In this document: positions 1-41,963 of the stretch, in pieces | Layout: every line of letters begins with the position of its first letter | How positions within the stretch are numbered: the first letter of the stretch is position 1 | DNA from: Litorilinea aerophila | GTDB taxonomy: Bacteria; Chloroflexota; Anaerolineae; Caldilineales; Caldilineaceae | Assembly (NCBI GenBank): GCA_945905745.1 | Contig: CAMDQF010000012.1 | Span: 1-41,963, forward strand | Direction of reading: 5' to 3' | DNA length: 41,963 nucleotides | Made by a program: the position numbers and the translations under genes | Notes under the pieces: generated by a model | What the model saw: only the letters and a program-made list of their open reading frames with translations | The model's database searches: none | Told to the model about the DNA's origin: nothing

Positions 1-55
1 CCCCCCACTACGGCAGAAACTTTAGGGATTTTTGCGCCGAGCTGTACTAGCCCGG

Positions 56-850
56 TCAGCCCTGTCCCAGCAGATTCTCTTCGATCTGTGGTCGGTATTG
101 CGCAAAGGCCAACGCTTCTGCTTGCCAGTGGGCCAGATGCCCCTCTGCATTGAGCTTCGCCGCGGCGGTACTGCCCAAAAGTTGGCGCATCCCTTCTTCG
201 TCGCCCATAAACCTCAGCACATCTGCGATCATTTCAAAAAATTCACCCGTCACGGGAATGCCGTAGGTGTCACAAAATAGCCGACAGCGGTAACTCCCGT
301 TGCGCAGATCAGCCTCGGCAAACGAGCGCTGATCCGCGCTGTGGAAGGAGAGGGGAACCATCCAGTAGGCACCGTAGGCCACATCACGCAGGCGCGGACC
401 GGGACCTGCCAGGTCAAAATCGATCACCCCCCAGGGCAGGCCAGCCGCGTAGACAAAATTATAGGGCGCAAAATCGTTGTGACAGATCACTTCGCCACGC
501 CCGTCGCTGGCAGGACGTTCTGCCCATAGATCCCCCTCCGAACGGTCGAAGTTAAGGGTTGCGTCGTGATAGCGCCTGAGCAAGACTGCCACAGCGAGAA
601 GCGCTTCCTCGCCCTGCCAGATAGCCGGGGGAATGGCGGTTTCGCCCTCCAAAAAAGTCAGAATCTCCCGCCCCTGAGAATCAATGCCCAGAAAGCGCGG
701 GCTACCGGCAAAGCCCTTTGCCTCCAGGTGTAACAGGAGCCGATGAATGGTTGGGCTGGCAGGCGTCGTTGTCCTGCGCACGGTATTGCCCACCCGCATC
801 ACACCCGGGTTGACATTCCCGCCTGGCAGCACAACTTCGTTTTCAGACAT
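56..850 (-). CDS. APH/choline-kinase family phosphotransferase
   Basis: 264 aa, a usual length for the aminoglycoside phosphotransferase (APH, PF01636) fold. The N-lobe is degenerate but recognisable (TPTIHRLLLHL-like segment, then LGIDSQGREILTFLEGE). The C-lobe has the Brenner motif HNDFAPYNFVY with the catalytic Asp, followed by GVIDFDLAGPGPRLRDVAYG carrying the metal-binding Asp. It should transfer phosphate from ATP to a small hydroxylated molecule in the cytoplasm; the substrate cannot be read from sequence. No clear Shine-Dalgarno sequence precedes the ATG. It lies about 100 nt downstream of the TerC gene on the same strand and could be read through from it. Family assignment is firm; antibiotic resistance should not be assumed. 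Confidence 0.85.
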   Translation of the reverse strand: MSENEVVLPGGNVNPGVMRVGNTVRRTTTPASPTIHRLLLHLEAKGFAGSPRFLGIDSQGREILTFLEGETAIPPAIWQGEEALLAVAVLLRRYHDATLNFDRSEGDLWAERPASDGRGEVICHNDFAPYNFVYAAGLPWGVIDFDLAGPGPRLRDVAYGAYWMVPLSFHSADQRSFAEADLRNGSYRCRLFCDTYGIPVTGEFFEMIADVLRFMGDEEGMRQLLGSTAAAKLNAEGHLAHWQAEALAFAQYRPQIEENLLGQG

Positions 851-952
851 ACGCGTAAATCAATCAGTGGTTGTTATGGTGCGTGGTGCGTACACTGGTA
901 CACGAACTACACACCACGTCGGCATCTATTGGCTTACTTGCGCCAGGCTGCA

Positions 953-1900
953 CTATGGATGGTTGACAGGAGCGATTGCATCCTTTTCCGATTCTGGAAT
1001 CAACAGCGAGGCAAGCACGGAAATCGTCAGTATACCGGCAATTACTCCCAGCGAAAGGCTGATGGGGATGTGGTAGATATCCATGACCAGCATCTTTACG
1101 CCGATAAAGACGAGAATCCCTGACAGCCCTGCTTTAAGAAAGCGGAATTTGTCCATCACACTAGCCAGGAGGAAGTAGAGGGAGCGCAGGCCCAGAATGG
1201 CAAATACATTCGACGTGTAGACGATAAAGGGGTCTTGGGTCACGGCGAAGATGGCAGGGATGGAATCGAAGGCAAAGAGCAGGTCGGTAGTTTCCACAAT
1301 CAGCAACACCACAAAGAGGGGCGTAGCAGCCAGTTTGCCAGCTTCTCGTACAAAGAACTTCTCGCCTCGATAGTCAGACGTTACCGGCATCAGACGACGC
1401 AAGGCTCGCACCAGCGGATTTCTCTCCGGTTCAATTGTCTCGTCCTCTTTCTGGAAAAGGAGTTTGATACCCGTAAAGACGAGGAAGATGCCGAAAAAGT
1501 AGAGAATCCAATGAAACTGGCTGACCAGATAGGCGCCCACGCCGATCAGCGCCCCACGCATAATCAGCGCGCCCAGCACACCCCAAAAGAGCAGCCGGTG
1601 TTGGTAGATCGGTGGCACGGCAAAGAGGCTAAAAAGCAGCACAAAGACGAAGATGTTGTCCACACTCAGAGACTTTTCCAGCAGATAGCCGGTCAAAAAT
1701 TGCAGGCCAGCGTCCGGGCCGGCAAAATAGTAGACACCTGCATTAAAAATCAGCGCCATCCCGATCCAGGCAGTGGTCCACAGAACAGCCTCTTTGGTAG
1801 AAACCGCGTGGGATCTGCGGTGAAAGACCCCCAAGTCCAAGGCCAGTAAAAAGAGAATAAAGAGATTAAATCCAATCCATCCCCAAATCGTGACGTGCAT
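953..1900 (-). CDS. TerC/Alx-family integral membrane protein
   Basis: A polytopic membrane protein of the TerC family (PF03741), whose members include E. coli Alx and export Mn2+ or load it onto exoproteins. The start chosen is ATG at 1900 (MHVTIWGWIGFNLF) because AGGAG lies 9 nt upstream; an in-frame ATG at 1930 would add ten polar residues and fall against a terminator. About seven to nine hydrophobic segments are visible, with the family hallmark acidic stretches LEKSLSVDNIFVF and TDLLFAFDSIPAIFAVTQD, whose Asp/Glu residues are thought to bind metal, followed by FAILGLRSLYFLL. Length (315 aa) is normal. The leader carries a candidate yybP-ykoY riboswitch, the classic Mn2+ sensor of this family, so induction by manganese is the likely regulation. 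Confidence 0.93.
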   Translation of the reverse strand: MHVTIWGWIGFNLFILFLLALDLGVFHRRSHAVSTKEAVLWTTAWIGMALIFNAGVYYFAGPDAGLQFLTGYLLEKSLSVDNIFVFVLLFSLFAVPPIYQHRLLFWGVLGALIMRGALIGVGAYLVSQFHWILYFFGIFLVFTGIKLLFQKEDETIEPERNPLVRALRRLMPVTSDYRGEKFFVREAGKLAATPLFVVLLIVETTDLLFAFDSIPAIFAVTQDPFIVYTSNVFAILGLRSLYFLLASVMDKFRFLKAGLSGILVFIGVKMLVMDIYHIPISLSLGVIAGILTISVLASLLIPESEKDAIAPVNHP

Positions 1901-1930
1901 TCTATGCTTCTCCTGTGATGATTGCCGCAT

Positions 1931-1981
1931 AAATGAAAAAGGGCGAGACTACACCACACAAAAGTGGTGTTAGTCTCGCCC
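1931..1981 (-). terminator. intrinsic terminator in the TerC leader
   Basis: Read on the minus strand, a long stem-loop (arms 1972-1981 with 1941-1950, extended by CACCAC/GTGGTG inside) is followed by CTTTTTCATTT. It ends about 30 nt before the TerC start codon. Its 5' arm includes GGCGAGACT, which is also the conserved 3' segment of the yybP-ykoY aptamer. Ligand binding could therefore compete with terminator formation, the usual ON-switch layout. Confidence 0.85.
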
Positions 1982-2104
1982 TCAGCATTCGCTCTCGACG
2001 ACCAGCGACAGCTACCGAACAACCGAAGGCCAAACGGCCTTGTCTTGACGACTGTTCGCACCAGGCAGTCTTTGCAAACCGCCCGGCAGGCTACTCCCCA
2101 ATCC
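1941..2104 (-). promoter_or_regulatory. candidate yybP-ykoY manganese riboswitch
   Basis: On the minus strand the roughly 160-nt leader holds, in the right order, three blocks of the yybP-ykoY aptamer: GGGGAGTAGCC (around 2099-2089), CGTCAAGACA (2050-2041, compare the family CGUCAACAUAC block) and GGCGAGACT (1980-1972, compare GCAAGACC). Stems lie between them, for example AGGCCGTTTGGCCT. A promoter precedes it, an intrinsic terminator closes it, and the downstream gene is TerC-family, the most common gene under this riboswitch. The motif match is by eye, without a covariance score. Confidence 0.75.
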
Positions 2105-2110
2105 GTCCCG

Positions 2111-2139
2111 ATCTTACTCCTTCTCAGTCAATAGCGCAA
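2111..2139 (-). promoter_or_regulatory. sigma70-like promoter for the TerC leader
   Basis: Minus-strand TTGCGC (2139-2134), 17-nt spacer, TAAGAT (2116-2111). The predicted start near 2104 places the GGGGAGTAG block within the first dozen nucleotides of the RNA, as expected for a riboswitch. Confidence 0.55.
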
Positions 2140-2175
2140 ACCGCAGATGCGCACAGAAATGGAAATGGCTCATTT

Positions 2176-3240
2176 TCATCTTCTGGCCTCTACCCCCATC
2201 GCCACATCCAGCGCAGCCTGGGCTGTGGCGGGGATGACCGGTCCAAAGGCGGCGAAGCGCTTGTCTTGGGTCTGCCCGCGCACAAAGCGCACATAAATTT
2301 GGGCGATGATCACTACCACTCGATAGAGGGCGAGGGCGTGATAGAAGGCGATGTTCGATACATCCCGCCCGCTGCGCGCGGCGTAGCGCGCCACCAGCTC
2401 CTCCCGGCGTAGAAAGCCGGGCTGGATGGGCATCATCGCCAACGCCTGGAAATGGGGCGGGTCGTCGGGCTGACTCCAATAGGCCAGGAGTGCACCCACA
2501 TCCGAGAGCGGATCGCCCAGAGTACACATATCCCAATCGAAGATGGCGACCAGGCGGCCCGGATCGTCCCCGGCCAGCATCACATTGTCCAGTTTGTAGT
2601 CATTGTGGACCAGCGATGCCGGGCCTTCGGCTGGCTGGTTTGCCAGCAGCCACTCGTGGACAGCCGTCATCGCCGGGTCTTCGGGCAATTCGGTAGCCTG
2701 CCAGCGCCGCCACCAGCCCTCAATCTGGCGACGGATGAAACCCGTCGGTTTGCCCAGATCGGCCAGGTCAATCGCCGAATAATCGACCGCGTGGAGATCG
2801 GCCAGTGCATCCGCCAGGGCCTCGCTCATCCGTCGGGGCGCATCGGGGATGGCGGCATAGGTGTCGGGGATGTGTTTGCGCACGACGACGCCGTGACGCC
2901 GTTCCATCACAAAAAAGGGCGCTCCCACAATTGACTCGTCATCCGAGAAGAGAAAGGCCCGGGGCGCATAGGGGTAGGCCCGCCAGAGCGCAGAGAGCAC
3001 CTTCGACTCCCGGGCCATATCGTGGGCAGAAGGGGCCACCGGTCCCAGCGGCGGGCGACGCAGGACGTATTCGTGGCTGCCGTAGTCCAGATGATAGGTC
3101 AGGTTGGCCGCGCCGCCGCCGAACTGGCGCACAGTCAGAGGCTGTTCGCTGCCGGGCAACTTCCCGCGCAGAAATTCTGCCACTCGTTCCGCTTCAATCT
3201 GCTCGTCTTCCCGCACGGGAATTGTATCCTGAATCTCCAC
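2176..3240 (-). CDS. ACAD10/11-type APH-family acyl kinase
   Basis: APH-fold kinase of the group found next to, or fused to, acyl-CoA dehydrogenases. The start is one of two adjacent GTG codons (3243 or 3240) after AGGAG; the longer ORF to 3315 runs through repeat DNA. Motifs: FGGGAANLTYHLDYG in the N-lobe, YVLRRPPLGPVAPSAHDM containing the nucleotide-binding region, FFVMERRHGVVVR hinge, LVHNDYKLDNVML catalytic loop, AIFDWDMCTLGDPLSDVGAL metal-binding loop. 354 aa is typical. In mammalian ACAD10/11 and in the Pseudomonas levulinate pathway (LvaA) this domain phosphorylates the 4-hydroxyl of a hydroxyacyl-CoA, and the dehydrogenase-like partner then eliminates phosphate. Last gene of an SDR-ACAD-APH cluster, which supports the same role here. 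Confidence 0.85.
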   Translation of the reverse strand: MEIQDTIPVREDEQIEAERVAEFLRGKLPGSEQPLTVRQFGGGAANLTYHLDYGSHEYVLRRPPLGPVAPSAHDMARESKVLSALWRAYPYAPRAFLFSDDESIVGAPFFVMERRHGVVVRKHIPDTYAAIPDAPRRMSEALADALADLHAVDYSAIDLADLGKPTGFIRRQIEGWWRRWQATELPEDPAMTAVHEWLLANQPAEGPASLVHNDYKLDNVMLAGDDPGRLVAIFDWDMCTLGDPLSDVGALLAYWSQPDDPPHFQALAMMPIQPGFLRREELVARYAARSGRDVSNIAFYHALALYRVVVIIAQIYVRFVRGQTQDKRFAAFGPVIPATAQAALDVAMGVEARR

Positions 3241-3263
3241 CACCCAATCTCCTGTCGGGGGTT

Positions 3264-3333
3264 GGATATTAGATATTGGGTATTTCGTGGGGACGATCCA
3301 ATACCTAATCCCCAATCCCCAATCTCTAATATC
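3264..3333 (-). repeat. heptamer palindrome between APH and ACAD genes
   Basis: Left half 3265-3284 reads GATATT AGATATT GGGTATT in 7-nt steps. The right half 3300-3333 is its imperfect reverse complement with an extra CCCAATC-type unit (TAATCCC CAATCCC CAATCTC TAATATC). The acyl-CoA dehydrogenase stop codon (3326-3328) lies inside the right half. Confidence 0.75.
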
Positions 3334-4507
3334 TCTTTAGTATTCGTCTTGCTACGCTGATTTTGTGTACTTCGTCCGGGCCGTCGTAGATGCGGGCAGC
3401 TCGTTCGTGACGATACCACCAGGCGATGGGGGTATCGTCACTCATGCCCAGCCCGCCGAGGGTTTGCAGCGCGCGGTCCAGCACCCGGTTGATGACACCG
3501 GCCACATAAAATTTGATCAGGGAAATCTCGTCCCGGGCCGCGTAGGCGCCTTCCTCGTCAATTTTGCGCGCCGTATCCAGCACCAGGAGACGGGAGGCGT
3601 TGATTTCGGCCCGGCTCTCGGCAATCCAGGCCTGGACAATTCCCTGCTCGCCCAGTGTGCGCCCCGGCGCAACCTGGCGATGGGCCGCGTGGCTGCACAT
3701 CAGATCGAAAGCCCGCTCGCAGATGCCGATCCAGCGCATACAGTGGTGGATGCGGCCAGGACCCAGCCGCTGTTGGGCCAGGGCAAAGCCCGCGCCTTCG
3801 TCGCCGATGCGGTTGCTGACGGGAACCCGCACATTTTCGTAGGTCACTTCGGCGTGGGTGGGCCAGCCTTCGTTTCTCTCGCCCATCACCGCAATGTTGC
3901 GCACAAGGGTAAAACCGGGCGTGTCCAAGGGCACAATAATCTGGCTGGCCCGCTGGTGACGGCTCTCCGCATCTGGGCTGGTCACGGCCATCACAATCGC
4001 AAAGGTCGCGCCGTCCGCGGCGGTGGTGTACCATTTGTGGCCGTTGATGACGTATTCGTCGCCCTCGCGCACAGCCGTCGTGCTCATCCAGGTGGGGTTG
4101 CTGCCCGCGTGCTCCGGCTCGGTCATCGAGAAGCAGGAACGGATTTCGCCTCGCACCAGTGGCATCAACCAGCGATCCTTCTGGGCCTGGCTGCCAAATT
4201 GAAGGAGCAGTTCGCTGTTGCCGATGTCCGGGGCCTGGCAGTTGAAGGTGTAGTGGCCCAGGGGTGTGCGGCCCAATTCCTCACTCACCCGGCCAAACTC
4301 GGCCAGAGTCAGCCCTTGCCCGCCCACTTCGGCGGGCAATGCCAATCCCCACAGACCCCCGTCCCGCACCATCTGGCGCTTGGCCTGCAATGTCGGCTCC
4401 AGTTCGTGCCAGGGCTTGCCCAGAAAGGCGGCTTCCAGGGGAATCACTTCGCTGTTGATAAAATTACGAATACGGGGGAGAAGATCCGTGAGAATGTCTG
4501 TGGTCAT
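3326..4507 (-). CDS. acyl-CoA dehydrogenase (ACAD10/11-like)
   Basis: 393 aa flavoprotein of the acyl-CoA dehydrogenase superfamily. N-terminal helical domain (about 1-115), middle beta domain with CFSMTEPEHAGSNPT and INGHKWYTTAADGATFAIVM (flavin-binding region), and C-terminal helical bundle ending in QTLGGLGMSDDTPIAWWYR and YDGPDEVHKISVARRILKRY. The PDE of that last motif aligns with the catalytic-base region of the ACAD10/11 group (DGPDEVH) rather than the YEGTSE-like motif of short-chain enzymes. It may dehydrogenate an acyl-CoA or, as proposed for ACAD10/11, work with the adjacent APH kinase to eliminate phosphate from 4-phosphoacyl-CoA. No strong Shine-Dalgarno sequence. Downstream of the SDR gene, upstream of the APH gene. 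Confidence 0.92.
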   Translation of the reverse strand: MTTDILTDLLPRIRNFINSEVIPLEAAFLGKPWHELEPTLQAKRQMVRDGGLWGLALPAEVGGQGLTLAEFGRVSEELGRTPLGHYTFNCQAPDIGNSELLLQFGSQAQKDRWLMPLVRGEIRSCFSMTEPEHAGSNPTWMSTTAVREGDEYVINGHKWYTTAADGATFAIVMAVTSPDAESRHQRASQIIVPLDTPGFTLVRNIAVMGERNEGWPTHAEVTYENVRVPVSNRIGDEGAGFALAQQRLGPGRIHHCMRWIGICERAFDLMCSHAAHRQVAPGRTLGEQGIVQAWIAESRAEINASRLLVLDTARKIDEEGAYAARDEISLIKFYVAGVINRVLDRALQTLGGLGMSDDTPIAWWYRHERAARIYDGPDEVHKISVARRILKRY

Positions 4508-4539
4508 TGGTGAGGTATCCGTTCGTTGGTGATTTTCCT

Positions 4540-4635
4540 ATTGCGTATTGCGTATTCCGTTCTGTCCGTCAGATGGGGAAAATTGGTCAACCCAATCTCC
4601 AATCCCCAATCCCTGATCTCTAATCCCTTTTCTCA
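4540..4635 (-). repeat. heptamer arrays between ACAD and SDR genes
   Basis: Plus-strand reading: 4540-4560 is ATTGCGT ATTGCGT ATTCCGT. From 4591 there are CCCAATC TCCAATC CCCAATC CCTGATC TCTAATC and two weaker units. The SDR stop codon (4633-4635) lies at the end of the second array. Confidence 0.7.
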
Positions 4636-5415
4636 TCCCATACCTGCATCCACATATTGGCCGCCATCGATCAGAAAGGTCGCGCCAGTGGTGAAGCTGC
4701 TGGCGTCGGAGGCCAGGTAGAGGGCGATGCCGGTCAGTTCTTCCGGATTGGCCATGCGCTGCTGGGGTACAATGCGCATCACCGATTCGTAGAGTTGGGG
4801 ATTCTGCCAGATGGCGCTGCTGAAGGCGGTTTTAACGAAGCCGGGCGCGATGGCGTTGACCCGGATATTCAACGCGGCCAGTTCCGCGGCCAGCACTTCG
4901 GTCAGCATCAGCACTGCGGCTTTGCTTACACAGTAGACGCCCATGCCCGGCTGGGGACGTTTGCCCGCAATCGAGGCCAGATTGATAATCGCGCCGCCGC
5001 CCCGTTTTTCCATCGCCGCCGCGGCGGCCTTTGCCATGCGGAAGTAGCCAACCACATTTACGTCGAGAATTTTAGCCCAGTGGCTCTCTTCCGCAGTCAG
5101 AATCGGCCCAAAGTGGGGATTGGTGGCGGCGTTGTTGACGAGAATGTCCACGCCGCCGAATTCGTCGCTGGCGGCCTGGACGAGGGCTTGCACGGCTTCG
5201 CTGTCGCCGGTGTGTGTGGCCAGAGCCAACGCCTGCCCGCCCTCGGCCCGGATAGCCGTGGCCACGCCGTCCAGAGCGCCCTGTTTGCGGCTGCCCAGGA
5301 CAACCGCCGCGCCGGCCGCGGCGTAGGTGCGCGCAATCGACTCGCCGATGCCCCGGGACGCGCCGGTGATGATAGCGACTTTTCCGGTCAGGTCAAAGTT
5401 GGGGAGATGGCTCAC
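4633..5415 (-). CDS. short-chain dehydrogenase/reductase
   Basis: 260 aa classical SDR using NAD(P)H. The start is GTG at 5415 ([18 protein letters not shown]) because AGGAG lies 5-6 nt upstream; the ORF extends to 5484 but that part overlaps the promoter. Visible motifs: TGASRGIG (17-24, cofactor binding), NNAAT (94-98), active-site S148, Y161 and K165 in YCVSK, and the C-terminal [14 protein letters not shown]. SDRs of this type with an acyl-CoA dehydrogenase neighbour usually oxidise or reduce a hydroxy/oxo-acyl substrate. First gene of the SDR-ACAD-APH cluster, so probably part of one catabolic route; the substrate is unknown. Confidence 0.93.
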
Positions 5416-5474
5416 GGCGGCTCCTGTTGGAGACTGAATAGGTGGGCAGACTGGCAGGCAGACCAGTCGGGTCA

Positions 5475-5504
5475 AGTATAACACGCGGAGAAGGGGAGAG
5501 GCAA
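5475..5504 (-). promoter_or_regulatory. promoter of the SDR-ACAD-APH cluster
   Basis: Minus-strand TTGCCT (5504-5499), 18-nt spacer, TATACT (5480-5475). The start would fall near 5468, leaving about 50 nt of leader before the SDR GTG. No operator could be recognised. Confidence 0.5.
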
Positions 5505-5930
5505 TGAAGTGTCCGCAATAGCCTGAATTTTCCGACGCTGACCAAAAATGTTCATTACCAATGGCCTATTGCTTCTGATAAGTTCCCGCTCTACAATAGA
5601 GCCATCAAAGATTTGGCTTCGGTGACAATAACTCAGCAATGCGTGATGCACGGTTGCCTGGTTGTTGGAAGCGCCCGACGCTGATAGCGGAACAATACGC
5701 CAGGTGCGGTTGTTCGGCAAGCAGAATCAGCGTGTCGGTGATGTGAGGGTTCGGACAAATGCTTCCTTGCCCTCCCCCACATCGCCACAGTCAAAGAGAA
5801 AATGCTCGCAGGTTTCGTCCTTTCCTATATCCAGCCCAACCACAGAGCGTCCCCGCAAGAACGATCCCTCCGGCTATTTGGTCGGGGGGATTTTGCTGCG
5901 ACCAGTTTGGTGTTCCGACCTGCGGCCATT
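5505..5930. other. stretch without a convincing gene
   Basis: About 425 nt with only short ORFs. On the minus strand two adjacent frames give protein-like stretches: LILLAEQPHLAYCSAISVG around 5735-5680, and GLDIGKDETCEHFLFDCGD around 5835-5780. Stop codons interrupt both, and a single open frame would need frameshifts. This could be the remains of a decayed gene, but no family is recognisable. Confidence 0.3.
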
Positions 5931-5959
5931 TTGACATCCGGCGATAAGGCGTCTATACT
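5931..5959 (+). promoter_or_regulatory. near-consensus sigma70 promoter upstream of gatC leader
   Basis: TTGACA (5931-5936), exactly 17 nt, TATACT (5954-5959): the best promoter match in the window. The predicted start is near 5966. Confidence 0.8.
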
Positions 5960-5969
5960 GGTCGTCATT

Positions 5970-6059
5970 ATGAAAACTATGCAAACGTGTATCGAACAAT
6001 TTGAACGCAGGAATGTCTGCGCACCGGCCGCATGGGCAGCTAGCCCCGTGCTCCGGTAG
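5970..6059 (+). CDS. possible 29-aa leader peptide
   Basis: ATG at 5970 lies only about 4 nt after the predicted transcription start, so translation would be nearly leaderless. It reads MKTMQTCIEQFERRNVC and continues to TAG at 6057, running through hairpins H1 and H2. It has no run of one amino acid as in classical attenuators. Ribosome movement over it would disrupt H2, but the ORF may be chance. Confidence 0.2.
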   Translation: MKTMQTCIEQFERRNVCAPAAWAASPVLR

Positions 6060-6126
6060 CGGTATTTTGTTTGTCACCAGCGCCGTGAGCACATGCAAAT
6101 CACGGCGTTTCTGTTCTAAGTTGCGA

Positions 6127-6156
6127 CGCCGTGGATAAGTGCCACGGCGTTTTTTT
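6127..6156 (+). terminator. intrinsic terminator upstream of gatC
   Basis: Perfect 8-bp stem CGCCGTGG/CCACGGCG, 7-nt loop, then seven T. It lies 29 nt before the gatC start codon, so gatCA expression needs read-through, antitermination or a further promoter. Confidence 0.88.
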
Positions 6157-6184
6157 GTGCGTGTCGAACGGCGGGAGAAACCCA

Positions 6185-6475
6185 ATGAAACTGACCATCG
6201 CAGAAGTGCGCCATGTGGCGGAACTGGCCAAGCTGGAACTGAGCGACGAAGAGATCAACCACTACGCTGTCCAGCTTTCCGCCATTCTGGACTACGCCGA
6301 GCAGATTCAGGGTGTGGATACCAGCAGTGTGCCGCCCACGCCCTACGTTCTCCCCCTGCACAATGTAATGCGGGACGACACCCTGGGCGAGTGTCTGCCC
6401 AACGAAGCTGCTGTCGCCAACGCGGCCGATGCCAAAAACGGCTATTTCCGGGTGCGTGCCATCTTTGAAGAATAG
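6185..6475 (+). CDS. gatC: Asp/Glu-tRNA amidotransferase subunit C
   Basis: 96 aa, the usual GatC length. GatC is the small scaffold of GatCAB, which converts misacylated Glu-tRNA(Gln) and Asp-tRNA(Asn) to the amide forms. The start MKLTIAEVRHVAELAKLEL is the typical family N-terminus; GGGAG lies 8 nt upstream of ATG 6185. Further family features: DEEINHYAVQLSAILDY, then the extended arm VDTSSVPPTPYVLPLHNVMR and C-terminal EAAVANAADAKNGYFRVRAIFE, which wraps around GatA. First gene of the gatC-gatA pair; gatB is not in the window. Confidence 0.96.
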   Translation: MKLTIAEVRHVAELAKLELSDEEINHYAVQLSAILDYAEQIQGVDTSSVPPTPYVLPLHNVMRDDTLGECLPNEAAVANAADAKNGYFRVRAIFEE

Positions 6476-6478
6476 AGT

Positions 6479-6535
6479 TGGGAGCGCCGCTATCCTTAGC
6501 GGCATTACTCGCCGCCAGGGATGGCGGCGCTCCCA
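6479..6535. repeat. 57-bp REP/MITE-like palindrome between gatC and gatA
   Basis: Outer arms TGGGAGCGCCGC (6479-6490) and GCGGCGCTCCCA (6524-6535) are perfect inverted repeats. Two internal hairpins, GCCGCTA/TAGCGGC (6486-6503) and GCCGCC/GGCGGC (about 6510-6529), give a cruciform potential. It starts 3 nt after the gatC stop. Confidence 0.8.
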
Positions 6536-6550
6536 GGAATTGAGGCTGAC

Positions 6551-8032
6551 GTGAAAGAGACAACAGCGACTGAACTCCATCAATTGACCGTCCACGCGGC
6601 CGCAGCGGGGCTGGCTGCGGGTGACTTCTCTGCTGTGGACCTAATACGCGCTGTCCTGGCCCGCATCGAACAGGTGGACAGCCAGGTCTGCGCCTTTCTG
6701 ACAGTGGCCGGCGAGCAGGCGTTGGAACAGGCGGAAGCAGCCGATCGTTACCGCGCGCAAGGCGATAACCGCCCACTGTTGGGGATTCCCCTGGCCATCA
6801 AAGATGTGCTTTCCACCGAAGGAATCGTCACCACTGCCGGCAGCAAAATTCTGGAAGGCTACCGCCCGCCCTACACCGCCACGGCAGTAGAGCGATTGAA
6901 AGACGCCGGTGCGCTGATTATTGGTAAGACCAATACCGACGAATTCGCGATGGGGTCTAGCACAGAAAACAGCGGCTTCTTCACCACCCACAACCCGTGG
7001 AATCTAGACCGGGTTCCCGGCGGCAGCAGCGGTGGCTCGGCGGCCGCTGTGGCCGCGGACGAAACGTTGGCCGCTCTGGGCACCGACACCGGCGGCAGCG
7101 TGCGTCAGCCCGCCTCCCTCTGTGGCGTGGTGGGGATGAAGCCCTCCTATGGCCGGGTCAGCCGCTACGGGCTAATCGCCTACGGCAGCAGCCTGGACCA
7201 GATCGGACCGCTCACCAAAGATGTGGAAGATGCCGCGCTGATTCTGCAGGCGATGGCGGGCCACGATAGCCACGACAGCACCAGCCTGGATGCGCCAGTG
7301 CCCGACTACACGGCCAGTCTGACCGGCGACATCCGGGGCCTGCGGGTGGGCGTGCCTGCCGAATACTTTATCGATGGGATGGAGCCGGATGTGGAGGCCG
7401 CGGTGCGCGCCGCCATCGAGCATCTGGCCGGATTGGGCGCGGAGATCGTTCCCATCCGCCTGCCCAACACGGACAAAGCGCTCCCCGTCTACTATCTGAT
7501 CGCCACTGCCGAGGCCAGCGCCAACCTTTCCCGCTTCGACGGTATCCGTTTCGGTCCCGGCGGCAAGGCAGACCGGCTGCTGGACAACTACCGGCAGGTG
7601 CGGGGGCGGGGTTTTGGCCGGGAGGTGAAACAGCGGATTATGCTGGGGACCTACGCCCTGAGCGCGGGCTACTACGACGCTTATTACGGGAAGGCCCAGC
7701 AGGTGCGCACGCTGATCAAGCGGGATTTTGAGGCGGCCTTTGCCGATGTGGATGTGATCGTTTCGCCCACCTCGCCCACCACCGCCTTCCCCATCGGCGA
7801 GAAGGCCGACGACCCGTTGGCCATGTATCTGGCCGATATCTTCACTGTCAGCCTGAACCTGAGCGGGATGTGCGGCATCAGCGTCCCCTGTGGCTTTGAC
7901 CGCAACCACCTGCCCATCGGTCTGCAGATTCTGGGGCCGTCTCTGGGCGAAGAGACCATTTTACGCGCCGCCCACGCCTACGAGCAGACGACCGAGTGGC
8001 ACACGCGGAGGCCAGTGATCGGTGAACAGTGA
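6551..8032 (+). CDS. gatA: Asp/Glu-tRNA amidotransferase subunit A
   Basis: Glutaminase subunit of GatCAB (amidase-signature family); it releases ammonia from glutamine and passes it to GatB. I prefer GTG 6551 (493 aa, [18 protein letters not shown]) because GAGG lies 5 nt upstream and the alternative ATG 6521 falls inside the palindrome. The Ser-cisSer-Lys triad is present: Lys in LAIKDVLS, the cis-Ser in [13 protein letters not shown], the nucleophile Ser in [15 protein letters not shown]. The C-terminal part has [20 protein letters not shown] and [15 protein letters not shown]. The stop lies inside a heptamer-repeat array. Confidence 0.96.
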
Positions 8033-8106
8033 CCAGTAATCAGTAATCAGTGGAGATCGACGGGACCCACTGGTCACTGGTCACTGGTCACTGTTTACTG
8101 GTTACT
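8024..8106. repeat. heptamer palindrome at the end of gatA
   Basis: Left half (8024-8053): ACAGTGA CCAGTAA TCAGTAA TCAGTGG. Right half (8067-8106): CCACTGG TCACTGG TCACTGG TCACTGT TTACTGG. The right half is the near reverse complement of the left with one more unit. gatA's TGA (8030-8032) belongs to the first unit. A transcript would fold into a long hairpin. Confidence 0.85.
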
Positions 8107-8379
8107 CCGTCATCCCTATCCATACGAGCAACCCAACCAATGACCCCACTACCCAATCCCCCAATCCATCGGAGAGCAGCCAGTGCCGGCTGCCGGCGAC
8201 CGCTCAGTGGAGCCTGCTGAGGGTCGTGCAATCGGCGCACGAGGGCTTTGCGGCTACCGTCCAATCTCCCAATCTCTCAATCTCGGCTTTGTAGAGGAGA
8301 TTGAGAGATTGGGAGATTCAAAACTTTCTCTCGCATTTCTCCAACGAAAAGGGACGACCGTAACTGGTCGCATTGACGA
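8033..8379. other. 347-nt gap filled with repeats
   Basis: Between gatA and the aminotransferase there is no credible ORF. It holds the heptamer palindrome, a C-rich array with loose 7-nt spacing (about 8139-8164), an unassigned GC-rich stretch (8165-8258) and the 8-nt-period hairpin at 8263-8318. I see no good promoter for the next gene. Confidence 0.6.
8263..8318. repeat. perfect 22-bp hairpin with 8-nt period
   Basis: Arm 8263-8284 reads AATCTCCC AATCTCTC AATCTC. Arm 8297-8318 is its exact reverse complement, with a 12-nt loop between. It lies 62 nt upstream of the aminotransferase start. It has no T-run of terminator type. Confidence 0.85.
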
Positions 8380-9630
8380 ATGAATATGACATCTGTACTG
8401 ACCCGCGAGAAGGGTCAAACCATCCCCACGAATGGACATAGCACCTTGCGACGCCCCCACCACAGCCGTCTGAGTGAACGTATCCATCGGGTGGCCCCTT
8501 CGGCCATCCGCCGCTTCTTCGACATCGCCGCCACAATGGAAAATGTGATCAGCCTGGGCATCGGCGAGCCGAATTTTGTCACGCCCGCCCCGATTTTGCA
8601 GGCCGGCCTGGAGAGCATTCGTCAGGGCGACACAGCCTACACCTCCAACGCGGGGGTGTTGGGATTGCGCGCATCCGTGGCTGAAATGTTACAGCGACGC
8701 TACGGCGGACCAGCCTATGACCCGGAGCAGGAGGTGCTGATTACTGTCGGCGTGAGCGAGGCCATGTATCTGGCGATGCAGGCCATCCTCGACCCCGGCG
8801 ATGAGGTGATCGTACCCCAGCCCTGCTTTGTCTCCTACACCGCGGATGTGATTCTGGCCGGGGGCACGGTTGTGGATGTGCCCACTTACGCGGCCAACGA
8901 TTTCGTCGTTACGCCAGAGCAGATTGAGGCTGCCATCACCCCCCGCACAAAGGCTCTGCTGATTGGCTATCCCTGCAACCCCACCGGCGCGGTGATGAAC
9001 AGGCAGGAGTTGATGGCGATCGCACGGGTCGTGGAGAAGCACGATTTGCTCGTCATCTCTGACGAAATCTACGACCGGCTGGTCTACGGCAGCCACGAGC
9101 ACGTGATGTTCGCCAGCCTGCCCGGCATGGCCGAACGCACGATTCATCTGGGCGGAATGAGCAAAGATTACGCGATGACCGGCTGGCGCATTGGCTACGC
9201 AGCGGGTCCGGCGGACCTGCTGGGGGCCATGCGCAAAATTCACCAATACCTGATTATGTCCGCACCCACCGCAGGGCAGGCAGCCGCATTGGCCGCCTTC
9301 ACCGACCCGGTGGCGGAGCTGGCTGTCCAGGAGATGGTCGCCAGCTACGACACCCGGCGCCGCCTGATTGTGAGCGGGTTGAATGAGATCGGACTGGACT
9401 GTTTCGAGCCGAAGGGTGCCTTCTACGCCTTCCCCAGTGTCAAACGCACGGGGATGAGTGAACACGAATTTGCCGAACAGCTATTGTTGGAGGAGCAGGT
9501 GGCGGTGATTCCCGGCAGCGCCTTTGGCAAAGGCGGCGAGGGCCACGTGCGTTGCGCCTATGCAGCCAGCCAGGAGAATATCGAAATCGCCCTGGAACGG
9601 ATGCAGCGGTTTATGCGCAGGCATGGATAA
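8380..9630 (+). CDS. PLP-dependent class I/II aminotransferase
   Basis: 416 aa fold-type I aminotransferase of the AspC/PatA-like group. Order of motifs: SLGIGEPNFVTP (58-69), TAYTSNAGVLGLR (85-97), GVSEAMYLAMQAILDPGDEV, YPCNPTGAV (197-205, Asn binding PLP), SDEIYDRLVYG (227-237) and the Schiff-base Lys K262 in GGMSKDYAMTGWRIGY, then the substrate-binding Arg region EGHVRCAYA near the C-terminus. An aromatic or alanine/aspartate substrate is equally possible. ATG 8380 has only weak ribosome-binding sequence; ATG 8386 is an alternative. The first 30 residues are an extension beyond the family core. Confidence 0.92.
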   Translation: MNMTSVLTREKGQTIPTNGHSTLRRPHHSRLSERIHRVAPSAIRRFFDIAATMENVISLGIGEPNFVTPAPILQAGLESIRQGDTAYTSNAGVLGLRASVAEMLQRRYGGPAYDPEQEVLITVGVSEAMYLAMQAILDPGDEVIVPQPCFVSYTADVILAGGTVVDVPTYAANDFVVTPEQIEAAITPRTKALLIGYPCNPTGAVMNRQELMAIARVVEKHDLLVISDEIYDRLVYGSHEHVMFASLPGMAERTIHLGGMSKDYAMTGWRIGYAAGPADLLGAMRKIHQYLIMSAPTAGQAAALAAFTDPVAELAVQEMVASYDTRRRLIVSGLNEIGLDCFEPKGAFYAFPSVKRTGMSEHEFAEQLLLEEQVAVIPGSAFGKGGEGHVRCAYAASQENIEIALERMQRFMRRHG

Positions 9631-9640
9631 ATCAGTGTAG

Positions 9641-9701
9641 GTTGGGTTCTCCCGGCAAGAAAGCGCTGTTTTCGGTTCAGCATGCGCCGGGAGAACCCAA
9701 C
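9641..9701. repeat. 16-bp-arm inverted repeat before uxuA-like gene
   Basis: GTTGGGTTCTCCCGGC (9641-9656) and its exact reverse complement (9686-9701) flank a 29-nt loop. The motif GTAGGTTGGGTT at its edge resembles the GTTGGGTT...AACCCAAC repeats common in cyanobacterial intergenic DNA; this comparison is from memory. Confidence 0.8.
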
Positions 9702-9730
9702 AGAGTTCATATGGAAAAGGATTTTTGCCA

Positions 9731-10711
9731 ATGCTCATTCAGGATCAGGTGAACTGGAACAATTTCACAGACGAAATTCTCACCTTTTACAGTGCCATCG
9801 GCGTGGACACCATTCATCTGGAACTGCGGGCCAGCGTGGCACGGGCCGACGAGACGCTCGGCGCGGACCTGCGTGCCGGCAAAGACTGCACAGATCGCTT
9901 TGCCTGGGCACGGGAGCGGATCGAAGCCCACGGGATGAAATTCAACAACGTTTTTCTATCCTGCTGGCCGGAAATACCCCTGGGCCTGCCGGAAGCCGAC
10001 GACCGCATCGACGCCTGGTGTCGGATGTTAGAATCCCTGGGCCGGGCGGGTATTCCCTATCTGGGCTGGAATTTCAAGCCAATGGGCAACTTCCGCACTA
10101 CCTCGGACACCGGACGGGGCGGTGTGCAATACAGCACTTTCGACTACGACGAATTTGTGCGCAACCGTCCGCCCCTCTACGAACCGGCGGTGAGCGAAGT
10201 GGAAATGATGGAGCGGATGGAGCGCTTCCTGGCGGTGGTGATTCCCGTGGCCGAGAAAGCCGGTGTGCGGATGGCTCTGCACCCGGACGATCCGCCAGTG
10301 CCAGAGCCGTTGGGCGGCGTGGCCCAAATCTGCTCCACGCCGGAACAGTTCCGTCACCACTTCCGGGTGGTGGACAGCCCCAACAACCGAATGCTCTTCT
10401 GCCAGGGCTGTATGACCGAAGCCTTGGGTCAGGGGGTCTACGACTTCATCGCCGAGATGGCCGCGGCTGACAAAATCGGCTGGGTGCATTTCCGCAATGT
10501 AAAGGGTCAACTGCCTCGCTTCACCGAAGTCTTTATGGACGAGGGCGACATCGACATGCGCCGGGCTATGGAAGTCTACCGGGACAACGGCTTCAACGGG
10601 CCGTATATGATGGATCACACGCCAAAGTTCCCGCTGGAACGCTCGGACCTGCTGGGCAAAGCCTACGCCAACGGTTACATTCGGGCGCTGATCAAGACGG
10701 TGTATGGGTAA
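9731..10711 (+). CDS. uxuA: mannonate dehydratase-like TIM-barrel protein
   Basis: 326 aa from ATG 9731 (MLIQDQVNWNNF), preceded by AAGGA. UxuA removes water from D-mannonate to give 2-keto-3-deoxygluconate in hexuronate catabolism. Family hallmarks: MALHPDDPPVPEPLGGVAQI (181-200), FCQGCMTEALG (223-233), WVHFRNVKG (251-259) and FMDEGDIDMRRAM (268-280), which carry metal ligands. NFRTTSDTGRGGVQYSTFD (120-138) matches the substrate-binding stretch. Slightly shorter than E. coli UxuA (about 390 aa), so a related sugar-acid dehydratase cannot be excluded. No other uronate genes are nearby. Confidence 0.83.
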   Translation: MLIQDQVNWNNFTDEILTFYSAIGVDTIHLELRASVARADETLGADLRAGKDCTDRFAWARERIEAHGMKFNNVFLSCWPEIPLGLPEADDRIDAWCRMLESLGRAGIPYLGWNFKPMGNFRTTSDTGRGGVQYSTFDYDEFVRNRPPLYEPAVSEVEMMERMERFLAVVIPVAEKAGVRMALHPDDPPVPEPLGGVAQICSTPEQFRHHFRVVDSPNNRMLFCQGCMTEALGQGVYDFIAEMAAADKIGWVHFRNVKGQLPRFTEVFMDEGDIDMRRAMEVYRDNGFNGPYMMDHTPKFPLERSDLLGKAYANGYIRALIKTVYG

Positions 10712-10722
10712 CGACAAAATAA

Positions 10723-10749
10723 AAGGCCGGGCGAATATCGCCCGGCCTT
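10723..10749. terminator. bidirectional terminator
   Basis: Perfect 12-bp stem AAGGCCGGGCGA/TCGCCCGGCCTT with a 3-nt loop between two convergent genes. A-rich sequence on the left gives T-rich RNA on the minus strand; the plus-strand tail is weak in T. Confidence 0.75.
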
Positions 10750-10772
10750 CACCTTCCACCTGCCACCTGCAA

Positions 10773-12140
10773 CTACTTCGCCACAAACTTCATCGCGTCC
10801 CAGGCCAGCAGTCTCGACAGATACGTCTCCCCCGTCACATCAGCCAGAGAGACGTAGTCCTGATTGTCACCTCGGAAGGTGTAGGTGCCCAAAGAGACCC
10901 ACTGGTCGCTGTAGCCGGACTGATTCACCAGCCGCTGGGTAAAACCGGCCGCGTGGGAAATCCAATAGCGGGCGTTGGCGCTGGTGGTGTAGCGGTCCGG
11001 GATATAGACGAATACCTCGTAGCGCCCCGCGCTCAGTGCCGGATACCAGCGCCCCCAGTTGTACCCGGGCCTGGCCGTGTCGTTGTTTTGCGTCCAGTAG
11101 AGATGGCCGTTGTAGCCTTCGTTGGCGCTGGCCCATCCGGAAGCGCTGCCACCCCGCACGAAGCCGGCGTCCCGGTTGTCCACAATCACCCCACCCGTGA
11201 CCGGAGGAATCGGCGTCGGTGTGGGCGAAGGACCGGGGCTGCTGCCCGCTTTCTCCCAGACCAGCCGGGCCACGGCATTGCCCCTCTCATCAAAATACTC
11301 CATCTGCACAGTCACCGTCCCGCCGGGTAGATAGATATCGCCCGAATATTCGGTGGCGGCCTGGGACTTCCAGGCGTCGATGAGTGAGTGGCCGTTGACA
11401 AAGAGCCGTGCCCCGTCGTCCACCGTCATACGGAAGCGGTACATTCCCGCGGCCAGGGACAAATTCTGGCTCCAGCGAACCGAAAAGTCATCGGAGCTGA
11501 CACCCGCCGCGGGACTCTCCACACCCCAGTCAAAATTGATGGCCGCGTCGTTGCGCACCACCACCGGTGTGCCGCTCAGGGATTTGTTGTTGAAGTATTC
11601 GCCTTTCCAGTTGGTGATGGGGGGCGGGCCGGCTTGCCAGGAGAGGGACGCCACAGCCATACCGCTCTTTTCGTAATACTCTACTTCCACCAGATGATGG
11701 CCGGCGGTCAGTGTTTTCGTGCCGGTAAAGCGTGTGGCGCTGTGATCCCACCAGGCGTCAATGATCAGATCACCATCCACCCGCACACGGATGCCGTCGT
11801 CGCTGGTGACGACGAAAGTATACTCGCCGGGAGTCACATCGATATAGCGCGCCCAGCGGGCCGAGAAGTTGTCACTGTTGACCGATGGATGGGGCGAACC
11901 CGTGCCCCACTCATAGGCCAGATTGCGCTCTTCCTGAACGAGTACCGGCGTGCCGTTGAGAGCCGTGTTGTTCCAATAAGAGGCCACCCAGAAGGGGTCT
12001 GTGTGCCGGGGCGTCACCGTGCCTTGGGCCTGGGCTGTGCCTCCGCTGAAAATCGTAGACAACAATAAAGTCAGCGCCAGCAGTGCTGCGCCGAAAGCTG
12101 CGCGTGTCAGATGGGCGGATAGTCCGCGTTGCGTACGCAT
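10773..12140 (-). CDS. secreted protein with two PA14 domains
   Basis: 455 aa. A signal peptide is clear: basic start, hydrophobic core LLALTLLLSTIFSGG and AQA cleavage site near residue 39. Two PA14-type beta domains follow, about 45-168 (FVVTSDDGIRVRVDGDLIID) and 173-295 (FRMTVDDGARLFVNGHSLID), both with the DDG/VDG calcium-site-like signature. A Pro/Ser/Thr linker (about 297-316) leads to a C-terminal domain (VDNRDAGFVRGGSASGW, YEVFVYIPDRYTTS) resembling golvesin/xanthan-lyase C-terminal domains. Probably an extracellular carbohydrate-binding or adhesion protein; no catalytic domain is seen. AAGGAG 8 nt before the ATG supports the start. Confidence 0.88.
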   Translation of the reverse strand: MRTQRGLSAHLTRAAFGAALLALTLLLSTIFSGGTAQAQGTVTPRHTDPFWVASYWNNTALNGTPVLVQEERNLAYEWGTGSPHPSVNSDNFSARWARYIDVTPGEYTFVVTSDDGIRVRVDGDLIIDAWWDHSATRFTGTKTLTAGHHLVEVEYYEKSGMAVASLSWQAGPPPITNWKGEYFNNKSLSGTPVVVRNDAAINFDWGVESPAAGVSSDDFSVRWSQNLSLAAGMYRFRMTVDDGARLFVNGHSLIDAWKSQAATEYSGDIYLPGGTVTVQMEYFDERGNAVARLVWEKAGSSPGPSPTPTPIPPVTGGVIVDNRDAGFVRGGSASGWASANEGYNGHLYWTQNNDTARPGYNWGRWYPALSAGRYEVFVYIPDRYTTSANARYWISHAAGFTQRLVNQSGYSDQWVSLGTYTFRGDNQDYVSLADVTGETYLSRLLAWDAMKFVAK

Positions 12141-12303
12141 ATTTTGTCTCCTTCACATTCAACCGATAGGAATTCTACTGCACCAGTTGAAACACGAGAG
12201 GACCGGTCCCTGCCGCAAACTGATGTGCTGGAATGCAGACGAATGGGGCTGTCGGAATGTTCCCCCGGTTTGCCATCTCCCGCGCCATCGCATACACTAC
12301 CCA

Positions 12304-12339
12304 CATTCACTATTCACCATTCACAATTCCAAAACTCCC
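12304..12339 (+). repeat. heptamer array abutting the rqcH start
   Basis: CATTCAC TATTCAC CATTCAC AATTCCA AAACTCC, then C and ATG. The array occupies the place where a Shine-Dalgarno sequence should be; no purine-rich site is present. Confidence 0.75.
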
Positions 12340-14082
12340 ATGCACTTTGACGCCCTCACCCTGGCAGCCATGGCCGCCGAACTGAACACAACCATCCGCG
12401 GTGGCCGCGTCCAGCAGATCCTCCTGCCTGATGCCCACAGCGTCGGCATGGAAATCTACGCCAACCACCAGCGCCACTACCTGCTGCTCTCTGCTCATCC
12501 CCAGGCCAGCCGGGTCCACCTGAGCAGCCAGAAGCTGCGCCGGGGTGTGGAAAAAGAGACACCCCTGCTCCTGCTCCTGAAAAAATATGTGCGGGGTGCG
12601 CTCCTCGAGGTCATCGAACTGCCCATCGCCTACGAACGGGTGTTGGCTCTGGGCTTCGACCACCCGGATCACGGCCCCACAACCCTGCTGGCCGAACCGA
12701 TGGGCCGTCTGAGCAATCTGCTGCTGTTGGATGCGGGCAAGCACATTCTGGGCGTTCTCAAACGGGTGATACCGGGGGAGAATGCCCAGCGGGTGTTGCT
12801 CCCCAAACGGCCCTACACACCGCCCCCGGCCCAGCACAAATTGCCCCCCCTGGACGACGGAGACCCGGACTATTACACCAACCTGACCGCGCTTTTGGCC
12901 GAAGGCGGGCGGCTATGGCGGGCACTGGTCGATGGTATGGAAGGGATCAGCCCGACCCTGGCGCGTGAGATCGCCTGGCGGGTGACGGGCGATGCCAGCG
13001 GTGACGCTGGGCCAGAACAGGTGGTGGCTCTGGCCGCGGCCCTGCAGGAACTCTGGGGGCTGCCCGCCAATGGAGGATGGACGCCGGGTCTGGCTATGGA
13101 CGACGAGGCAGGGGTCAGCGGCTTTGCCGTCTATGAACTCCACTTTGCCGACGACTTTCTGCCCACAGAGAGCGTGAGCGTCGCGGTGGCCGGCTTCTAT
13201 GGCGAGGCCGAGCGGGATCCGGCGGCTTCCACCGATGCCTATGCGGGGATGCGCAACGGAGTAGCTGTGCTGATCCAGCAGGCCGAGGAGCGGGTGGTAC
13301 GCCAGTTGGCAGCAATGGCCGCGGAAGAGCCGGAGGCCGGCGATCCGGCCCATCTGCGTACCCAGGCCGAGTGGCTGCTGGCCCTGCACACCCAAATTCA
13401 GCCGGGGCAGCGGGAGTTGGTTGTGCCCCTGGGCGACGAGGAAAGGCTGGTCATCCCTCTTTCTGGCAGAGAGACAGCTGTGGAACAGGCCGAGCGGATG
13501 TTCGACCGGGCAGCCAAGCTGGAACGGGCTGCGGTGATTATTCCCGAACGCCGCGCCCAAGTGGAGGCCGACCGGGACTATCTTGCCCAACTCCAGAGCG
13601 ATCTGGCCCTGGCCCAAAACCAGCCAGAAATCGCGTCTGTACGCGAAGCGCTGCGGGAGGCGGGCTATCTGCGCCAGCGTCCGGGCCGCACGCTGAAGGT
13701 GGCACCGGATCGTTCCAAACCGCTGCGCTTTCTCTCTACCGAGGGTTTCGCCATTCTGGTGGGACGCAACGCGCGCCAGAATGAAATTGTCACCTTTGAC
13801 GAGGCAGGGCCGGACGATCTCTGGCTGCATGTGCGCAATGTGCCGGGCAGCCATGTAGTCATCCGCAACGGCGGCCAGCCTGTAAGCGAAGAAACGACCC
13901 AGGCCGCAGCCCAGTTGGCCGCCTATTATTCCCGGCTACGGAATGAGCGGGGCGTGGCCGTAGCCGTTACCCGGCGGCGTTTTGTCAGCCGTGCCCCGGG
14001 TGGGCGGCCTGGGCTGGTCCACATGCGCAACGAGGAGACGCTGCTGGTAGAAGGGGTTTTGCCAGGGTTGGCAGAAGGCTAA
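12340..14082 (+). CDS. rqcH: RqcH/NFACT family ribosome quality-control protein
   Basis: 580 aa from ATG 12340 (MHFDALTLAAMAAELN, the standard NFACT N-terminus). RqcH binds stalled 50S subunits and recruits tRNA-Ala to add alanine tails. NFACT-N domain about 1-200: GGRVQQILLP, LLLSAHPQASRVHL, LLAEPMGRLSNLLLLD. A helix-hairpin-like region and a coiled coil (ERMFDRAAKLERAAVIIPERRAQVEADRD region, about 385-430) follow. The C-terminal NFACT-R domain has GRNARQNEIVTF, DDLWLHVRNVPGSHVVIR and the closing RPGLVHMRNEETLLV. Oddity: the DR motif (D97-R98 in B. subtilis) reads E99-R100 in IAYERVLALGF. No Shine-Dalgarno sequence; a heptamer array abuts the start. Confidence 0.93.
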   Translation: MHFDALTLAAMAAELNTTIRGGRVQQILLPDAHSVGMEIYANHQRHYLLLSAHPQASRVHLSSQKLRRGVEKETPLLLLLKKYVRGALLEVIELPIAYERVLALGFDHPDHGPTTLLAEPMGRLSNLLLLDAGKHILGVLKRVIPGENAQRVLLPKRPYTPPPAQHKLPPLDDGDPDYYTNLTALLAEGGRLWRALVDGMEGISPTLAREIAWRVTGDASGDAGPEQVVALAAALQELWGLPANGGWTPGLAMDDEAGVSGFAVYELHFADDFLPTESVSVAVAGFYGEAERDPAASTDAYAGMRNGVAVLIQQAEERVVRQLAAMAAEEPEAGDPAHLRTQAEWLLALHTQIQPGQRELVVPLGDEERLVIPLSGRETAVEQAERMFDRAAKLERAAVIIPERRAQVEADRDYLAQLQSDLALAQNQPEIASVREALREAGYLRQRPGRTLKVAPDRSKPLRFLSTEGFAILVGRNARQNEIVTFDEAGPDDLWLHVRNVPGSHVVIRNGGQPVSEETTQAAAQLAAYYSRLRNERGVAVAVTRRRFVSRAPGGRPGLVHMRNEETLLVEGVLPGLAEG

Positions 14083-14092
14083 TCGAGGGGAT

Positions 14093-14521
14093 TTATCCGA
14101 AATCGATAGAGACTTGTCCCCGCTGGGAGGGCTTTTTCTTTTCTCCGCTCTGGGGAGTCTTCTCCTCGGCACAATTTTCCAGGGCCGCGTCCACCAGCGC
14201 TCTGGCCGCCAGCAGCGCCTCTTTGCGCGCTGCGTAGGCGTGAACCCAGAAGTCTTCCGGCAATCCCAGATCGCTGTGGCGCAACTCTTCGCTCAGACCG
14301 ACCAACCCTTGCAGCAGCCAGGAGCCTACGTCAAAAGCGTTCTCCCGTTGAGAATGTGCCCTGCGCGGGGATTCGGGTGGCGTTTCTGTAGAAGGTGCGT
14401 CGCCAGTAGGTCGATCAGCCGGTAGCGGCCCGCTTTGGGGAACCTTCTCTTGGGGGGATGTGTAGGCATGCCCGTTGCCGTTGGACGGGCCGTCTACGCC
14501 GATAGGACCGCGTTGAGCCAT
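14093..14521 (-). CDS. hypothetical protein, convergent with rqcH
   Basis: 142 aa, no family recognised. A good Shine-Dalgarno (AGGAGGG, about 8 nt) supports ATG 14521. The first 60 residues are polar, rich in Pro/Ser/Thr/Gly and probably disordered. Residues about 62-115 are predicted helical (FDVGSWLLQGLVGLSEELR, HAYAARKEALLAARALVDA). The tail is charged (EKTPQSGEKKKPSQRGQ). No signal peptide or membrane segment. Eleven nt from the rqcH stop. Confidence 0.7.
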   Translation of the reverse strand: MAQRGPIGVDGPSNGNGHAYTSPQEKVPQSGPLPADRPTGDAPSTETPPESPRRAHSQRENAFDVGSWLLQGLVGLSEELRHSDLGLPEDFWVHAYAARKEALLAARALVDAALENCAEEKTPQSGEKKKPSQRGQVSIDFG

Positions 14522-14541
14522 CGCTTTTCCCTCCTGCTGGG

Positions 14542-15711
14542 TCAGTGGTTATAGATCACTGTGCGCATCACTTTATTATCCTGGCTGCCAAAGCGATATT
14601 TATATTCCTCGTCGCCCTGCAGAAAATCAAAAACTTTGAGTCCTTCTGTAATCGAATGCTGGATCAGATAGGCCAGAAGCACCCAGCCCGGACTCAACTG
14701 GGCAAATTCGCTCGTGTCGTAACCAGAATTGTAGAGCAAGAGATGGCCTTTGTATTCAAAAGAAAAATAGGTGGCCGCTTTGACCCCATTTAGGGTGAGA
14801 AAAGTCAGGCGCAGGTAGCCGGCGTCGAGCATCCGGCGGGCTGTATAATGGAAGAAACGCTGCATTTCCGGCGTCATAAAGGCTTCTTTGTCCGGGCGGC
14901 TGGCCTGTTGCAGAGCGATAAAATCGTCCACCTCCTGGCGCAGGTCATGCTCTGGCCCCACCACATAAAAACCGACCTGGGCTTCCCGTTCGGCCCGGCG
15001 CTGCTTGCGGCGAATCTCGTGGCGCTGCTTCTTCTCTACCCGTTCGCTCAGATAGTCATCGTAGCGGGCAGGCAACGGGATAAAGGGCGCCACATCTTCC
15101 TGGGTCACCTCCACCCGATGACCTGCGCCGCGCACAATTCCCGGCAGGGTCTGATAGGAAAGGCTGGCTTCGGGCAAATTGCAGAGGTCCAGCACATCCC
15201 AGGACGGGGCATCGGCACTGTGCAACCAATGGCAAAGAGTCGCGTAGACAGCTTCTTCTTGGCCTGCCTCGATGATCAGGTCCAGATAGTCGCTGACTTC
15301 GGTGCAGCCGACCAGATGAAGGACGTTGGAGCCAGCCCACGGTCCGTTCTGGTGCAACAGACGATACAATGGGGCTATCCCGACCAACCGCCCATTTTCT
15401 GGCAGACGAAAGGCGATGATCCAAAGGTCGCCGTCGCCCAATTGATGCCACCAGGTGGTTTGCCACTCGTGGGTGAGGAAGAGGGTGTCAAAGCGGCTGC
15501 GGGCCAACAGATCATTCCACTCGCTGGCCAAAGCGGCAAATCCGGTGGGATGGGCCGTAGCTCCATAGACGGTGTAATTCAGCCTGGAGCGAAAAGCGTC
15601 GGGGCCTTGGGGTTGCAGACGGTGCGTCGTTGCGTCATCCGATATATTGGAGGTGATGTCCGATGAGAGAAGTGCTGTCTCTTCGCGACAAGAAGGAATG
15701 TCCAGAATCAT
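14542..15711 (-). CDS. CelD/BioF2-like GNAT acyltransferase
   Basis: 389 aa from ATG 15711 (GAGG 6 nt upstream; a GTG at 15723 would add four residues). Belongs to the Acetyltransf_6 (PF13480) / FemAB-like group, two fused GNAT folds. Signatures: FLTHEWQTTWWHQLGDG near the start of the first domain, RVEKKQRHEIRRKQRRAER (basic helix typical of the group), ATYFSFEYKGHLLLYNSGYD, and VFDFLQGDEEYKYRFG near the C-terminus. Members aid polysaccharide or lipid-linked envelope synthesis, or transfer aminoacyl/acyl groups. Unknown substrate. It sits downstream of a surface protein gene but behind a terminator. Confidence 0.85.
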   Translation of the reverse strand: MILDIPSCREETALLSSDITSNISDDATTHRLQPQGPDAFRSRLNYTVYGATAHPTGFAALASEWNDLLARSRFDTLFLTHEWQTTWWHQLGDGDLWIIAFRLPENGRLVGIAPLYRLLHQNGPWAGSNVLHLVGCTEVSDYLDLIIEAGQEEAVYATLCHWLHSADAPSWDVLDLCNLPEASLSYQTLPGIVRGAGHRVEVTQEDVAPFIPLPARYDDYLSERVEKKQRHEIRRKQRRAEREAQVGFYVVGPEHDLRQEVDDFIALQQASRPDKEAFMTPEMQRFFHYTARRMLDAGYLRLTFLTLNGVKAATYFSFEYKGHLLLYNSGYDTSEFAQLSPGWVLLAYLIQHSITEGLKVFDFLQGDEEYKYRFGSQDNKVMRTVIYNH

Positions 15712-15774
15712 AGAAAGCCTCACACGAAATTAACAGATAAGCAGCAGCGCAATGGGTCCATTTGTCCAATGGGT

Positions 15775-15817
15775 GGCAAAAGAAACGCGCACGCTATAAT
15801 TATTGTAGCGTGCGCGT
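15775..15817 (-). terminator. intrinsic terminator after the anchored CBM protein gene
   Basis: Minus strand: 12-bp perfect stem ACGCGCACGCTA/TAGCGTGCGCGT with 9-nt AT-rich loop, followed by TTTCTTTTG. Confidence 0.8.
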
Positions 15818-15866
15818 CCATTGTAGTCAAAGAGAGACCTGATAGAAGTACGCCGGGATACAGAAC

Positions 15867-17558
15867 CTACCGGCGCAGGGCAAAAATGGCGATCAACACC
15901 AGAACAAGCAATCCACCGAAGATCCAAACCCGGTAGCGGCTGAGAAATGCCAGCAGGGATGCCCACAGAGGCGATGCCGAAGCAGTCGGGGTCGGCGCGA
16001 TGCTACGCGCATCGGCAACCATCACGCTGGCTTCCTGGGTGGGCAATCCGGATTGGCTGATGGCTGTATCCGGGGTGGGTGTGTCCAACAGAAGTGCCGC
16101 GGCTGCGACACCGGTGGCGGTCGGTGTATTCAGGATGATCACCAGACCGGTCGCAGTGGGTGTAGGCGTGCCCATAACCGGCGGTATGGGTGTGGCTGTT
16201 AACGTGGCAGCCCCTCCATTGTAACAGACAAAGAGCCGCACATCATCCAAAAACATCCAGGTGCGGGTGCTATTGGCGTCGTTGACTGCATTGAAGTAAA
16301 CGTAGAAGGAGTCGCCCAGATACTTGGTCAGGTCTTCGCTCTCCTCTTGCCAGCTTGGCACCTCTTCCCGCCAGCGCCGTATCACTGCCTTTGTATCCAG
16401 ATTGGGATGCAGCAGGATTAGCTCTTGCCTGTCCTGGGGTGGCACAGGGTTGTCAGATGGGCCTTCCTGGCTGCGGGATTGATGCTTCCAACTGAGGGAT
16501 GCTGTGGAAGCCGTGACCGGAATCTCGACCAATTGACGGATGGACGAATAACTGACGACGTCCCGCGTACCTGCGCCCGGCGGATTGCCCAACCGAAGTG
16601 AGCGTGCACCTTCCGCGTGTTCGCTGGAAAGCTCTGGTCCCACCGGGTCAATATAGCCGGGCAGCCAGCCTGTGCTACTGCCCAAAGGCTGCTCGAAACC
16701 GCCATTTTCCAGGATATTGACGCAGCCGACGGGGACAGGTGTGGGCGGGATTGGTGTTACCGGAATTGCGGTCGGCGTCAGCGTAGGGGAAATCACCGGC
16801 ACAGGCGAAACCGAAGCGGTCGGCGTCAGAGTTAGAAAGGAGGTGGTCGGTGTGGGCGTGGGAAAGAGAGAAGTAGCGGTGGATGTAGCGATGGGCACTG
16901 CCCCCGCATCGCAGGAGAGCAAAGAAAGATCGTCGATGATCAGCGCTGTGCGCCCGCCGCTGCCGTCATTGCGCACCCCCACATCAATACGAATGGTCTT
17001 CCCCTTCAAGGGTGTCAAGTCATACTGCAAGAATATCCAACTGGCGCTGTTATTCAGTGCTCCATGCAATTGATAGAGCTTCAGTCCGGAACTAGCGTCG
17101 TAAATGTCCAGATATTGCAGGTCGTCGCCGGGCAGACTCTCGTGGATGGGGCGGTAATGAAAACCCAGGATCAGGCTGGATGCGGAGTTGGGCAGAAATG
17201 CGCTCTGACGCACTCCGTTAATGACTGGCAGGTTGGCTCCCTCGATAATGCCCAGGCGCATGGCCTGCTCACCGGAGAAGACTGGGCTGGTCGTATAGGC
17301 TGGGGGGGATTCGGCCCCAAAGGTCTGCCAGCCCAGATCTTTGACCTCAAAACCGCCATTGACCAGCAATTCACTGCACCCGGCTGCCACAACCTGGGGC
17401 ATACCGCTGGCCGCAACCCGCCGTGCGCCGCCCACACTGGCCGCAATCAGCAGGCAAAAAGCGACAAATACCCAAAACAGTGTCTGAGGCAAGCATAAAA
17501 TTGGTTTTGATCGAGGCTGGAAAGGTGCGCCTGGCGCACTGTCTTTTGCGAACGGCAC
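15867..17558 (-). CDS. membrane-anchored surface protein, two CBM-like domains
   Basis: 563 aa from GTG 17558, chosen because CAGGAGG lies 6 nt upstream and a promoter just before it; longer versions run into repeat DNA. A hydrophobic segment (about 25-43) acts as signal sequence. Two similar beta domains (about 61-215 and 287-450) start with C...LVNGGFE or C...LENGGFE and end in DDLSLLSC or DDVRLFVC, like CBM4/9-type galactose-binding folds with a Cys near each end (possible disulfide). Thr/Pro-rich linkers (SPTLTPTAIPVTPIPPTPVP and a later one) follow each domain. The end is a single transmembrane helix (WIFGGLLVLVLIAIFALRR) with a basic tail. Probably a cell-surface glycan-binding or adhesion protein; function not known. 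Confidence 0.82.
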   Translation of the reverse strand: MPFAKDSAPGAPFQPRSKPILCLPQTLFWVFVAFCLLIAASVGGARRVAASGMPQVVAAGCSELLVNGGFEVKDLGWQTFGAESPPAYTTSPVFSGEQAMRLGIIEGANLPVINGVRQSAFLPNSASSLILGFHYRPIHESLPGDDLQYLDIYDASSGLKLYQLHGALNNSASWIFLQYDLTPLKGKTIRIDVGVRNDGSGGRTALIIDDLSLLSCDAGAVPIATSTATSLFPTPTPTTSFLTLTPTASVSPVPVISPTLTPTAIPVTPIPPTPVPVGCVNILENGGFEQPLGSSTGWLPGYIDPVGPELSSEHAEGARSLRLGNPPGAGTRDVVSYSSIRQLVEIPVTASTASLSWKHQSRSQEGPSDNPVPPQDRQELILLHPNLDTKAVIRRWREEVPSWQEESEDLTKYLGDSFYVYFNAVNDANSTRTWMFLDDVRLFVCYNGGAATLTATPIPPVMGTPTPTATGLVIILNTPTATGVAAAALLLDTPTPDTAISQSGLPTQEASVMVADARSIAPTPTASASPLWASLLAFLSRYRVWIFGGLLVLVLIAIFALRR

Positions 17559-17589
17559 GAATGCCTCCTGGTGAGGATTGCCTGGGCGC

Positions 17590-17618
17590 ATTGTACCATA
17601 CCGCAGGGTGGTCCGCAA
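17590..17618 (-). promoter_or_regulatory. promoter of the anchored surface protein gene
   Basis: Minus-strand TTGCGG (17618-17613), 17-nt spacer, TACAAT (17595-17590). Start near 17583, 25 nt before the GTG codon. Confidence 0.6.
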
Positions 17619-17643
17619 TCCGTTGTGGGTCAAGGCAGCAATT

Positions 17644-17770
17644 CCAAATTTGACAGAAATAGAACGCGGATGACGCTGATTGGACAGATCAAAGCGGATA
17701 AAAGCAAAAACCTGCGCCGTAAAATCCGCAAAAATCCGCTCCATCCGCGTGATCCGCGTTCTATATTTGG
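17644..17770. repeat. palindrome with 9-nt period
   Basis: Right half: AAATCCGCA AAAATCCGC TCCATCCGC GTGATCCGC GTTCTATAT (17722 onward), strict 9-nt steps. The left half (AATAGAACGCGGATGACGC and degenerate units) is its imperfect reverse complement. It lies upstream of the surface-protein promoter. Confidence 0.75.
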
Positions 17771-17995
17771 AACTGCTGGGGTCAAGGGTGCGCCCCGGAA
17801 ATGGGAGGATTCGGATCACATCTGACAGGTAGATTTATCACACTTTTCACCTGCCTGCTGGCCTGCCCCTGTTCGCTGTGAGGGGAGAAGTAAGCGATTG
17901 CCCTGTATCCGCCGTTATAGCCTCTTTATCGGTTGTGTGATACCATTTGATTGCTTACGTCCTCACCTGCCCTTCGCTTCCGCCAGGAGTTGTCT

Positions 17996-19843
17996 ATGGA
18001 TTCTGCCATCCCTCTTGTCATCCACGCCACCCACGAGGCAGGCGTCAAAGTCGGCGGTATCGGCGCAGTGCTGGACGGACTGCTGGGCGCAGATGCCTAC
18101 AACCGTTCCGTCAGCCGTTCCGTGCTGGTCGGCCCACTCAACGGCAAGGACAGCGTGGAGATGGAACGGCTGAACAGTCCCCGCAACAAAATGACCATCC
18201 GCTACAGCAGCCTGCACGGGATTTTCGACGGCGTGAAGCCAGCCCTGCATGACGCACTGCAAGGGATCGAACAGAGCTTCCAGATTGCCCTTCTCTACGG
18301 AACCCGACGTTTTGGCGCATACGAACACGAGATCGTACTGGTGGATGCCACCAATCCAGCAAGCGGGCCAGTCAATGAATTTCGCTATCACGTCTGGCAG
18401 AATTATGGCATCGACAGCGGGCGCTACGCTTTGGCTGATGAGATGAACCTCTATTTTTCCATCGCCCAGCCCCTCTTTTCTGCCCTCAAAGCCATCGGCG
18501 TGGATGCGGGGCTGAGCCAGAACGAACGCTTTATCATCGCCCACGAATGGCTGGGGATGCCGGTGGTCTTTGCCGCCCAGATGAACGAGCCAAACCGCTG
18601 GCGCACGATCTTCTATGCCCACGAGATGGCAACCGCCCGTCTTCTGGTGGAGGCCCACGGTGGTCACGACACCCGCTTCTACAACGCGCTCTTCCGGGCC
18701 CAGGAGCGGGGCCAAAGCCTGGATGACGTTTTTGGCAACCACGACTTCTACTTCAAACACGCCATCATCCGCCAGGCTGTACGCTGCGACAATATCTTTG
18801 CCGTGGGTGATCTGGTGGTCCCAGAGCTGCGCTTTTTGGGCGGCGATTTTGCCCACAAAAACATCGATCTGGTCTACAACGGTGTCACCGTTCACCCGAT
18901 TACTTTGGCGGAAAAGCTGGCCTCCAAACGACTGCTCCAGGACTATTGCCAGAATCTCCTCGGCTATCGCCCCGACTACATCTTCAGCCACGTGACCCGG
19001 ATGGTGCTTTCCAAAGGGATGTGGCGGGATATTCGGGTGATGGAACATCTGGACCGGATGTTGGCGGAGGTCAAGAAGACGGCTGTACTCTTTGTCCTCA
19101 GCACCAGCCAGCCCGCGGGCCGCCGCTCCGAATGGGTTCACGCCTGGGAGCAGCAATACGGCTGGCCGGTGGGCCATCGCTCGGACAACGGCGACCTGAT
19201 CGACGCGGAGACGAGCTTCTTCTTCAATGGCGTAGAACCTTTCAATCGCCGGGCTGGGGATAGTCGGATTGTGCTGATCAACCAATTTGGTTGGGACCAG
19301 CGCAGTTGCGGCCAGCGAATGCCCGCGGAGATGAGTTTTATGGACTTACGTCGGGGCAGCGATGTGGAATTCGGCCAGAGTATCTACGAACCTTTTGGCA
19401 TCGCCCAGGTGGAACCCCTGAACTTCGGGGCCATCTCCTGTGTTTCCAATGTCTGCGGCTGTGTGGGTTTTGTCAACCGGGTGGCCCAGGCTTTGGCCGC
19501 GGAGGAAGGCTCCACCCTCGACCCCAACGACAACCCCAATCTGGTGGTGGCCGATTATGTCAGCCTGCCCAACGGCTACCCGCTCTTCTCGCCCCAGGAC
19601 GCGCTCTCCATCGACCAGCCCACCCGGGATTGGATCGAAGGGACGAACAGCGGCGACACCGCCTGGCGCATCTTCCGCCGTCTGCCCCAGGACGAAGCCG
19701 GGATGGAAAAAATGATCGAAAACGGCGAAGCCCTGGCCAAGGGAATGAGTTGGGATGTGGTGGTGCGGGACTATTTCATGCCAGGGCTGGAGCGGGCGCG
19801 TGTAACGCAAGCTGTTAGCTTGCGCACCCCAACCGCAAGCTAA
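17996..19843 (+). CDS. divergent glycogen/starch synthase-like glycosyltransferase
   Basis: 615 aa from ATG 17996 (AGGAGT upstream). GT-B fold: N-terminal VIHATHEAGVKVGGIGAVLDG has the Lys-x-Gly-Gly nucleotide-sugar loop, but as KVGGI (as in eukaryotic GT3 synthases) rather than the KTGGL of bacterial GlgA. FIIAHEWLGMPVVFAA and TIFYAHEMATARLL follow in the N-domain. The C-domain has DLVYNGVTV, SHVTRMVLSKGMWRDIR and the EX7E-like QSIYEPFGIAQVEPLNFGA. It is longer than GlgA (about 480) and carries insertions. The stop-proximal 13 codons derive from a palindromic repeat. Followed by glgB, so alpha-glucan synthesis is the likely role; the exact donor sugar is not determined. Confidence 0.78.
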   Translation: MDSAIPLVIHATHEAGVKVGGIGAVLDGLLGADAYNRSVSRSVLVGPLNGKDSVEMERLNSPRNKMTIRYSSLHGIFDGVKPALHDALQGIEQSFQIALLYGTRRFGAYEHEIVLVDATNPASGPVNEFRYHVWQNYGIDSGRYALADEMNLYFSIAQPLFSALKAIGVDAGLSQNERFIIAHEWLGMPVVFAAQMNEPNRWRTIFYAHEMATARLLVEAHGGHDTRFYNALFRAQERGQSLDDVFGNHDFYFKHAIIRQAVRCDNIFAVGDLVVPELRFLGGDFAHKNIDLVYNGVTVHPITLAEKLASKRLLQDYCQNLLGYRPDYIFSHVTRMVLSKGMWRDIRVMEHLDRMLAEVKKTAVLFVLSTSQPAGRRSEWVHAWEQQYGWPVGHRSDNGDLIDAETSFFFNGVEPFNRRAGDSRIVLINQFGWDQRSCGQRMPAEMSFMDLRRGSDVEFGQSIYEPFGIAQVEPLNFGAISCVSNVCGCVGFVNRVAQALAAEEGSTLDPNDNPNLVVADYVSLPNGYPLFSPQDALSIDQPTRDWIEGTNSGDTAWRIFRRLPQDEAGMEKMIENGEALAKGMSWDVVVRDYFMPGLERARVTQAVSLRTPTAS

Positions 19844-19857
19844 CAGCTTGCGTTACA
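19801..19857. repeat. 24-bp-arm perfect palindrome between glgA-like gene and glgB
   Basis: Arms 19801-19824 and 19834-19857 are exact reverse complements around a 9-nt loop. Each arm is itself partly palindromic (GCAAGCT...AGCTTGC). The upstream gene's stop codon (19841-19843) lies in the second arm and the glgB ribosome-binding site starts just after it. Confidence 0.92.
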
Positions 19858-19870
19858 ATAGGAGATAGGC

Positions 19871-22102
19871 GTGGCGCAACGGGAGCTGACGAACGAGGAA
19901 ATGGACGCGCTGGTGGGTGGCTATCATAGCGCACCCTTCGAGGTGCTGGGGATGCAGACCAGCCAAGACGACGGCAAGGAGTCGCTGATCGTGCGCGCCT
20001 TCCGCCCGCTGGATGTGGCCGTCTCCGTGCTGGAAGTGAAGACAGGCCGGACGACGGCCCTGGAACGGATCCATCCCGGCGGGCTTTTTGCGGCCCACTT
20101 TCCCCGGCGCAAGAATCCCTTCGCCTATCGCCTGCTGGTGGAGGACGCCGCCGGCAACCGGCACGCGATCGAAGATCCCTATCGCTTCCAAACCGAGTGG
20201 CTGACCGACTTTGACCTGCATCTGCACGGCGAGGGACAGTTTCTGCGCAGCTTTGAGAAGCTCGGCGCACACCCCCGCACAGTGGATGGGGTGGACGGCG
20301 TGCAGTTTGCCGTCTGGGCACCCAACGCCGAGCGGGTCAGCGTCATCGGCCCCTTCAACTTCTGGGACGACCGGGTGGATGTAATGCGCCACCGCCCTGG
20401 CGGTGCGTGGGAGCTTTTTCTGCCCAATCTGCCTATGGGCACGGAGTATAAGTATTCGGTCAAATCCCGGGCGATGGGTCACAAAGCTGACAAGACGGAC
20501 CCCTACGGCTTTGCAGCCCAGAAGCGTCCGGTCACTGCTTCGATTGTCTGGGACATTGACCGCTTGCCCTGGCACGACGAAGAGTGGATGGAAAATCGGG
20601 CGGCCAAACAGGCCATCGACCAGCCCATCAACATCTACGAAGTCCATCTGGGTAGTTGGAAGCGGGGGCCGGAGGACAACGGCTTTGTCGGCTATCAGGA
20701 GCTGGCCCACCAACTGGTCGCCCACGCGCGGGAAGTCGGCTATACCCACATCGAACTGCTGCCCATCACCGAACACCCCTATGACGGCTCCTGGGGCTAT
20801 CAGGTCACAGGCTATTTTGCCCCCACCAGCCGCTTTGGCACGCCCGACGATTTTCATTATTTCGTGGACTATTGTCACCAGCACGGCATCGGTGTGCTGC
20901 TCGATTGGGTTCCTGCCCACTTCCCCAAAGACAGCCACGGCCTGGCTTTCTTCGACGGAACCCATCTCTACGAGCACGAAGACCCCCGGATCGGCGAACA
21001 CAAAGGCTGGGGCACAAAAATCTTCAACTTTGGCCGCAACGAAGTGCGCAATTTCCTCCTGTCCAGCGCCCTCTTCTGGCTGCAAAAATATCACATCGAC
21101 GGTCTGCGCGTAGACGCGGTGGCCTCTATGCTCTATCTGGACTATGACCGGGAGGCGGGGACCTGGCTGCCCAACCGCTACGGTGGACGGGAAAATCTGG
21201 AGGCGATTGACTTTATTCGCAAGTTCAACGACGCGGTACACGAATACGCGCCCGGTGCGATTACCATCGCCGAGGAGAGTACCTCCTGGCCTATGGTCTC
21301 CCGCCCCACCTATACCGGCGGGCTGGGTTTTGATTACAAATGGAATATGGGCTGGATGCACGACATTTTGGAATACTTCGCACAGGACCCGATCTACCGA
21401 CGCTACAGCCACCATTTGATCACTTTCAGCCTGGTCTACGCCTTTTCCGAAAATTTTGTGCTGCCCTTCAGCCACGACGAAGTGGTCCATCTCAAACGCT
21501 CCATGCTGGACAAAATGCCCGGCGACCACTGGCAGAAGTTTGCCAATCTGCGCGCCCTCTACGGTTATATGACTGGTCATCCGGGCAAGAAACTGCTCTT
21601 CATGGGGAGCGAGTTTGGCCAATGGAGGGAGTGGAACGAGGCGCAAAGCCTGGACTGGCATCTGCTGGGCCATCCCCGGCACGGACAATTGCAGCAGTAT
21701 GTGGCCGACCTGAACCGGCTCTATCGAGAAGAAAAGGCGCTACACGAAGTGGACGCCAGTTGGCAGGGCTTCGAGTGGATCGACCTGCACGACGTGGACA
21801 ACTCCATCCTTAGTTTCCGCCGCATGGCCGCAGACCGGGACGATTCGGTGATTGTCATCTGCAACTTCACCCCCGTGCCCCGTATGGGCTACCGGGTGGG
21901 GTTGCCCGGCCCAGGCGTATACACGGAAATTTTGAACAGCGATGCGCTGAAATATGGCGGCAGCGGAGTGGGCAACCCGCCGGAGATTGTGGCCGAAGCC
22001 ATTGCCTGGCAAAGCGGTTCCCATTCGGCCCCCTTCAACCTGCCGCCGCTCGGTGTCATTTTTGTGCAGCGCCAGCCCAACCCAAATGGTGTAACCGAAT
22101 AA
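19871..22102 (+). CDS. glgB: 1,4-alpha-glucan branching enzyme
   Basis: 743 aa GH13 enzyme making alpha-1,6 branches in glycogen. GTG 19871 start with AGGAG 7 nt upstream. Domain order: N1 domain (about 1-110), CBM48 (about 120-220, [20 protein letters not shown]), catalytic (beta/alpha)8 barrel with [32 protein letters not shown] (nucleophile D415), [10 protein letters not shown] (acid/base E468) and [10 protein letters not shown], then the C-terminal all-beta domain. Length matches full GlgB with N1. The palindrome at its 5' side separates it from the synthase gene but the two could still be cotranscribed. nagA follows 3 nt after the stop. Confidence 0.97.
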
Positions 22103-22105
22103 GCG

Positions 22106-23317
22106 ATGACCCTGGAACTGTCCCAGCCCATACCCCTCCCCCATCTGTCGGCGCTTGTCAATGCTCGCTTTCCAATGGGCCTAGGAGCCAATAGCTTTGA
22201 GTTGGGCAGTTTGCTCCTGGCCGAAGGCTATATTGAGGGCGTTGAGGGTGGGCCGAGCAGCGCCCCTGGCTTTGATGCGACAAGCTGTGTAGTTCTGCCC
22301 GGCTTTATCGATCTCCACATCCACGGCAGCGCAGGCCACGACACAATGGACGCCAGGCCAGAGAGCCTGCCCGCCATCAGCCGCTTTCTGGCCCAGCATG
22401 GCGTCACCGGCTTTACCCCCACCACAATGACCGCGCCCCATCCGCCCACCCTGGCCGCGGTCCGAAACGTCGCCGCTACCCTGGCCGCCCCCATGCCCGG
22501 TGCGGCCATCCTCGGCGTCCATCTGGAAGGGCCGTACATCAGCCCCCGCTTCCCCGGCGCGCAGGCTAAAGAAAATATCCGCCGGGCCAATCTGGCCGAA
22601 TTTGGCGAACTGCTGACCGCCGGTCCGGTGAAACTCATCACACTGGCCCCGGAAGAGCCGGGCGCGGCCGCGCTGATCGACGCCGCGCTGGTAGCGGGGG
22701 TGCGGGTGATTATCGGCCACAGCGCGGCCAGCTACGATCAGGCCATCGCCAGTTTTGATCGGGGCGTCAGCCAGGCCACCCACACCTTCAATGCCATGAC
22801 CGGGCTGCACCACCGGGAGCCGGGTGTCGTGGGCGCTGTGCTGACCGATGAGCGCATCTTTGCCCAACTGATCGCCGACACCGTTCACGTCCACCCGGCA
22901 GCGATGGCGGTGCTGGCGCGCTGCAAAGGACCGGATCGCCTGCTGCTTATCACAGACGCCATCCGGGCCACGGGTCTTCCCGACGGAGAATCCGAGCTGG
23001 GCGGACAGACCGTCTTTGTGCGGGACGGCGCGTGTCGGCTGGCCGACGGCACCCTGGCTGGATCGATATTGACAATGGACGCGGCCCTGCGCTACTTCCT
23101 GGCCGCCACCGGCTGGCCGTTGGAAAAGGCGTGGCCCATCACCAGTTGCACGCCCGCCGCTGCGCTGGGAATTGCCGACACATTTGGAGTGATCGCCCCA
23201 GGCTATCGGGCCGATCTGGTGGTTTTGGACGCTTCATTGGAAGTGGTAGCGACGATTGTAGGGGGGCGGATCGTCTACCTGCGCGAGGGGGAGGAGAGGA
23301 GATTGGGTAATGGATAG
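22106..23317 (+). CDS. nagA: N-acetylglucosamine-6-phosphate deacetylase
   Basis: 403 aa amidohydrolase converting GlcNAc-6-P to GlcN-6-P and acetate, for amino-sugar use or cell-wall recycling. Motifs: PGFIDLHIHGSAGHDTMD (HIHG at 71-74), GVHLEGPYISP (Glu in HLEGPY, metal ligand), IIGHSAA (H205), ATHTFNAMTGLHHREPG (H226 and substrate loop), LLITDAIRATG (catalytic D284). Starts 3 nt after glgB, so translational coupling is likely; its own Shine-Dalgarno is weak. The C-terminal codons and stop lie in a palindromic heptamer repeat. Confidence 0.95.
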   Translation: MTLELSQPIPLPHLSALVNARFPMGLGANSFELGSLLLAEGYIEGVEGGPSSAPGFDATSCVVLPGFIDLHIHGSAGHDTMDARPESLPAISRFLAQHGVTGFTPTTMTAPHPPTLAAVRNVAATLAAPMPGAAILGVHLEGPYISPRFPGAQAKENIRRANLAEFGELLTAGPVKLITLAPEEPGAAALIDAALVAGVRVIIGHSAASYDQAIASFDRGVSQATHTFNAMTGLHHREPGVVGAVLTDERIFAQLIADTVHVHPAAMAVLARCKGPDRLLLITDAIRATGLPDGESELGGQTVFVRDGACRLADGTLAGSILTMDAALRYFLAATGWPLEKAWPITSCTPAAALGIADTFGVIAPGYRADLVVLDASLEVVATIVGGRIVYLREGEERRLGNG

Positions 23318-23358
23318 TGAGCGCGACTGCGCGCCACGCCCAATATCCATTACCCAAT
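23302..23358. repeat. palindrome covering both nagA and mvk stops
   Basis: ATTGGGTAATGGATA (23302-23316) and its exact reverse complement (23344-23358) flank a 27-nt loop. Units are 7-nt steps (ATTGGGT AATGGAT; CAATATC CATTACC CAATACC). nagA ends in the left arm (TAG 23315-23317), mvk in the right arm (TAA, 23352-23350). Confidence 0.85.
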
Positions 23359-24318
23359 ACCTGCTGTACCTACTTGGGTCAGAATCACCCGTTTTGCACC
23401 GGCATTTACCAGCGCTGTCTGTACCGCCTCTGCGGATTCTTCATCCACCAGCGCGATGAGATTCCCCCCTCTGCCCCCGCCGCTGAGTTTGGCCCCCTTT
23501 GCGCCTGCCGCCCGCGCCGCGTCGATCAGCTTTTCCAATGCAGGCGAGCTGACGCCCAATTCTTCCAACCGCTGCTGATTGGTGTTCATCAGCGCACCGA
23601 TGGCGGCCAGATTCCCGTCCCGGATGGCCCGCCGCGCGCCGTGGACCACATCGGCGATGCGGCTGAAAATGGCTTCGTAGCCAGCCGGATCGGCTTCCCA
23701 GGCCCGGCGCACATCGCCCACACTCTCTTTGGTGGGGCTGGGAATGCCACTGTCGGCGATGGCGAGGGTAAAAGGCTGGCCCACGGCAAAGCTCTCCGGG
23801 GGCTGGCCTTTGACAAACCAGACCGGGCGCTCGTAGGCGATGACTGCATTGTCAATGCCGCTGGGCGTGCCGTGGAAGAGTTCTTCGCTGCGGTAGACCA
23901 GACGGCTGACTGTCTCCGCTGGGGCGGGTTGACCGGCGTGGGTGAGTAGTGCCCGCACCAGCGCCGCGCTGATGGCTGCGCCGCTGCCCAGCCCACTGGC
24001 AATCGGAATGTCGCTGGTCAGCACGAACCGCCAATCCGGTTCCGCGCCAATCCCCGCTTCTTCCAGGGCCAAACGCAGAACCAGCGCCAAGGGATGAGTC
24101 GCCGCAGCAGCGGCCAGACGCGTCTCTTCGCCGATGTCCTGGGCGACGATCGTGCATCCGCTGCCAGGGGGGGCGTCGGTCACAGTAGCGGTGGCCCGCA
24201 CCTGGGCCACAGGCACAGCAATCGCCGGTCGCCCATAGACGACCGCGTGCTCACCAAAGAGGATAATTTTGCCAGAGGCAGTGGAAGTAGTCATCATTTG
24301 TGCAATTCGTGCCTGCAT
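23350..24318 (-). CDS. mvk: mevalonate kinase
   Basis: 322 aa GHMP kinase phosphorylating mevalonate to 5-phosphomevalonate in isoprenoid synthesis. Motif 1 GKIILFGEHAVVYGRPAIAV (17-36), motif 2 IPIASGLGSGAAISAAL (104-120, ATP loop), catalytic Asp in HGTPSGIDNAV (D156), motif 3 GAKLSGGGRGGNLIALV. Start uncertain between ATG 24318, 24297 and 24294; the later ones remove only seven or eight residues. No other mevalonate-pathway gene is in the window. Convergent with nagA. Confidence 0.93.
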   Translation of the reverse strand: MQARIAQMMTTSTASGKIILFGEHAVVYGRPAIAVPVAQVRATATVTDAPPGSGCTIVAQDIGEETRLAAAAATHPLALVLRLALEEAGIGAEPDWRFVLTSDIPIASGLGSGAAISAALVRALLTHAGQPAPAETVSRLVYRSEELFHGTPSGIDNAVIAYERPVWFVKGQPPESFAVGQPFTLAIADSGIPSPTKESVGDVRRAWEADPAGYEAIFSRIADVVHGARRAIRDGNLAAIGALMNTNQQRLEELGVSSPALEKLIDAARAAGAKGAKLSGGGRGGNLIALVDEESAEAVQTALVNAGAKRVILTQVGTAGIG

Positions 24319-24375
24319 TTATTTCCGACGTGCAATTGGCTGAATTGCATACCGGATGAAAAGGCGCACGGGTTC

Positions 24376-24411
24376 AATCTGTGTAATCTGCGGCCTCTGC
24401 GAAATCTGCGT
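24376..24411. repeat. 9-nt-period array
   Basis: Four nonamers: AATCTGTGT AATCTGCGG CCTCTGCGA AATCTGCGT. Located between mvk and the hydrolase gene. Related to the array at 39103-39138. Confidence 0.75.
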
Positions 24412-24415
24412 TCTT

Positions 24416-25342
24416 CTACCCCACATCCAAAAAACAGCCCTGCACAAAGTCGCTGAGATCCTTGAGAATCGGTGCGCTGGAATCGAAAAAGCCGTCGAAA
24501 AGAAAATCGGTGTGGCCTTTGTCCGGGTAGACGATCAGTTCACTGGGGATGCTTGCAGCGTCGAGTTTCGTCTGAAATTCTTGGCTGATGGAGAGAGGAA
24601 CCGTAGCGTCCAATGCGCCGTGGATGAGGAGCGTCTGGGGCATTCCAGGAAAGACGTAGCTGCTGGGCGAAGCCGCGGCGAAATTCGCTTCGCCCCCCAT
24701 CACCGCTGTCATCACCGGGGCCGTGCCACCGGTACTGCGCTCAAAAACCATCTGCGCCGGAATGTCGTAGACCCCGGACAGCCCGATGAAGCCGCACAAC
24801 TCCTGATTGGTGTGGCCCTCAAAGTTGAGCCAGACCTCATCCGTGGCAATCAGCCCGGCCAGATGTCCGCCAGCCGAGTGGCCGGCGATCACCACCCGGC
24901 TGGGATCACCGCCGTATTGGGCGATATTCTCCAATGTCCAGGCCGTGGCTGCGGCCATCTCCTGGGCCATCTGCTCATAGCCTGCGTCCGGATAAAGCGT
25001 GTAATCCGGGATGACAACGACAATCCCCTCCTCAATCAATTTCTGGCCCACCGGCGTAAAGAGCTTGCGGTCGTATTTGTCCCAACCGCCGCCGTGGATG
25101 AAGATCAGCACCGGGTGGTTCTCTCCCTCCGCCGGGCTGTAGACATCCAATCCCATCCCAAAGCGGGGGCTGTAGGCCACATCCCGCGCCAGATGGGGAT
25201 AGTCCGCGTAAAACTGCTTGCCCGCCCTGTCCACCTGATAGAGATTCCAGTAGAAGGAAATCTCGCCCCGGTTGACGAAAGCCCAGACCCCCGCCAGCAC
25301 CAACAACAACGCGCCAATCGATCCAACCACTCGTCGATTCAT
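24416..25342 (-). CDS. exported or membrane-anchored alpha/beta hydrolase (esterase-like)
   Basis: 308 aa. N-terminal hydrophobic segment VVGSIGALLLVLAGVWAFV (5-23) is a signal anchor, so it should act outside the membrane. Hydrolase motifs of the BD-FAE/HSL-like esterases: FIHGGGWDKY (81-90, oxyanion hole), AGHSAGGHLAG with nucleophile S156, IHGALDATVPLS with catalytic Asp, and YPDKGHTDFLF with catalytic His. Natural substrate unknown; carboxylester or acyl-glycan are possible. 33 nt downstream of recJ on the same strand. Confidence 0.88.
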   Translation of the reverse strand: MNRRVVGSIGALLLVLAGVWAFVNRGEISFYWNLYQVDRAGKQFYADYPHLARDVAYSPRFGMGLDVYSPAEGENHPVLIFIHGGGWDKYDRKLFTPVGQKLIEEGIVVVIPDYTLYPDAGYEQMAQEMAAATAWTLENIAQYGGDPSRVVIAGHSAGGHLAGLIATDEVWLNFEGHTNQELCGFIGLSGVYDIPAQMVFERSTGGTAPVMTAVMGGEANFAAASPSSYVFPGMPQTLLIHGALDATVPLSISQEFQTKLDAASIPSELIVYPDKGHTDFLFDGFFDSSAPILKDLSDFVQGCFLDVG

Positions 25343-25375
25343 CTGCAGACTACCCTTTGCCTTCCGTTTTTGCCT

Positions 25376-27783
<2,408 letters not shown>

Positions 27784-27784
<1 letters not shown>

Positions 27785-28665
27785 CAAAAGGCCATCGCTT
27801 CCACATCGTCCAGCGTAAACTCCAGCCCACTCTCCAAATCCACCACAAAGAAGTCGGCGTCGTCCACCTGGGACAGGTCGCCTGCCTCGACGCCCCGGTC
27901 ACAACGGGAGCGGTAGACGCAGTAGGCGCAGAGATGCTGGCGGTTCTGCTCCGTGTCCGGCGCTTTGGGAAAGTCGGGCTGGCTACTGCCACCCAAAATT
28001 TCGGTCAACAACCCCTGAAGCCGGGTGCGATTGGCCGCGTGCAAATCCGCGCTGTAGCGGAAGACAACCGGTGCATCGGGTGCGGCGGTGAACCAGTAGC
28101 GCATCTCCACCTGTTCCGGCAGCAGGGCACCCCAGGGCAGACTGTCGCTGGCTTCCACCAGCACAAAGGGATAGACGACCGTCTGCAACTGCTCCTGCAA
28201 ACGGGAACGACGGGTGGGACGGTTGGTCGTCTTCCAGTCGATGATGACTGCCCTGGCCCGCTCACCCATCCGCTCGGCTGCGATGAGATCGTAGCGGGCA
28301 GCCAGTCGGTAGCGGCCATGCGCATTGCCAAAGGGGATGCTTAACACCTGCTCGCTTGCGATAAATTGGCTGGGCAGATCGGCAGGCCGGTGGCGGCGAT
28401 AGGCGGCGAACCACTCGTCCAACGGATAGTCGAGGGTGGCGGCCAGAAGCTCCGGGTCAAAACCGGTCTCGGCGCGCAGCACAGCCTGGTGGAAACGGCT
28501 ACCCAGACGCATCTGCTCCTCGTAGGCGTCAAAGGGCTTTGTTTCCAACGCGGGCCAGGGCAACTGCTCCACATAGGCCAGCCAGAAACGGCGGGGGCAG
28601 TTGGCATAGGCTTGCAGGCTGGACTGGCTGAAGGCAAAGGTGGCGGGCAGGGAGAGGGGCGACAT
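27784..28665 (-). CDS. PD-(D/E)XK nuclease with Cas4/AddB-like Fe-S cysteines
   Basis: 293 aa from ATG 28665 (an ATG at 28680 would overlap vapC). RecB-family nuclease core: H59 in SRFHQAVL, D126 in RYDLIAA, D143 and K145 in VIIDWKTT, Gln/Tyr motif EQLQTVVYPF. Four Cys (C23 in ANCPRRFW; C246, C249 and C255 in CAYCVYRSRC) match the iron-sulfur staple of Cas4, AddB and Dna2. So it should be a DNA exonuclease or flap/end-processing nuclease. No helicase or cas genes are near; the partner is recJ, coupled by a one-base overlap. Confidence 0.85.
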
Positions 28666-28669
28666 AGGA

Positions 28670-29083
28670 CTATACCCCATTGGGGTAGAGGTGAAAGCCT
28701 TCTTCAGTGAAGTGCCGGTCGAAAGCAAAGGCGGTATCGATGCTAAAATGGCGCATTATGACAAAGCTCATGCAATCAACGAGACTCAGGCGACGCCGTT
28801 TGGCCGCTAATAATGTGGCGACGCCTTGCGCGTGTAGCGAATCGGTCACCCATTGGATGGTTATCAGAGGTATTATTTCCCCTTGGAAACTGCGAACAGC
28901 TTCCAGACCCAGACGATTCTGGATAAGAGAGATCGTCTCCAGCACGACATAATTGCTGGTTTGCAGACCAGGAATTTCATCACTTTTCTGCCAGATGTCC
29001 CATTGTGCGAGCGCGGCCCTGTGATTGGGATCATCCAGGGTCATTAGGGCATAGAAAGCCGATGTGTCGACAAACACTACCAT
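28670..29083 (-). CDS. PIN-domain ribonuclease toxin (VapC-like)
   Basis: 137 aa PIN domain with acidic active-site residues D6 (VDTSAFYALM), E49 (VVLETISL), D103 (SLVDCMSFV) and D122 (FAFDRHF). Such toxins cleave tRNA or rRNA. The ATG overlaps the upstream antitoxin stop (ATGGTAG), the typical layout of a VapBC module. Downstream, 4 nt separate its stop from the nuclease start chosen. Confidence 0.92.
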   Translation of the reverse strand: MVVFVDTSAFYALMTLDDPNHRAALAQWDIWQKSDEIPGLQTSNYVVLETISLIQNRLGLEAVRSFQGEIIPLITIQWVTDSLHAQGVATLLAAKRRRLSLVDCMSFVIMRHFSIDTAFAFDRHFTEEGFHLYPNGV

Positions 29084-29331
29084 TCGCCGTAAACCTCCGT
29101 CAGATATGCGTCGTGTTCTTCGGATACATTTGCACCGTTGCCCTGGCTATAGCGACCAAAGACTTCACGCGCACGTTCCCAGCGCTGTATGCGAGGTCGA
29201 TACCCTTCTGCCTGGAGAAAGCGGTCTACGGCCACTCGCATGAGTTCGGCCATAGATAAATTCCGCTTGGCTGCCAGTTCTCTTAGCGTAACGGATTGTT
29301 CTTCTCGCAATTGAACCTGTGTGCGTATCAT
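29077..29331 (-). CDS. ribbon-helix-helix antitoxin (VapB-like)
   Basis: 84 aa from ATG 29331 with AAGGAGG upstream. MIRTQVQLREEQSVTLRELA followed by RNLSMAELMRVAVDRFLQ is a ribbon-helix-helix DNA-binding motif; the C-terminal half, up to EEHDAYLTEVYGEW, should wrap the toxin. It represses its own operon in known systems. Confidence 0.88.
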   Translation of the reverse strand: MIRTQVQLREEQSVTLRELAAKRNLSMAELMRVAVDRFLQAEGYRPRIQRWERAREVFGRYSQGNGANVSEEHDAYLTEVYGEW

Positions 29332-29373
29332 CTTTGCCTCCTTGAATGCTAACACTCTTCCCGATCTGATGGC

Positions 29374-29402
29374 ATTGTAGCACAATGTCATCCCGCTTTC
29401 AA
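29374..29402 (-). promoter_or_regulatory. promoter of the vapBC-nuclease-recJ operon
   Basis: Minus-strand TTGAAA (29402-29397), 17-nt spacer, TACAAT (29379-29374). It overlaps the end of the upstream glycosyltransferase gene. Confidence 0.65.
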
Positions 29403-30583
29403 CGAACAGAAGTGGCCATCTCCCGATAGACCGCCAGCGTCTCGGCAGCGGTGCGTTGCCAGGAGAAGGTCGCTGCCTGGGCCAGGCTCTTTTCGGCCAT
29501 CGACCGGCGCAGATTGTCGTCTTCCAACACCAGGCGTAGGGCGGCGGCGATGGCGCCCGTATCGGTCGGATCGACCAGCAGTGCCGCCTTCCCAGCCACT
29601 TCCGGCAGGCTGGAACGGTTGCCGCAGACCACCGGCGCGCCACAGGCCATCGCTTCCAGCACAGGCAGGCCAAAGCCCTCGTAGAGGCTGGGAAAGGCGA
29701 AGAGGGTGGCCGCGCTGTGGAGCGCGGGCAGGTCGGCGTCGTCCACCGGTCCGAGGAAGCGCACCGCGTCGCCCAATGGCGCGGCCAGGGCACGGGATTC
29801 CGGGTAGCGGTCGTCCCAGGCGCCGGCGATAATCAATTGTGAATTGTGAATTGTGAATTGTGAATTGTGAAGTTGGGCATAGGCATCGATGAGACGGGGC
29901 AGGTTTTTGTGGGGTTTATTGATGCCCAGATAGAAGATGTAGCGGTCGGGCAGATGATACTTTGCGCGCACACGCGCTATTTCGTCGGCGGGCTGGGGTC
30001 GGAAACGGGGGTCGGCGGCCAGGGGGATGGACGTTACCCGACTGGGGTCAACCGGGAAATGGGCCAGGAGATCGTCACGGGCCGACGCGGAAATTGTGAC
30101 AATTCGATCCGACGCTGCCAGGGCCAGACGGGTGGCGACGCGGAAAAAGAGCCGGGCACGCAGGGAGACGGTCTGCGGATGAAGGAGGGCGATCAGATCG
30201 TAGACCGTCAGCAGTGTGGGTGTGCCGGGGCAGTAGGGCATCAGGTAGTAGGTGCTGTGGAAGAGGGGGGAGGGGGGAGTGGGGATTAGGGATTGGGAAC
30301 TGGGAACTGGGGATTGGGCGAATTGGCGCAGCAGGCGGGGGATCGTCCATTGCTGGCGAAGGGAAAAGGACGAAACCGGAGCGGGGACGATTTGGACCTG
30401 CTGGCTGGCGAGGCTGGTGGGATTCCAGGCGGTCGGGTCGGAGGGATTCCAGAGAATGACCAACCGTTCATCGTCCGTCAGGAGCGGGGGCAGGGCCGCG
30501 GCCAGGTTGCGCACATAGCGCCCGATGCCAGGGAAGTGGGCGGTGGCTGTGCGGGCGTCTAGGATGTACTGACCTTCTTTCAT
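29399..30583 (-). CDS. GT4 glycosyltransferase containing two heptamer arrays
   Basis: 394 aa GT-B glycosyltransferase (GT4). N-domain: YILDARTATAHFPGIGRYVRN, HSTYYLMPY, LLTVYDLIALLHP. C-domain: YIFYLGINKPHKNLPRLIDA, LFAFPSLYEGFGLPVLEAMA (EX7E), AALRLVLEDDNLR. Two stretches are encoded by intergenic-type 7-nt repeats: QSPVPSSQSLIPTPPSP in the N-domain and HNSQFTIHNSQ in the loop before the strand LIIAGAWDD. Both are in frame and lie where loops are expected. Last gene of a methyltransferase-GT-GT-GT operon, ATGA overlap with the preceding gene. Probably acts in exopolysaccharide or O-antigen-like glycan synthesis. Confidence 0.9.
   Translation of the reverse strand: MKEGQYILDARTATAHFPGIGRYVRNLAAALPPLLTDDERLVILWNPSDPTAWNPTSLASQQVQIVPAPVSSFSLRQQWTIPRLLRQFAQSPVPSSQSLIPTPPSPLFHSTYYLMPYCPGTPTLLTVYDLIALLHPQTVSLRARLFFRVATRLALAASDRIVTISASARDDLLAHFPVDPSRVTSIPLAADPRFRPQPADEIARVRAKYHLPDRYIFYLGINKPHKNLPRLIDAYAQLHNSQFTIHNSQLIIAGAWDDRYPESRALAAPLGDAVRFLGPVDDADLPALHSAATLFAFPSLYEGFGLPVLEAMACGAPVVCGNRSSLPEVAGKAALLVDPTDTGAIAAALRLVLEDDNLRRSMAEKSLAQAATFSWQRTAAETLAVYREMATSVR
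29835..29869 (-). repeat. five exact heptamers inside a glycosyltransferase CDS
   Basis: AATTGTG repeated five times exactly (35 nt) on the plus strand; on the coding strand it gives HNSQFTIHNSQ. Since 35 is not divisible by 3, frame depends on the flanks; gain or loss of one unit would shift frame. Confidence 0.95.
30267..30315 (-). repeat. second heptamer array inside the same CDS
   Basis: Units GGGGAGT GGGGATT AGGGATT GGGAACT GGGAACT GGGGATT on the plus strand, the same (ATTGGGG) type as intergenic arrays at 3300, 4591 and 36219. Coding strand gives a Pro/Ser-rich loop. Confidence 0.9.
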
Positions 30584-31713
30584 CCGGCGATCTCCTCGTA
30601 GAAAGCGACTGTCTCCACTGCACAGCGCCGCCAGGAAAAACGTGCCGCCTGGGCTATCCCTTTCTCGGCCATAGCCCTGCGCATGCCCGCATCCCCCATC
30701 ACATACCGAATGGCGTCGGCCAGTCCGGCCACATCTGTCGGGGAAATCAGGAGCGCAGCCTCCCCGGCTACCTCTGGCAGGCTGGAGAGATTGCTGGTGA
30801 TGACCGGCGTGCCGCAGGCCATCGCTTCCAAAACGGGCAGGCCAAAGCCTTCGTATTGGGAGGGGAAAACAAAGAGGTCCGCCAGAGAGAAAAGCGCGGG
30901 CAGCTCATCATCCGGGATGAAACCGGTGAAGATCACCCGATCTTCCAGACCCAACGCCTGCACCTGGGCAAAGGTTTCTTCATACATCCAGCCCTTTTTG
31001 CCGCCGATGACCAGTTTCACGCCCGTCAGGGCCGCCTGACGAAAGGCCCGGATGAGGACGGGCAGATTCTTGCGGGGTTCAATCGTCCCTACATAGAACA
31101 CAAAACGCGGGGGCAATTCGTAACGCGCACGCGTCCCTGCCAATATCTTCTCGTCTTTGACAGGCTGAAAACGGCTGTGGACACCGGAATGAATGACCGC
31201 GACGGGGGCGGAAAGTGGGCCGTAGTGGCTCTCCATATCCCGTCTGGTAGAGGCCGAGACAGCGATGATCCCATCGGTTCGGCGCAGAAAGAGGGGCATC
31301 ATCAGGCGTAAAAAGAGGCGATTCAACCTGGCGTGGGTGTGGGCGTGGGAGAGAAAGGTCAGATCGTGTACTGTAGTGAGAGTCGCAGTTTGGGGCAGAA
31401 AGGGAAGCAGGTGGTCTGTGGCGTGAAAGAGATCGACGGCGCGCTCCCCAGGCGCGAATATCTTCTCCTGGGGGCGACGCAACAGATGGGCGAGAAGAAC
31501 GCGCATGCGCCAGGGTTTGTCGGCCAATGCCAGCGGAATCTGGGCCATCCTGTCGAAGGGTTCGGCTACCCGAGCGCTGGCCGCGGCATTGTAAAAAGCG
31601 GTAAAGCGATGCCCGGTTTCCAGTTCGAGAAGGGCGGCGGTCAGTTCGCTGGTCACCCGCCCTATCCCTGCCCGGCCATGCACAGCCGGGGAAAGGTCGA
31701 TGCAGACATTCAC
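30580..31713 (-). CDS. GT4 glycosyltransferase
   Basis: 377 aa GT-B enzyme, closely related to its downstream neighbour (shared YEGFGLPVLEAMACG, SSLPEVAGEAALLISPTD). N-domain MNVCIDLSPAVHGRAGIGRV, HATDHLLPFLP, TVHDLTFLSHAH; C-domain FVFYVGTIEPRKNLPVLIRA, FPSQYEGFGLPVLEAMACG. The start is GTG 31713 inside a GTGA overlap with the upstream gene. Mannosyl- or rhamnosyltransferase-type enzymes share this pattern; donor sugar not determinable. This paralogue lacks heptamer insertions, so comparison shows where the neighbour was expanded. Confidence 0.93.
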   Translation of the reverse strand: MNVCIDLSPAVHGRAGIGRVTSELTAALLELETGHRFTAFYNAAASARVAEPFDRMAQIPLALADKPWRMRVLLAHLLRRPQEKIFAPGERAVDLFHATDHLLPFLPQTATLTTVHDLTFLSHAHTHARLNRLFLRLMMPLFLRRTDGIIAVSASTRRDMESHYGPLSAPVAVIHSGVHSRFQPVKDEKILAGTRARYELPPRFVFYVGTIEPRKNLPVLIRAFRQAALTGVKLVIGGKKGWMYEETFAQVQALGLEDRVIFTGFIPDDELPALFSLADLFVFPSQYEGFGLPVLEAMACGTPVITSNLSSLPEVAGEAALLISPTDVAGLADAIRYVMGDAGMRRAMAEKGIAQAARFSWRRCAVETVAFYEEIAG

Positions 31714-32867
31714 AGAGGGAGACTTTCCATTCGTTGATAGAATTCGGCAGTGCGTGAAGCCAGCTCCTTTTGGCTATAGAGTGCGCTGACCCGAGCCTGG
31801 CCCCGCCTAGTCAATTCGTCCTCCAGCGCGGCATCAGCGATCAATTGCCGCAACCGAGCGGCCAGCAACTCCACATCGCCTTCGGGGAAGATCAGCCCGG
31901 CATCGCCGATCACCTCGGGGATGGCCCCGGAATCTGAGCCGATGACCGGCACGCCGACGGCCATGGCTTCCAGCAGCACCCGGCCCAACTGCTCCTTCCA
32001 GACCGGCGTCGTGCGGCTGGGCAAGACAAGCGCGTCCAGTTCTGCCATCTTCTGCGCGATCTGGCTGGGGGGTACAGGCGGCAAAAATTCAGTCTTCCCG
32101 GCCAATCCCATCTCCTCCACCCGGCGGCGCAGGGCTGTTTCCTCTGCACCGGCCCCGATAATGCGCAGATGCAACGGACGGGGCAGATCGTCCCCAAGCA
32201 GACGGGCCGCGGCGTCGATGAGGGTGTCGATCCCCTTCTCCGCCACCAGCCGCCCCACATAGCCCACCACAAATGGACCAGTCGGCAGACGCGGCGAACG
32301 GGGCCGAAAGCTCTCCGTATCCACGCCCACCGCCGGGATAATCGGTGTCGGTCCCGCATAGCCCCGCCGACGCAGCAGTTCGGCAGCTTCCCGGTTGGCG
32401 CAGAAAATCCCGTCAGCCCCGGCCAAAGTGATGCGCAGCACAGCTTGCACCGCTGGGCCCAGGGGGCGGTCTACATTCTGCCAGGTGTGCAGGAGCAGCT
32501 TGGACTTGGGCGCAAATAGAGAGCGAGCCAGCGCGATCTGCAAGGCGGCCAAGCTGTCTGGCTCTTCCTCGGCATGGATGATGTGGGGGCGAAAAGCAGG
32601 CATACCGAAGGTTAGTGTGCGGTAGAAGGCCCGGTGGGGATCGGCTGGTGAGCCGAACATCCCGATTGGTCGTCGCTGCAAAGAGGCGCTATCGGCCACC
32701 CCTGTACTGAGCTTGTCGAAGGTATGCTGCTCCACCCGCAGCAGCTCGTCCTGCCAATAGCGGGGCAGGATGTAGCGAATCAGCATCCCGTTGGCTTGGG
32801 CCAGATATTCCACTTTGCGGTGCATCGTTGCGTCCCGATAGCGGGCGATAAAAAGAATGCGTCTCAT
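31710..32867 (-). CDS. GT4 glycosyltransferase
   Basis: 385 aa from ATG 32867 (MRRILFIARYRDATMHRKVE), whose ATGA overlaps the methyltransferase stop; a longer ORF to 32966 runs into that gene. GT-B fold: HIIHAEEEPDSLAALQIALA, LLHTWQNVDRPLG, VVGYVGRLVAEKGIDTLIDA, then ALVLPSRTTPVWKEQLGRVLLEAMA. The acidic pair Glu...Glu of GT4 is present as WKEQLGRVLLE. Distinct subgroup from the two downstream enzymes. Shares the operon and probably acts in the same surface glycan. Confidence 0.92.
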   Translation of the reverse strand: MRRILFIARYRDATMHRKVEYLAQANGMLIRYILPRYWQDELLRVEQHTFDKLSTGVADSASLQRRPIGMFGSPADPHRAFYRTLTFGMPAFRPHIIHAEEEPDSLAALQIALARSLFAPKSKLLLHTWQNVDRPLGPAVQAVLRITLAGADGIFCANREAAELLRRRGYAGPTPIIPAVGVDTESFRPRSPRLPTGPFVVGYVGRLVAEKGIDTLIDAAARLLGDDLPRPLHLRIIGAGAEETALRRRVEEMGLAGKTEFLPPVPPSQIAQKMAELDALVLPSRTTPVWKEQLGRVLLEAMAVGVPVIGSDSGAIPEVIGDAGLIFPEGDVELLAARLRQLIADAALEDELTRRGQARVSALYSQKELASRTAEFYQRMESLPL

Positions 32868-33769
32868 TGGGGTTTGTGGGCCACTGCTTCCAGGGTAGCG
32901 AACAGATCGTCCTGGGGGCGGCGCAAACGTTGCCAGCCCCAGGCGGCCAGGCGAATGGCCCGCCACAAAGCCAGGGCCACAGGCCAGGGGCGGGCACTTC
33001 CATCGGCCAGCCCGCTTTGCAGGGAGGCCGTACTCTTTTCCAGCAGGGGCGGAAGTTCTGACAATGGCATGACCCGTCGTATGGAAATCTGCTCAAAACC
33101 CGCATCGTGCAAAGCCCGGTGCAGAGTGGCCGGTGTAAAGTAGAGCAGATGGGAGGGCGGGCGAAAGGCCACCCACTTCTCCTTGGCACGGACGGCCTGC
33201 CAGTGGGCCGTGTTGGGTGTGGACAGCATCAGCGCACCACCGGGGGCCATACGCTCCGCCAACTGGCTCAATACATCCACGGGCCGAGGCAGGTGTTCGA
33301 TCACCTCCCAAAGAGTGATGGCCTGAAAGGGTTCTGGGGAGAGATCGTCCAGGGTTGTGGGCACAGGAATCCCCAGACTATGCGAGGCGGTTGACGCCAT
33401 TGGTGCTGAGAGTTCAATCCCGGCAATAGACCAACCCTCGTCGCGGGCCATTTCCAGAAAATAGCCCGCGGCGCAGCCAAAATCCAGGAGTCTGCCCCGC
33501 TGGGGAAAGTGGGTTCCAATACGGCGCAGACGACGCTGGAAGTGGGGACGCAGAGCCTTCTTCATTGCGGTGTAGTCCGCATATCCCTGGTCGTCTTCCC
33601 CGGCAAAATAGGCCGCCCGCTGATAGTGGGCGGCGATTTCCTCAGCGCCAGGCATGGGGTGGACGGCAACAGTCCCACAGCTACGGCATTGGACCAATGC
33701 ATACCCATTCACAGAATAATAGGGCGTAGAATCAGTTCCCCCACAGATCGGACAGCCATACAAAGCCAT
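32864..33769 (-). CDS. SAM-dependent methyltransferase with zinc ribbon
   Basis: 301 aa. N-terminal Cys pairs C6-x2-C9 and C28-x2-C31 (CPICG, CRSCG) form a zinc ribbon as in sugar C-methyltransferases and related envelope enzymes. Class I motif I RLLDFGCAAGYFLEMA (93-108), motif II region FQAITLWEVIEHLPRP, motif III GGALMLSTPNTAHWQ. First gene of the GT operon, so methylation of a sugar or glycan end is the likely role. Purine-rich AAAGGGAAG before the ATG. Confidence 0.9.
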   Translation of the reverse strand: MALYGCPICGGTDSTPYYSVNGYALVQCRSCGTVAVHPMPGAEEIAAHYQRAAYFAGEDDQGYADYTAMKKALRPHFQRRLRRIGTHFPQRGRLLDFGCAAGYFLEMARDEGWSIAGIELSAPMASTASHSLGIPVPTTLDDLSPEPFQAITLWEVIEHLPRPVDVLSQLAERMAPGGALMLSTPNTAHWQAVRAKEKWVAFRPPSHLLYFTPATLHRALHDAGFEQISIRRVMPLSELPPLLEKSTASLQSGLADGSARPWPVALALWRAIRLAAWGWQRLRRPQDDLFATLEAVAHKPQ

Positions 33770-33910
33770 TGACTTCCCTTTCCATTCAATTATCCGTCAT
33801 CCCCAACAGATACTCCCTGGCGAAATGTAACCGGTATGGGGACTCAGACCAACTCCAGAGTATTGCGGTCTGCGGCTTCTGTGCGGAATGTACAGAAGCC
33901 TCTCCTATCT

Positions 33911-33940
33911 TTGCATCCCGCTTCCCCTAGCGAGTATAAT
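33911..33940 (+). promoter_or_regulatory. promoter of the small membrane protein gene
   Basis: TTGCAT (33911-33916), 18-nt spacer, TATAAT (33935-33940). Start near 33947. Confidence 0.6.
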
Positions 33941-33962
33941 CCAACAGAAATTGTACTCATCT

Positions 33963-33994
33963 GCGGCCCAGTTTGGATTGGGGCCGCTTATTTC
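33963..33994 (+). terminator. leader hairpin with short T-rich tail
   Basis: 7-bp stem GCGGCCC/GGGCCGC with an 11-nt loop, followed by TTATTT. It lies between the promoter and the start codon at 34013, so it may be a weak attenuator. Confidence 0.45.
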
Positions 33995-34012
33995 TGAAAG
34001 GTTAGCTCCCCC

Positions 34013-34297
34013 ATGGCAAATGCAGCAAAAAGCCGCCGTTCAGGTGGTATGAGCAAGGCTCAGCCCCGCAGCTACAGCGAACTCTACGGCAACCGGGAGA
34101 CCCCGATCTCTTCTGCCCAAACCCAAGCCCCTGCCACACCTTTCGGCCGCAAGACCGACGAAGTTGCACCCCAACGCGGCTCGGACAGTGTAGATTGGAA
34201 AGGTGAATACAGCCAGGTTTTTGGCGATGTGCGCCAGTTGCTTGTCATCTCTGCGCTGCTCTTTGCCCTGATGATTGTACTGGGCTATCTACTATAG
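34013..34297 (+). CDS. small single-pass membrane protein
   Basis: 94 aa, no family recognised. Residues 1-65 are polar and basic at the start (AAKSRRSGG), probably cytoplasmic and disordered. One C-terminal transmembrane helix LLVISALLFALMIVLGYLL (about 76-94) reaches the last residue, a tail-anchored topology. Its 3' end overlaps the convergent membrane protein gene by 53 bp. Confidence 0.75.
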   Translation: MANAAKSRRSGGMSKAQPRSYSELYGNRETPISSAQTQAPATPFGRKTDEVAPQRGSDSVDWKGEYSQVFGDVRQLLVISALLFALMIVLGYLL

Positions 34298-34958
34298 CCT
34301 TGCCGTAGCCGACAAGTAGACCGGCACTGGCGTGGAGCAACCAGCAGAGAAAGAAGTTGCGGGTGTAAAAGAAGAGGATGGCTGTGGTAATCAGCAGCAT
34401 CCCCGCGATTACCCGCTGGGCCGTATGTGGATGCTGGACGAAAATGTCCGGCAAAGCCAGAAGCGATGCCAGCCAGATGGCCCAGTAGCCGGGCAGGGCT
34501 GGCGGTGACGGCAGGGCCAGGAAGATCTCCCAGACAGCGCCACGCAGAAAAACCCAGTGAAACTCCTGGCTGCCCGCCCAGATGATCTGCCCCAGCAGGG
34601 AGAAACCCACTGGACGATCTTGTTCTGTGGCGCTCTCATCCCGATGCAGAGTCGCCTGCACCAGGGCCAGCAACAGCCAGATGGCAAAGATCAACCCCAC
34701 GCCCAATCCCAGCCCGGCCACCCAATCGATGTCGCTCAGGCCGAGCAGCCGGGGTGAAAGCCCACCCACCAGCAGCCCCAAATAGGGTGTGAAGATCCAG
34801 CGCCCCAAGCGCAGGCGCCCGACCAAATTCTGCGGCAGAAAACGCGCCGCTACCAGCGTCAGCCCGCTCAACGCAAAACTGAGCAACAGCCAGAAGCCAG
34901 GGCGCAAAGGATGGAGTTGACCGATGAACCAATCCAGTGAAAGTTCAGAAAGTGCCAT
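34245..34958 (-). CDS. polytopic membrane protein, possibly CPBP-like
   Basis: 237 aa from ATG 34958 (or 240 aa from ATG 34967). About six to seven hydrophobic helices. SQEFHWVFLRGAVWEIFL and NFFLCWLLHASAGLLVG weakly recall the Glu...Arg and His motifs of CPBP (Abi/Rce1) intramembrane proteases, but the double Glu is missing, so activity is doubtful. TACAAT at 34972-34967 could be a -10 box, which would make the transcript almost leaderless. The C-terminal tail is antisense to the small gene's membrane helix. Confidence 0.65.
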   Translation of the reverse strand: MALSELSLDWFIGQLHPLRPGFWLLLSFALSGLTLVAARFLPQNLVGRLRLGRWIFTPYLGLLVGGLSPRLLGLSDIDWVAGLGLGVGLIFAIWLLLALVQATLHRDESATEQDRPVGFSLLGQIIWAGSQEFHWVFLRGAVWEIFLALPSPPALPGYWAIWLASLLALPDIFVQHPHTAQRVIAGMLLITTAILFFYTRNFFLCWLLHASAGLLVGYGKAIVDSPVQSSGQRAAQR

Positions 34959-35000
34959 GCGGCGCATTGTAGCAGAGAAGACGATTCCCGGAAAACCGCT

Positions 35001-35195
35001 GTGAGCCTACGACGACTTCTGCTTGTCTTACTCATCCTGCTTGTGTTGATTGTGCTGCGCCCCAGCGTGGTCAAATCTGAGGTGCAGCGCATCTATACCC
35101 AGCGAGAAACCATCTGGCGTCTGCTCTCGCTGGTGGTGATTGTCTATTTGGCATACGGTCTTTACACAATTTGGAGCGGTGGCTATGAGTGGTAG
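35001..35195 (+). CDS. small two-helix membrane protein upstream of prmA
   Basis: 64 aa, GTG start. Two hydrophobic stretches, LLLVLLILLVLIVL and LLSLVVIVYLAYGLYTIW, separated by a short charged segment (KSEVQRIYTQRETIWR). The stop overlaps the prmA start by 11 nt, so it is probably translated and coupled to prmA. Unknown function. Confidence 0.65.
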   Translation: MSLRRLLLVLLILLVLIVLRPSVVKSEVQRIYTQRETIWRLLSLVVIVYLAYGLYTIWSGGYEW

Positions 35196-36156
35196 TGAAC
35201 TGCTCGAAATTGCGGTGGATGTGGACGGCGAGGCTGCAGAAGCAGTCAGCGAACTTTTCAACCGTTACAATGGCGGGGGCTGGGAAGAGGACAGCGCCAC
35301 TGGTGAAGCCTCTGGCGGGGGCGCAGTCATCGAAGTCACCGGCTTTGACGACCTGAACCAGCCCATTGACAGCGAATACCGGCTGGTGGTAAAGACCTAT
35401 CTGAAGCCCGGTCGCCGGGGCACAGAGATTCGCCGCCTGATTGAAGAGGGGCTGTGGCGGCTGAGTCTGCTCTATCCCATTCCCGAACCGGCCATCCGCA
35501 TTGTGCGGGAGGAAGATTGGGCCCACGCCTGGAAGCGTTTCTACAAACCCATGCGCATCGGCAAGCGGGTCATTCTCGCGCCAGCCTGGGAAGAAGTGGA
35601 GAGCCAGCCCGGCGATGTGGTAGTGGCGCTGGAGCCGGGGATGGCCTTTGGCACAGGCATGCACCCCACCACCCGGCTCTGTGTGGCAGCCTTAGAAGAA
35701 TTGGTGCGGCCGGGCATGGCCGTGTTGGATGTGGGCGCGGGCAGCGGTGTACTCTCGATTGTGGCGGCCAAACTGGGCGCGGCCCCGGTCTACGCCACAG
35801 ACATCGACACCCTGGCGGTGGAATCCACCCACGACAACGCCAGGCGCAACGGTCTGACCGAAGGGCCGGATTCGCTGGTTGTAGAGCAGGGCAGTATCCC
35901 GGCCGGGATGGCAGGCCGTTTCCATCTGCTGGTTGCCAACATTCTTGCTGAAATTTTGGCGGGTCTCTTCAACGGTATCTACGGCAACCCGCCCCTGGCC
36001 GAACCCCTCGCTGCCGATGGCCGGATGATTCTCTCTGGTATTATCGAAGAAAAAGTCCAAATCGTTCTCGATGCTGCCGCCCGCCACGGCTTTGTGGAGG
36101 AATCCCGCAAGCTGGAGGGGGATTGGGTGGCGCTGGTGATGAAACGGAAGGGATGA
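35185..36156 (+). CDS. prmA: ribosomal protein L11 methyltransferase
   Basis: 323 aa from ATG 35185 (GGAG upstream, MSGSELLEIAVDVDGEAAEA). PrmA trimethylates L11 in the cytoplasm. The N-terminal substrate-binding domain (about 1-125) has WAHAWKRFYKPMRIGKRVI. The catalytic domain has ALEPGMAFGTGMHPTTRLC, motif I VLDVGAGSGVLSIVAAKLG, ATDIDTLAVESTHDNARRNG and LLVANILAEILAGL (the NxxA motif). An acidic insertion near residues 25-45 differs from E. coli PrmA. rsmE follows after a repeat array, a common pairing. Confidence 0.95.
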   Translation: MSGSELLEIAVDVDGEAAEAVSELFNRYNGGGWEEDSATGEASGGGAVIEVTGFDDLNQPIDSEYRLVVKTYLKPGRRGTEIRRLIEEGLWRLSLLYPIPEPAIRIVREEDWAHAWKRFYKPMRIGKRVILAPAWEEVESQPGDVVVALEPGMAFGTGMHPTTRLCVAALEELVRPGMAVLDVGAGSGVLSIVAAKLGAAPVYATDIDTLAVESTHDNARRNGLTEGPDSLVVEQGSIPAGMAGRFHLLVANILAEILAGLFNGIYGNPPLAEPLAADGRMILSGIIEEKVQIVLDAAARHGFVEESRKLEGDWVALVMKRKG

Positions 36157-36218
36157 AACGTGGGAGGTAAAACGTGAAAACGTCAGAGCGTACTACCTCC
36201 TCACATTTCACGAGCGTC

Positions 36219-36295
36219 AGTCCCCTGTACCCAGTCCCCTGTACCCAGTCCCCTGTACCCAGTCCCCAATCCCTACTCCCCAATCCCCAATCCCA
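36219..36295 (+). repeat. eleven-unit heptamer array abutting the rsmE start
   Basis: AGTCCCC TGTACCC alternate three times, then AGTCCCC AATCCCT ACTCCCC AATCCCC AATCCCA, eleven exact 7-nt steps. The last A is the first base of the rsmE ATG. A weaker palindromic part (AACGTGAAA-type units) lies at 36160-36215. Confidence 0.95.
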
Positions 36296-37032
36296 TGCAC
36301 CACTTCTTCCTCACCCACACCCCTATCACCCCCGGCCAGCCGATTGATCTGACATCCCTGGCCCATCAGTTGCGCTCTGTGCTACGCCTCTCCCCTGGCG
36401 AATCCATTCTGCTCCTGGACAATGCCGGTTTTGCCTATCCCACCGAAATTTCACGGCTGGACAAAAACGTTGCCCAAGGAAATGTACTAAGCCGGGAAGC
36501 TGCCGGAGGCGAACCGCCGGTTGCCCTGTCTCTCTATCTCTGCGCGCTCAAAGCGGACAAATTTGAGTGGGTGTTACAAAAAGGGGTGGAGATGGGCGTC
36601 AGCCGTTTTGTGCCGGTCATCAGCAGCCGGACAATTGTGCGCCCGGCGGAGAAGATCACCCGCAAGTATGAGCGCTGGCAGGCCATCATCCAGGAGGCCG
36701 CCGAGCAGTGCGGGCGGGGACGCTTGCCCGTGCTGGACGATCCGCTGGACTGGAACGCGGCCGTTGCCGAGCCGTCCGGTCTGCGGCTCCTGCCTTGGGA
36801 AGCCGCAGACGCCACTTCACTGACGCTGGGCGTGGCTTTGACCAGGACGGATTCTCCCGCGGCGTGCAGCCTGATCATCGGGCCAGAGGGGGGAATTGAC
36901 CCGGCAGAGGCGGCGCAAGCTATCAGCGCGGGCTGGCTGGCCGTCACCCTCGGCCCCCGCATCCTGCGCGCCGAGACCGCCGCGCTTACCGCGGCGGGGT
37001 TGATTCTGCATCGGTTGGGTGATTTGGGGTAG
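36295..37032 (+). CDS. rsmE: 16S rRNA m3U1498 methyltransferase
   Basis: 245 aa SPOUT methyltransferase of the RsmE family. N-terminal PUA-like domain MHHFFLTHTPITPGQPIDL, then LALK-type strand LYLCALKADKFEWVLQKGVEMGV, SSRTIVRP, IIQEAAEQCGRGRLP, and the knotted SAM site SLIIGPEGGIDPAEA and VTLGPRILRAETAALTA. Normal length. No Shine-Dalgarno is present because a pyrimidine-rich heptamer array runs up to the ATG; translation may rely on coupling with prmA or on another mechanism. Confidence 0.94.
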   Translation: MHHFFLTHTPITPGQPIDLTSLAHQLRSVLRLSPGESILLLDNAGFAYPTEISRLDKNVAQGNVLSREAAGGEPPVALSLYLCALKADKFEWVLQKGVEMGVSRFVPVISSRTIVRPAEKITRKYERWQAIIQEAAEQCGRGRLPVLDDPLDWNAAVAEPSGLRLLPWEAADATSLTLGVALTRTDSPAACSLIIGPEGGIDPAEAAQAISAGWLAVTLGPRILRAETAALTAAGLILHRLGDLG

Positions 37033-37046
37033 GGGCACAAAGAGTC

Positions 37047-37075
37047 TTGACAGAACAGATTACACGCAGTATTCT
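37047..37075 (+). promoter_or_regulatory. promoter/operator of the second vapBC
   Basis: TTGACA (37047-37052), 17-nt spacer, TATTCT (37070-37075). An inverted repeat ATTCT...AGAAT overlaps the -10 box, and ATTCT recurs downstream; a VapB operator is plausible. Confidence 0.7.
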
Positions 37076-37120
37076 GCAATAGAAGAATGTGATTCTACCA
37101 TTACAGAAACGGAGTGCAAA

Positions 37121-37378
37121 ATGAGCCTGAACATCAAAAACAAAGAGGTCTATACACTGGCAAGTGAGCTAGCCAAGATGACAGGACAAAGTATGACATC
37201 TGTTGTGCTGGACGCTTTGCGCATACAACGAAAACGCTTGTCTCAACGGGAAAACATGGAGACCCGGGTTCAAGAGTTGATGGCGATAGCTGCGCGCTGC
37301 GCCAAACACATTCGTCAACCAGCCAGCGCTGTAGAACACGGCGATATGCTCTATGACGAAAGTGGGATGCCCCAATGA
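37121..37378 (+). CDS. VapB-type antitoxin (Rv0623-like)
   Basis: 85 aa from ATG 37121, GGAG 6 nt upstream. MSLNIKNKEVYTLASELAKM then GQSMTSVVLDALRIQRKRL is the N-terminal DNA-binding segment of the PSK_trans_fac/Rv0623-like antitoxins. The C-terminal part should bind the toxin. ATGA overlap with the toxin gene. Confidence 0.9.
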   Translation: MSLNIKNKEVYTLASELAKMTGQSMTSVVLDALRIQRKRLSQRENMETRVQELMAIAARCAKHIRQPASAVEHGDMLYDESGMPQ

Positions 37379-37770
37379 TTATCGATACGTCGGCCTTGCT
37401 TGCCATTCTCTATCAGGAGGAAGACGCCGAGCGATTCGCCAGAGCAATCGCAACGGAAGCGATATGCCGGATGTCCGCAGCGAATTTCTTGGAGGCGGCT
37501 ATCAACATCGACAGCCGTGGCGGAGCAGAGGCCAGCCGGCAACTGGATTTTTTCATCCATCAGACCGGAATAGAAATCGCCGAAGTTACGCTTGCGCAAG
37601 CCCAGATCGCCCGGCAAACATATCAGGACTTTGGGAAGGGCAGACACAAAGCTGGTCTCAATTTTGGTGATTGTTTTGCCTATGCGCTTGCCAGAGATAC
37701 CGGTGAACCATTACTTTTCAAAGGCGACGATTTTATCTATACAGATATCACGAAGTACGCTGCGAGATAG
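37375..37770 (+). CDS. VapC-type PIN toxin
   Basis: 131 aa PIN ribonuclease: D4 (MIIDTSALLAIL), E40 (ANFLEAAIN), D99 (LNFGDCFAYALA) and D118/D119 (LLFKGDDFIYTDI). Matches the common VapC family that pairs with Rv0623-like antitoxins. The TAG stop is the first codon of a perfect palindrome. Confidence 0.94.
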   Translation: MIIDTSALLAILYQEEDAERFARAIATEAICRMSAANFLEAAINIDSRGGAEASRQLDFFIHQTGIEIAEVTLAQAQIARQTYQDFGKGRHKAGLNFGDCFAYALARDTGEPLLFKGDDFIYTDITKYAAR

Positions 37771-37810
37771 CCATTGTACGTCGGACTGACAGTCCGACGT
37801 ACAATGGCTA
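37768..37810. repeat. 43-bp perfect palindrome holding both convergent stop codons
   Basis: Arms of 20 bp (37768-37787, 37791-37810) are exact reverse complements around a 3-nt loop. The first three bases are the vapC TAG; the last three, on the other strand, are the TAG of the hydroxy-acid dehydrogenase. No T-run on either side within the arms. Confidence 0.95.
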
Positions 37811-38971
37811 TCTTCCGACCAGGCACCCCGGCAGTTCAGCCAAAGTCGGACAGCCAAGCTGCCCCATCGTCGATTGCAGCTCGGCCTTCAGAATGTTCAT
37901 CACGTGCTTGCCGCCCAAACTGTCCATGGCAGCCACGGCAAAGAGGAATGGACGCCCCATCAGCACGAAATCGGCTCCCAACGCCAACATCCGGGCAATG
38001 TCCAGCCCGGTGCGCACCCCTCCATCGGCCAGAATCGGCACATCCGGACCGACCGCAGCACGAATCTGGGGCAGCACAGAGACTGCCGTGGGCGCGGCGT
38101 CCAGTTGACGCCCGCCGTGATTGGAGACGAGCAGCGCGTCGGCCCCCAATGCCATATAGGCCTTTGCCTCTTCCGGGTCCAACACACCTTTGACAATCAG
38201 TTTGCCCGGCCAAAGGTCACGAATCTCCGCAAAGCGCTCGGCGGTGATGTGCTGGCCCATCCGTTCTTCGATGAATTTGGTGGATTCCCGGATCGAGCGA
38301 CCCACATTCTTGGACTTGCCGGCGTCGTGATAGGGTTTCAGATTTACAAACTGGGGCACACCCAGGCGCAACATACGCAGCGCCCATTCGGGATGGGTGG
38401 TCATCTGGAAGAGGGTCTTCGCATCGAGTCTGGGCGGCACGGACAGCCCGTTGCGGATGTCGTGATCCCGGCGCGTTTTGAAGGGGACATCGACCGTTAA
38501 TTGGATGGTTTCGTAGCCCGCTTCCCGGCAGCGCCGCAACAGGTCCTTGCGTACCTCTGGCTCCTGGGGCGTGTAAAGCTGGAACCAAGCATTTTCGCCA
38601 GCAATCTTGCGCGCCTCTTCCAGTGTAATAGTTGCCACTGTGCTCAAAGTGTAGGGGATGTTGTGTTGCTTAGCAGCCTTGGCCAGAATCCGCTCTGAAT
38701 TGGGCCAGACCAGTCCAGACAGACCCATCGGCGCCACGCCAAAGGGCGCATTAAATTCCTGTCCGAACAGACGGCAGCGGATATTGGGCTGGTCGGCTTC
38801 CTGCAGATAGCGGGGCATCAGCTCAACTGTGTCCAGGGAGTCCCGGTTCTTGCGCACCGAGACGCCTCGGCTGATGCCGTTGAAGAGGTAATCCCTGGCA
38901 AAGCCAGGAATGCGACGCTGCGCGGCGGCTTCCATGTGGGCGACACACGAAAATTCTTTGTCGATGTTCAT
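37808..38971 (-). CDS. FMN-dependent alpha-hydroxy-acid dehydrogenase
   Basis: 387 aa from ATG 38971 (AGGA upstream; the longer ORF enters repeat DNA). TIM-barrel flavoprotein of the L-lactate dehydrogenase/glycolate oxidase family. Motifs: FARDYLFNGISRG, APMGLSGLVWPNSE, FQLYTPQEPEVRKDLLRR, LTVDVPFKTRRDHDIRNG, LIVKGVLDPEEAKAYMALGA, the catalytic-His segment VSNHGGRQLDAAP, and FMN-phosphate loop ILADGGVRTGLDIARML. Substrate could be L-lactate, glycolate or mandelate; no associated permease. Confidence 0.93.
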   Translation of the reverse strand: MNIDKEFSCVAHMEAAAQRRIPGFARDYLFNGISRGVSVRKNRDSLDTVELMPRYLQEADQPNIRCRLFGQEFNAPFGVAPMGLSGLVWPNSERILAKAAKQHNIPYTLSTVATITLEEARKIAGENAWFQLYTPQEPEVRKDLLRRCREAGYETIQLTVDVPFKTRRDHDIRNGLSVPPRLDAKTLFQMTTHPEWALRMLRLGVPQFVNLKPYHDAGKSKNVGRSIRESTKFIEERMGQHITAERFAEIRDLWPGKLIVKGVLDPEEAKAYMALGADALLVSNHGGRQLDAAPTAVSVLPQIRAAVGPDVPILADGGVRTGLDIARMLALGADFVLMGRPFLFAVAAMDSLGGKHVMNILKAELQSTMGQLGCPTLAELPGCLVGR

Positions 38972-39102
38972 CGTTTTCAATCTTTCCTGATGGGTGGGGC
39001 GGGCTGTATCAAGAGAGAACGTCGGGGTGTGGGGATGACTTTGTAGTTGCGTGCCGGAATGTGTACGTAGGGTTGTATTCACGGATAAAGAGGAATACGG
39101 AT

Positions 39103-39138
39103 TAAATCCGAGTAATCTGTGCCGCTTGCGACCTCTGC
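39103..39138. repeat. 9-nt-period array
   Basis: AAATCCGAG TAATCTGTG CCGCTTGCG ACCTCTGCG, four nonamers upstream of the hydroxy-acid dehydrogenase gene. Related to arrays at 24376 and 17722. Confidence 0.65.
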
Positions 39139-39191
39139 GTTCCTATTTTCACAGTTTATGCGGTGTCAGCCGGTCGTATGGACTGTCCGGC

Positions 39192-40508
39192 TTATGCTAT
39201 GATTTCGGCAAAATCTGTACTATTACCTATGCGCAAGGGTACTCCTACGCTAGTATACAACGCCAGCATTCTATCCGCAATGATGCGCCAGCCATAGCGG
39301 CGAGCCTCTTTGCGCGCAGCCTTGCCCATCTCCCAGCGCAGCAGTTCGTCGCTGAGAAGAAGATTCATCCGGTTTGCCAGTTCCCCCGGCGCGCGGGGCG
39401 GCACGAGGAAACCGGTTTTGCTCTCCTTCACCAAATGGGCCAGTCCGCCGACTCTGGCCGCAATCAGCGGCGCGCCACAGGCCATGGCCTCCAGCCCCAC
39501 CATTCCAAAACTCTCATAATGGGAGGGCATCAGCACCACATCCGCCGCAGAATAGAAGTCAGGCAAGACCGACTGCTGGCGAGCGCCCACAAAACGCACA
39601 GTCCTCTCCAGCCCCAGCTCAGAGCGCAGAGCCTGCAAGCGGGCCATCTCTGCATCCAACTGGACGGCCCAGGGGCTACCGCCTACAATTGCGACAGTCA
39701 GTTGATCGGCCAGGCTGGGACTCTGATCACAGAGCAGACGGGTGGCCTGTATGATTGTGTCGATGCCTTTCAGCGGTTCGATACGGCCCACAAATAACGC
39801 AATTTTTTGGTCCAGAGGCAAGCCAAGCTGGCGACGCATTTCGACCCGGGGCTGGGGACGAAAATGGCAGAGGTCCACACCGGGTGGGATGACAGCGATT
39901 TTGGTCGGATCCGCGTCGTATAGCTCGATCAACTGATCCTCTTCGGCGGGGGTGGCTGCGATCAGTCGGTTGGCGAAGTGGGCGATCCGCTCCTCGCCAG
40001 CGATGCGCTCCTGGCTTGCCCGCTGGCTTTCATCCTGGGCAATCTGATTTTTCATCTGCCCCAGGGTATGATACATATGCACCACCGGCACAGGACCCCA
40101 ACACTGGCGCAACTTCTCGGCTACCAGCCCGGAAAGCCAGTAGTGGCTGTGGAGCAGATCGTAGCGGATGGCCTGCTCATAGGCAAAATGGCAGACGCCG
40201 AGCGCGAATTCGTCCAAATAGGGGATAATCGCATCCGGGGACGACGCATGGGGGGGACCAGCCGGTACATAGATCACCCGCACATTGTCGCCCAAATCTG
40301 TGCGGATGGCCGGCTCCTCCTCCGCCCCGGTCCGGGTGAAAATGTCCACAGACAGGCCGCGACGCCCAAGCGCCCGGCTGAGTTCCCGCACATAGACATT
40401 CATACCACCGGTTTTGCTGCCGCCCAACTGGGCCAGAGGGCCAGTATGGACGCTGAGCATGGCTACTCGCTGTGGTGCAGAGGGTCCGAGTTGCGTAGAT
40501 TCAGTCAT
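39192..40508 (-). CDS. MshA-like GT4 glycosyltransferase
   Basis: 438 aa from ATG 40508 (GTG 40523 is an alternative; neither has a strong Shine-Dalgarno). N-terminal RVAMLSVHTGPLAQLGG followed by TGGMNVYVRELSRALG is the hallmark of MshA, which makes GlcNAc-inositol-P, and of related sucrose-phosphate-synthase-like GTs. Further: LLHSHYWLSGLVAEKL, IPPGVDLCHFRPQ, ALFVGRIEPLKGIDTIIQA, MPSHYESFGMVGLEAMACG (EX7E), KTGFLVPPRAPGELA. It could start mycothiol-, bacillithiol- or other glycoside synthesis. A PIG-L deacetylase lies divergently next to it. Confidence 0.85.
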   Translation of the reverse strand: MTESTQLGPSAPQRVAMLSVHTGPLAQLGGSKTGGMNVYVRELSRALGRRGLSVDIFTRTGAEEEPAIRTDLGDNVRVIYVPAGPPHASSPDAIIPYLDEFALGVCHFAYEQAIRYDLLHSHYWLSGLVAEKLRQCWGPVPVVHMYHTLGQMKNQIAQDESQRASQERIAGEERIAHFANRLIAATPAEEDQLIELYDADPTKIAVIPPGVDLCHFRPQPRVEMRRQLGLPLDQKIALFVGRIEPLKGIDTIIQATRLLCDQSPSLADQLTVAIVGGSPWAVQLDAEMARLQALRSELGLERTVRFVGARQQSVLPDFYSAADVVLMPSHYESFGMVGLEAMACGAPLIAARVGGLAHLVKESKTGFLVPPRAPGELANRMNLLLSDELLRWEMGKAARKEARRYGWRIIADRMLALYTSVGVPLRIGNSTDFAEIIA

Positions 40509-40568
40509 TAGAGGACAATTCACCTTTCTCAGAAAACTGTTAGCAGAACTGTCTCAAGAGAATCATAT

Positions 40569-40597
40569 TTGCGATCCTTTCTGCTGCATTCTACACT
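40569..40597 (+). promoter_or_regulatory. promoter of the PIG-L deacetylase gene
   Basis: TTGCGA (40569-40574), 17-nt spacer, TACACT (40592-40597). Start near 40604, 32 nt before the ATG. Confidence 0.55.
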
Positions 40598-40635
40598 ACA
40601 CTTTCTATAGCGCGCAACCCAGGAGAAACGATCTC

Positions 40636-41385
40636 ATGGCATCCGACAAGATTCACACAATCGTACTCGCCGCCCATCTGGATGACGGCGTTCTTTCCTG
40701 TGGGGGACTAATCTACCAACGCACCCAGGCAGGGGAGGGTGTGCTGGTGGCAACGGTGATGGCCGGGGATGCGAAGGGGGGGCCATCCGATTACGCCCAA
40801 AGCCTGCGCGACCGCTGGCAGTTGGATACCAGCGCCGAAGCCCAGCGCCGGGCAGAGGATGCAGCAGCCTGTCAGGTGTTGGGGGCGGGCTATCTGCACT
40901 GGCCCATCCCCGACTGCATCTATCGGGGCGGGGCTGACGGTACGATGTACTATCAGTCCGATAACGAGATTTTCGGCCCGGTTCATCCCGGCGAGGCGGG
41001 ACTGGTGGCGGATGTGGTGGCGCTGCTACGCAGTCTACCCGGCGCAGAACAGATTGTCGCCCCGTTGACCGTCGGCAATCACGTGGATCACATTTTTGTG
41101 CGCCAGGCCGCCGAGCAGGTATTCGGCCAGCGCTTGAGCTATTACGAGGATTATCCCTACGCTCAGAAAAAGGGCAGCGTGCAGGCTGTGCTGGAAACCA
41201 CGGGACAGGAGTGGCAGGCGACGGTCTATCCGCTTTCCGAAGCCGCGCTGCAAGCCAAAATCGAAGCGATTCTGGCCTACCGTTCCCAGTTCAGCACCTT
41301 TTGGACGGATCGGGCTGATTTGGAGCGGCAGGTGCGGGGGTATGCGGAGAGCGTGGGTGGAGAGCGGGTATGGAGGAAGGCGTGA
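40636..41385 (+). CDS. PIG-L family deacetylase
   Basis: 249 aa from ATG 40636 with AGGAG 10 nt upstream. Zn-dependent N-deacetylase fold of the PIG-L/MshB/BshB family (LmbE). The first motif reads AAHLDDGVLSCGG: His14, Asp16 and Asp17 are kept, but the usual AHPDDE is AHLDDG. GNHVDHIFVRQAAE supplies the third metal ligand. In thiol pathways such enzymes remove acetate from GlcNAc-inositol or GlcNAc-malate. Divergent from the MshA-like gene, same region as a YfiT-like gene. Confidence 0.88.
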   Translation: MASDKIHTIVLAAHLDDGVLSCGGLIYQRTQAGEGVLVATVMAGDAKGGPSDYAQSLRDRWQLDTSAEAQRRAEDAAACQVLGAGYLHWPIPDCIYRGGADGTMYYQSDNEIFGPVHPGEAGLVADVVALLRSLPGAEQIVAPLTVGNHVDHIFVRQAAEQVFGQRLSYYEDYPYAQKKGSVQAVLETTGQEWQATVYPLSEAALQAKIEAILAYRSQFSTFWTDRADLERQVRGYAESVGGERVWRKA

Positions 41386-41390
41386 TGAGT

Positions 41391-41435
41391 GAGACGTGAG
41401 ATTGGACAACGATCTCACATTTCACGTCTTATGTT
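41391..41435. repeat. heptamer-type inverted repeat after the PIG-L gene
   Basis: AGACGTGA (41392-41399) pairs with TCACGTCT (41422-41429); units follow 7-nt steps (GATCTCA CATTTCA CGTCTTA TGTTTCT). Confidence 0.6.
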
Positions 41436-41473
41436 TCTCAGCCAAAGACCGGTCTCCAGCCCACAACGCACCC

Positions 41474-41938
41474 CTACTGAGCCGCCAGGGTCCGGGTGAT
41501 CTGGTCGATATGGCTCTCGCCGTGGGCAGCGTAGCTTTTCAGTATATCGTCCAAAGAAAGGTCCCCATTTGCCGGGTGGAAGCCCTTGCGTGCCCAGGCG
41601 TCGGTCGGCAGATTCTCCCAGAAGACAACCCAGCGGCTGTGCAGCGCAGTGAGCAGAGCAAGCGAGACGGCCAAGTCCGGGCCAGAGGCGTCGGCCATCT
41701 CAGCCCACATATCCTGATCATAAGGTTTCAACGGCGGATGATCTTCCGTGGCGATCAGCTTGCAGCGAATGTAGCTGTTCATATGCGAATCGGCCAGGTG
41801 ATGGACATTCTGGGCCACGCTCCACTCCCCGGCCAGAAAGTGACCAGTCAACTGGGCGTCGGTCAAGCCATCCACCAGCCCGGCGATCTGTTGCGGCAAG
41901 CGGCGGATTTTGTCGATGAGAAGGTCGCGGTCGGTCAT
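41474..41938 (-). CDS. DinB/YfiT-like metal-dependent thiol transferase
   Basis: 154 aa four-helix-bundle DinB superfamily protein. The segment VHHLADSHMNSYIRCK, then TEDHPPLKPYDQDMWAEM closely resembles B. subtilis YfiT (BstA, bacillithiol S-transferase). Metal-ligand His candidates: H46/H47, H139 and H143 (AAHGESHID). Members conjugate bacillithiol or mycothiol to electrophiles. GGGAG before the ATG. Convergent with the PIG-L gene. Confidence 0.88.
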   Translation of the reverse strand: MTDRDLLIDKIRRLPQQIAGLVDGLTDAQLTGHFLAGEWSVAQNVHHLADSHMNSYIRCKLIATEDHPPLKPYDQDMWAEMADASGPDLAVSLALLTALHSRWVVFWENLPTDAWARKGFHPANGDLSLDDILKSYAAHGESHIDQITRTLAAQ

Positions 41939-41963
41939 TGGGTTCTCCCTTTATAGGGCGGAC

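What the first reader, a model, noticed from the sequence alone, without database searches (positions are those of the whole stretch)
3264..41435. Dispersed 7-nt-period palindromic repeat family at gene boundaries
At least ten loci show short tandem units with a strict 7-nt step: 3264-3333, 4540-4635, 8024-8106, about 8139-8164, 12304-12339, 23302-23358, 29835-29869, 30267-30315, 36219-36295 and 41391-41435. The unit sequence differs per locus (CCCAATC, ACCAGTG, CATTCAC, AATTGTG, AGTCCCC/TGTACCC), and at least four loci form inverted copies. They are not CRISPRs and no mobile gene is near. The 7-nt step matches the STRR heptamers described in heterocystous cyanobacteria; a palindromic arrangement with changing unit sequence suggests a copying mechanism that preserves period and symmetry rather than sequence.
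Basis: partly seen in the sequence, partly recalled or inferred. Interest (0 to 1): 0.75.

Follow-up and report, generated by a model that had tools for sequence, protein, structure and literature searches.

The report
Shape-keeping seven-base hairpins in Chloroflexota
Between the genes of this Chloroflexota bacterium, and sometimes inside them, lie many short hairpins and arrays built from repeated seven-letter units, and related species often keep the structure at the same place while changing its letters, a habit I found described before only at one intron site in cyanobacteria.

Summary
The pattern is real and genome-wide. In 834,742 bases of this genome, period 7 gives 149 arrays, 116 mostly noncoding; apart from multiples of 7, period 8 is next (39). 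Of the 149, 70 have an inverted partner within 200 nt, against 4 around another array. The host is a Caldilineaceae-like Chloroflexota MAG, not a cyanobacterium. Congeners often keep a hairpin at the same junction with another unit: 9 of 12 junctions with periodic hairpins differ (classed by eye; the region was chosen as array-rich). At two sites one hairpin changed its unit on both arms by descent (5-6 pairs changed on both sides, 0-1 on one, 2-4 unpaired). At one codon position of a glycosyltransferase, 7 of 8 genomes read carry 7-nt arrays, each with another word. 49 words form a single-substitution network. Hairpins hug stop codons (median 7 nt).

Best reading: 3'-end hairpins whose arms grow by 7-nt slippage and are rewritten arm-from-arm by template switching, with selection for the stem. 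The copying step is inferred; one test was weak. A Y1 transposase is not required.

The parts
3265..3334 (.). Palindrome, arms 3265-3284 / 3314-3333; 3300-3334 a mixed 7-nt array (AATACCT AATCCCC AATCCCC AATCTCT)
   Evidence: 20-nt arms 90% complementary; array; RNA fold z -4.2
4539..4560 (.). Direct 7-nt array TATTGCG x3
   Evidence: no inverted pair of 10 nt or more in 4501-4700
4591..4613 (.). Direct 7-nt array CCCAATC x3; the same junction holds an 8-nt AGATGCTG palindrome in G001 and G006
8012..8106 (.). Long hairpin of CAGTNAN / NTNACTG heptamers; left arm supplies the last codons and the stop of the 6521-8032 gene
   Evidence: 40-nt arms 80% complementary; RNA fold -60.4 kcal/mol, z -9.5; protein end RRPVIGEQ*
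8152..8167 (.). CCCAATCC x2, 8-nt step
8261..8318 (.). Perfect palindrome with 8-nt step CCAATCTC; G001, G003, G005, G006 have an unrelated palindrome (AGAAGTYGAACTTYT) here
   Evidence: 22-nt arms 100%; z -7.8
10750..10770 (.).
12305..12329 (.). Direct 7-nt array ATTCACN shortly before the start codon at 12340; ATTCGCT in G005
   Evidence: does not fold
23302..23358 (.). Palindrome at a convergent junction (genes end 23317 and 23350); period 7 only degenerate
   Evidence: 22-nt arms 91%; z -7.7; gene calls
29835..29871 (.). AATTGTG x5, in frame inside glycosyltransferase gene 29399-30583 (minus), coding HNSQFTIHNSQ
   Evidence: other words at this codon position in relatives
30263..30318 (.). 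Mixed 7-nt array, in frame inside the same gene, coding SPVPSSQSLIPTPPSP
36219..36294 (.). Direct array, 14-nt double unit CAGTCCCCTGTACC passing into CCCAATC, ending at the start codon of the PF04452 gene 36295-37032
41389..41429 (.). Palindrome GTGAGACGTGAGAT / ATCTCACATTTCAC at a convergent junction; resembles the AACGTGA hairpins of the relatives
   Evidence: z -5.6

Best explanation
These are tandem-heptamer arrays and hairpins, mostly between genes, sometimes inside them. Shown: 7-nt and less often 8-nt tandem units, about half in inverted pairs; periodic hairpins between co-directional genes sit just after stop codons; species of one genus often keep a hairpin at the same junction with a different unit; at two sites the change is symmetric and, from similar loops and flanks, by descent; at one codon position seven genomes hold seven different words in 7-nt arrays; words are linked by single substitutions; one hairpin sits at a junction that is empty in four relatives. 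Inferred: polymerase slippage adds and removes 7-nt units and spreads a mutated unit through an array; when the region folds back during replication one arm serves as template for the other (quasipalindrome template switching), so a new word appears on both arms at once; cells keep the stem because it acts as an mRNA 3'-end structure (stability or weak termination), so form is inherited better than sequence. How whole hairpins are gained, replaced or dispersed stays open.
For: Period-7 excess: 149 arrays, noncoding density 20.8 bases/kb against 4.1 for period 8 and under 1 for the other non-multiple periods tested, 3-6 and 9-12. Inverted partner within 200 nt: 70 of 149; around another array 4; direct copy 1. 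Where G000 has a hairpin the relative has one in 36 of 46 comparisons, otherwise in 9 of 28 (Fisher p=1e-4, comparisons not independent). Of 12 junctions with a hairpin in at least two genomes and a 6-9 nt period in at least one, 9 differ in word between genomes (by eye). Symmetric change: L112:9154, G001 against G002, G003, G005: 5, 6, 5 pairs changed on both sides, 1, 0, 1 on one side, 3, 3, 2 unpaired in one or both, of 22; L112:7912, G001 against G005, G006: 6, 5 both, 0, 1 one-sided, 4, 4 unpaired, of 20. Glycosyltransferase site 2: arrays in 7 of 8 genomes read, all with different words; none scored in G004, G003 not read. 46 of 49 words have another word one substitution away (mean nearest distance 1.06; random intergenic heptamers 1.38, sd 0.09); largest single-step component 37 words, 122 of 149 arrays (random mean 9.2, max 24 words). 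23 of 33 periodic hairpins in co-directional gaps start within -15 to +20 nt of the stop codon. Template switching as maker and mender of hairpins: PMC8794818 (abstract and opening).
Against: 79 of 149 arrays have no inverted partner at that threshold. Order of variant units is mirrored only weakly: p=0.027 over 44 hairpins, 26 above and 17 below expectation; p=0.022 over 27 testable of 41 pairs in G000, 0.25 (3 of 10) and 0.29 (10 of 25) in the other two sets. At L112:11579 among G002, G003, G006 no pair changed on both sides and 2-4 of 22 are unpaired. Three of 12 junctions keep their word. One arm can expand alone (G006 at L112:9154). Selection for pairing by compensatory change would also leave double changes. 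Word connectivity is inflated because one degenerate array type yields several consensus words. Retention may reflect tolerance of long gaps rather than need. No transcript data.
Confidence: 0.45

Rival explanations
1. REP/REPIN-like mobile palindromes moved by Y1 (RAYT) transposases; different words are different mobile families that insert after stop codons.
For: Over 46 family genomes the CCAATCNCCAATC count and the PF01797 count correlate (Spearman 0.68; genus level 0.54, p=0.026); 12 of 14 genomes with 20 or more CCAATC hits and 8 of 32 with fewer have a Y1 hit. Many of the 21 Y1 loci inspected are, by eye, flanked by palindromes of their own. A hairpin at L112:18286-18378 is present in G000 and absent in G002 and G003 and, by contiguous match coordinates, in G005 and G006; G001 has a contig break there. 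Nested hairpin in G005 at L112:11579.
Against: Arrays without Y1 hits: G033 (one contig) has 37 CGNAATACGNAATACG hits and 19 arrays in 140 kb with 0 Y1 hits; G009 has 161 CCAATC hits with 0, but is only 85% complete. The Y1 relative beside a TATTGCG hairpin has, by eye, the same upstream coding sequence in 13 of 16 loci, and its junction shows changing words or none, like other junctions. Words grade into each other; in-place symmetric change. Other transposases were not searched.
Confidence: 0.2
2. Neutral simple-sequence repeats: slippage makes the arrays and template switching the palindromes, with no selected function.
For: Arrays are rare between divergent genes (5 of 111, against 51 of 378 gaps) and sit also in variable protein loops, as tolerance would predict; genera of one family differ widely.
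Against: Periodic hairpins crowd the stop codon (median 7 nt) rather than the next start (median 38 nt); site retention.
Confidence: 0.2
3. Intrinsic transcription terminators whose stems drift.
For: Stop-codon-proximal; T count in the next 8 nt 2.48 against 1.84, and 4 of 33 have 5 or more T against 1.2% of background. Gaps with any hairpin: 29 of 47 convergent, 65 of 348 co-directional, 8 of 41 divergent; periodic hairpins number 9, 33 and 2 in these.
Against: 29 of 33 lack the T run; most arrays lie between co-directional genes (97 of 111).
Confidence: 0.1
4. G-quadruplex elements as proposed for Xanthomonas and Nostoc GGGNATC / GGGGAYT repeats.
For: The commonest word here (AATCCCC, 20 of 149) is the Nostoc word GGGGATT (PMC4692102).
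Against: Only 44 of 149 arrays have a word with three or more G or C in a row; in co-directional gaps the G-rich strand is on the mRNA in 13 and the C-rich in 12 CCCARTC arrays.
Confidence: 0.03
5. Paired binding sites of regulators, as proposed for tandem 7- and 8-mers on opposite strands in Geobacter metallireducens (PMC2700814).
For: Same paired layout (passages).
Against: The word changes between species at one site, which a sequence-reading protein would hardly tolerate.
Confidence: 0.02

Closest known systems
trnL (UAA) intron P6b stem of Nostoc and Calothrix (PMC4476775; passages read)
   Same: Hairpin arms built of 7-nt repeats; two word classes (TDNGATT, NNTGAGT), one replacing the other at one site while the structure stays; units gained or lost on one or both sides
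   Different: One locus inside a ribozyme, two word classes, cyanobacteria; here many loci, dozens of words, Chloroflexota, mostly gene junctions
Heptameric repeats of Xanthomonas and Nostoc, GGGNATC / GGGGAYT (PMC4692102; passages and Discussion); STRR of cyanobacteria (recalled)
   Same: Period 7, mostly noncoding, rare between divergent genes; two Nostoc words identical to words here; 70 and 75 inverted pairs in two Xanthomonas genomes; repeats mostly between the same genes in both, with length and sequence variation
   Different: That study follows one word family per genome; here the word itself changes between congeners at the same site
Paired tandem 7/8-mers of Geobacter metallireducens (PMC2700814; passages)
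   Same: Tandem 7- or 8-nt units facing each other on opposite strands at variable distance
   Different: Described as regulator-binding sites of a few consensus classes
TAACTGA repeats of Beggiatoaceae, cyanobacteria and Bacteroidetes (PMC4679880; passages)
   Same: Intergenic heptamer repeats; the same word (canonical AACTGAT) occurs here
   Different: Direct repeats just upstream of start codons, one inverted case
REP / RAYT elements (PMC3733652; abstract and passages)
   Same: Extragenic palindromes, mostly downstream of genes, can provide stop codons, some inside ORFs; GTAG repeats are reported in Chloroflexi
   Different: Tandem 7-nt arms; no dependence on Y1 genes; tags not scanned here
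Inverted repeats of Caenorhabditis conserved in structure more than in sequence (PMC1803023; abstract and Discussion)
   Same: Form outlasts sequence; an active copying mechanism is considered beside selection
   Different: Animal, long arms with paralogous genes, no 7-nt period
Variable but structured nif intergenic regions of Anabaena (Jackman and Mulligan 1995) and small dispersed repeats of Nostoc (Elhai 2008), both recalled, not read
   Same: Structured intergenic regions, nested small elements, heptamers nearby
   Different: Not compared here

Membership tests
STRR-type heptameric repeats | Tandem 7-nt units, dispersed, mainly noncoding | tested here: met
STRR-type heptameric repeats | Cyanobacterial host | tested here: not met
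   Chloroflexota relatives; same kind by form, not claimed as the cyanobacterial family
STRR-type heptameric repeats | Shared unit sequences | tested here: met
   AATCCCC and ACTGGGG equal the Nostoc words GGGGATT and GGGGACT
trnL P6b-like heptamer stem | Hairpin arms of 7-nt words, word replaced at a fixed site | tested here: met
trnL P6b-like heptamer stem | Located in the intron of a tRNA-Leu gene | tested here: not met
   no tRNA gene found in the window; arrays lie at gene junctions or in a glycosyltransferase
REP / REPIN | Dispersed extragenic palindrome | tested here: met
REP / REPIN | Cognate RAYT gene | tested here: not met
   array-bearing G033 has no Y1 hit; G009 neither, though incomplete
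REP / REPIN | GTAG or CGTC tag beside the stem | not tested
   not scanned; GTAG occurs by eye next to the TATTGCG arms
Intrinsic terminator | Stem followed by a T run | tested here: not met
   4 of 33
G-quadruplex repeat | G tracts in each unit | tested here: not met
   44 of 149 arrays
CRISPR array | Repeats of 24-48 bp separated by unique spacers (sizes from PMC3733652) | tested here: not met
   head-to-tail 7-nt units

The most novel reading that the evidence does not exclude
A replication-linked copying process rewrites tandem-heptamer arrays, and both arms of their palindromes together, all over these genomes, so that period and mirror symmetry are inherited while sequence is free: a repeat class defined by form, whose words wander along single-substitution paths and occupy the same junctions, and even the same protein loop, with a different word in each species.
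Probability: 0.3. Interest if true: 0.8.

Novelty: new variant of a known kind. Interest (0 to 1): 0.55.

Why it matters
Heptameric repeats have long been noted without an agreed cause or role; the 2015 study read here ends by saying so (PMC4692102). This genus offers orthologous junctions where the hairpin is kept and the word is not, and a gene-internal site with a new word in each genome read, so slippage, arm-to-arm template switching, transposition and selection on RNA structure can be told apart by comparison and by simple laboratory assays. It also shows the phenomenon outside cyanobacteria and Xanthomonas, with some identical words, which asks why the same 7-mers recur in distant phyla.

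Tried and rejected
Mirrored order of variant units as direct proof of arm copying: first test p=0.027 (44 of 53 listed hairpins tested; overlapping duplicates, arms over 60 nt and arms too short or invariant were dropped), second p=0.022 in G000 but 0.25 and 0.29 in two smaller sets. Weak; kept as such.

RAYT as the mover: the family-wide correlation looked good, but arrays occur in genomes without Y1 hits. The Y1 relative next to a TATTGCG hairpin (P0011) is kept at one gene junction in several genera. In one search the ORFs that my script picked for L229 and L223 are not clean Y1 reading frames; only the flanks were used.

A conserved interior of the TATTGCG elements: the 8 interiors (spacers 90-126 nt) show no shared sequence beyond short stretches at their ends.

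In one search the G006 arm at L112:9154 was anchored off register and is not used; the W:8033 comparisons of G000 with G003 and G005 are out of register and are not used; G001 at W:4508 was not found by the anchor. At L112:16802 (same word family) G000 against G001 gives 10 both-sided, 4 one-sided and 4 unpaired of 30, register uncertain, not used.

An earlier hand count of hairpin sites (10 of 12) used a looser rule; by the rule it is 9 of 12 (same: L112:16802, L112:17373, W:4508). Seven further junctions have only non-periodic hairpins in two or more genomes; by eye three keep the same one, three differ, one is mixed. L112 was chosen because it is rich in arrays, so these figures are not genome averages.

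My gene finder is home-made. Word searches in genomes use one or two words only, so a genome without CCAATC is not a genome without arrays (G033 shows this).
Full report
What is there. The window is contig C12 (41,963 bases) of G000, a 6.43-Mb assembly of 436 contigs, completeness 98.84, contamination 6.98. The best named matches of its 6521-8032 protein (I recognise GatA; no call names it) are mostly Chloroflexota MAGs, among them Caldilineaceae, at 72% identity and less; the length of the G024 contig C20 (298,994) equals that of the Caldilineaceae record of L011, so I call the family Caldilineaceae-like. Six congeners are held (G001-G006).

Observation. In the window, 10 period-7 segments against a mean of 0.0 in ten dinucleotide shuffles. 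Five places are inverted pairs. RNA folding gives z below -4 for five of ten stretches (3262, 8012, 8258, 23300, 41387), slight signals at 4538 (-1.8) and 36219 (-2.2), none at the other three.

Genome scale. Forty stretches of G000 (792,779 bases) give 17.5 period-7 segments per 100 kb against 0.1 shuffled; period 8 gives 4.7, 12 gives 4.5, 6 gives 3.9. With the window (834,742 bases; 20.5% noncoding by my own gene finder), 149 period-7 arrays: 116 mostly noncoding, 33 mostly coding; noncoding density 20.8 bases per kb, period 8 4.1, other tested non-multiples under 1. Period 7 is also dominant in the single-contig genome G033 (19 in 140 kb, shuffled 0) and in G139 of another family (12 in 60 kb, shuffled 0), but nearly absent in G027 (1 in 100 kb). 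The word CCAATCNCCAATC occurs 292 times in G000, its reversed control never; 29-468 times in the seven genomes of the genus and patchily over the family (39 of 46 genomes with any match). In an even sample of the phylum, 130 of 301 genomes have any match, the highest after G000 being 72; other family members were not in that sample.

Symmetry. 70 of 149 arrays have an inverted partner within 200 nt at score 12; around another array the count is 4, and a direct copy beyond the array 1. The other 79 have none. One sub-family (TATTGCG) has outer heptamer arms, an inner stem and interiors without shared sequence; 8 inverted pairs among 26 arrays, all between co-directional predicted genes.

Position. 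Of 111 noncoding arrays with two neighbours, 97 lie between co-directional genes, 9 convergent, 5 divergent; of gaps of 60 nt or more the figures are 283, 44 and 51. Of 110 hairpins found in gaps (loop up to 60 nt, so the TATTGCG elements are left out), 44 have a 6-9 nt period. In the 33 of these in co-directional gaps the hairpin starts a median of 7 nt after the stop codon (23 of 33 within -15 to +20) and ends a median of 38 nt before the next start; 4 of 33 are followed by a T-rich stretch. The 8012-8106 hairpin supplies the stop codon of the upstream gene.

Same place, other letters. Orthologous junctions were read in the window and in L112 (G000:C2:1-20000), which I chose because it is array-rich. 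Examples: L112:7912-8091 holds TATTGCG arms in G000, CTGCGTA arms in G001, AACGTGA arms in G005 and G006; L112:2550-2707 holds TATTGCG in G000 and G002 and the 8-mer GTTGATTG in G001 and G005 (a short form in G006); window 8033 holds CAGTNAN in G000, G003, G005 and GACGNNN in G001. Of 12 junctions with a hairpin in at least two genomes and a 6-9 nt period in at least one, 9 differ in word, by eye; L112:16802, L112:17373 and window 4508 (G001 and G006 alike; G000 has two direct arrays) do not. Over 30 junctions, if G000 has a hairpin the relative has one in 36 of 46 comparisons, otherwise in 9 of 28 (comparisons are not independent, and very short gaps can hold no hairpin).

Two kinds of change. 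(a) In place: at L112:9154, G001 and G002, G003, G005 have similar loops, inner stem and flank, yet 5, 6, 5 of 22 pairs differ on both sides, 1, 0, 1 on one side, and 3, 3, 2 are unpaired in one or both; at L112:7912 G001 against G005 and G006 gives 6, 5 both-sided, 0, 1 one-sided, 4, 4 unpaired of 20. Against this, at L112:11579 the AACGTGA stems of G002, G003, G006 differ only by unpaired positions (2-4 of 22), none mirrored, and G006 at L112:9154 has a much longer right arm. (b) Gain or exchange of the whole hairpin: L112:18286-18378 is present in G000; the genes overlap in G002 and G003, match coordinates are contiguous in G005 and G006, and G001 has a contig break. In G005 an AACGTGA hairpin sits inside a decayed TATTGCG element whose interior resembles that of G000 (L112:11579).

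Inside a gene. The two arrays in the glycosyltransferase 29399-30583 (Pfam PF00534) fall at two variable loops. At DNA level, site 2 has a period-7 array in 7 of 8 genomes read, each with another word: TTCACAA (G000), CCCAATA (G005), CAATACG (G002), CCCCATT (G001), TCGCAAT (G006), AGTCCCC (G025), CCATTCG (G017); none scored in G004; G003 was not read there. Site 1 has arrays in 8 of 8 genomes read: CCCARTC-like in G000, G005, G006, G025, G017, G003, TTCGCAA in G002, a weak GTCCGTC in G001; G004 was not read there. Both are in frame.

Words. 49 consensus words for 149 arrays; 46 have another word at one substitution (mean 1.06; random intergenic heptamers 1.38, sd 0.09), and 37 words with 122 arrays form one single-step component (random mean 9.2, max 24). 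Degenerate arrays inflate this. Successive units differ by 0-3 letters (157, 205, 82, 8 cases). Mixed arrays pass from one word to another in register, for example GCGGGTT to GCGAATT (L118:5723) and GAGGGGC to GAATTGC (L189:10496).

Mechanism. Slippage at 7 nt is the published suggestion for the abundance of heptamers (as quoted in PMC4679880 and PMC4692102). Template switching that creates and mends hairpins is published (PMC8794818, abstract and opening). Together with selection for a 3' stem they explain period, symmetry, in-place symmetric change and the word network. They do not by themselves explain dispersal of the same word to hundreds of places or whole replacements; a copying or transposing step is missing. 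Y1 transposases were the natural candidate, but they are not required, although RAYT/REP-like systems with other palindromes are common here (by eye). Other transposases were not searched.

Known or new. Heptamer stems with word replacement are described for the Nostoc trnL intron (PMC4476775), inverted heptamer pairs for Xanthomonas (PMC4692102), and paired 7/8-mers for Geobacter (PMC2700814). My two searches for such repeats in Chloroflexi, Anaerolineae or Caldilinea showed 20 of 131 and 10 of 82 papers; from titles and abstracts none describes them, apart from GTAG REPs in Chloroflexi (PMC3733652). The library lacks most subscription papers. I therefore call it a new variant of a known kind.

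Noticed in passing
L211-L230 and L118 (21 Y1 loci): Many PF01797 (RAYT-like) genes of these genomes are, by eye, flanked by palindromes of their own, e.g. GTAGGTGCGGTTTGCAACCGCAC, ACCTTCCGGGAAGCGGCC, GTAGGTTGGGTTCTCGCC, AACCGAGTTTCTCGGAAGAAACTCGGTTT.
   Followed up: partly
L118:8725-9255 (minus) and homologs L231-L246: A Y1-like protein with the same upstream coding sequence in 13 of 16 loci by eye; in the genus the HUH motif reads HSH (HSY, QSS in two) and DYIHYNP reads DT(V/I)HYDP or similar (motif names recalled); possibly a domesticated transposase.
   Followed up: partly
L113:14554-14682, L161:126-247, L169, L111, L159, L153: Dispersed element of about 125 bp with stem ...GGTGCGTGGTGCGTGAACTGGTACACGAACTACGCACCACG...; the heptamer count inside its stem varies between copies.
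   Followed up: no
L153:18620-18790, L163, L123, L165, L120: Dispersed palindrome with quasi-repeats such as ACGCAGATTTCGCAGA / ATCCGTGTGAATCCGT, usually between AAATAG and CTATTT.
   Followed up: no
   Followed up: no
L112:6522-6978: My gene finder seems to have missed a small conserved ORF here; the junction holds two separate hairpin sites, the second absent in G005 and G006.
   Followed up: partly
L150:19225-19258 and 19364-19397 (G033): Two direct 34-nt CAGTGGT arrays 139 nt apart that differ only in which unit carries CGGTGGT.
   Followed up: no
G033 and other genomes of genus g8: The reversed control pattern of CCAATCNCCAATC is itself abundant there (52 in G033), so another heptamer word is common in that genus.
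   Followed up: partly

What the first reader, a model, noticed from the sequence alone, without database searches (positions are those of the whole stretch)
5931..6156. Unknown 190-nt structured RNA with consensus promoter upstream of gatCA
The strongest promoter in the window drives an RNA with four hairpins, two of which share stems and can swap, closed by a strong terminator 29 nt before gatC. It fits no riboswitch or T-box I recognise. Regulation of the amidotransferase by such a leader would be new; alternatively it is a free sRNA. A near-leaderless 29-codon ORF overlaps the first hairpins.
Basis: partly seen in the sequence, partly recalled or inferred. Interest (0 to 1): 0.65.

Follow-up and report, generated by a model that had tools for sequence, protein, structure and literature searches.

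The report
Alanine-codon leader attenuator before gatCA
The 190-base RNA upstream of gatC is best read as a switch in which ribosome speed along a tiny alanine-rich reading frame decides whether transcription continues into genes for a tRNA-amidating enzyme and a probable alanine-making enzyme; the switch type is known, but this alanine version in Caldilineaceae (Chloroflexota) has not been described as far as I could find.

Summary
The best-scoring sigma-70-type promoter in the window (TTGACA-17-TATACT) stands before a ~190-nt leader that ends in an intrinsic terminator 28 nt before gatC, with stems that can exchange. The "near-leaderless 29-codon ORF" is the key. In the family Caldilineaceae, 40 of 42 gatC loci with enough upstream sequence carry an equivalent 24-33-codon, mostly leaderless ORF with 5-11 Ala codons packed just before its stop. 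The Ala run uses all four Ala codons and favours rare GCA. The last codons (V-L/S/P-R) pair with the 5' arm of the next hairpin. That helix covaries strongly across genera (0/20000 permutations; 95% of cells paired against at most 51% when slid). The same hairpin arms can alternatively form two hairpins, the second always followed by a U-run. Downstream lies gatC-gatA-aminotransferase. The aminotransferase resembles B. subtilis AlaT, and in some relatives its neighbour is alanine dehydrogenase. Best explanation: ribosome-mediated transcription attenuation sensing charged Ala-tRNA, like trp or his leaders, with an extra relay hairpin. Rfam has no match. One alanine leader peptide has been proposed before (alaS, Streptomyces lividans). 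All evidence is comparative and computational; transcripts and regulation are unmeasured.

The parts
5931..5959 (+). sigma-70-type promoter TTGACA-17-TATACT
   Evidence: 11/12 match, best in window; a hexamer pair scoring 9 or more of 12 precedes 35 of 40 leaders
5970..6059 (+). leader peptide ORF MKTMQTCIEQFERRNVCAPAAWAASPVLR-stop, ATG about 4 nt from the predicted start (near-leaderless)
   Evidence: equivalent ORF in 40 of 42 Caldilineaceae gatC upstreams; ATG 6-10 nt after the -10 box in 28 of the 35 leaders with a promoter score of 9 or more
6021..6041 (+). control-codon region, Ala codons at 6021, 6027, 6030, 6036, 6039
   Evidence: 57% Ala at positions -14 to -4 before the stop over 20 representatives
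6023..6037 (+). segment A, can pair with segment B (hairpin over the ORF end)
   Evidence: fold; only weak comparative support
6048..6057 (+). segment B (GUGCUCCGGU; codons V-L-R plus first base of the stop)
   Evidence: covarying helix with C
6082..6092 (+). segment C as partner of B (antiterminator strand GCCGUGAGCAC); its 5' part is also the 5' arm of HP1
6079..6109 (+). hairpin HP1 (C:D), followed by a U-rich stretch in this genus
6100..6108 (+). segment D, 3' arm of HP1, can pair with E (6126-6134)
   Evidence: D:E own against foreign 1/20000 permutations
6125..6156 (+). terminator HP2 (E:F, 6125-6151) with U-run
   Evidence: U-run after HP2 in all 20 representatives
6185..6475 (+). gatC
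   Evidence: TIGR00135, 81 bits against cut-off 47
6521..8032 (+). gatA (true start may be internal to this ORF)
   Evidence: TIGR00132, 617 bits against cut-off 481
8380..9630 (+). class I aminotransferase, AlaT/YugH-like; probable third gene of the unit
   Evidence: best NCBIfam model PRK07682, 512 bits but below its cut-off of 620; follows gatCA in all 19 relatives with enough sequence

Best explanation
A ribosome-mediated transcription attenuator that senses charged alanyl-tRNA. A near-leaderless mRNA is translated at once into an Ala-rich peptide. When Ala-tRNA is plentiful the ribosome reaches the stop codon and covers segment B. HP1 (C:D) and terminator HP2 (E:F) then form and transcription stops about 190 nt from the start. 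When Ala-tRNA is short the ribosome halts on the Ala codons. B is then free and pairs with C, D is released and pairs with E, the terminator strand F is left alone, and RNA polymerase reads on into gatC, gatA and the AlaT-like aminotransferase. Shown by comparison: the ORF, its Ala codons, the B:C helix and the two hairpins are conserved. Moderately supported: the D:E relay. Inferred: ribosome stalling, termination and readthrough, Ala-tRNA as the signal, cotranscription with the aminotransferase gene, and alanine as that enzyme's product.
For: Leader ORF in 40 of 42 loci across the family, with 5-11 Ala codons. Ala is 57% of residues at positions -14 to -4; over the whole leaders there are 148 Ala codons in frame against 51 and 44 in the other frames; all four Ala codons occur. 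GCA is 46% of leader Ala codons against 8.5% in gatA and the aminotransferase gene (Fisher 3e-29); published theory expects codon choice and a high fraction of control codons to matter (PMC1183508). B:C: own pairs better than foreign in 0/20000 permutations while upstream segments are not significant; 95.4% of cells paired, 4 pairs with double changes, slid controls at most 51%. Changes of the last codons (L/S/P; V/L/A) track changes in C. HP1 and HP2 0/20000, D:E 1/20000; HP2 always has a U-run. With the ribosome modelled on the Ala codons (-14 to -8), B:C forms in 14-17 and D:E in 16-17 of 20. Conserved gatC-gatA-aminotransferase order; AlaT-like family; alanine dehydrogenase next to it in relatives. 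One copy per genome, only before gatC at strong E-values.
Against: No transcript, termination or regulation data. D:E is fairly strong even with the ribosome at the stop in about half of the equilibrium folds, and is absent in genus g17, so the relay relies on kinetics. The loss of B:C with the ribosome at the stop is imposed by the masking, not predicted. Full-length equilibrium folds favour the terminator in most cases whatever the ribosome does. GCA enrichment could partly reflect RNA pairing. Substrate of the aminotransferase is unproven. Two relatives (G004, G018) lack the leader ORF, and g16 is not found by the model. The gatA-aminotransferase gap is 348 nt here, so a separate promoter is possible.
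Confidence: 0.82

Rival explanations
1. The leader peptide is a nascent-chain arrest peptide: its sequence stalls the ribosome in response to a small molecule (for example glutamine, an amino acid or an antibiotic), not to Ala-tRNA shortage; the same RNA switch follows.
For: Ala-rich C-terminal stretch with a nearly fixed V-x-R ending; two Ala at -6 and -7 in 19 of 20 representatives.
Against: The V-x-R end is explained by RNA pairing, since its changes track changes in C. Number and position of Ala vary and the N-terminal half is not conserved. All four Ala codons occur and rare GCA is preferred, as expected for codon-level sensing.
Confidence: 0.09
2. A free-standing ~190-nt sRNA with its own terminator that acts elsewhere, merely lying before gatC.
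For: Own promoter and terminator. Terminated attenuator RNAs can also act in trans (S. meliloti rnTrpL, PMC7298713).
Against: Always next to gatC in the family, one copy per genome, none elsewhere at strong E-values. The strongest constraint is mutually exclusive pairing plus an in-frame Ala run, not an exposed seed.
Confidence: 0.05
3. A ligand-binding riboswitch or T-box.
For: A structured leader with alternative stems before an aminoacyl-tRNA metabolism operon.
Against: No Rfam match in the window. No compact conserved non-coding core: the conserved bases are codons and complementary arms.
Confidence: 0.02
4. A constitutive arrangement: promoter, short ORF and insulating terminators without regulation.
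For: Two relatives keep the promoter and one terminator hairpin only (G004, G018).
Against: Covarying B:C helix that excludes HP1, and Ala-codon enrichment in frame, have no role in this reading.
Confidence: 0.02

Closest known systems
trp/his/leu-type ribosome-mediated attenuators (E. coli trpL, hisL)
   Same: Short ORF with control codons, alternative RNA hairpins, intrinsic terminator, operon thought to make the cognate amino acid
   Different: Alanine codons; near-leaderless ORF in most members; an extra hairpin pair (six segments) relays the signal to the last terminator; other phylum; operon starts with tRNA amidotransferase subunits
AlaL, proposed alanine leader peptide before alaS in Streptomyces lividans (PMC8079986)
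   Same: Alanine codons in a short leader ORF (6 Ala in 22 residues)
   Different: That one precedes alanyl-tRNA synthetase in one actinobacterium; no sequence similarity noticed by eye; here a family-wide element with covariation, before gatCA-aminotransferase
Leaderless polycysteine attenuator ORFs of mycobacteria (Canestrari 2020, known here only by its title in the reference list of PMC9031893)
   Same: Leaderless short ORF made of control codons that regulates the operon behind it
   Different: Cysteine in place of alanine; other phylum; I did not compare its termination mechanism
Leaderless trpL of Sinorhizobium meliloti (PMC7298713)
   Same: Attenuator RNA starts with the ATG of the leader ORF
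   Different: Tryptophan; trans-acting roles described there were not examined here

Membership tests
ribosome-mediated (leader-peptide) transcription attenuator | short ORF upstream with several codons for one amino acid | tested here: met
   5-11 Ala codons in 24-33 codons, 40 leaders
ribosome-mediated (leader-peptide) transcription attenuator | mutually exclusive antiterminator and terminator helices | tested here: met
   B:C against C:D and E:F all covary; D:E moderate
ribosome-mediated (leader-peptide) transcription attenuator | intrinsic terminator before the first gene | tested here: met
   HP2 with U-run in all 20 representatives
ribosome-mediated (leader-peptide) transcription attenuator | control codons placed so that a stalled ribosome frees the antiterminator strand and a ribosome at the stop covers it | tested here: met
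   Ala at -14 to -6, B at the last three codons; masked folds. The covering at the stop is by construction
ribosome-mediated (leader-peptide) transcription attenuator | operon makes or uses the cognate amino acid | tested here: inconclusive
   AlaT-like aminotransferase conserved as third gene but below the model cut-off; alanine dehydrogenase next to it in two relatives
ribosome-mediated (leader-peptide) transcription attenuator | regulation by charged tRNA level | not testable with these tools
   needs expression assays
T-box or known riboswitch | match to a curated covariance model | tested here: not met
   no match at gathering score in the window; only sub-threshold sRNA terminator look-alikes
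AlaL leader of Streptomyces lividans | located before alaS, homologous sequence | tested here: not met
   located before gatC in every relative found; sequence similarity to the published peptide was judged by eye only
alanine aminotransferase AlaT/YugH | score above the PRK07682 cut-off | tested here: not met
   512 against 620 bits, though the best of all models by more than 130 bits; so AlaT-like, not assigned as AlaT

The most novel reading that the evidence does not exclude
A six-segment relay attenuator: the ribosome's position on an Ala-rich, leaderless ORF is passed through HP1, which in several genera lacks a U-run and so is no terminator itself, to a downstream terminator. It places alanine supply in control of both an aminotransferase and the tRNA amidotransferase subunits, and would be a leader-peptide attenuator in a phylum for which I found none described.
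Probability: 0.6. Interest if true: 0.66.

Novelty: new variant of a known kind. Interest (0 to 1): 0.6.

Why it matters
It would be a family-wide, comparatively supported alanine attenuator, where I found only one single-genome proposal (alaS, S. lividans). It would extend leader-peptide attenuation to Chloroflexota, where the papers I could search describe none, and links alanine supply to the indirect Gln/Asn-tRNA pathway. It also gives a clean testable case of a relay from one hairpin to the next, and a covariance model that finds the element in 37 of 46 family genomes.

Tried and rejected
Rfam scan of window and locus: nothing above threshold; the suhB and Esr41 look-alikes are terminator matches. 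Rfam on 20 gatC upstreams of other Anaerolineae: nothing. Ala-rich ORFs before gatC in about 60 genomes of other Anaerolineae families and before 30 aminotransferase genes: no comparable element. Covariance model in the class and phylum: no strong hit outside Caldilineaceae; hits at E 0.015-0.1 in single genomes are what chance gives over 199 genomes. Gln or Asn codon control (expected if the amidotransferase product were sensed): Gln and Asn codons are few and not placed consistently. Equilibrium folds of the full transcript do not separate the two states clearly; truncated transcripts do so better. A strict four-segment trp model was dropped because HP1 lacks a U-run in several genera. The leader hairpin A:B has only weak comparative support (435/20000).

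Full report
1. The observation. The promoter, structured leader and terminator are present as described. The promoter TTGACA-17-TATACT (5931-5959) matches the consensus in 11 of 12 positions and is the best site in the window on either strand. The region 5966-6157 folds to -72.8 kcal/mol, against a mean of -59.5 for dinucleotide shuffles (z -3.27). Terminator HP2 ends in seven U at 6150-6156, 28 nt before the gatC ATG at 6185. Rfam has no match.

2. Where it comes from. The window is one contig of a 6.4-Mb genome in 436 contigs. Congeners include records titled Caldilineaceae, so the family is Caldilineaceae, phylum Chloroflexota. A DNA search found clear homologues before gatC in four congeners (80-91% identity) and weaker ones in other genera.

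3. The ORF is conserved. I collected the upstream sequence of gatC from 44 of the 46 family genomes. Two stop at contig ends. Of the other 42, 40 have a short ORF of 24-33 codons that ends about 120-260 nt before gatC. The two exceptions, G004 and G018, keep the promoter and one terminator hairpin but lack the Ala-rich ORF. A promoter scoring 9 or more of 12 precedes 35 of the 40; in 28 of those the ATG lies 6-10 nt behind the -10 box, so the mRNA should be leaderless or nearly so; in seven, and in a few without a recognised promoter, the 5' leader is longer.

4. The ORF is rich in alanine. Over 20 representatives Ala is 25.6% of all residues and 57% of residues at positions -14 to -4 before the stop; positions -6 and -7 are Ala in 19 of 20. 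The correct frame holds 148 Ala codons, the other two 51 and 44. All four Ala codons occur at most positions. GCA is 46% of leader Ala codons but 8.5% in the gatA and aminotransferase genes of the same genomes (odds 9.4, p 3e-29). Published modelling of attenuators says that sensitivity needs a high fraction of control codons and a particular synonymous codon (PMC1183508). GCA could also be favoured by RNA pairing, which I could not separate.

5. The last codons are an RNA strand. The V-L-R codons (segment B, GUGCUCCGGU, 6048-6057) pair with segment C (6082-6092), with one bulged base. Across genera the helix is kept through matched changes: GUGCUC/GAGCAC, GUGUCC/GGACAC, GUGCCC/GGGCAC, UUGUCC/GGACAA, GCGUCC/GGACGC, GUGUUGCGG/CCGCAGCAC. 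Each leader's B pairs with its own C better than with those of other genera (0/20000 permutations); three neighbouring segments show no such preference. On an alignment of 24 sequences 95.4% of cells pair, 4 pairs show double changes, and sliding the helix drops pairing to at most 51%. Relatedness among sequences can inflate shuffle tests; the slid controls address that in part. In genus g16 the pairing is displaced and the covariance model does not find it.

6. The other helices. HP1 (C:D) and HP2 (E:F) covary (0/20000 each). D can pair with E (1/20000), except in g17. HP2 has a U-run in all 20 representatives; HP1 has one only in some genera. Where HP1 has none, B:C can affect the terminator only through D:E. 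This suggests a relay, [C:D][E:F] for stop and [B:C][D:E] for go. A hairpin A:B over the ORF end is predicted in the window but has weak comparative support.

7. Ribosome position. I masked a ribosome footprint and folded transcripts that end before F. With the A site on codons -14 to -8, B:C exceeds 0.5 in 14-17 and D:E in 16-17 of 20. With the ribosome at the stop B:C is zero by construction and D:E still exceeds 0.5 in 11. Full-length equilibrium folds favour the terminator in most cases whatever the ribosome position. The order of synthesis is therefore needed to make the switch work, as for known attenuators; this step is inferred.

8. What it controls. gatC and gatA score above their NCBIfam cut-offs. 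An aminotransferase follows them in all 19 relatives with enough sequence. Its best model is PRK07682 (512 bits, cut-off 620; next PRK families below 380), which scores above cut-off in only one of 14 control genomes (the list includes B. subtilis but the tool does not say which one passes). Its best solved relative is 1dju, also named as the nearest structure to B. subtilis AlaT (PMC6522883). AlaT (YugH) is reported to be the main alanine aminotransferase of B. subtilis (Sidiq 2021 as cited in PMC12893347). In two genomes of another Anaerolineae family the aminotransferase sits between alanine dehydrogenase (TIGR00518, 546-548 bits, cut-off 392) and gatB. The link of this gene with gatCA is thus older than the leader, which I found only in Caldilineaceae. 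Enzyme specificity is not shown.

9. Mechanism. Best reading: Ala-tRNA-sensitive transcription attenuation. The arrest-peptide rival is less likely because the fixed C-terminal residues are explained by RNA pairing and the Ala codons vary in number, position and synonym. The sRNA and riboswitch rivals are weaker still.

10. Known relatives. Leader-peptide attenuators were known from Proteobacteria and Actinobacteria and then reported in Firmicutes (PMC2965389). An alanine leader peptide, AlaL before alaS, was proposed in S. lividans with the remark that the type had not been described before (PMC8079986). Leaderless control ORFs are known: polycysteine ORFs in mycobacteria (title cited in PMC9031893) and trpL in S. 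meliloti (PMC7298713). I found no description of an alanine attenuator on a biosynthetic or gatCA operon, or of a leader-peptide attenuator in Chloroflexota; the library lacks most subscription journals. Membership: it meets the sequence-level features of a leader-peptide attenuator; regulation by charged tRNA is untested. It is not a homologue of AlaL by position.

11. Verdict. A real, conserved regulatory element with a well-supported type and a probable signal; a new variant of a known kind.

Noticed in passing
L171 and L172 (family f24, other Anaerolineae): Gene cluster with alanine dehydrogenase, AlaT-like aminotransferase and gatB in a row (gatC lies upstream on the same contig); alanine genes embedded in a gatCAB cluster.
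   Followed up: partly
L194 2067-3146 and L196 1904-3013: A sugar-phosphate nucleotidyltransferase-like gene sits between gatA and the aminotransferase in other Anaerolineae families; it is absent at that place in the window.
   Followed up: partly
L034 (G004) and L063 (G018), upstream of gatC: Two Caldilineaceae genomes lost the Ala-rich ORF and one hairpin but kept promoter and one terminator hairpin; real loss or assembly artefact is open.
   Followed up: no
leaders of 20 representatives, between the stop codon and HP1: A further small hairpin (for example GGTGTGAAGGTCACC in L041) seems to cap the B:C helix; a rough pairing test is weak (529/20000).
   Followed up: partly
G000:C96:8163-9254, with partial matches on C353 and C144: Alanine dehydrogenase homologue above the cut-off elsewhere in the window's genome, plus two partial matches at contig ends.
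   Followed up: no
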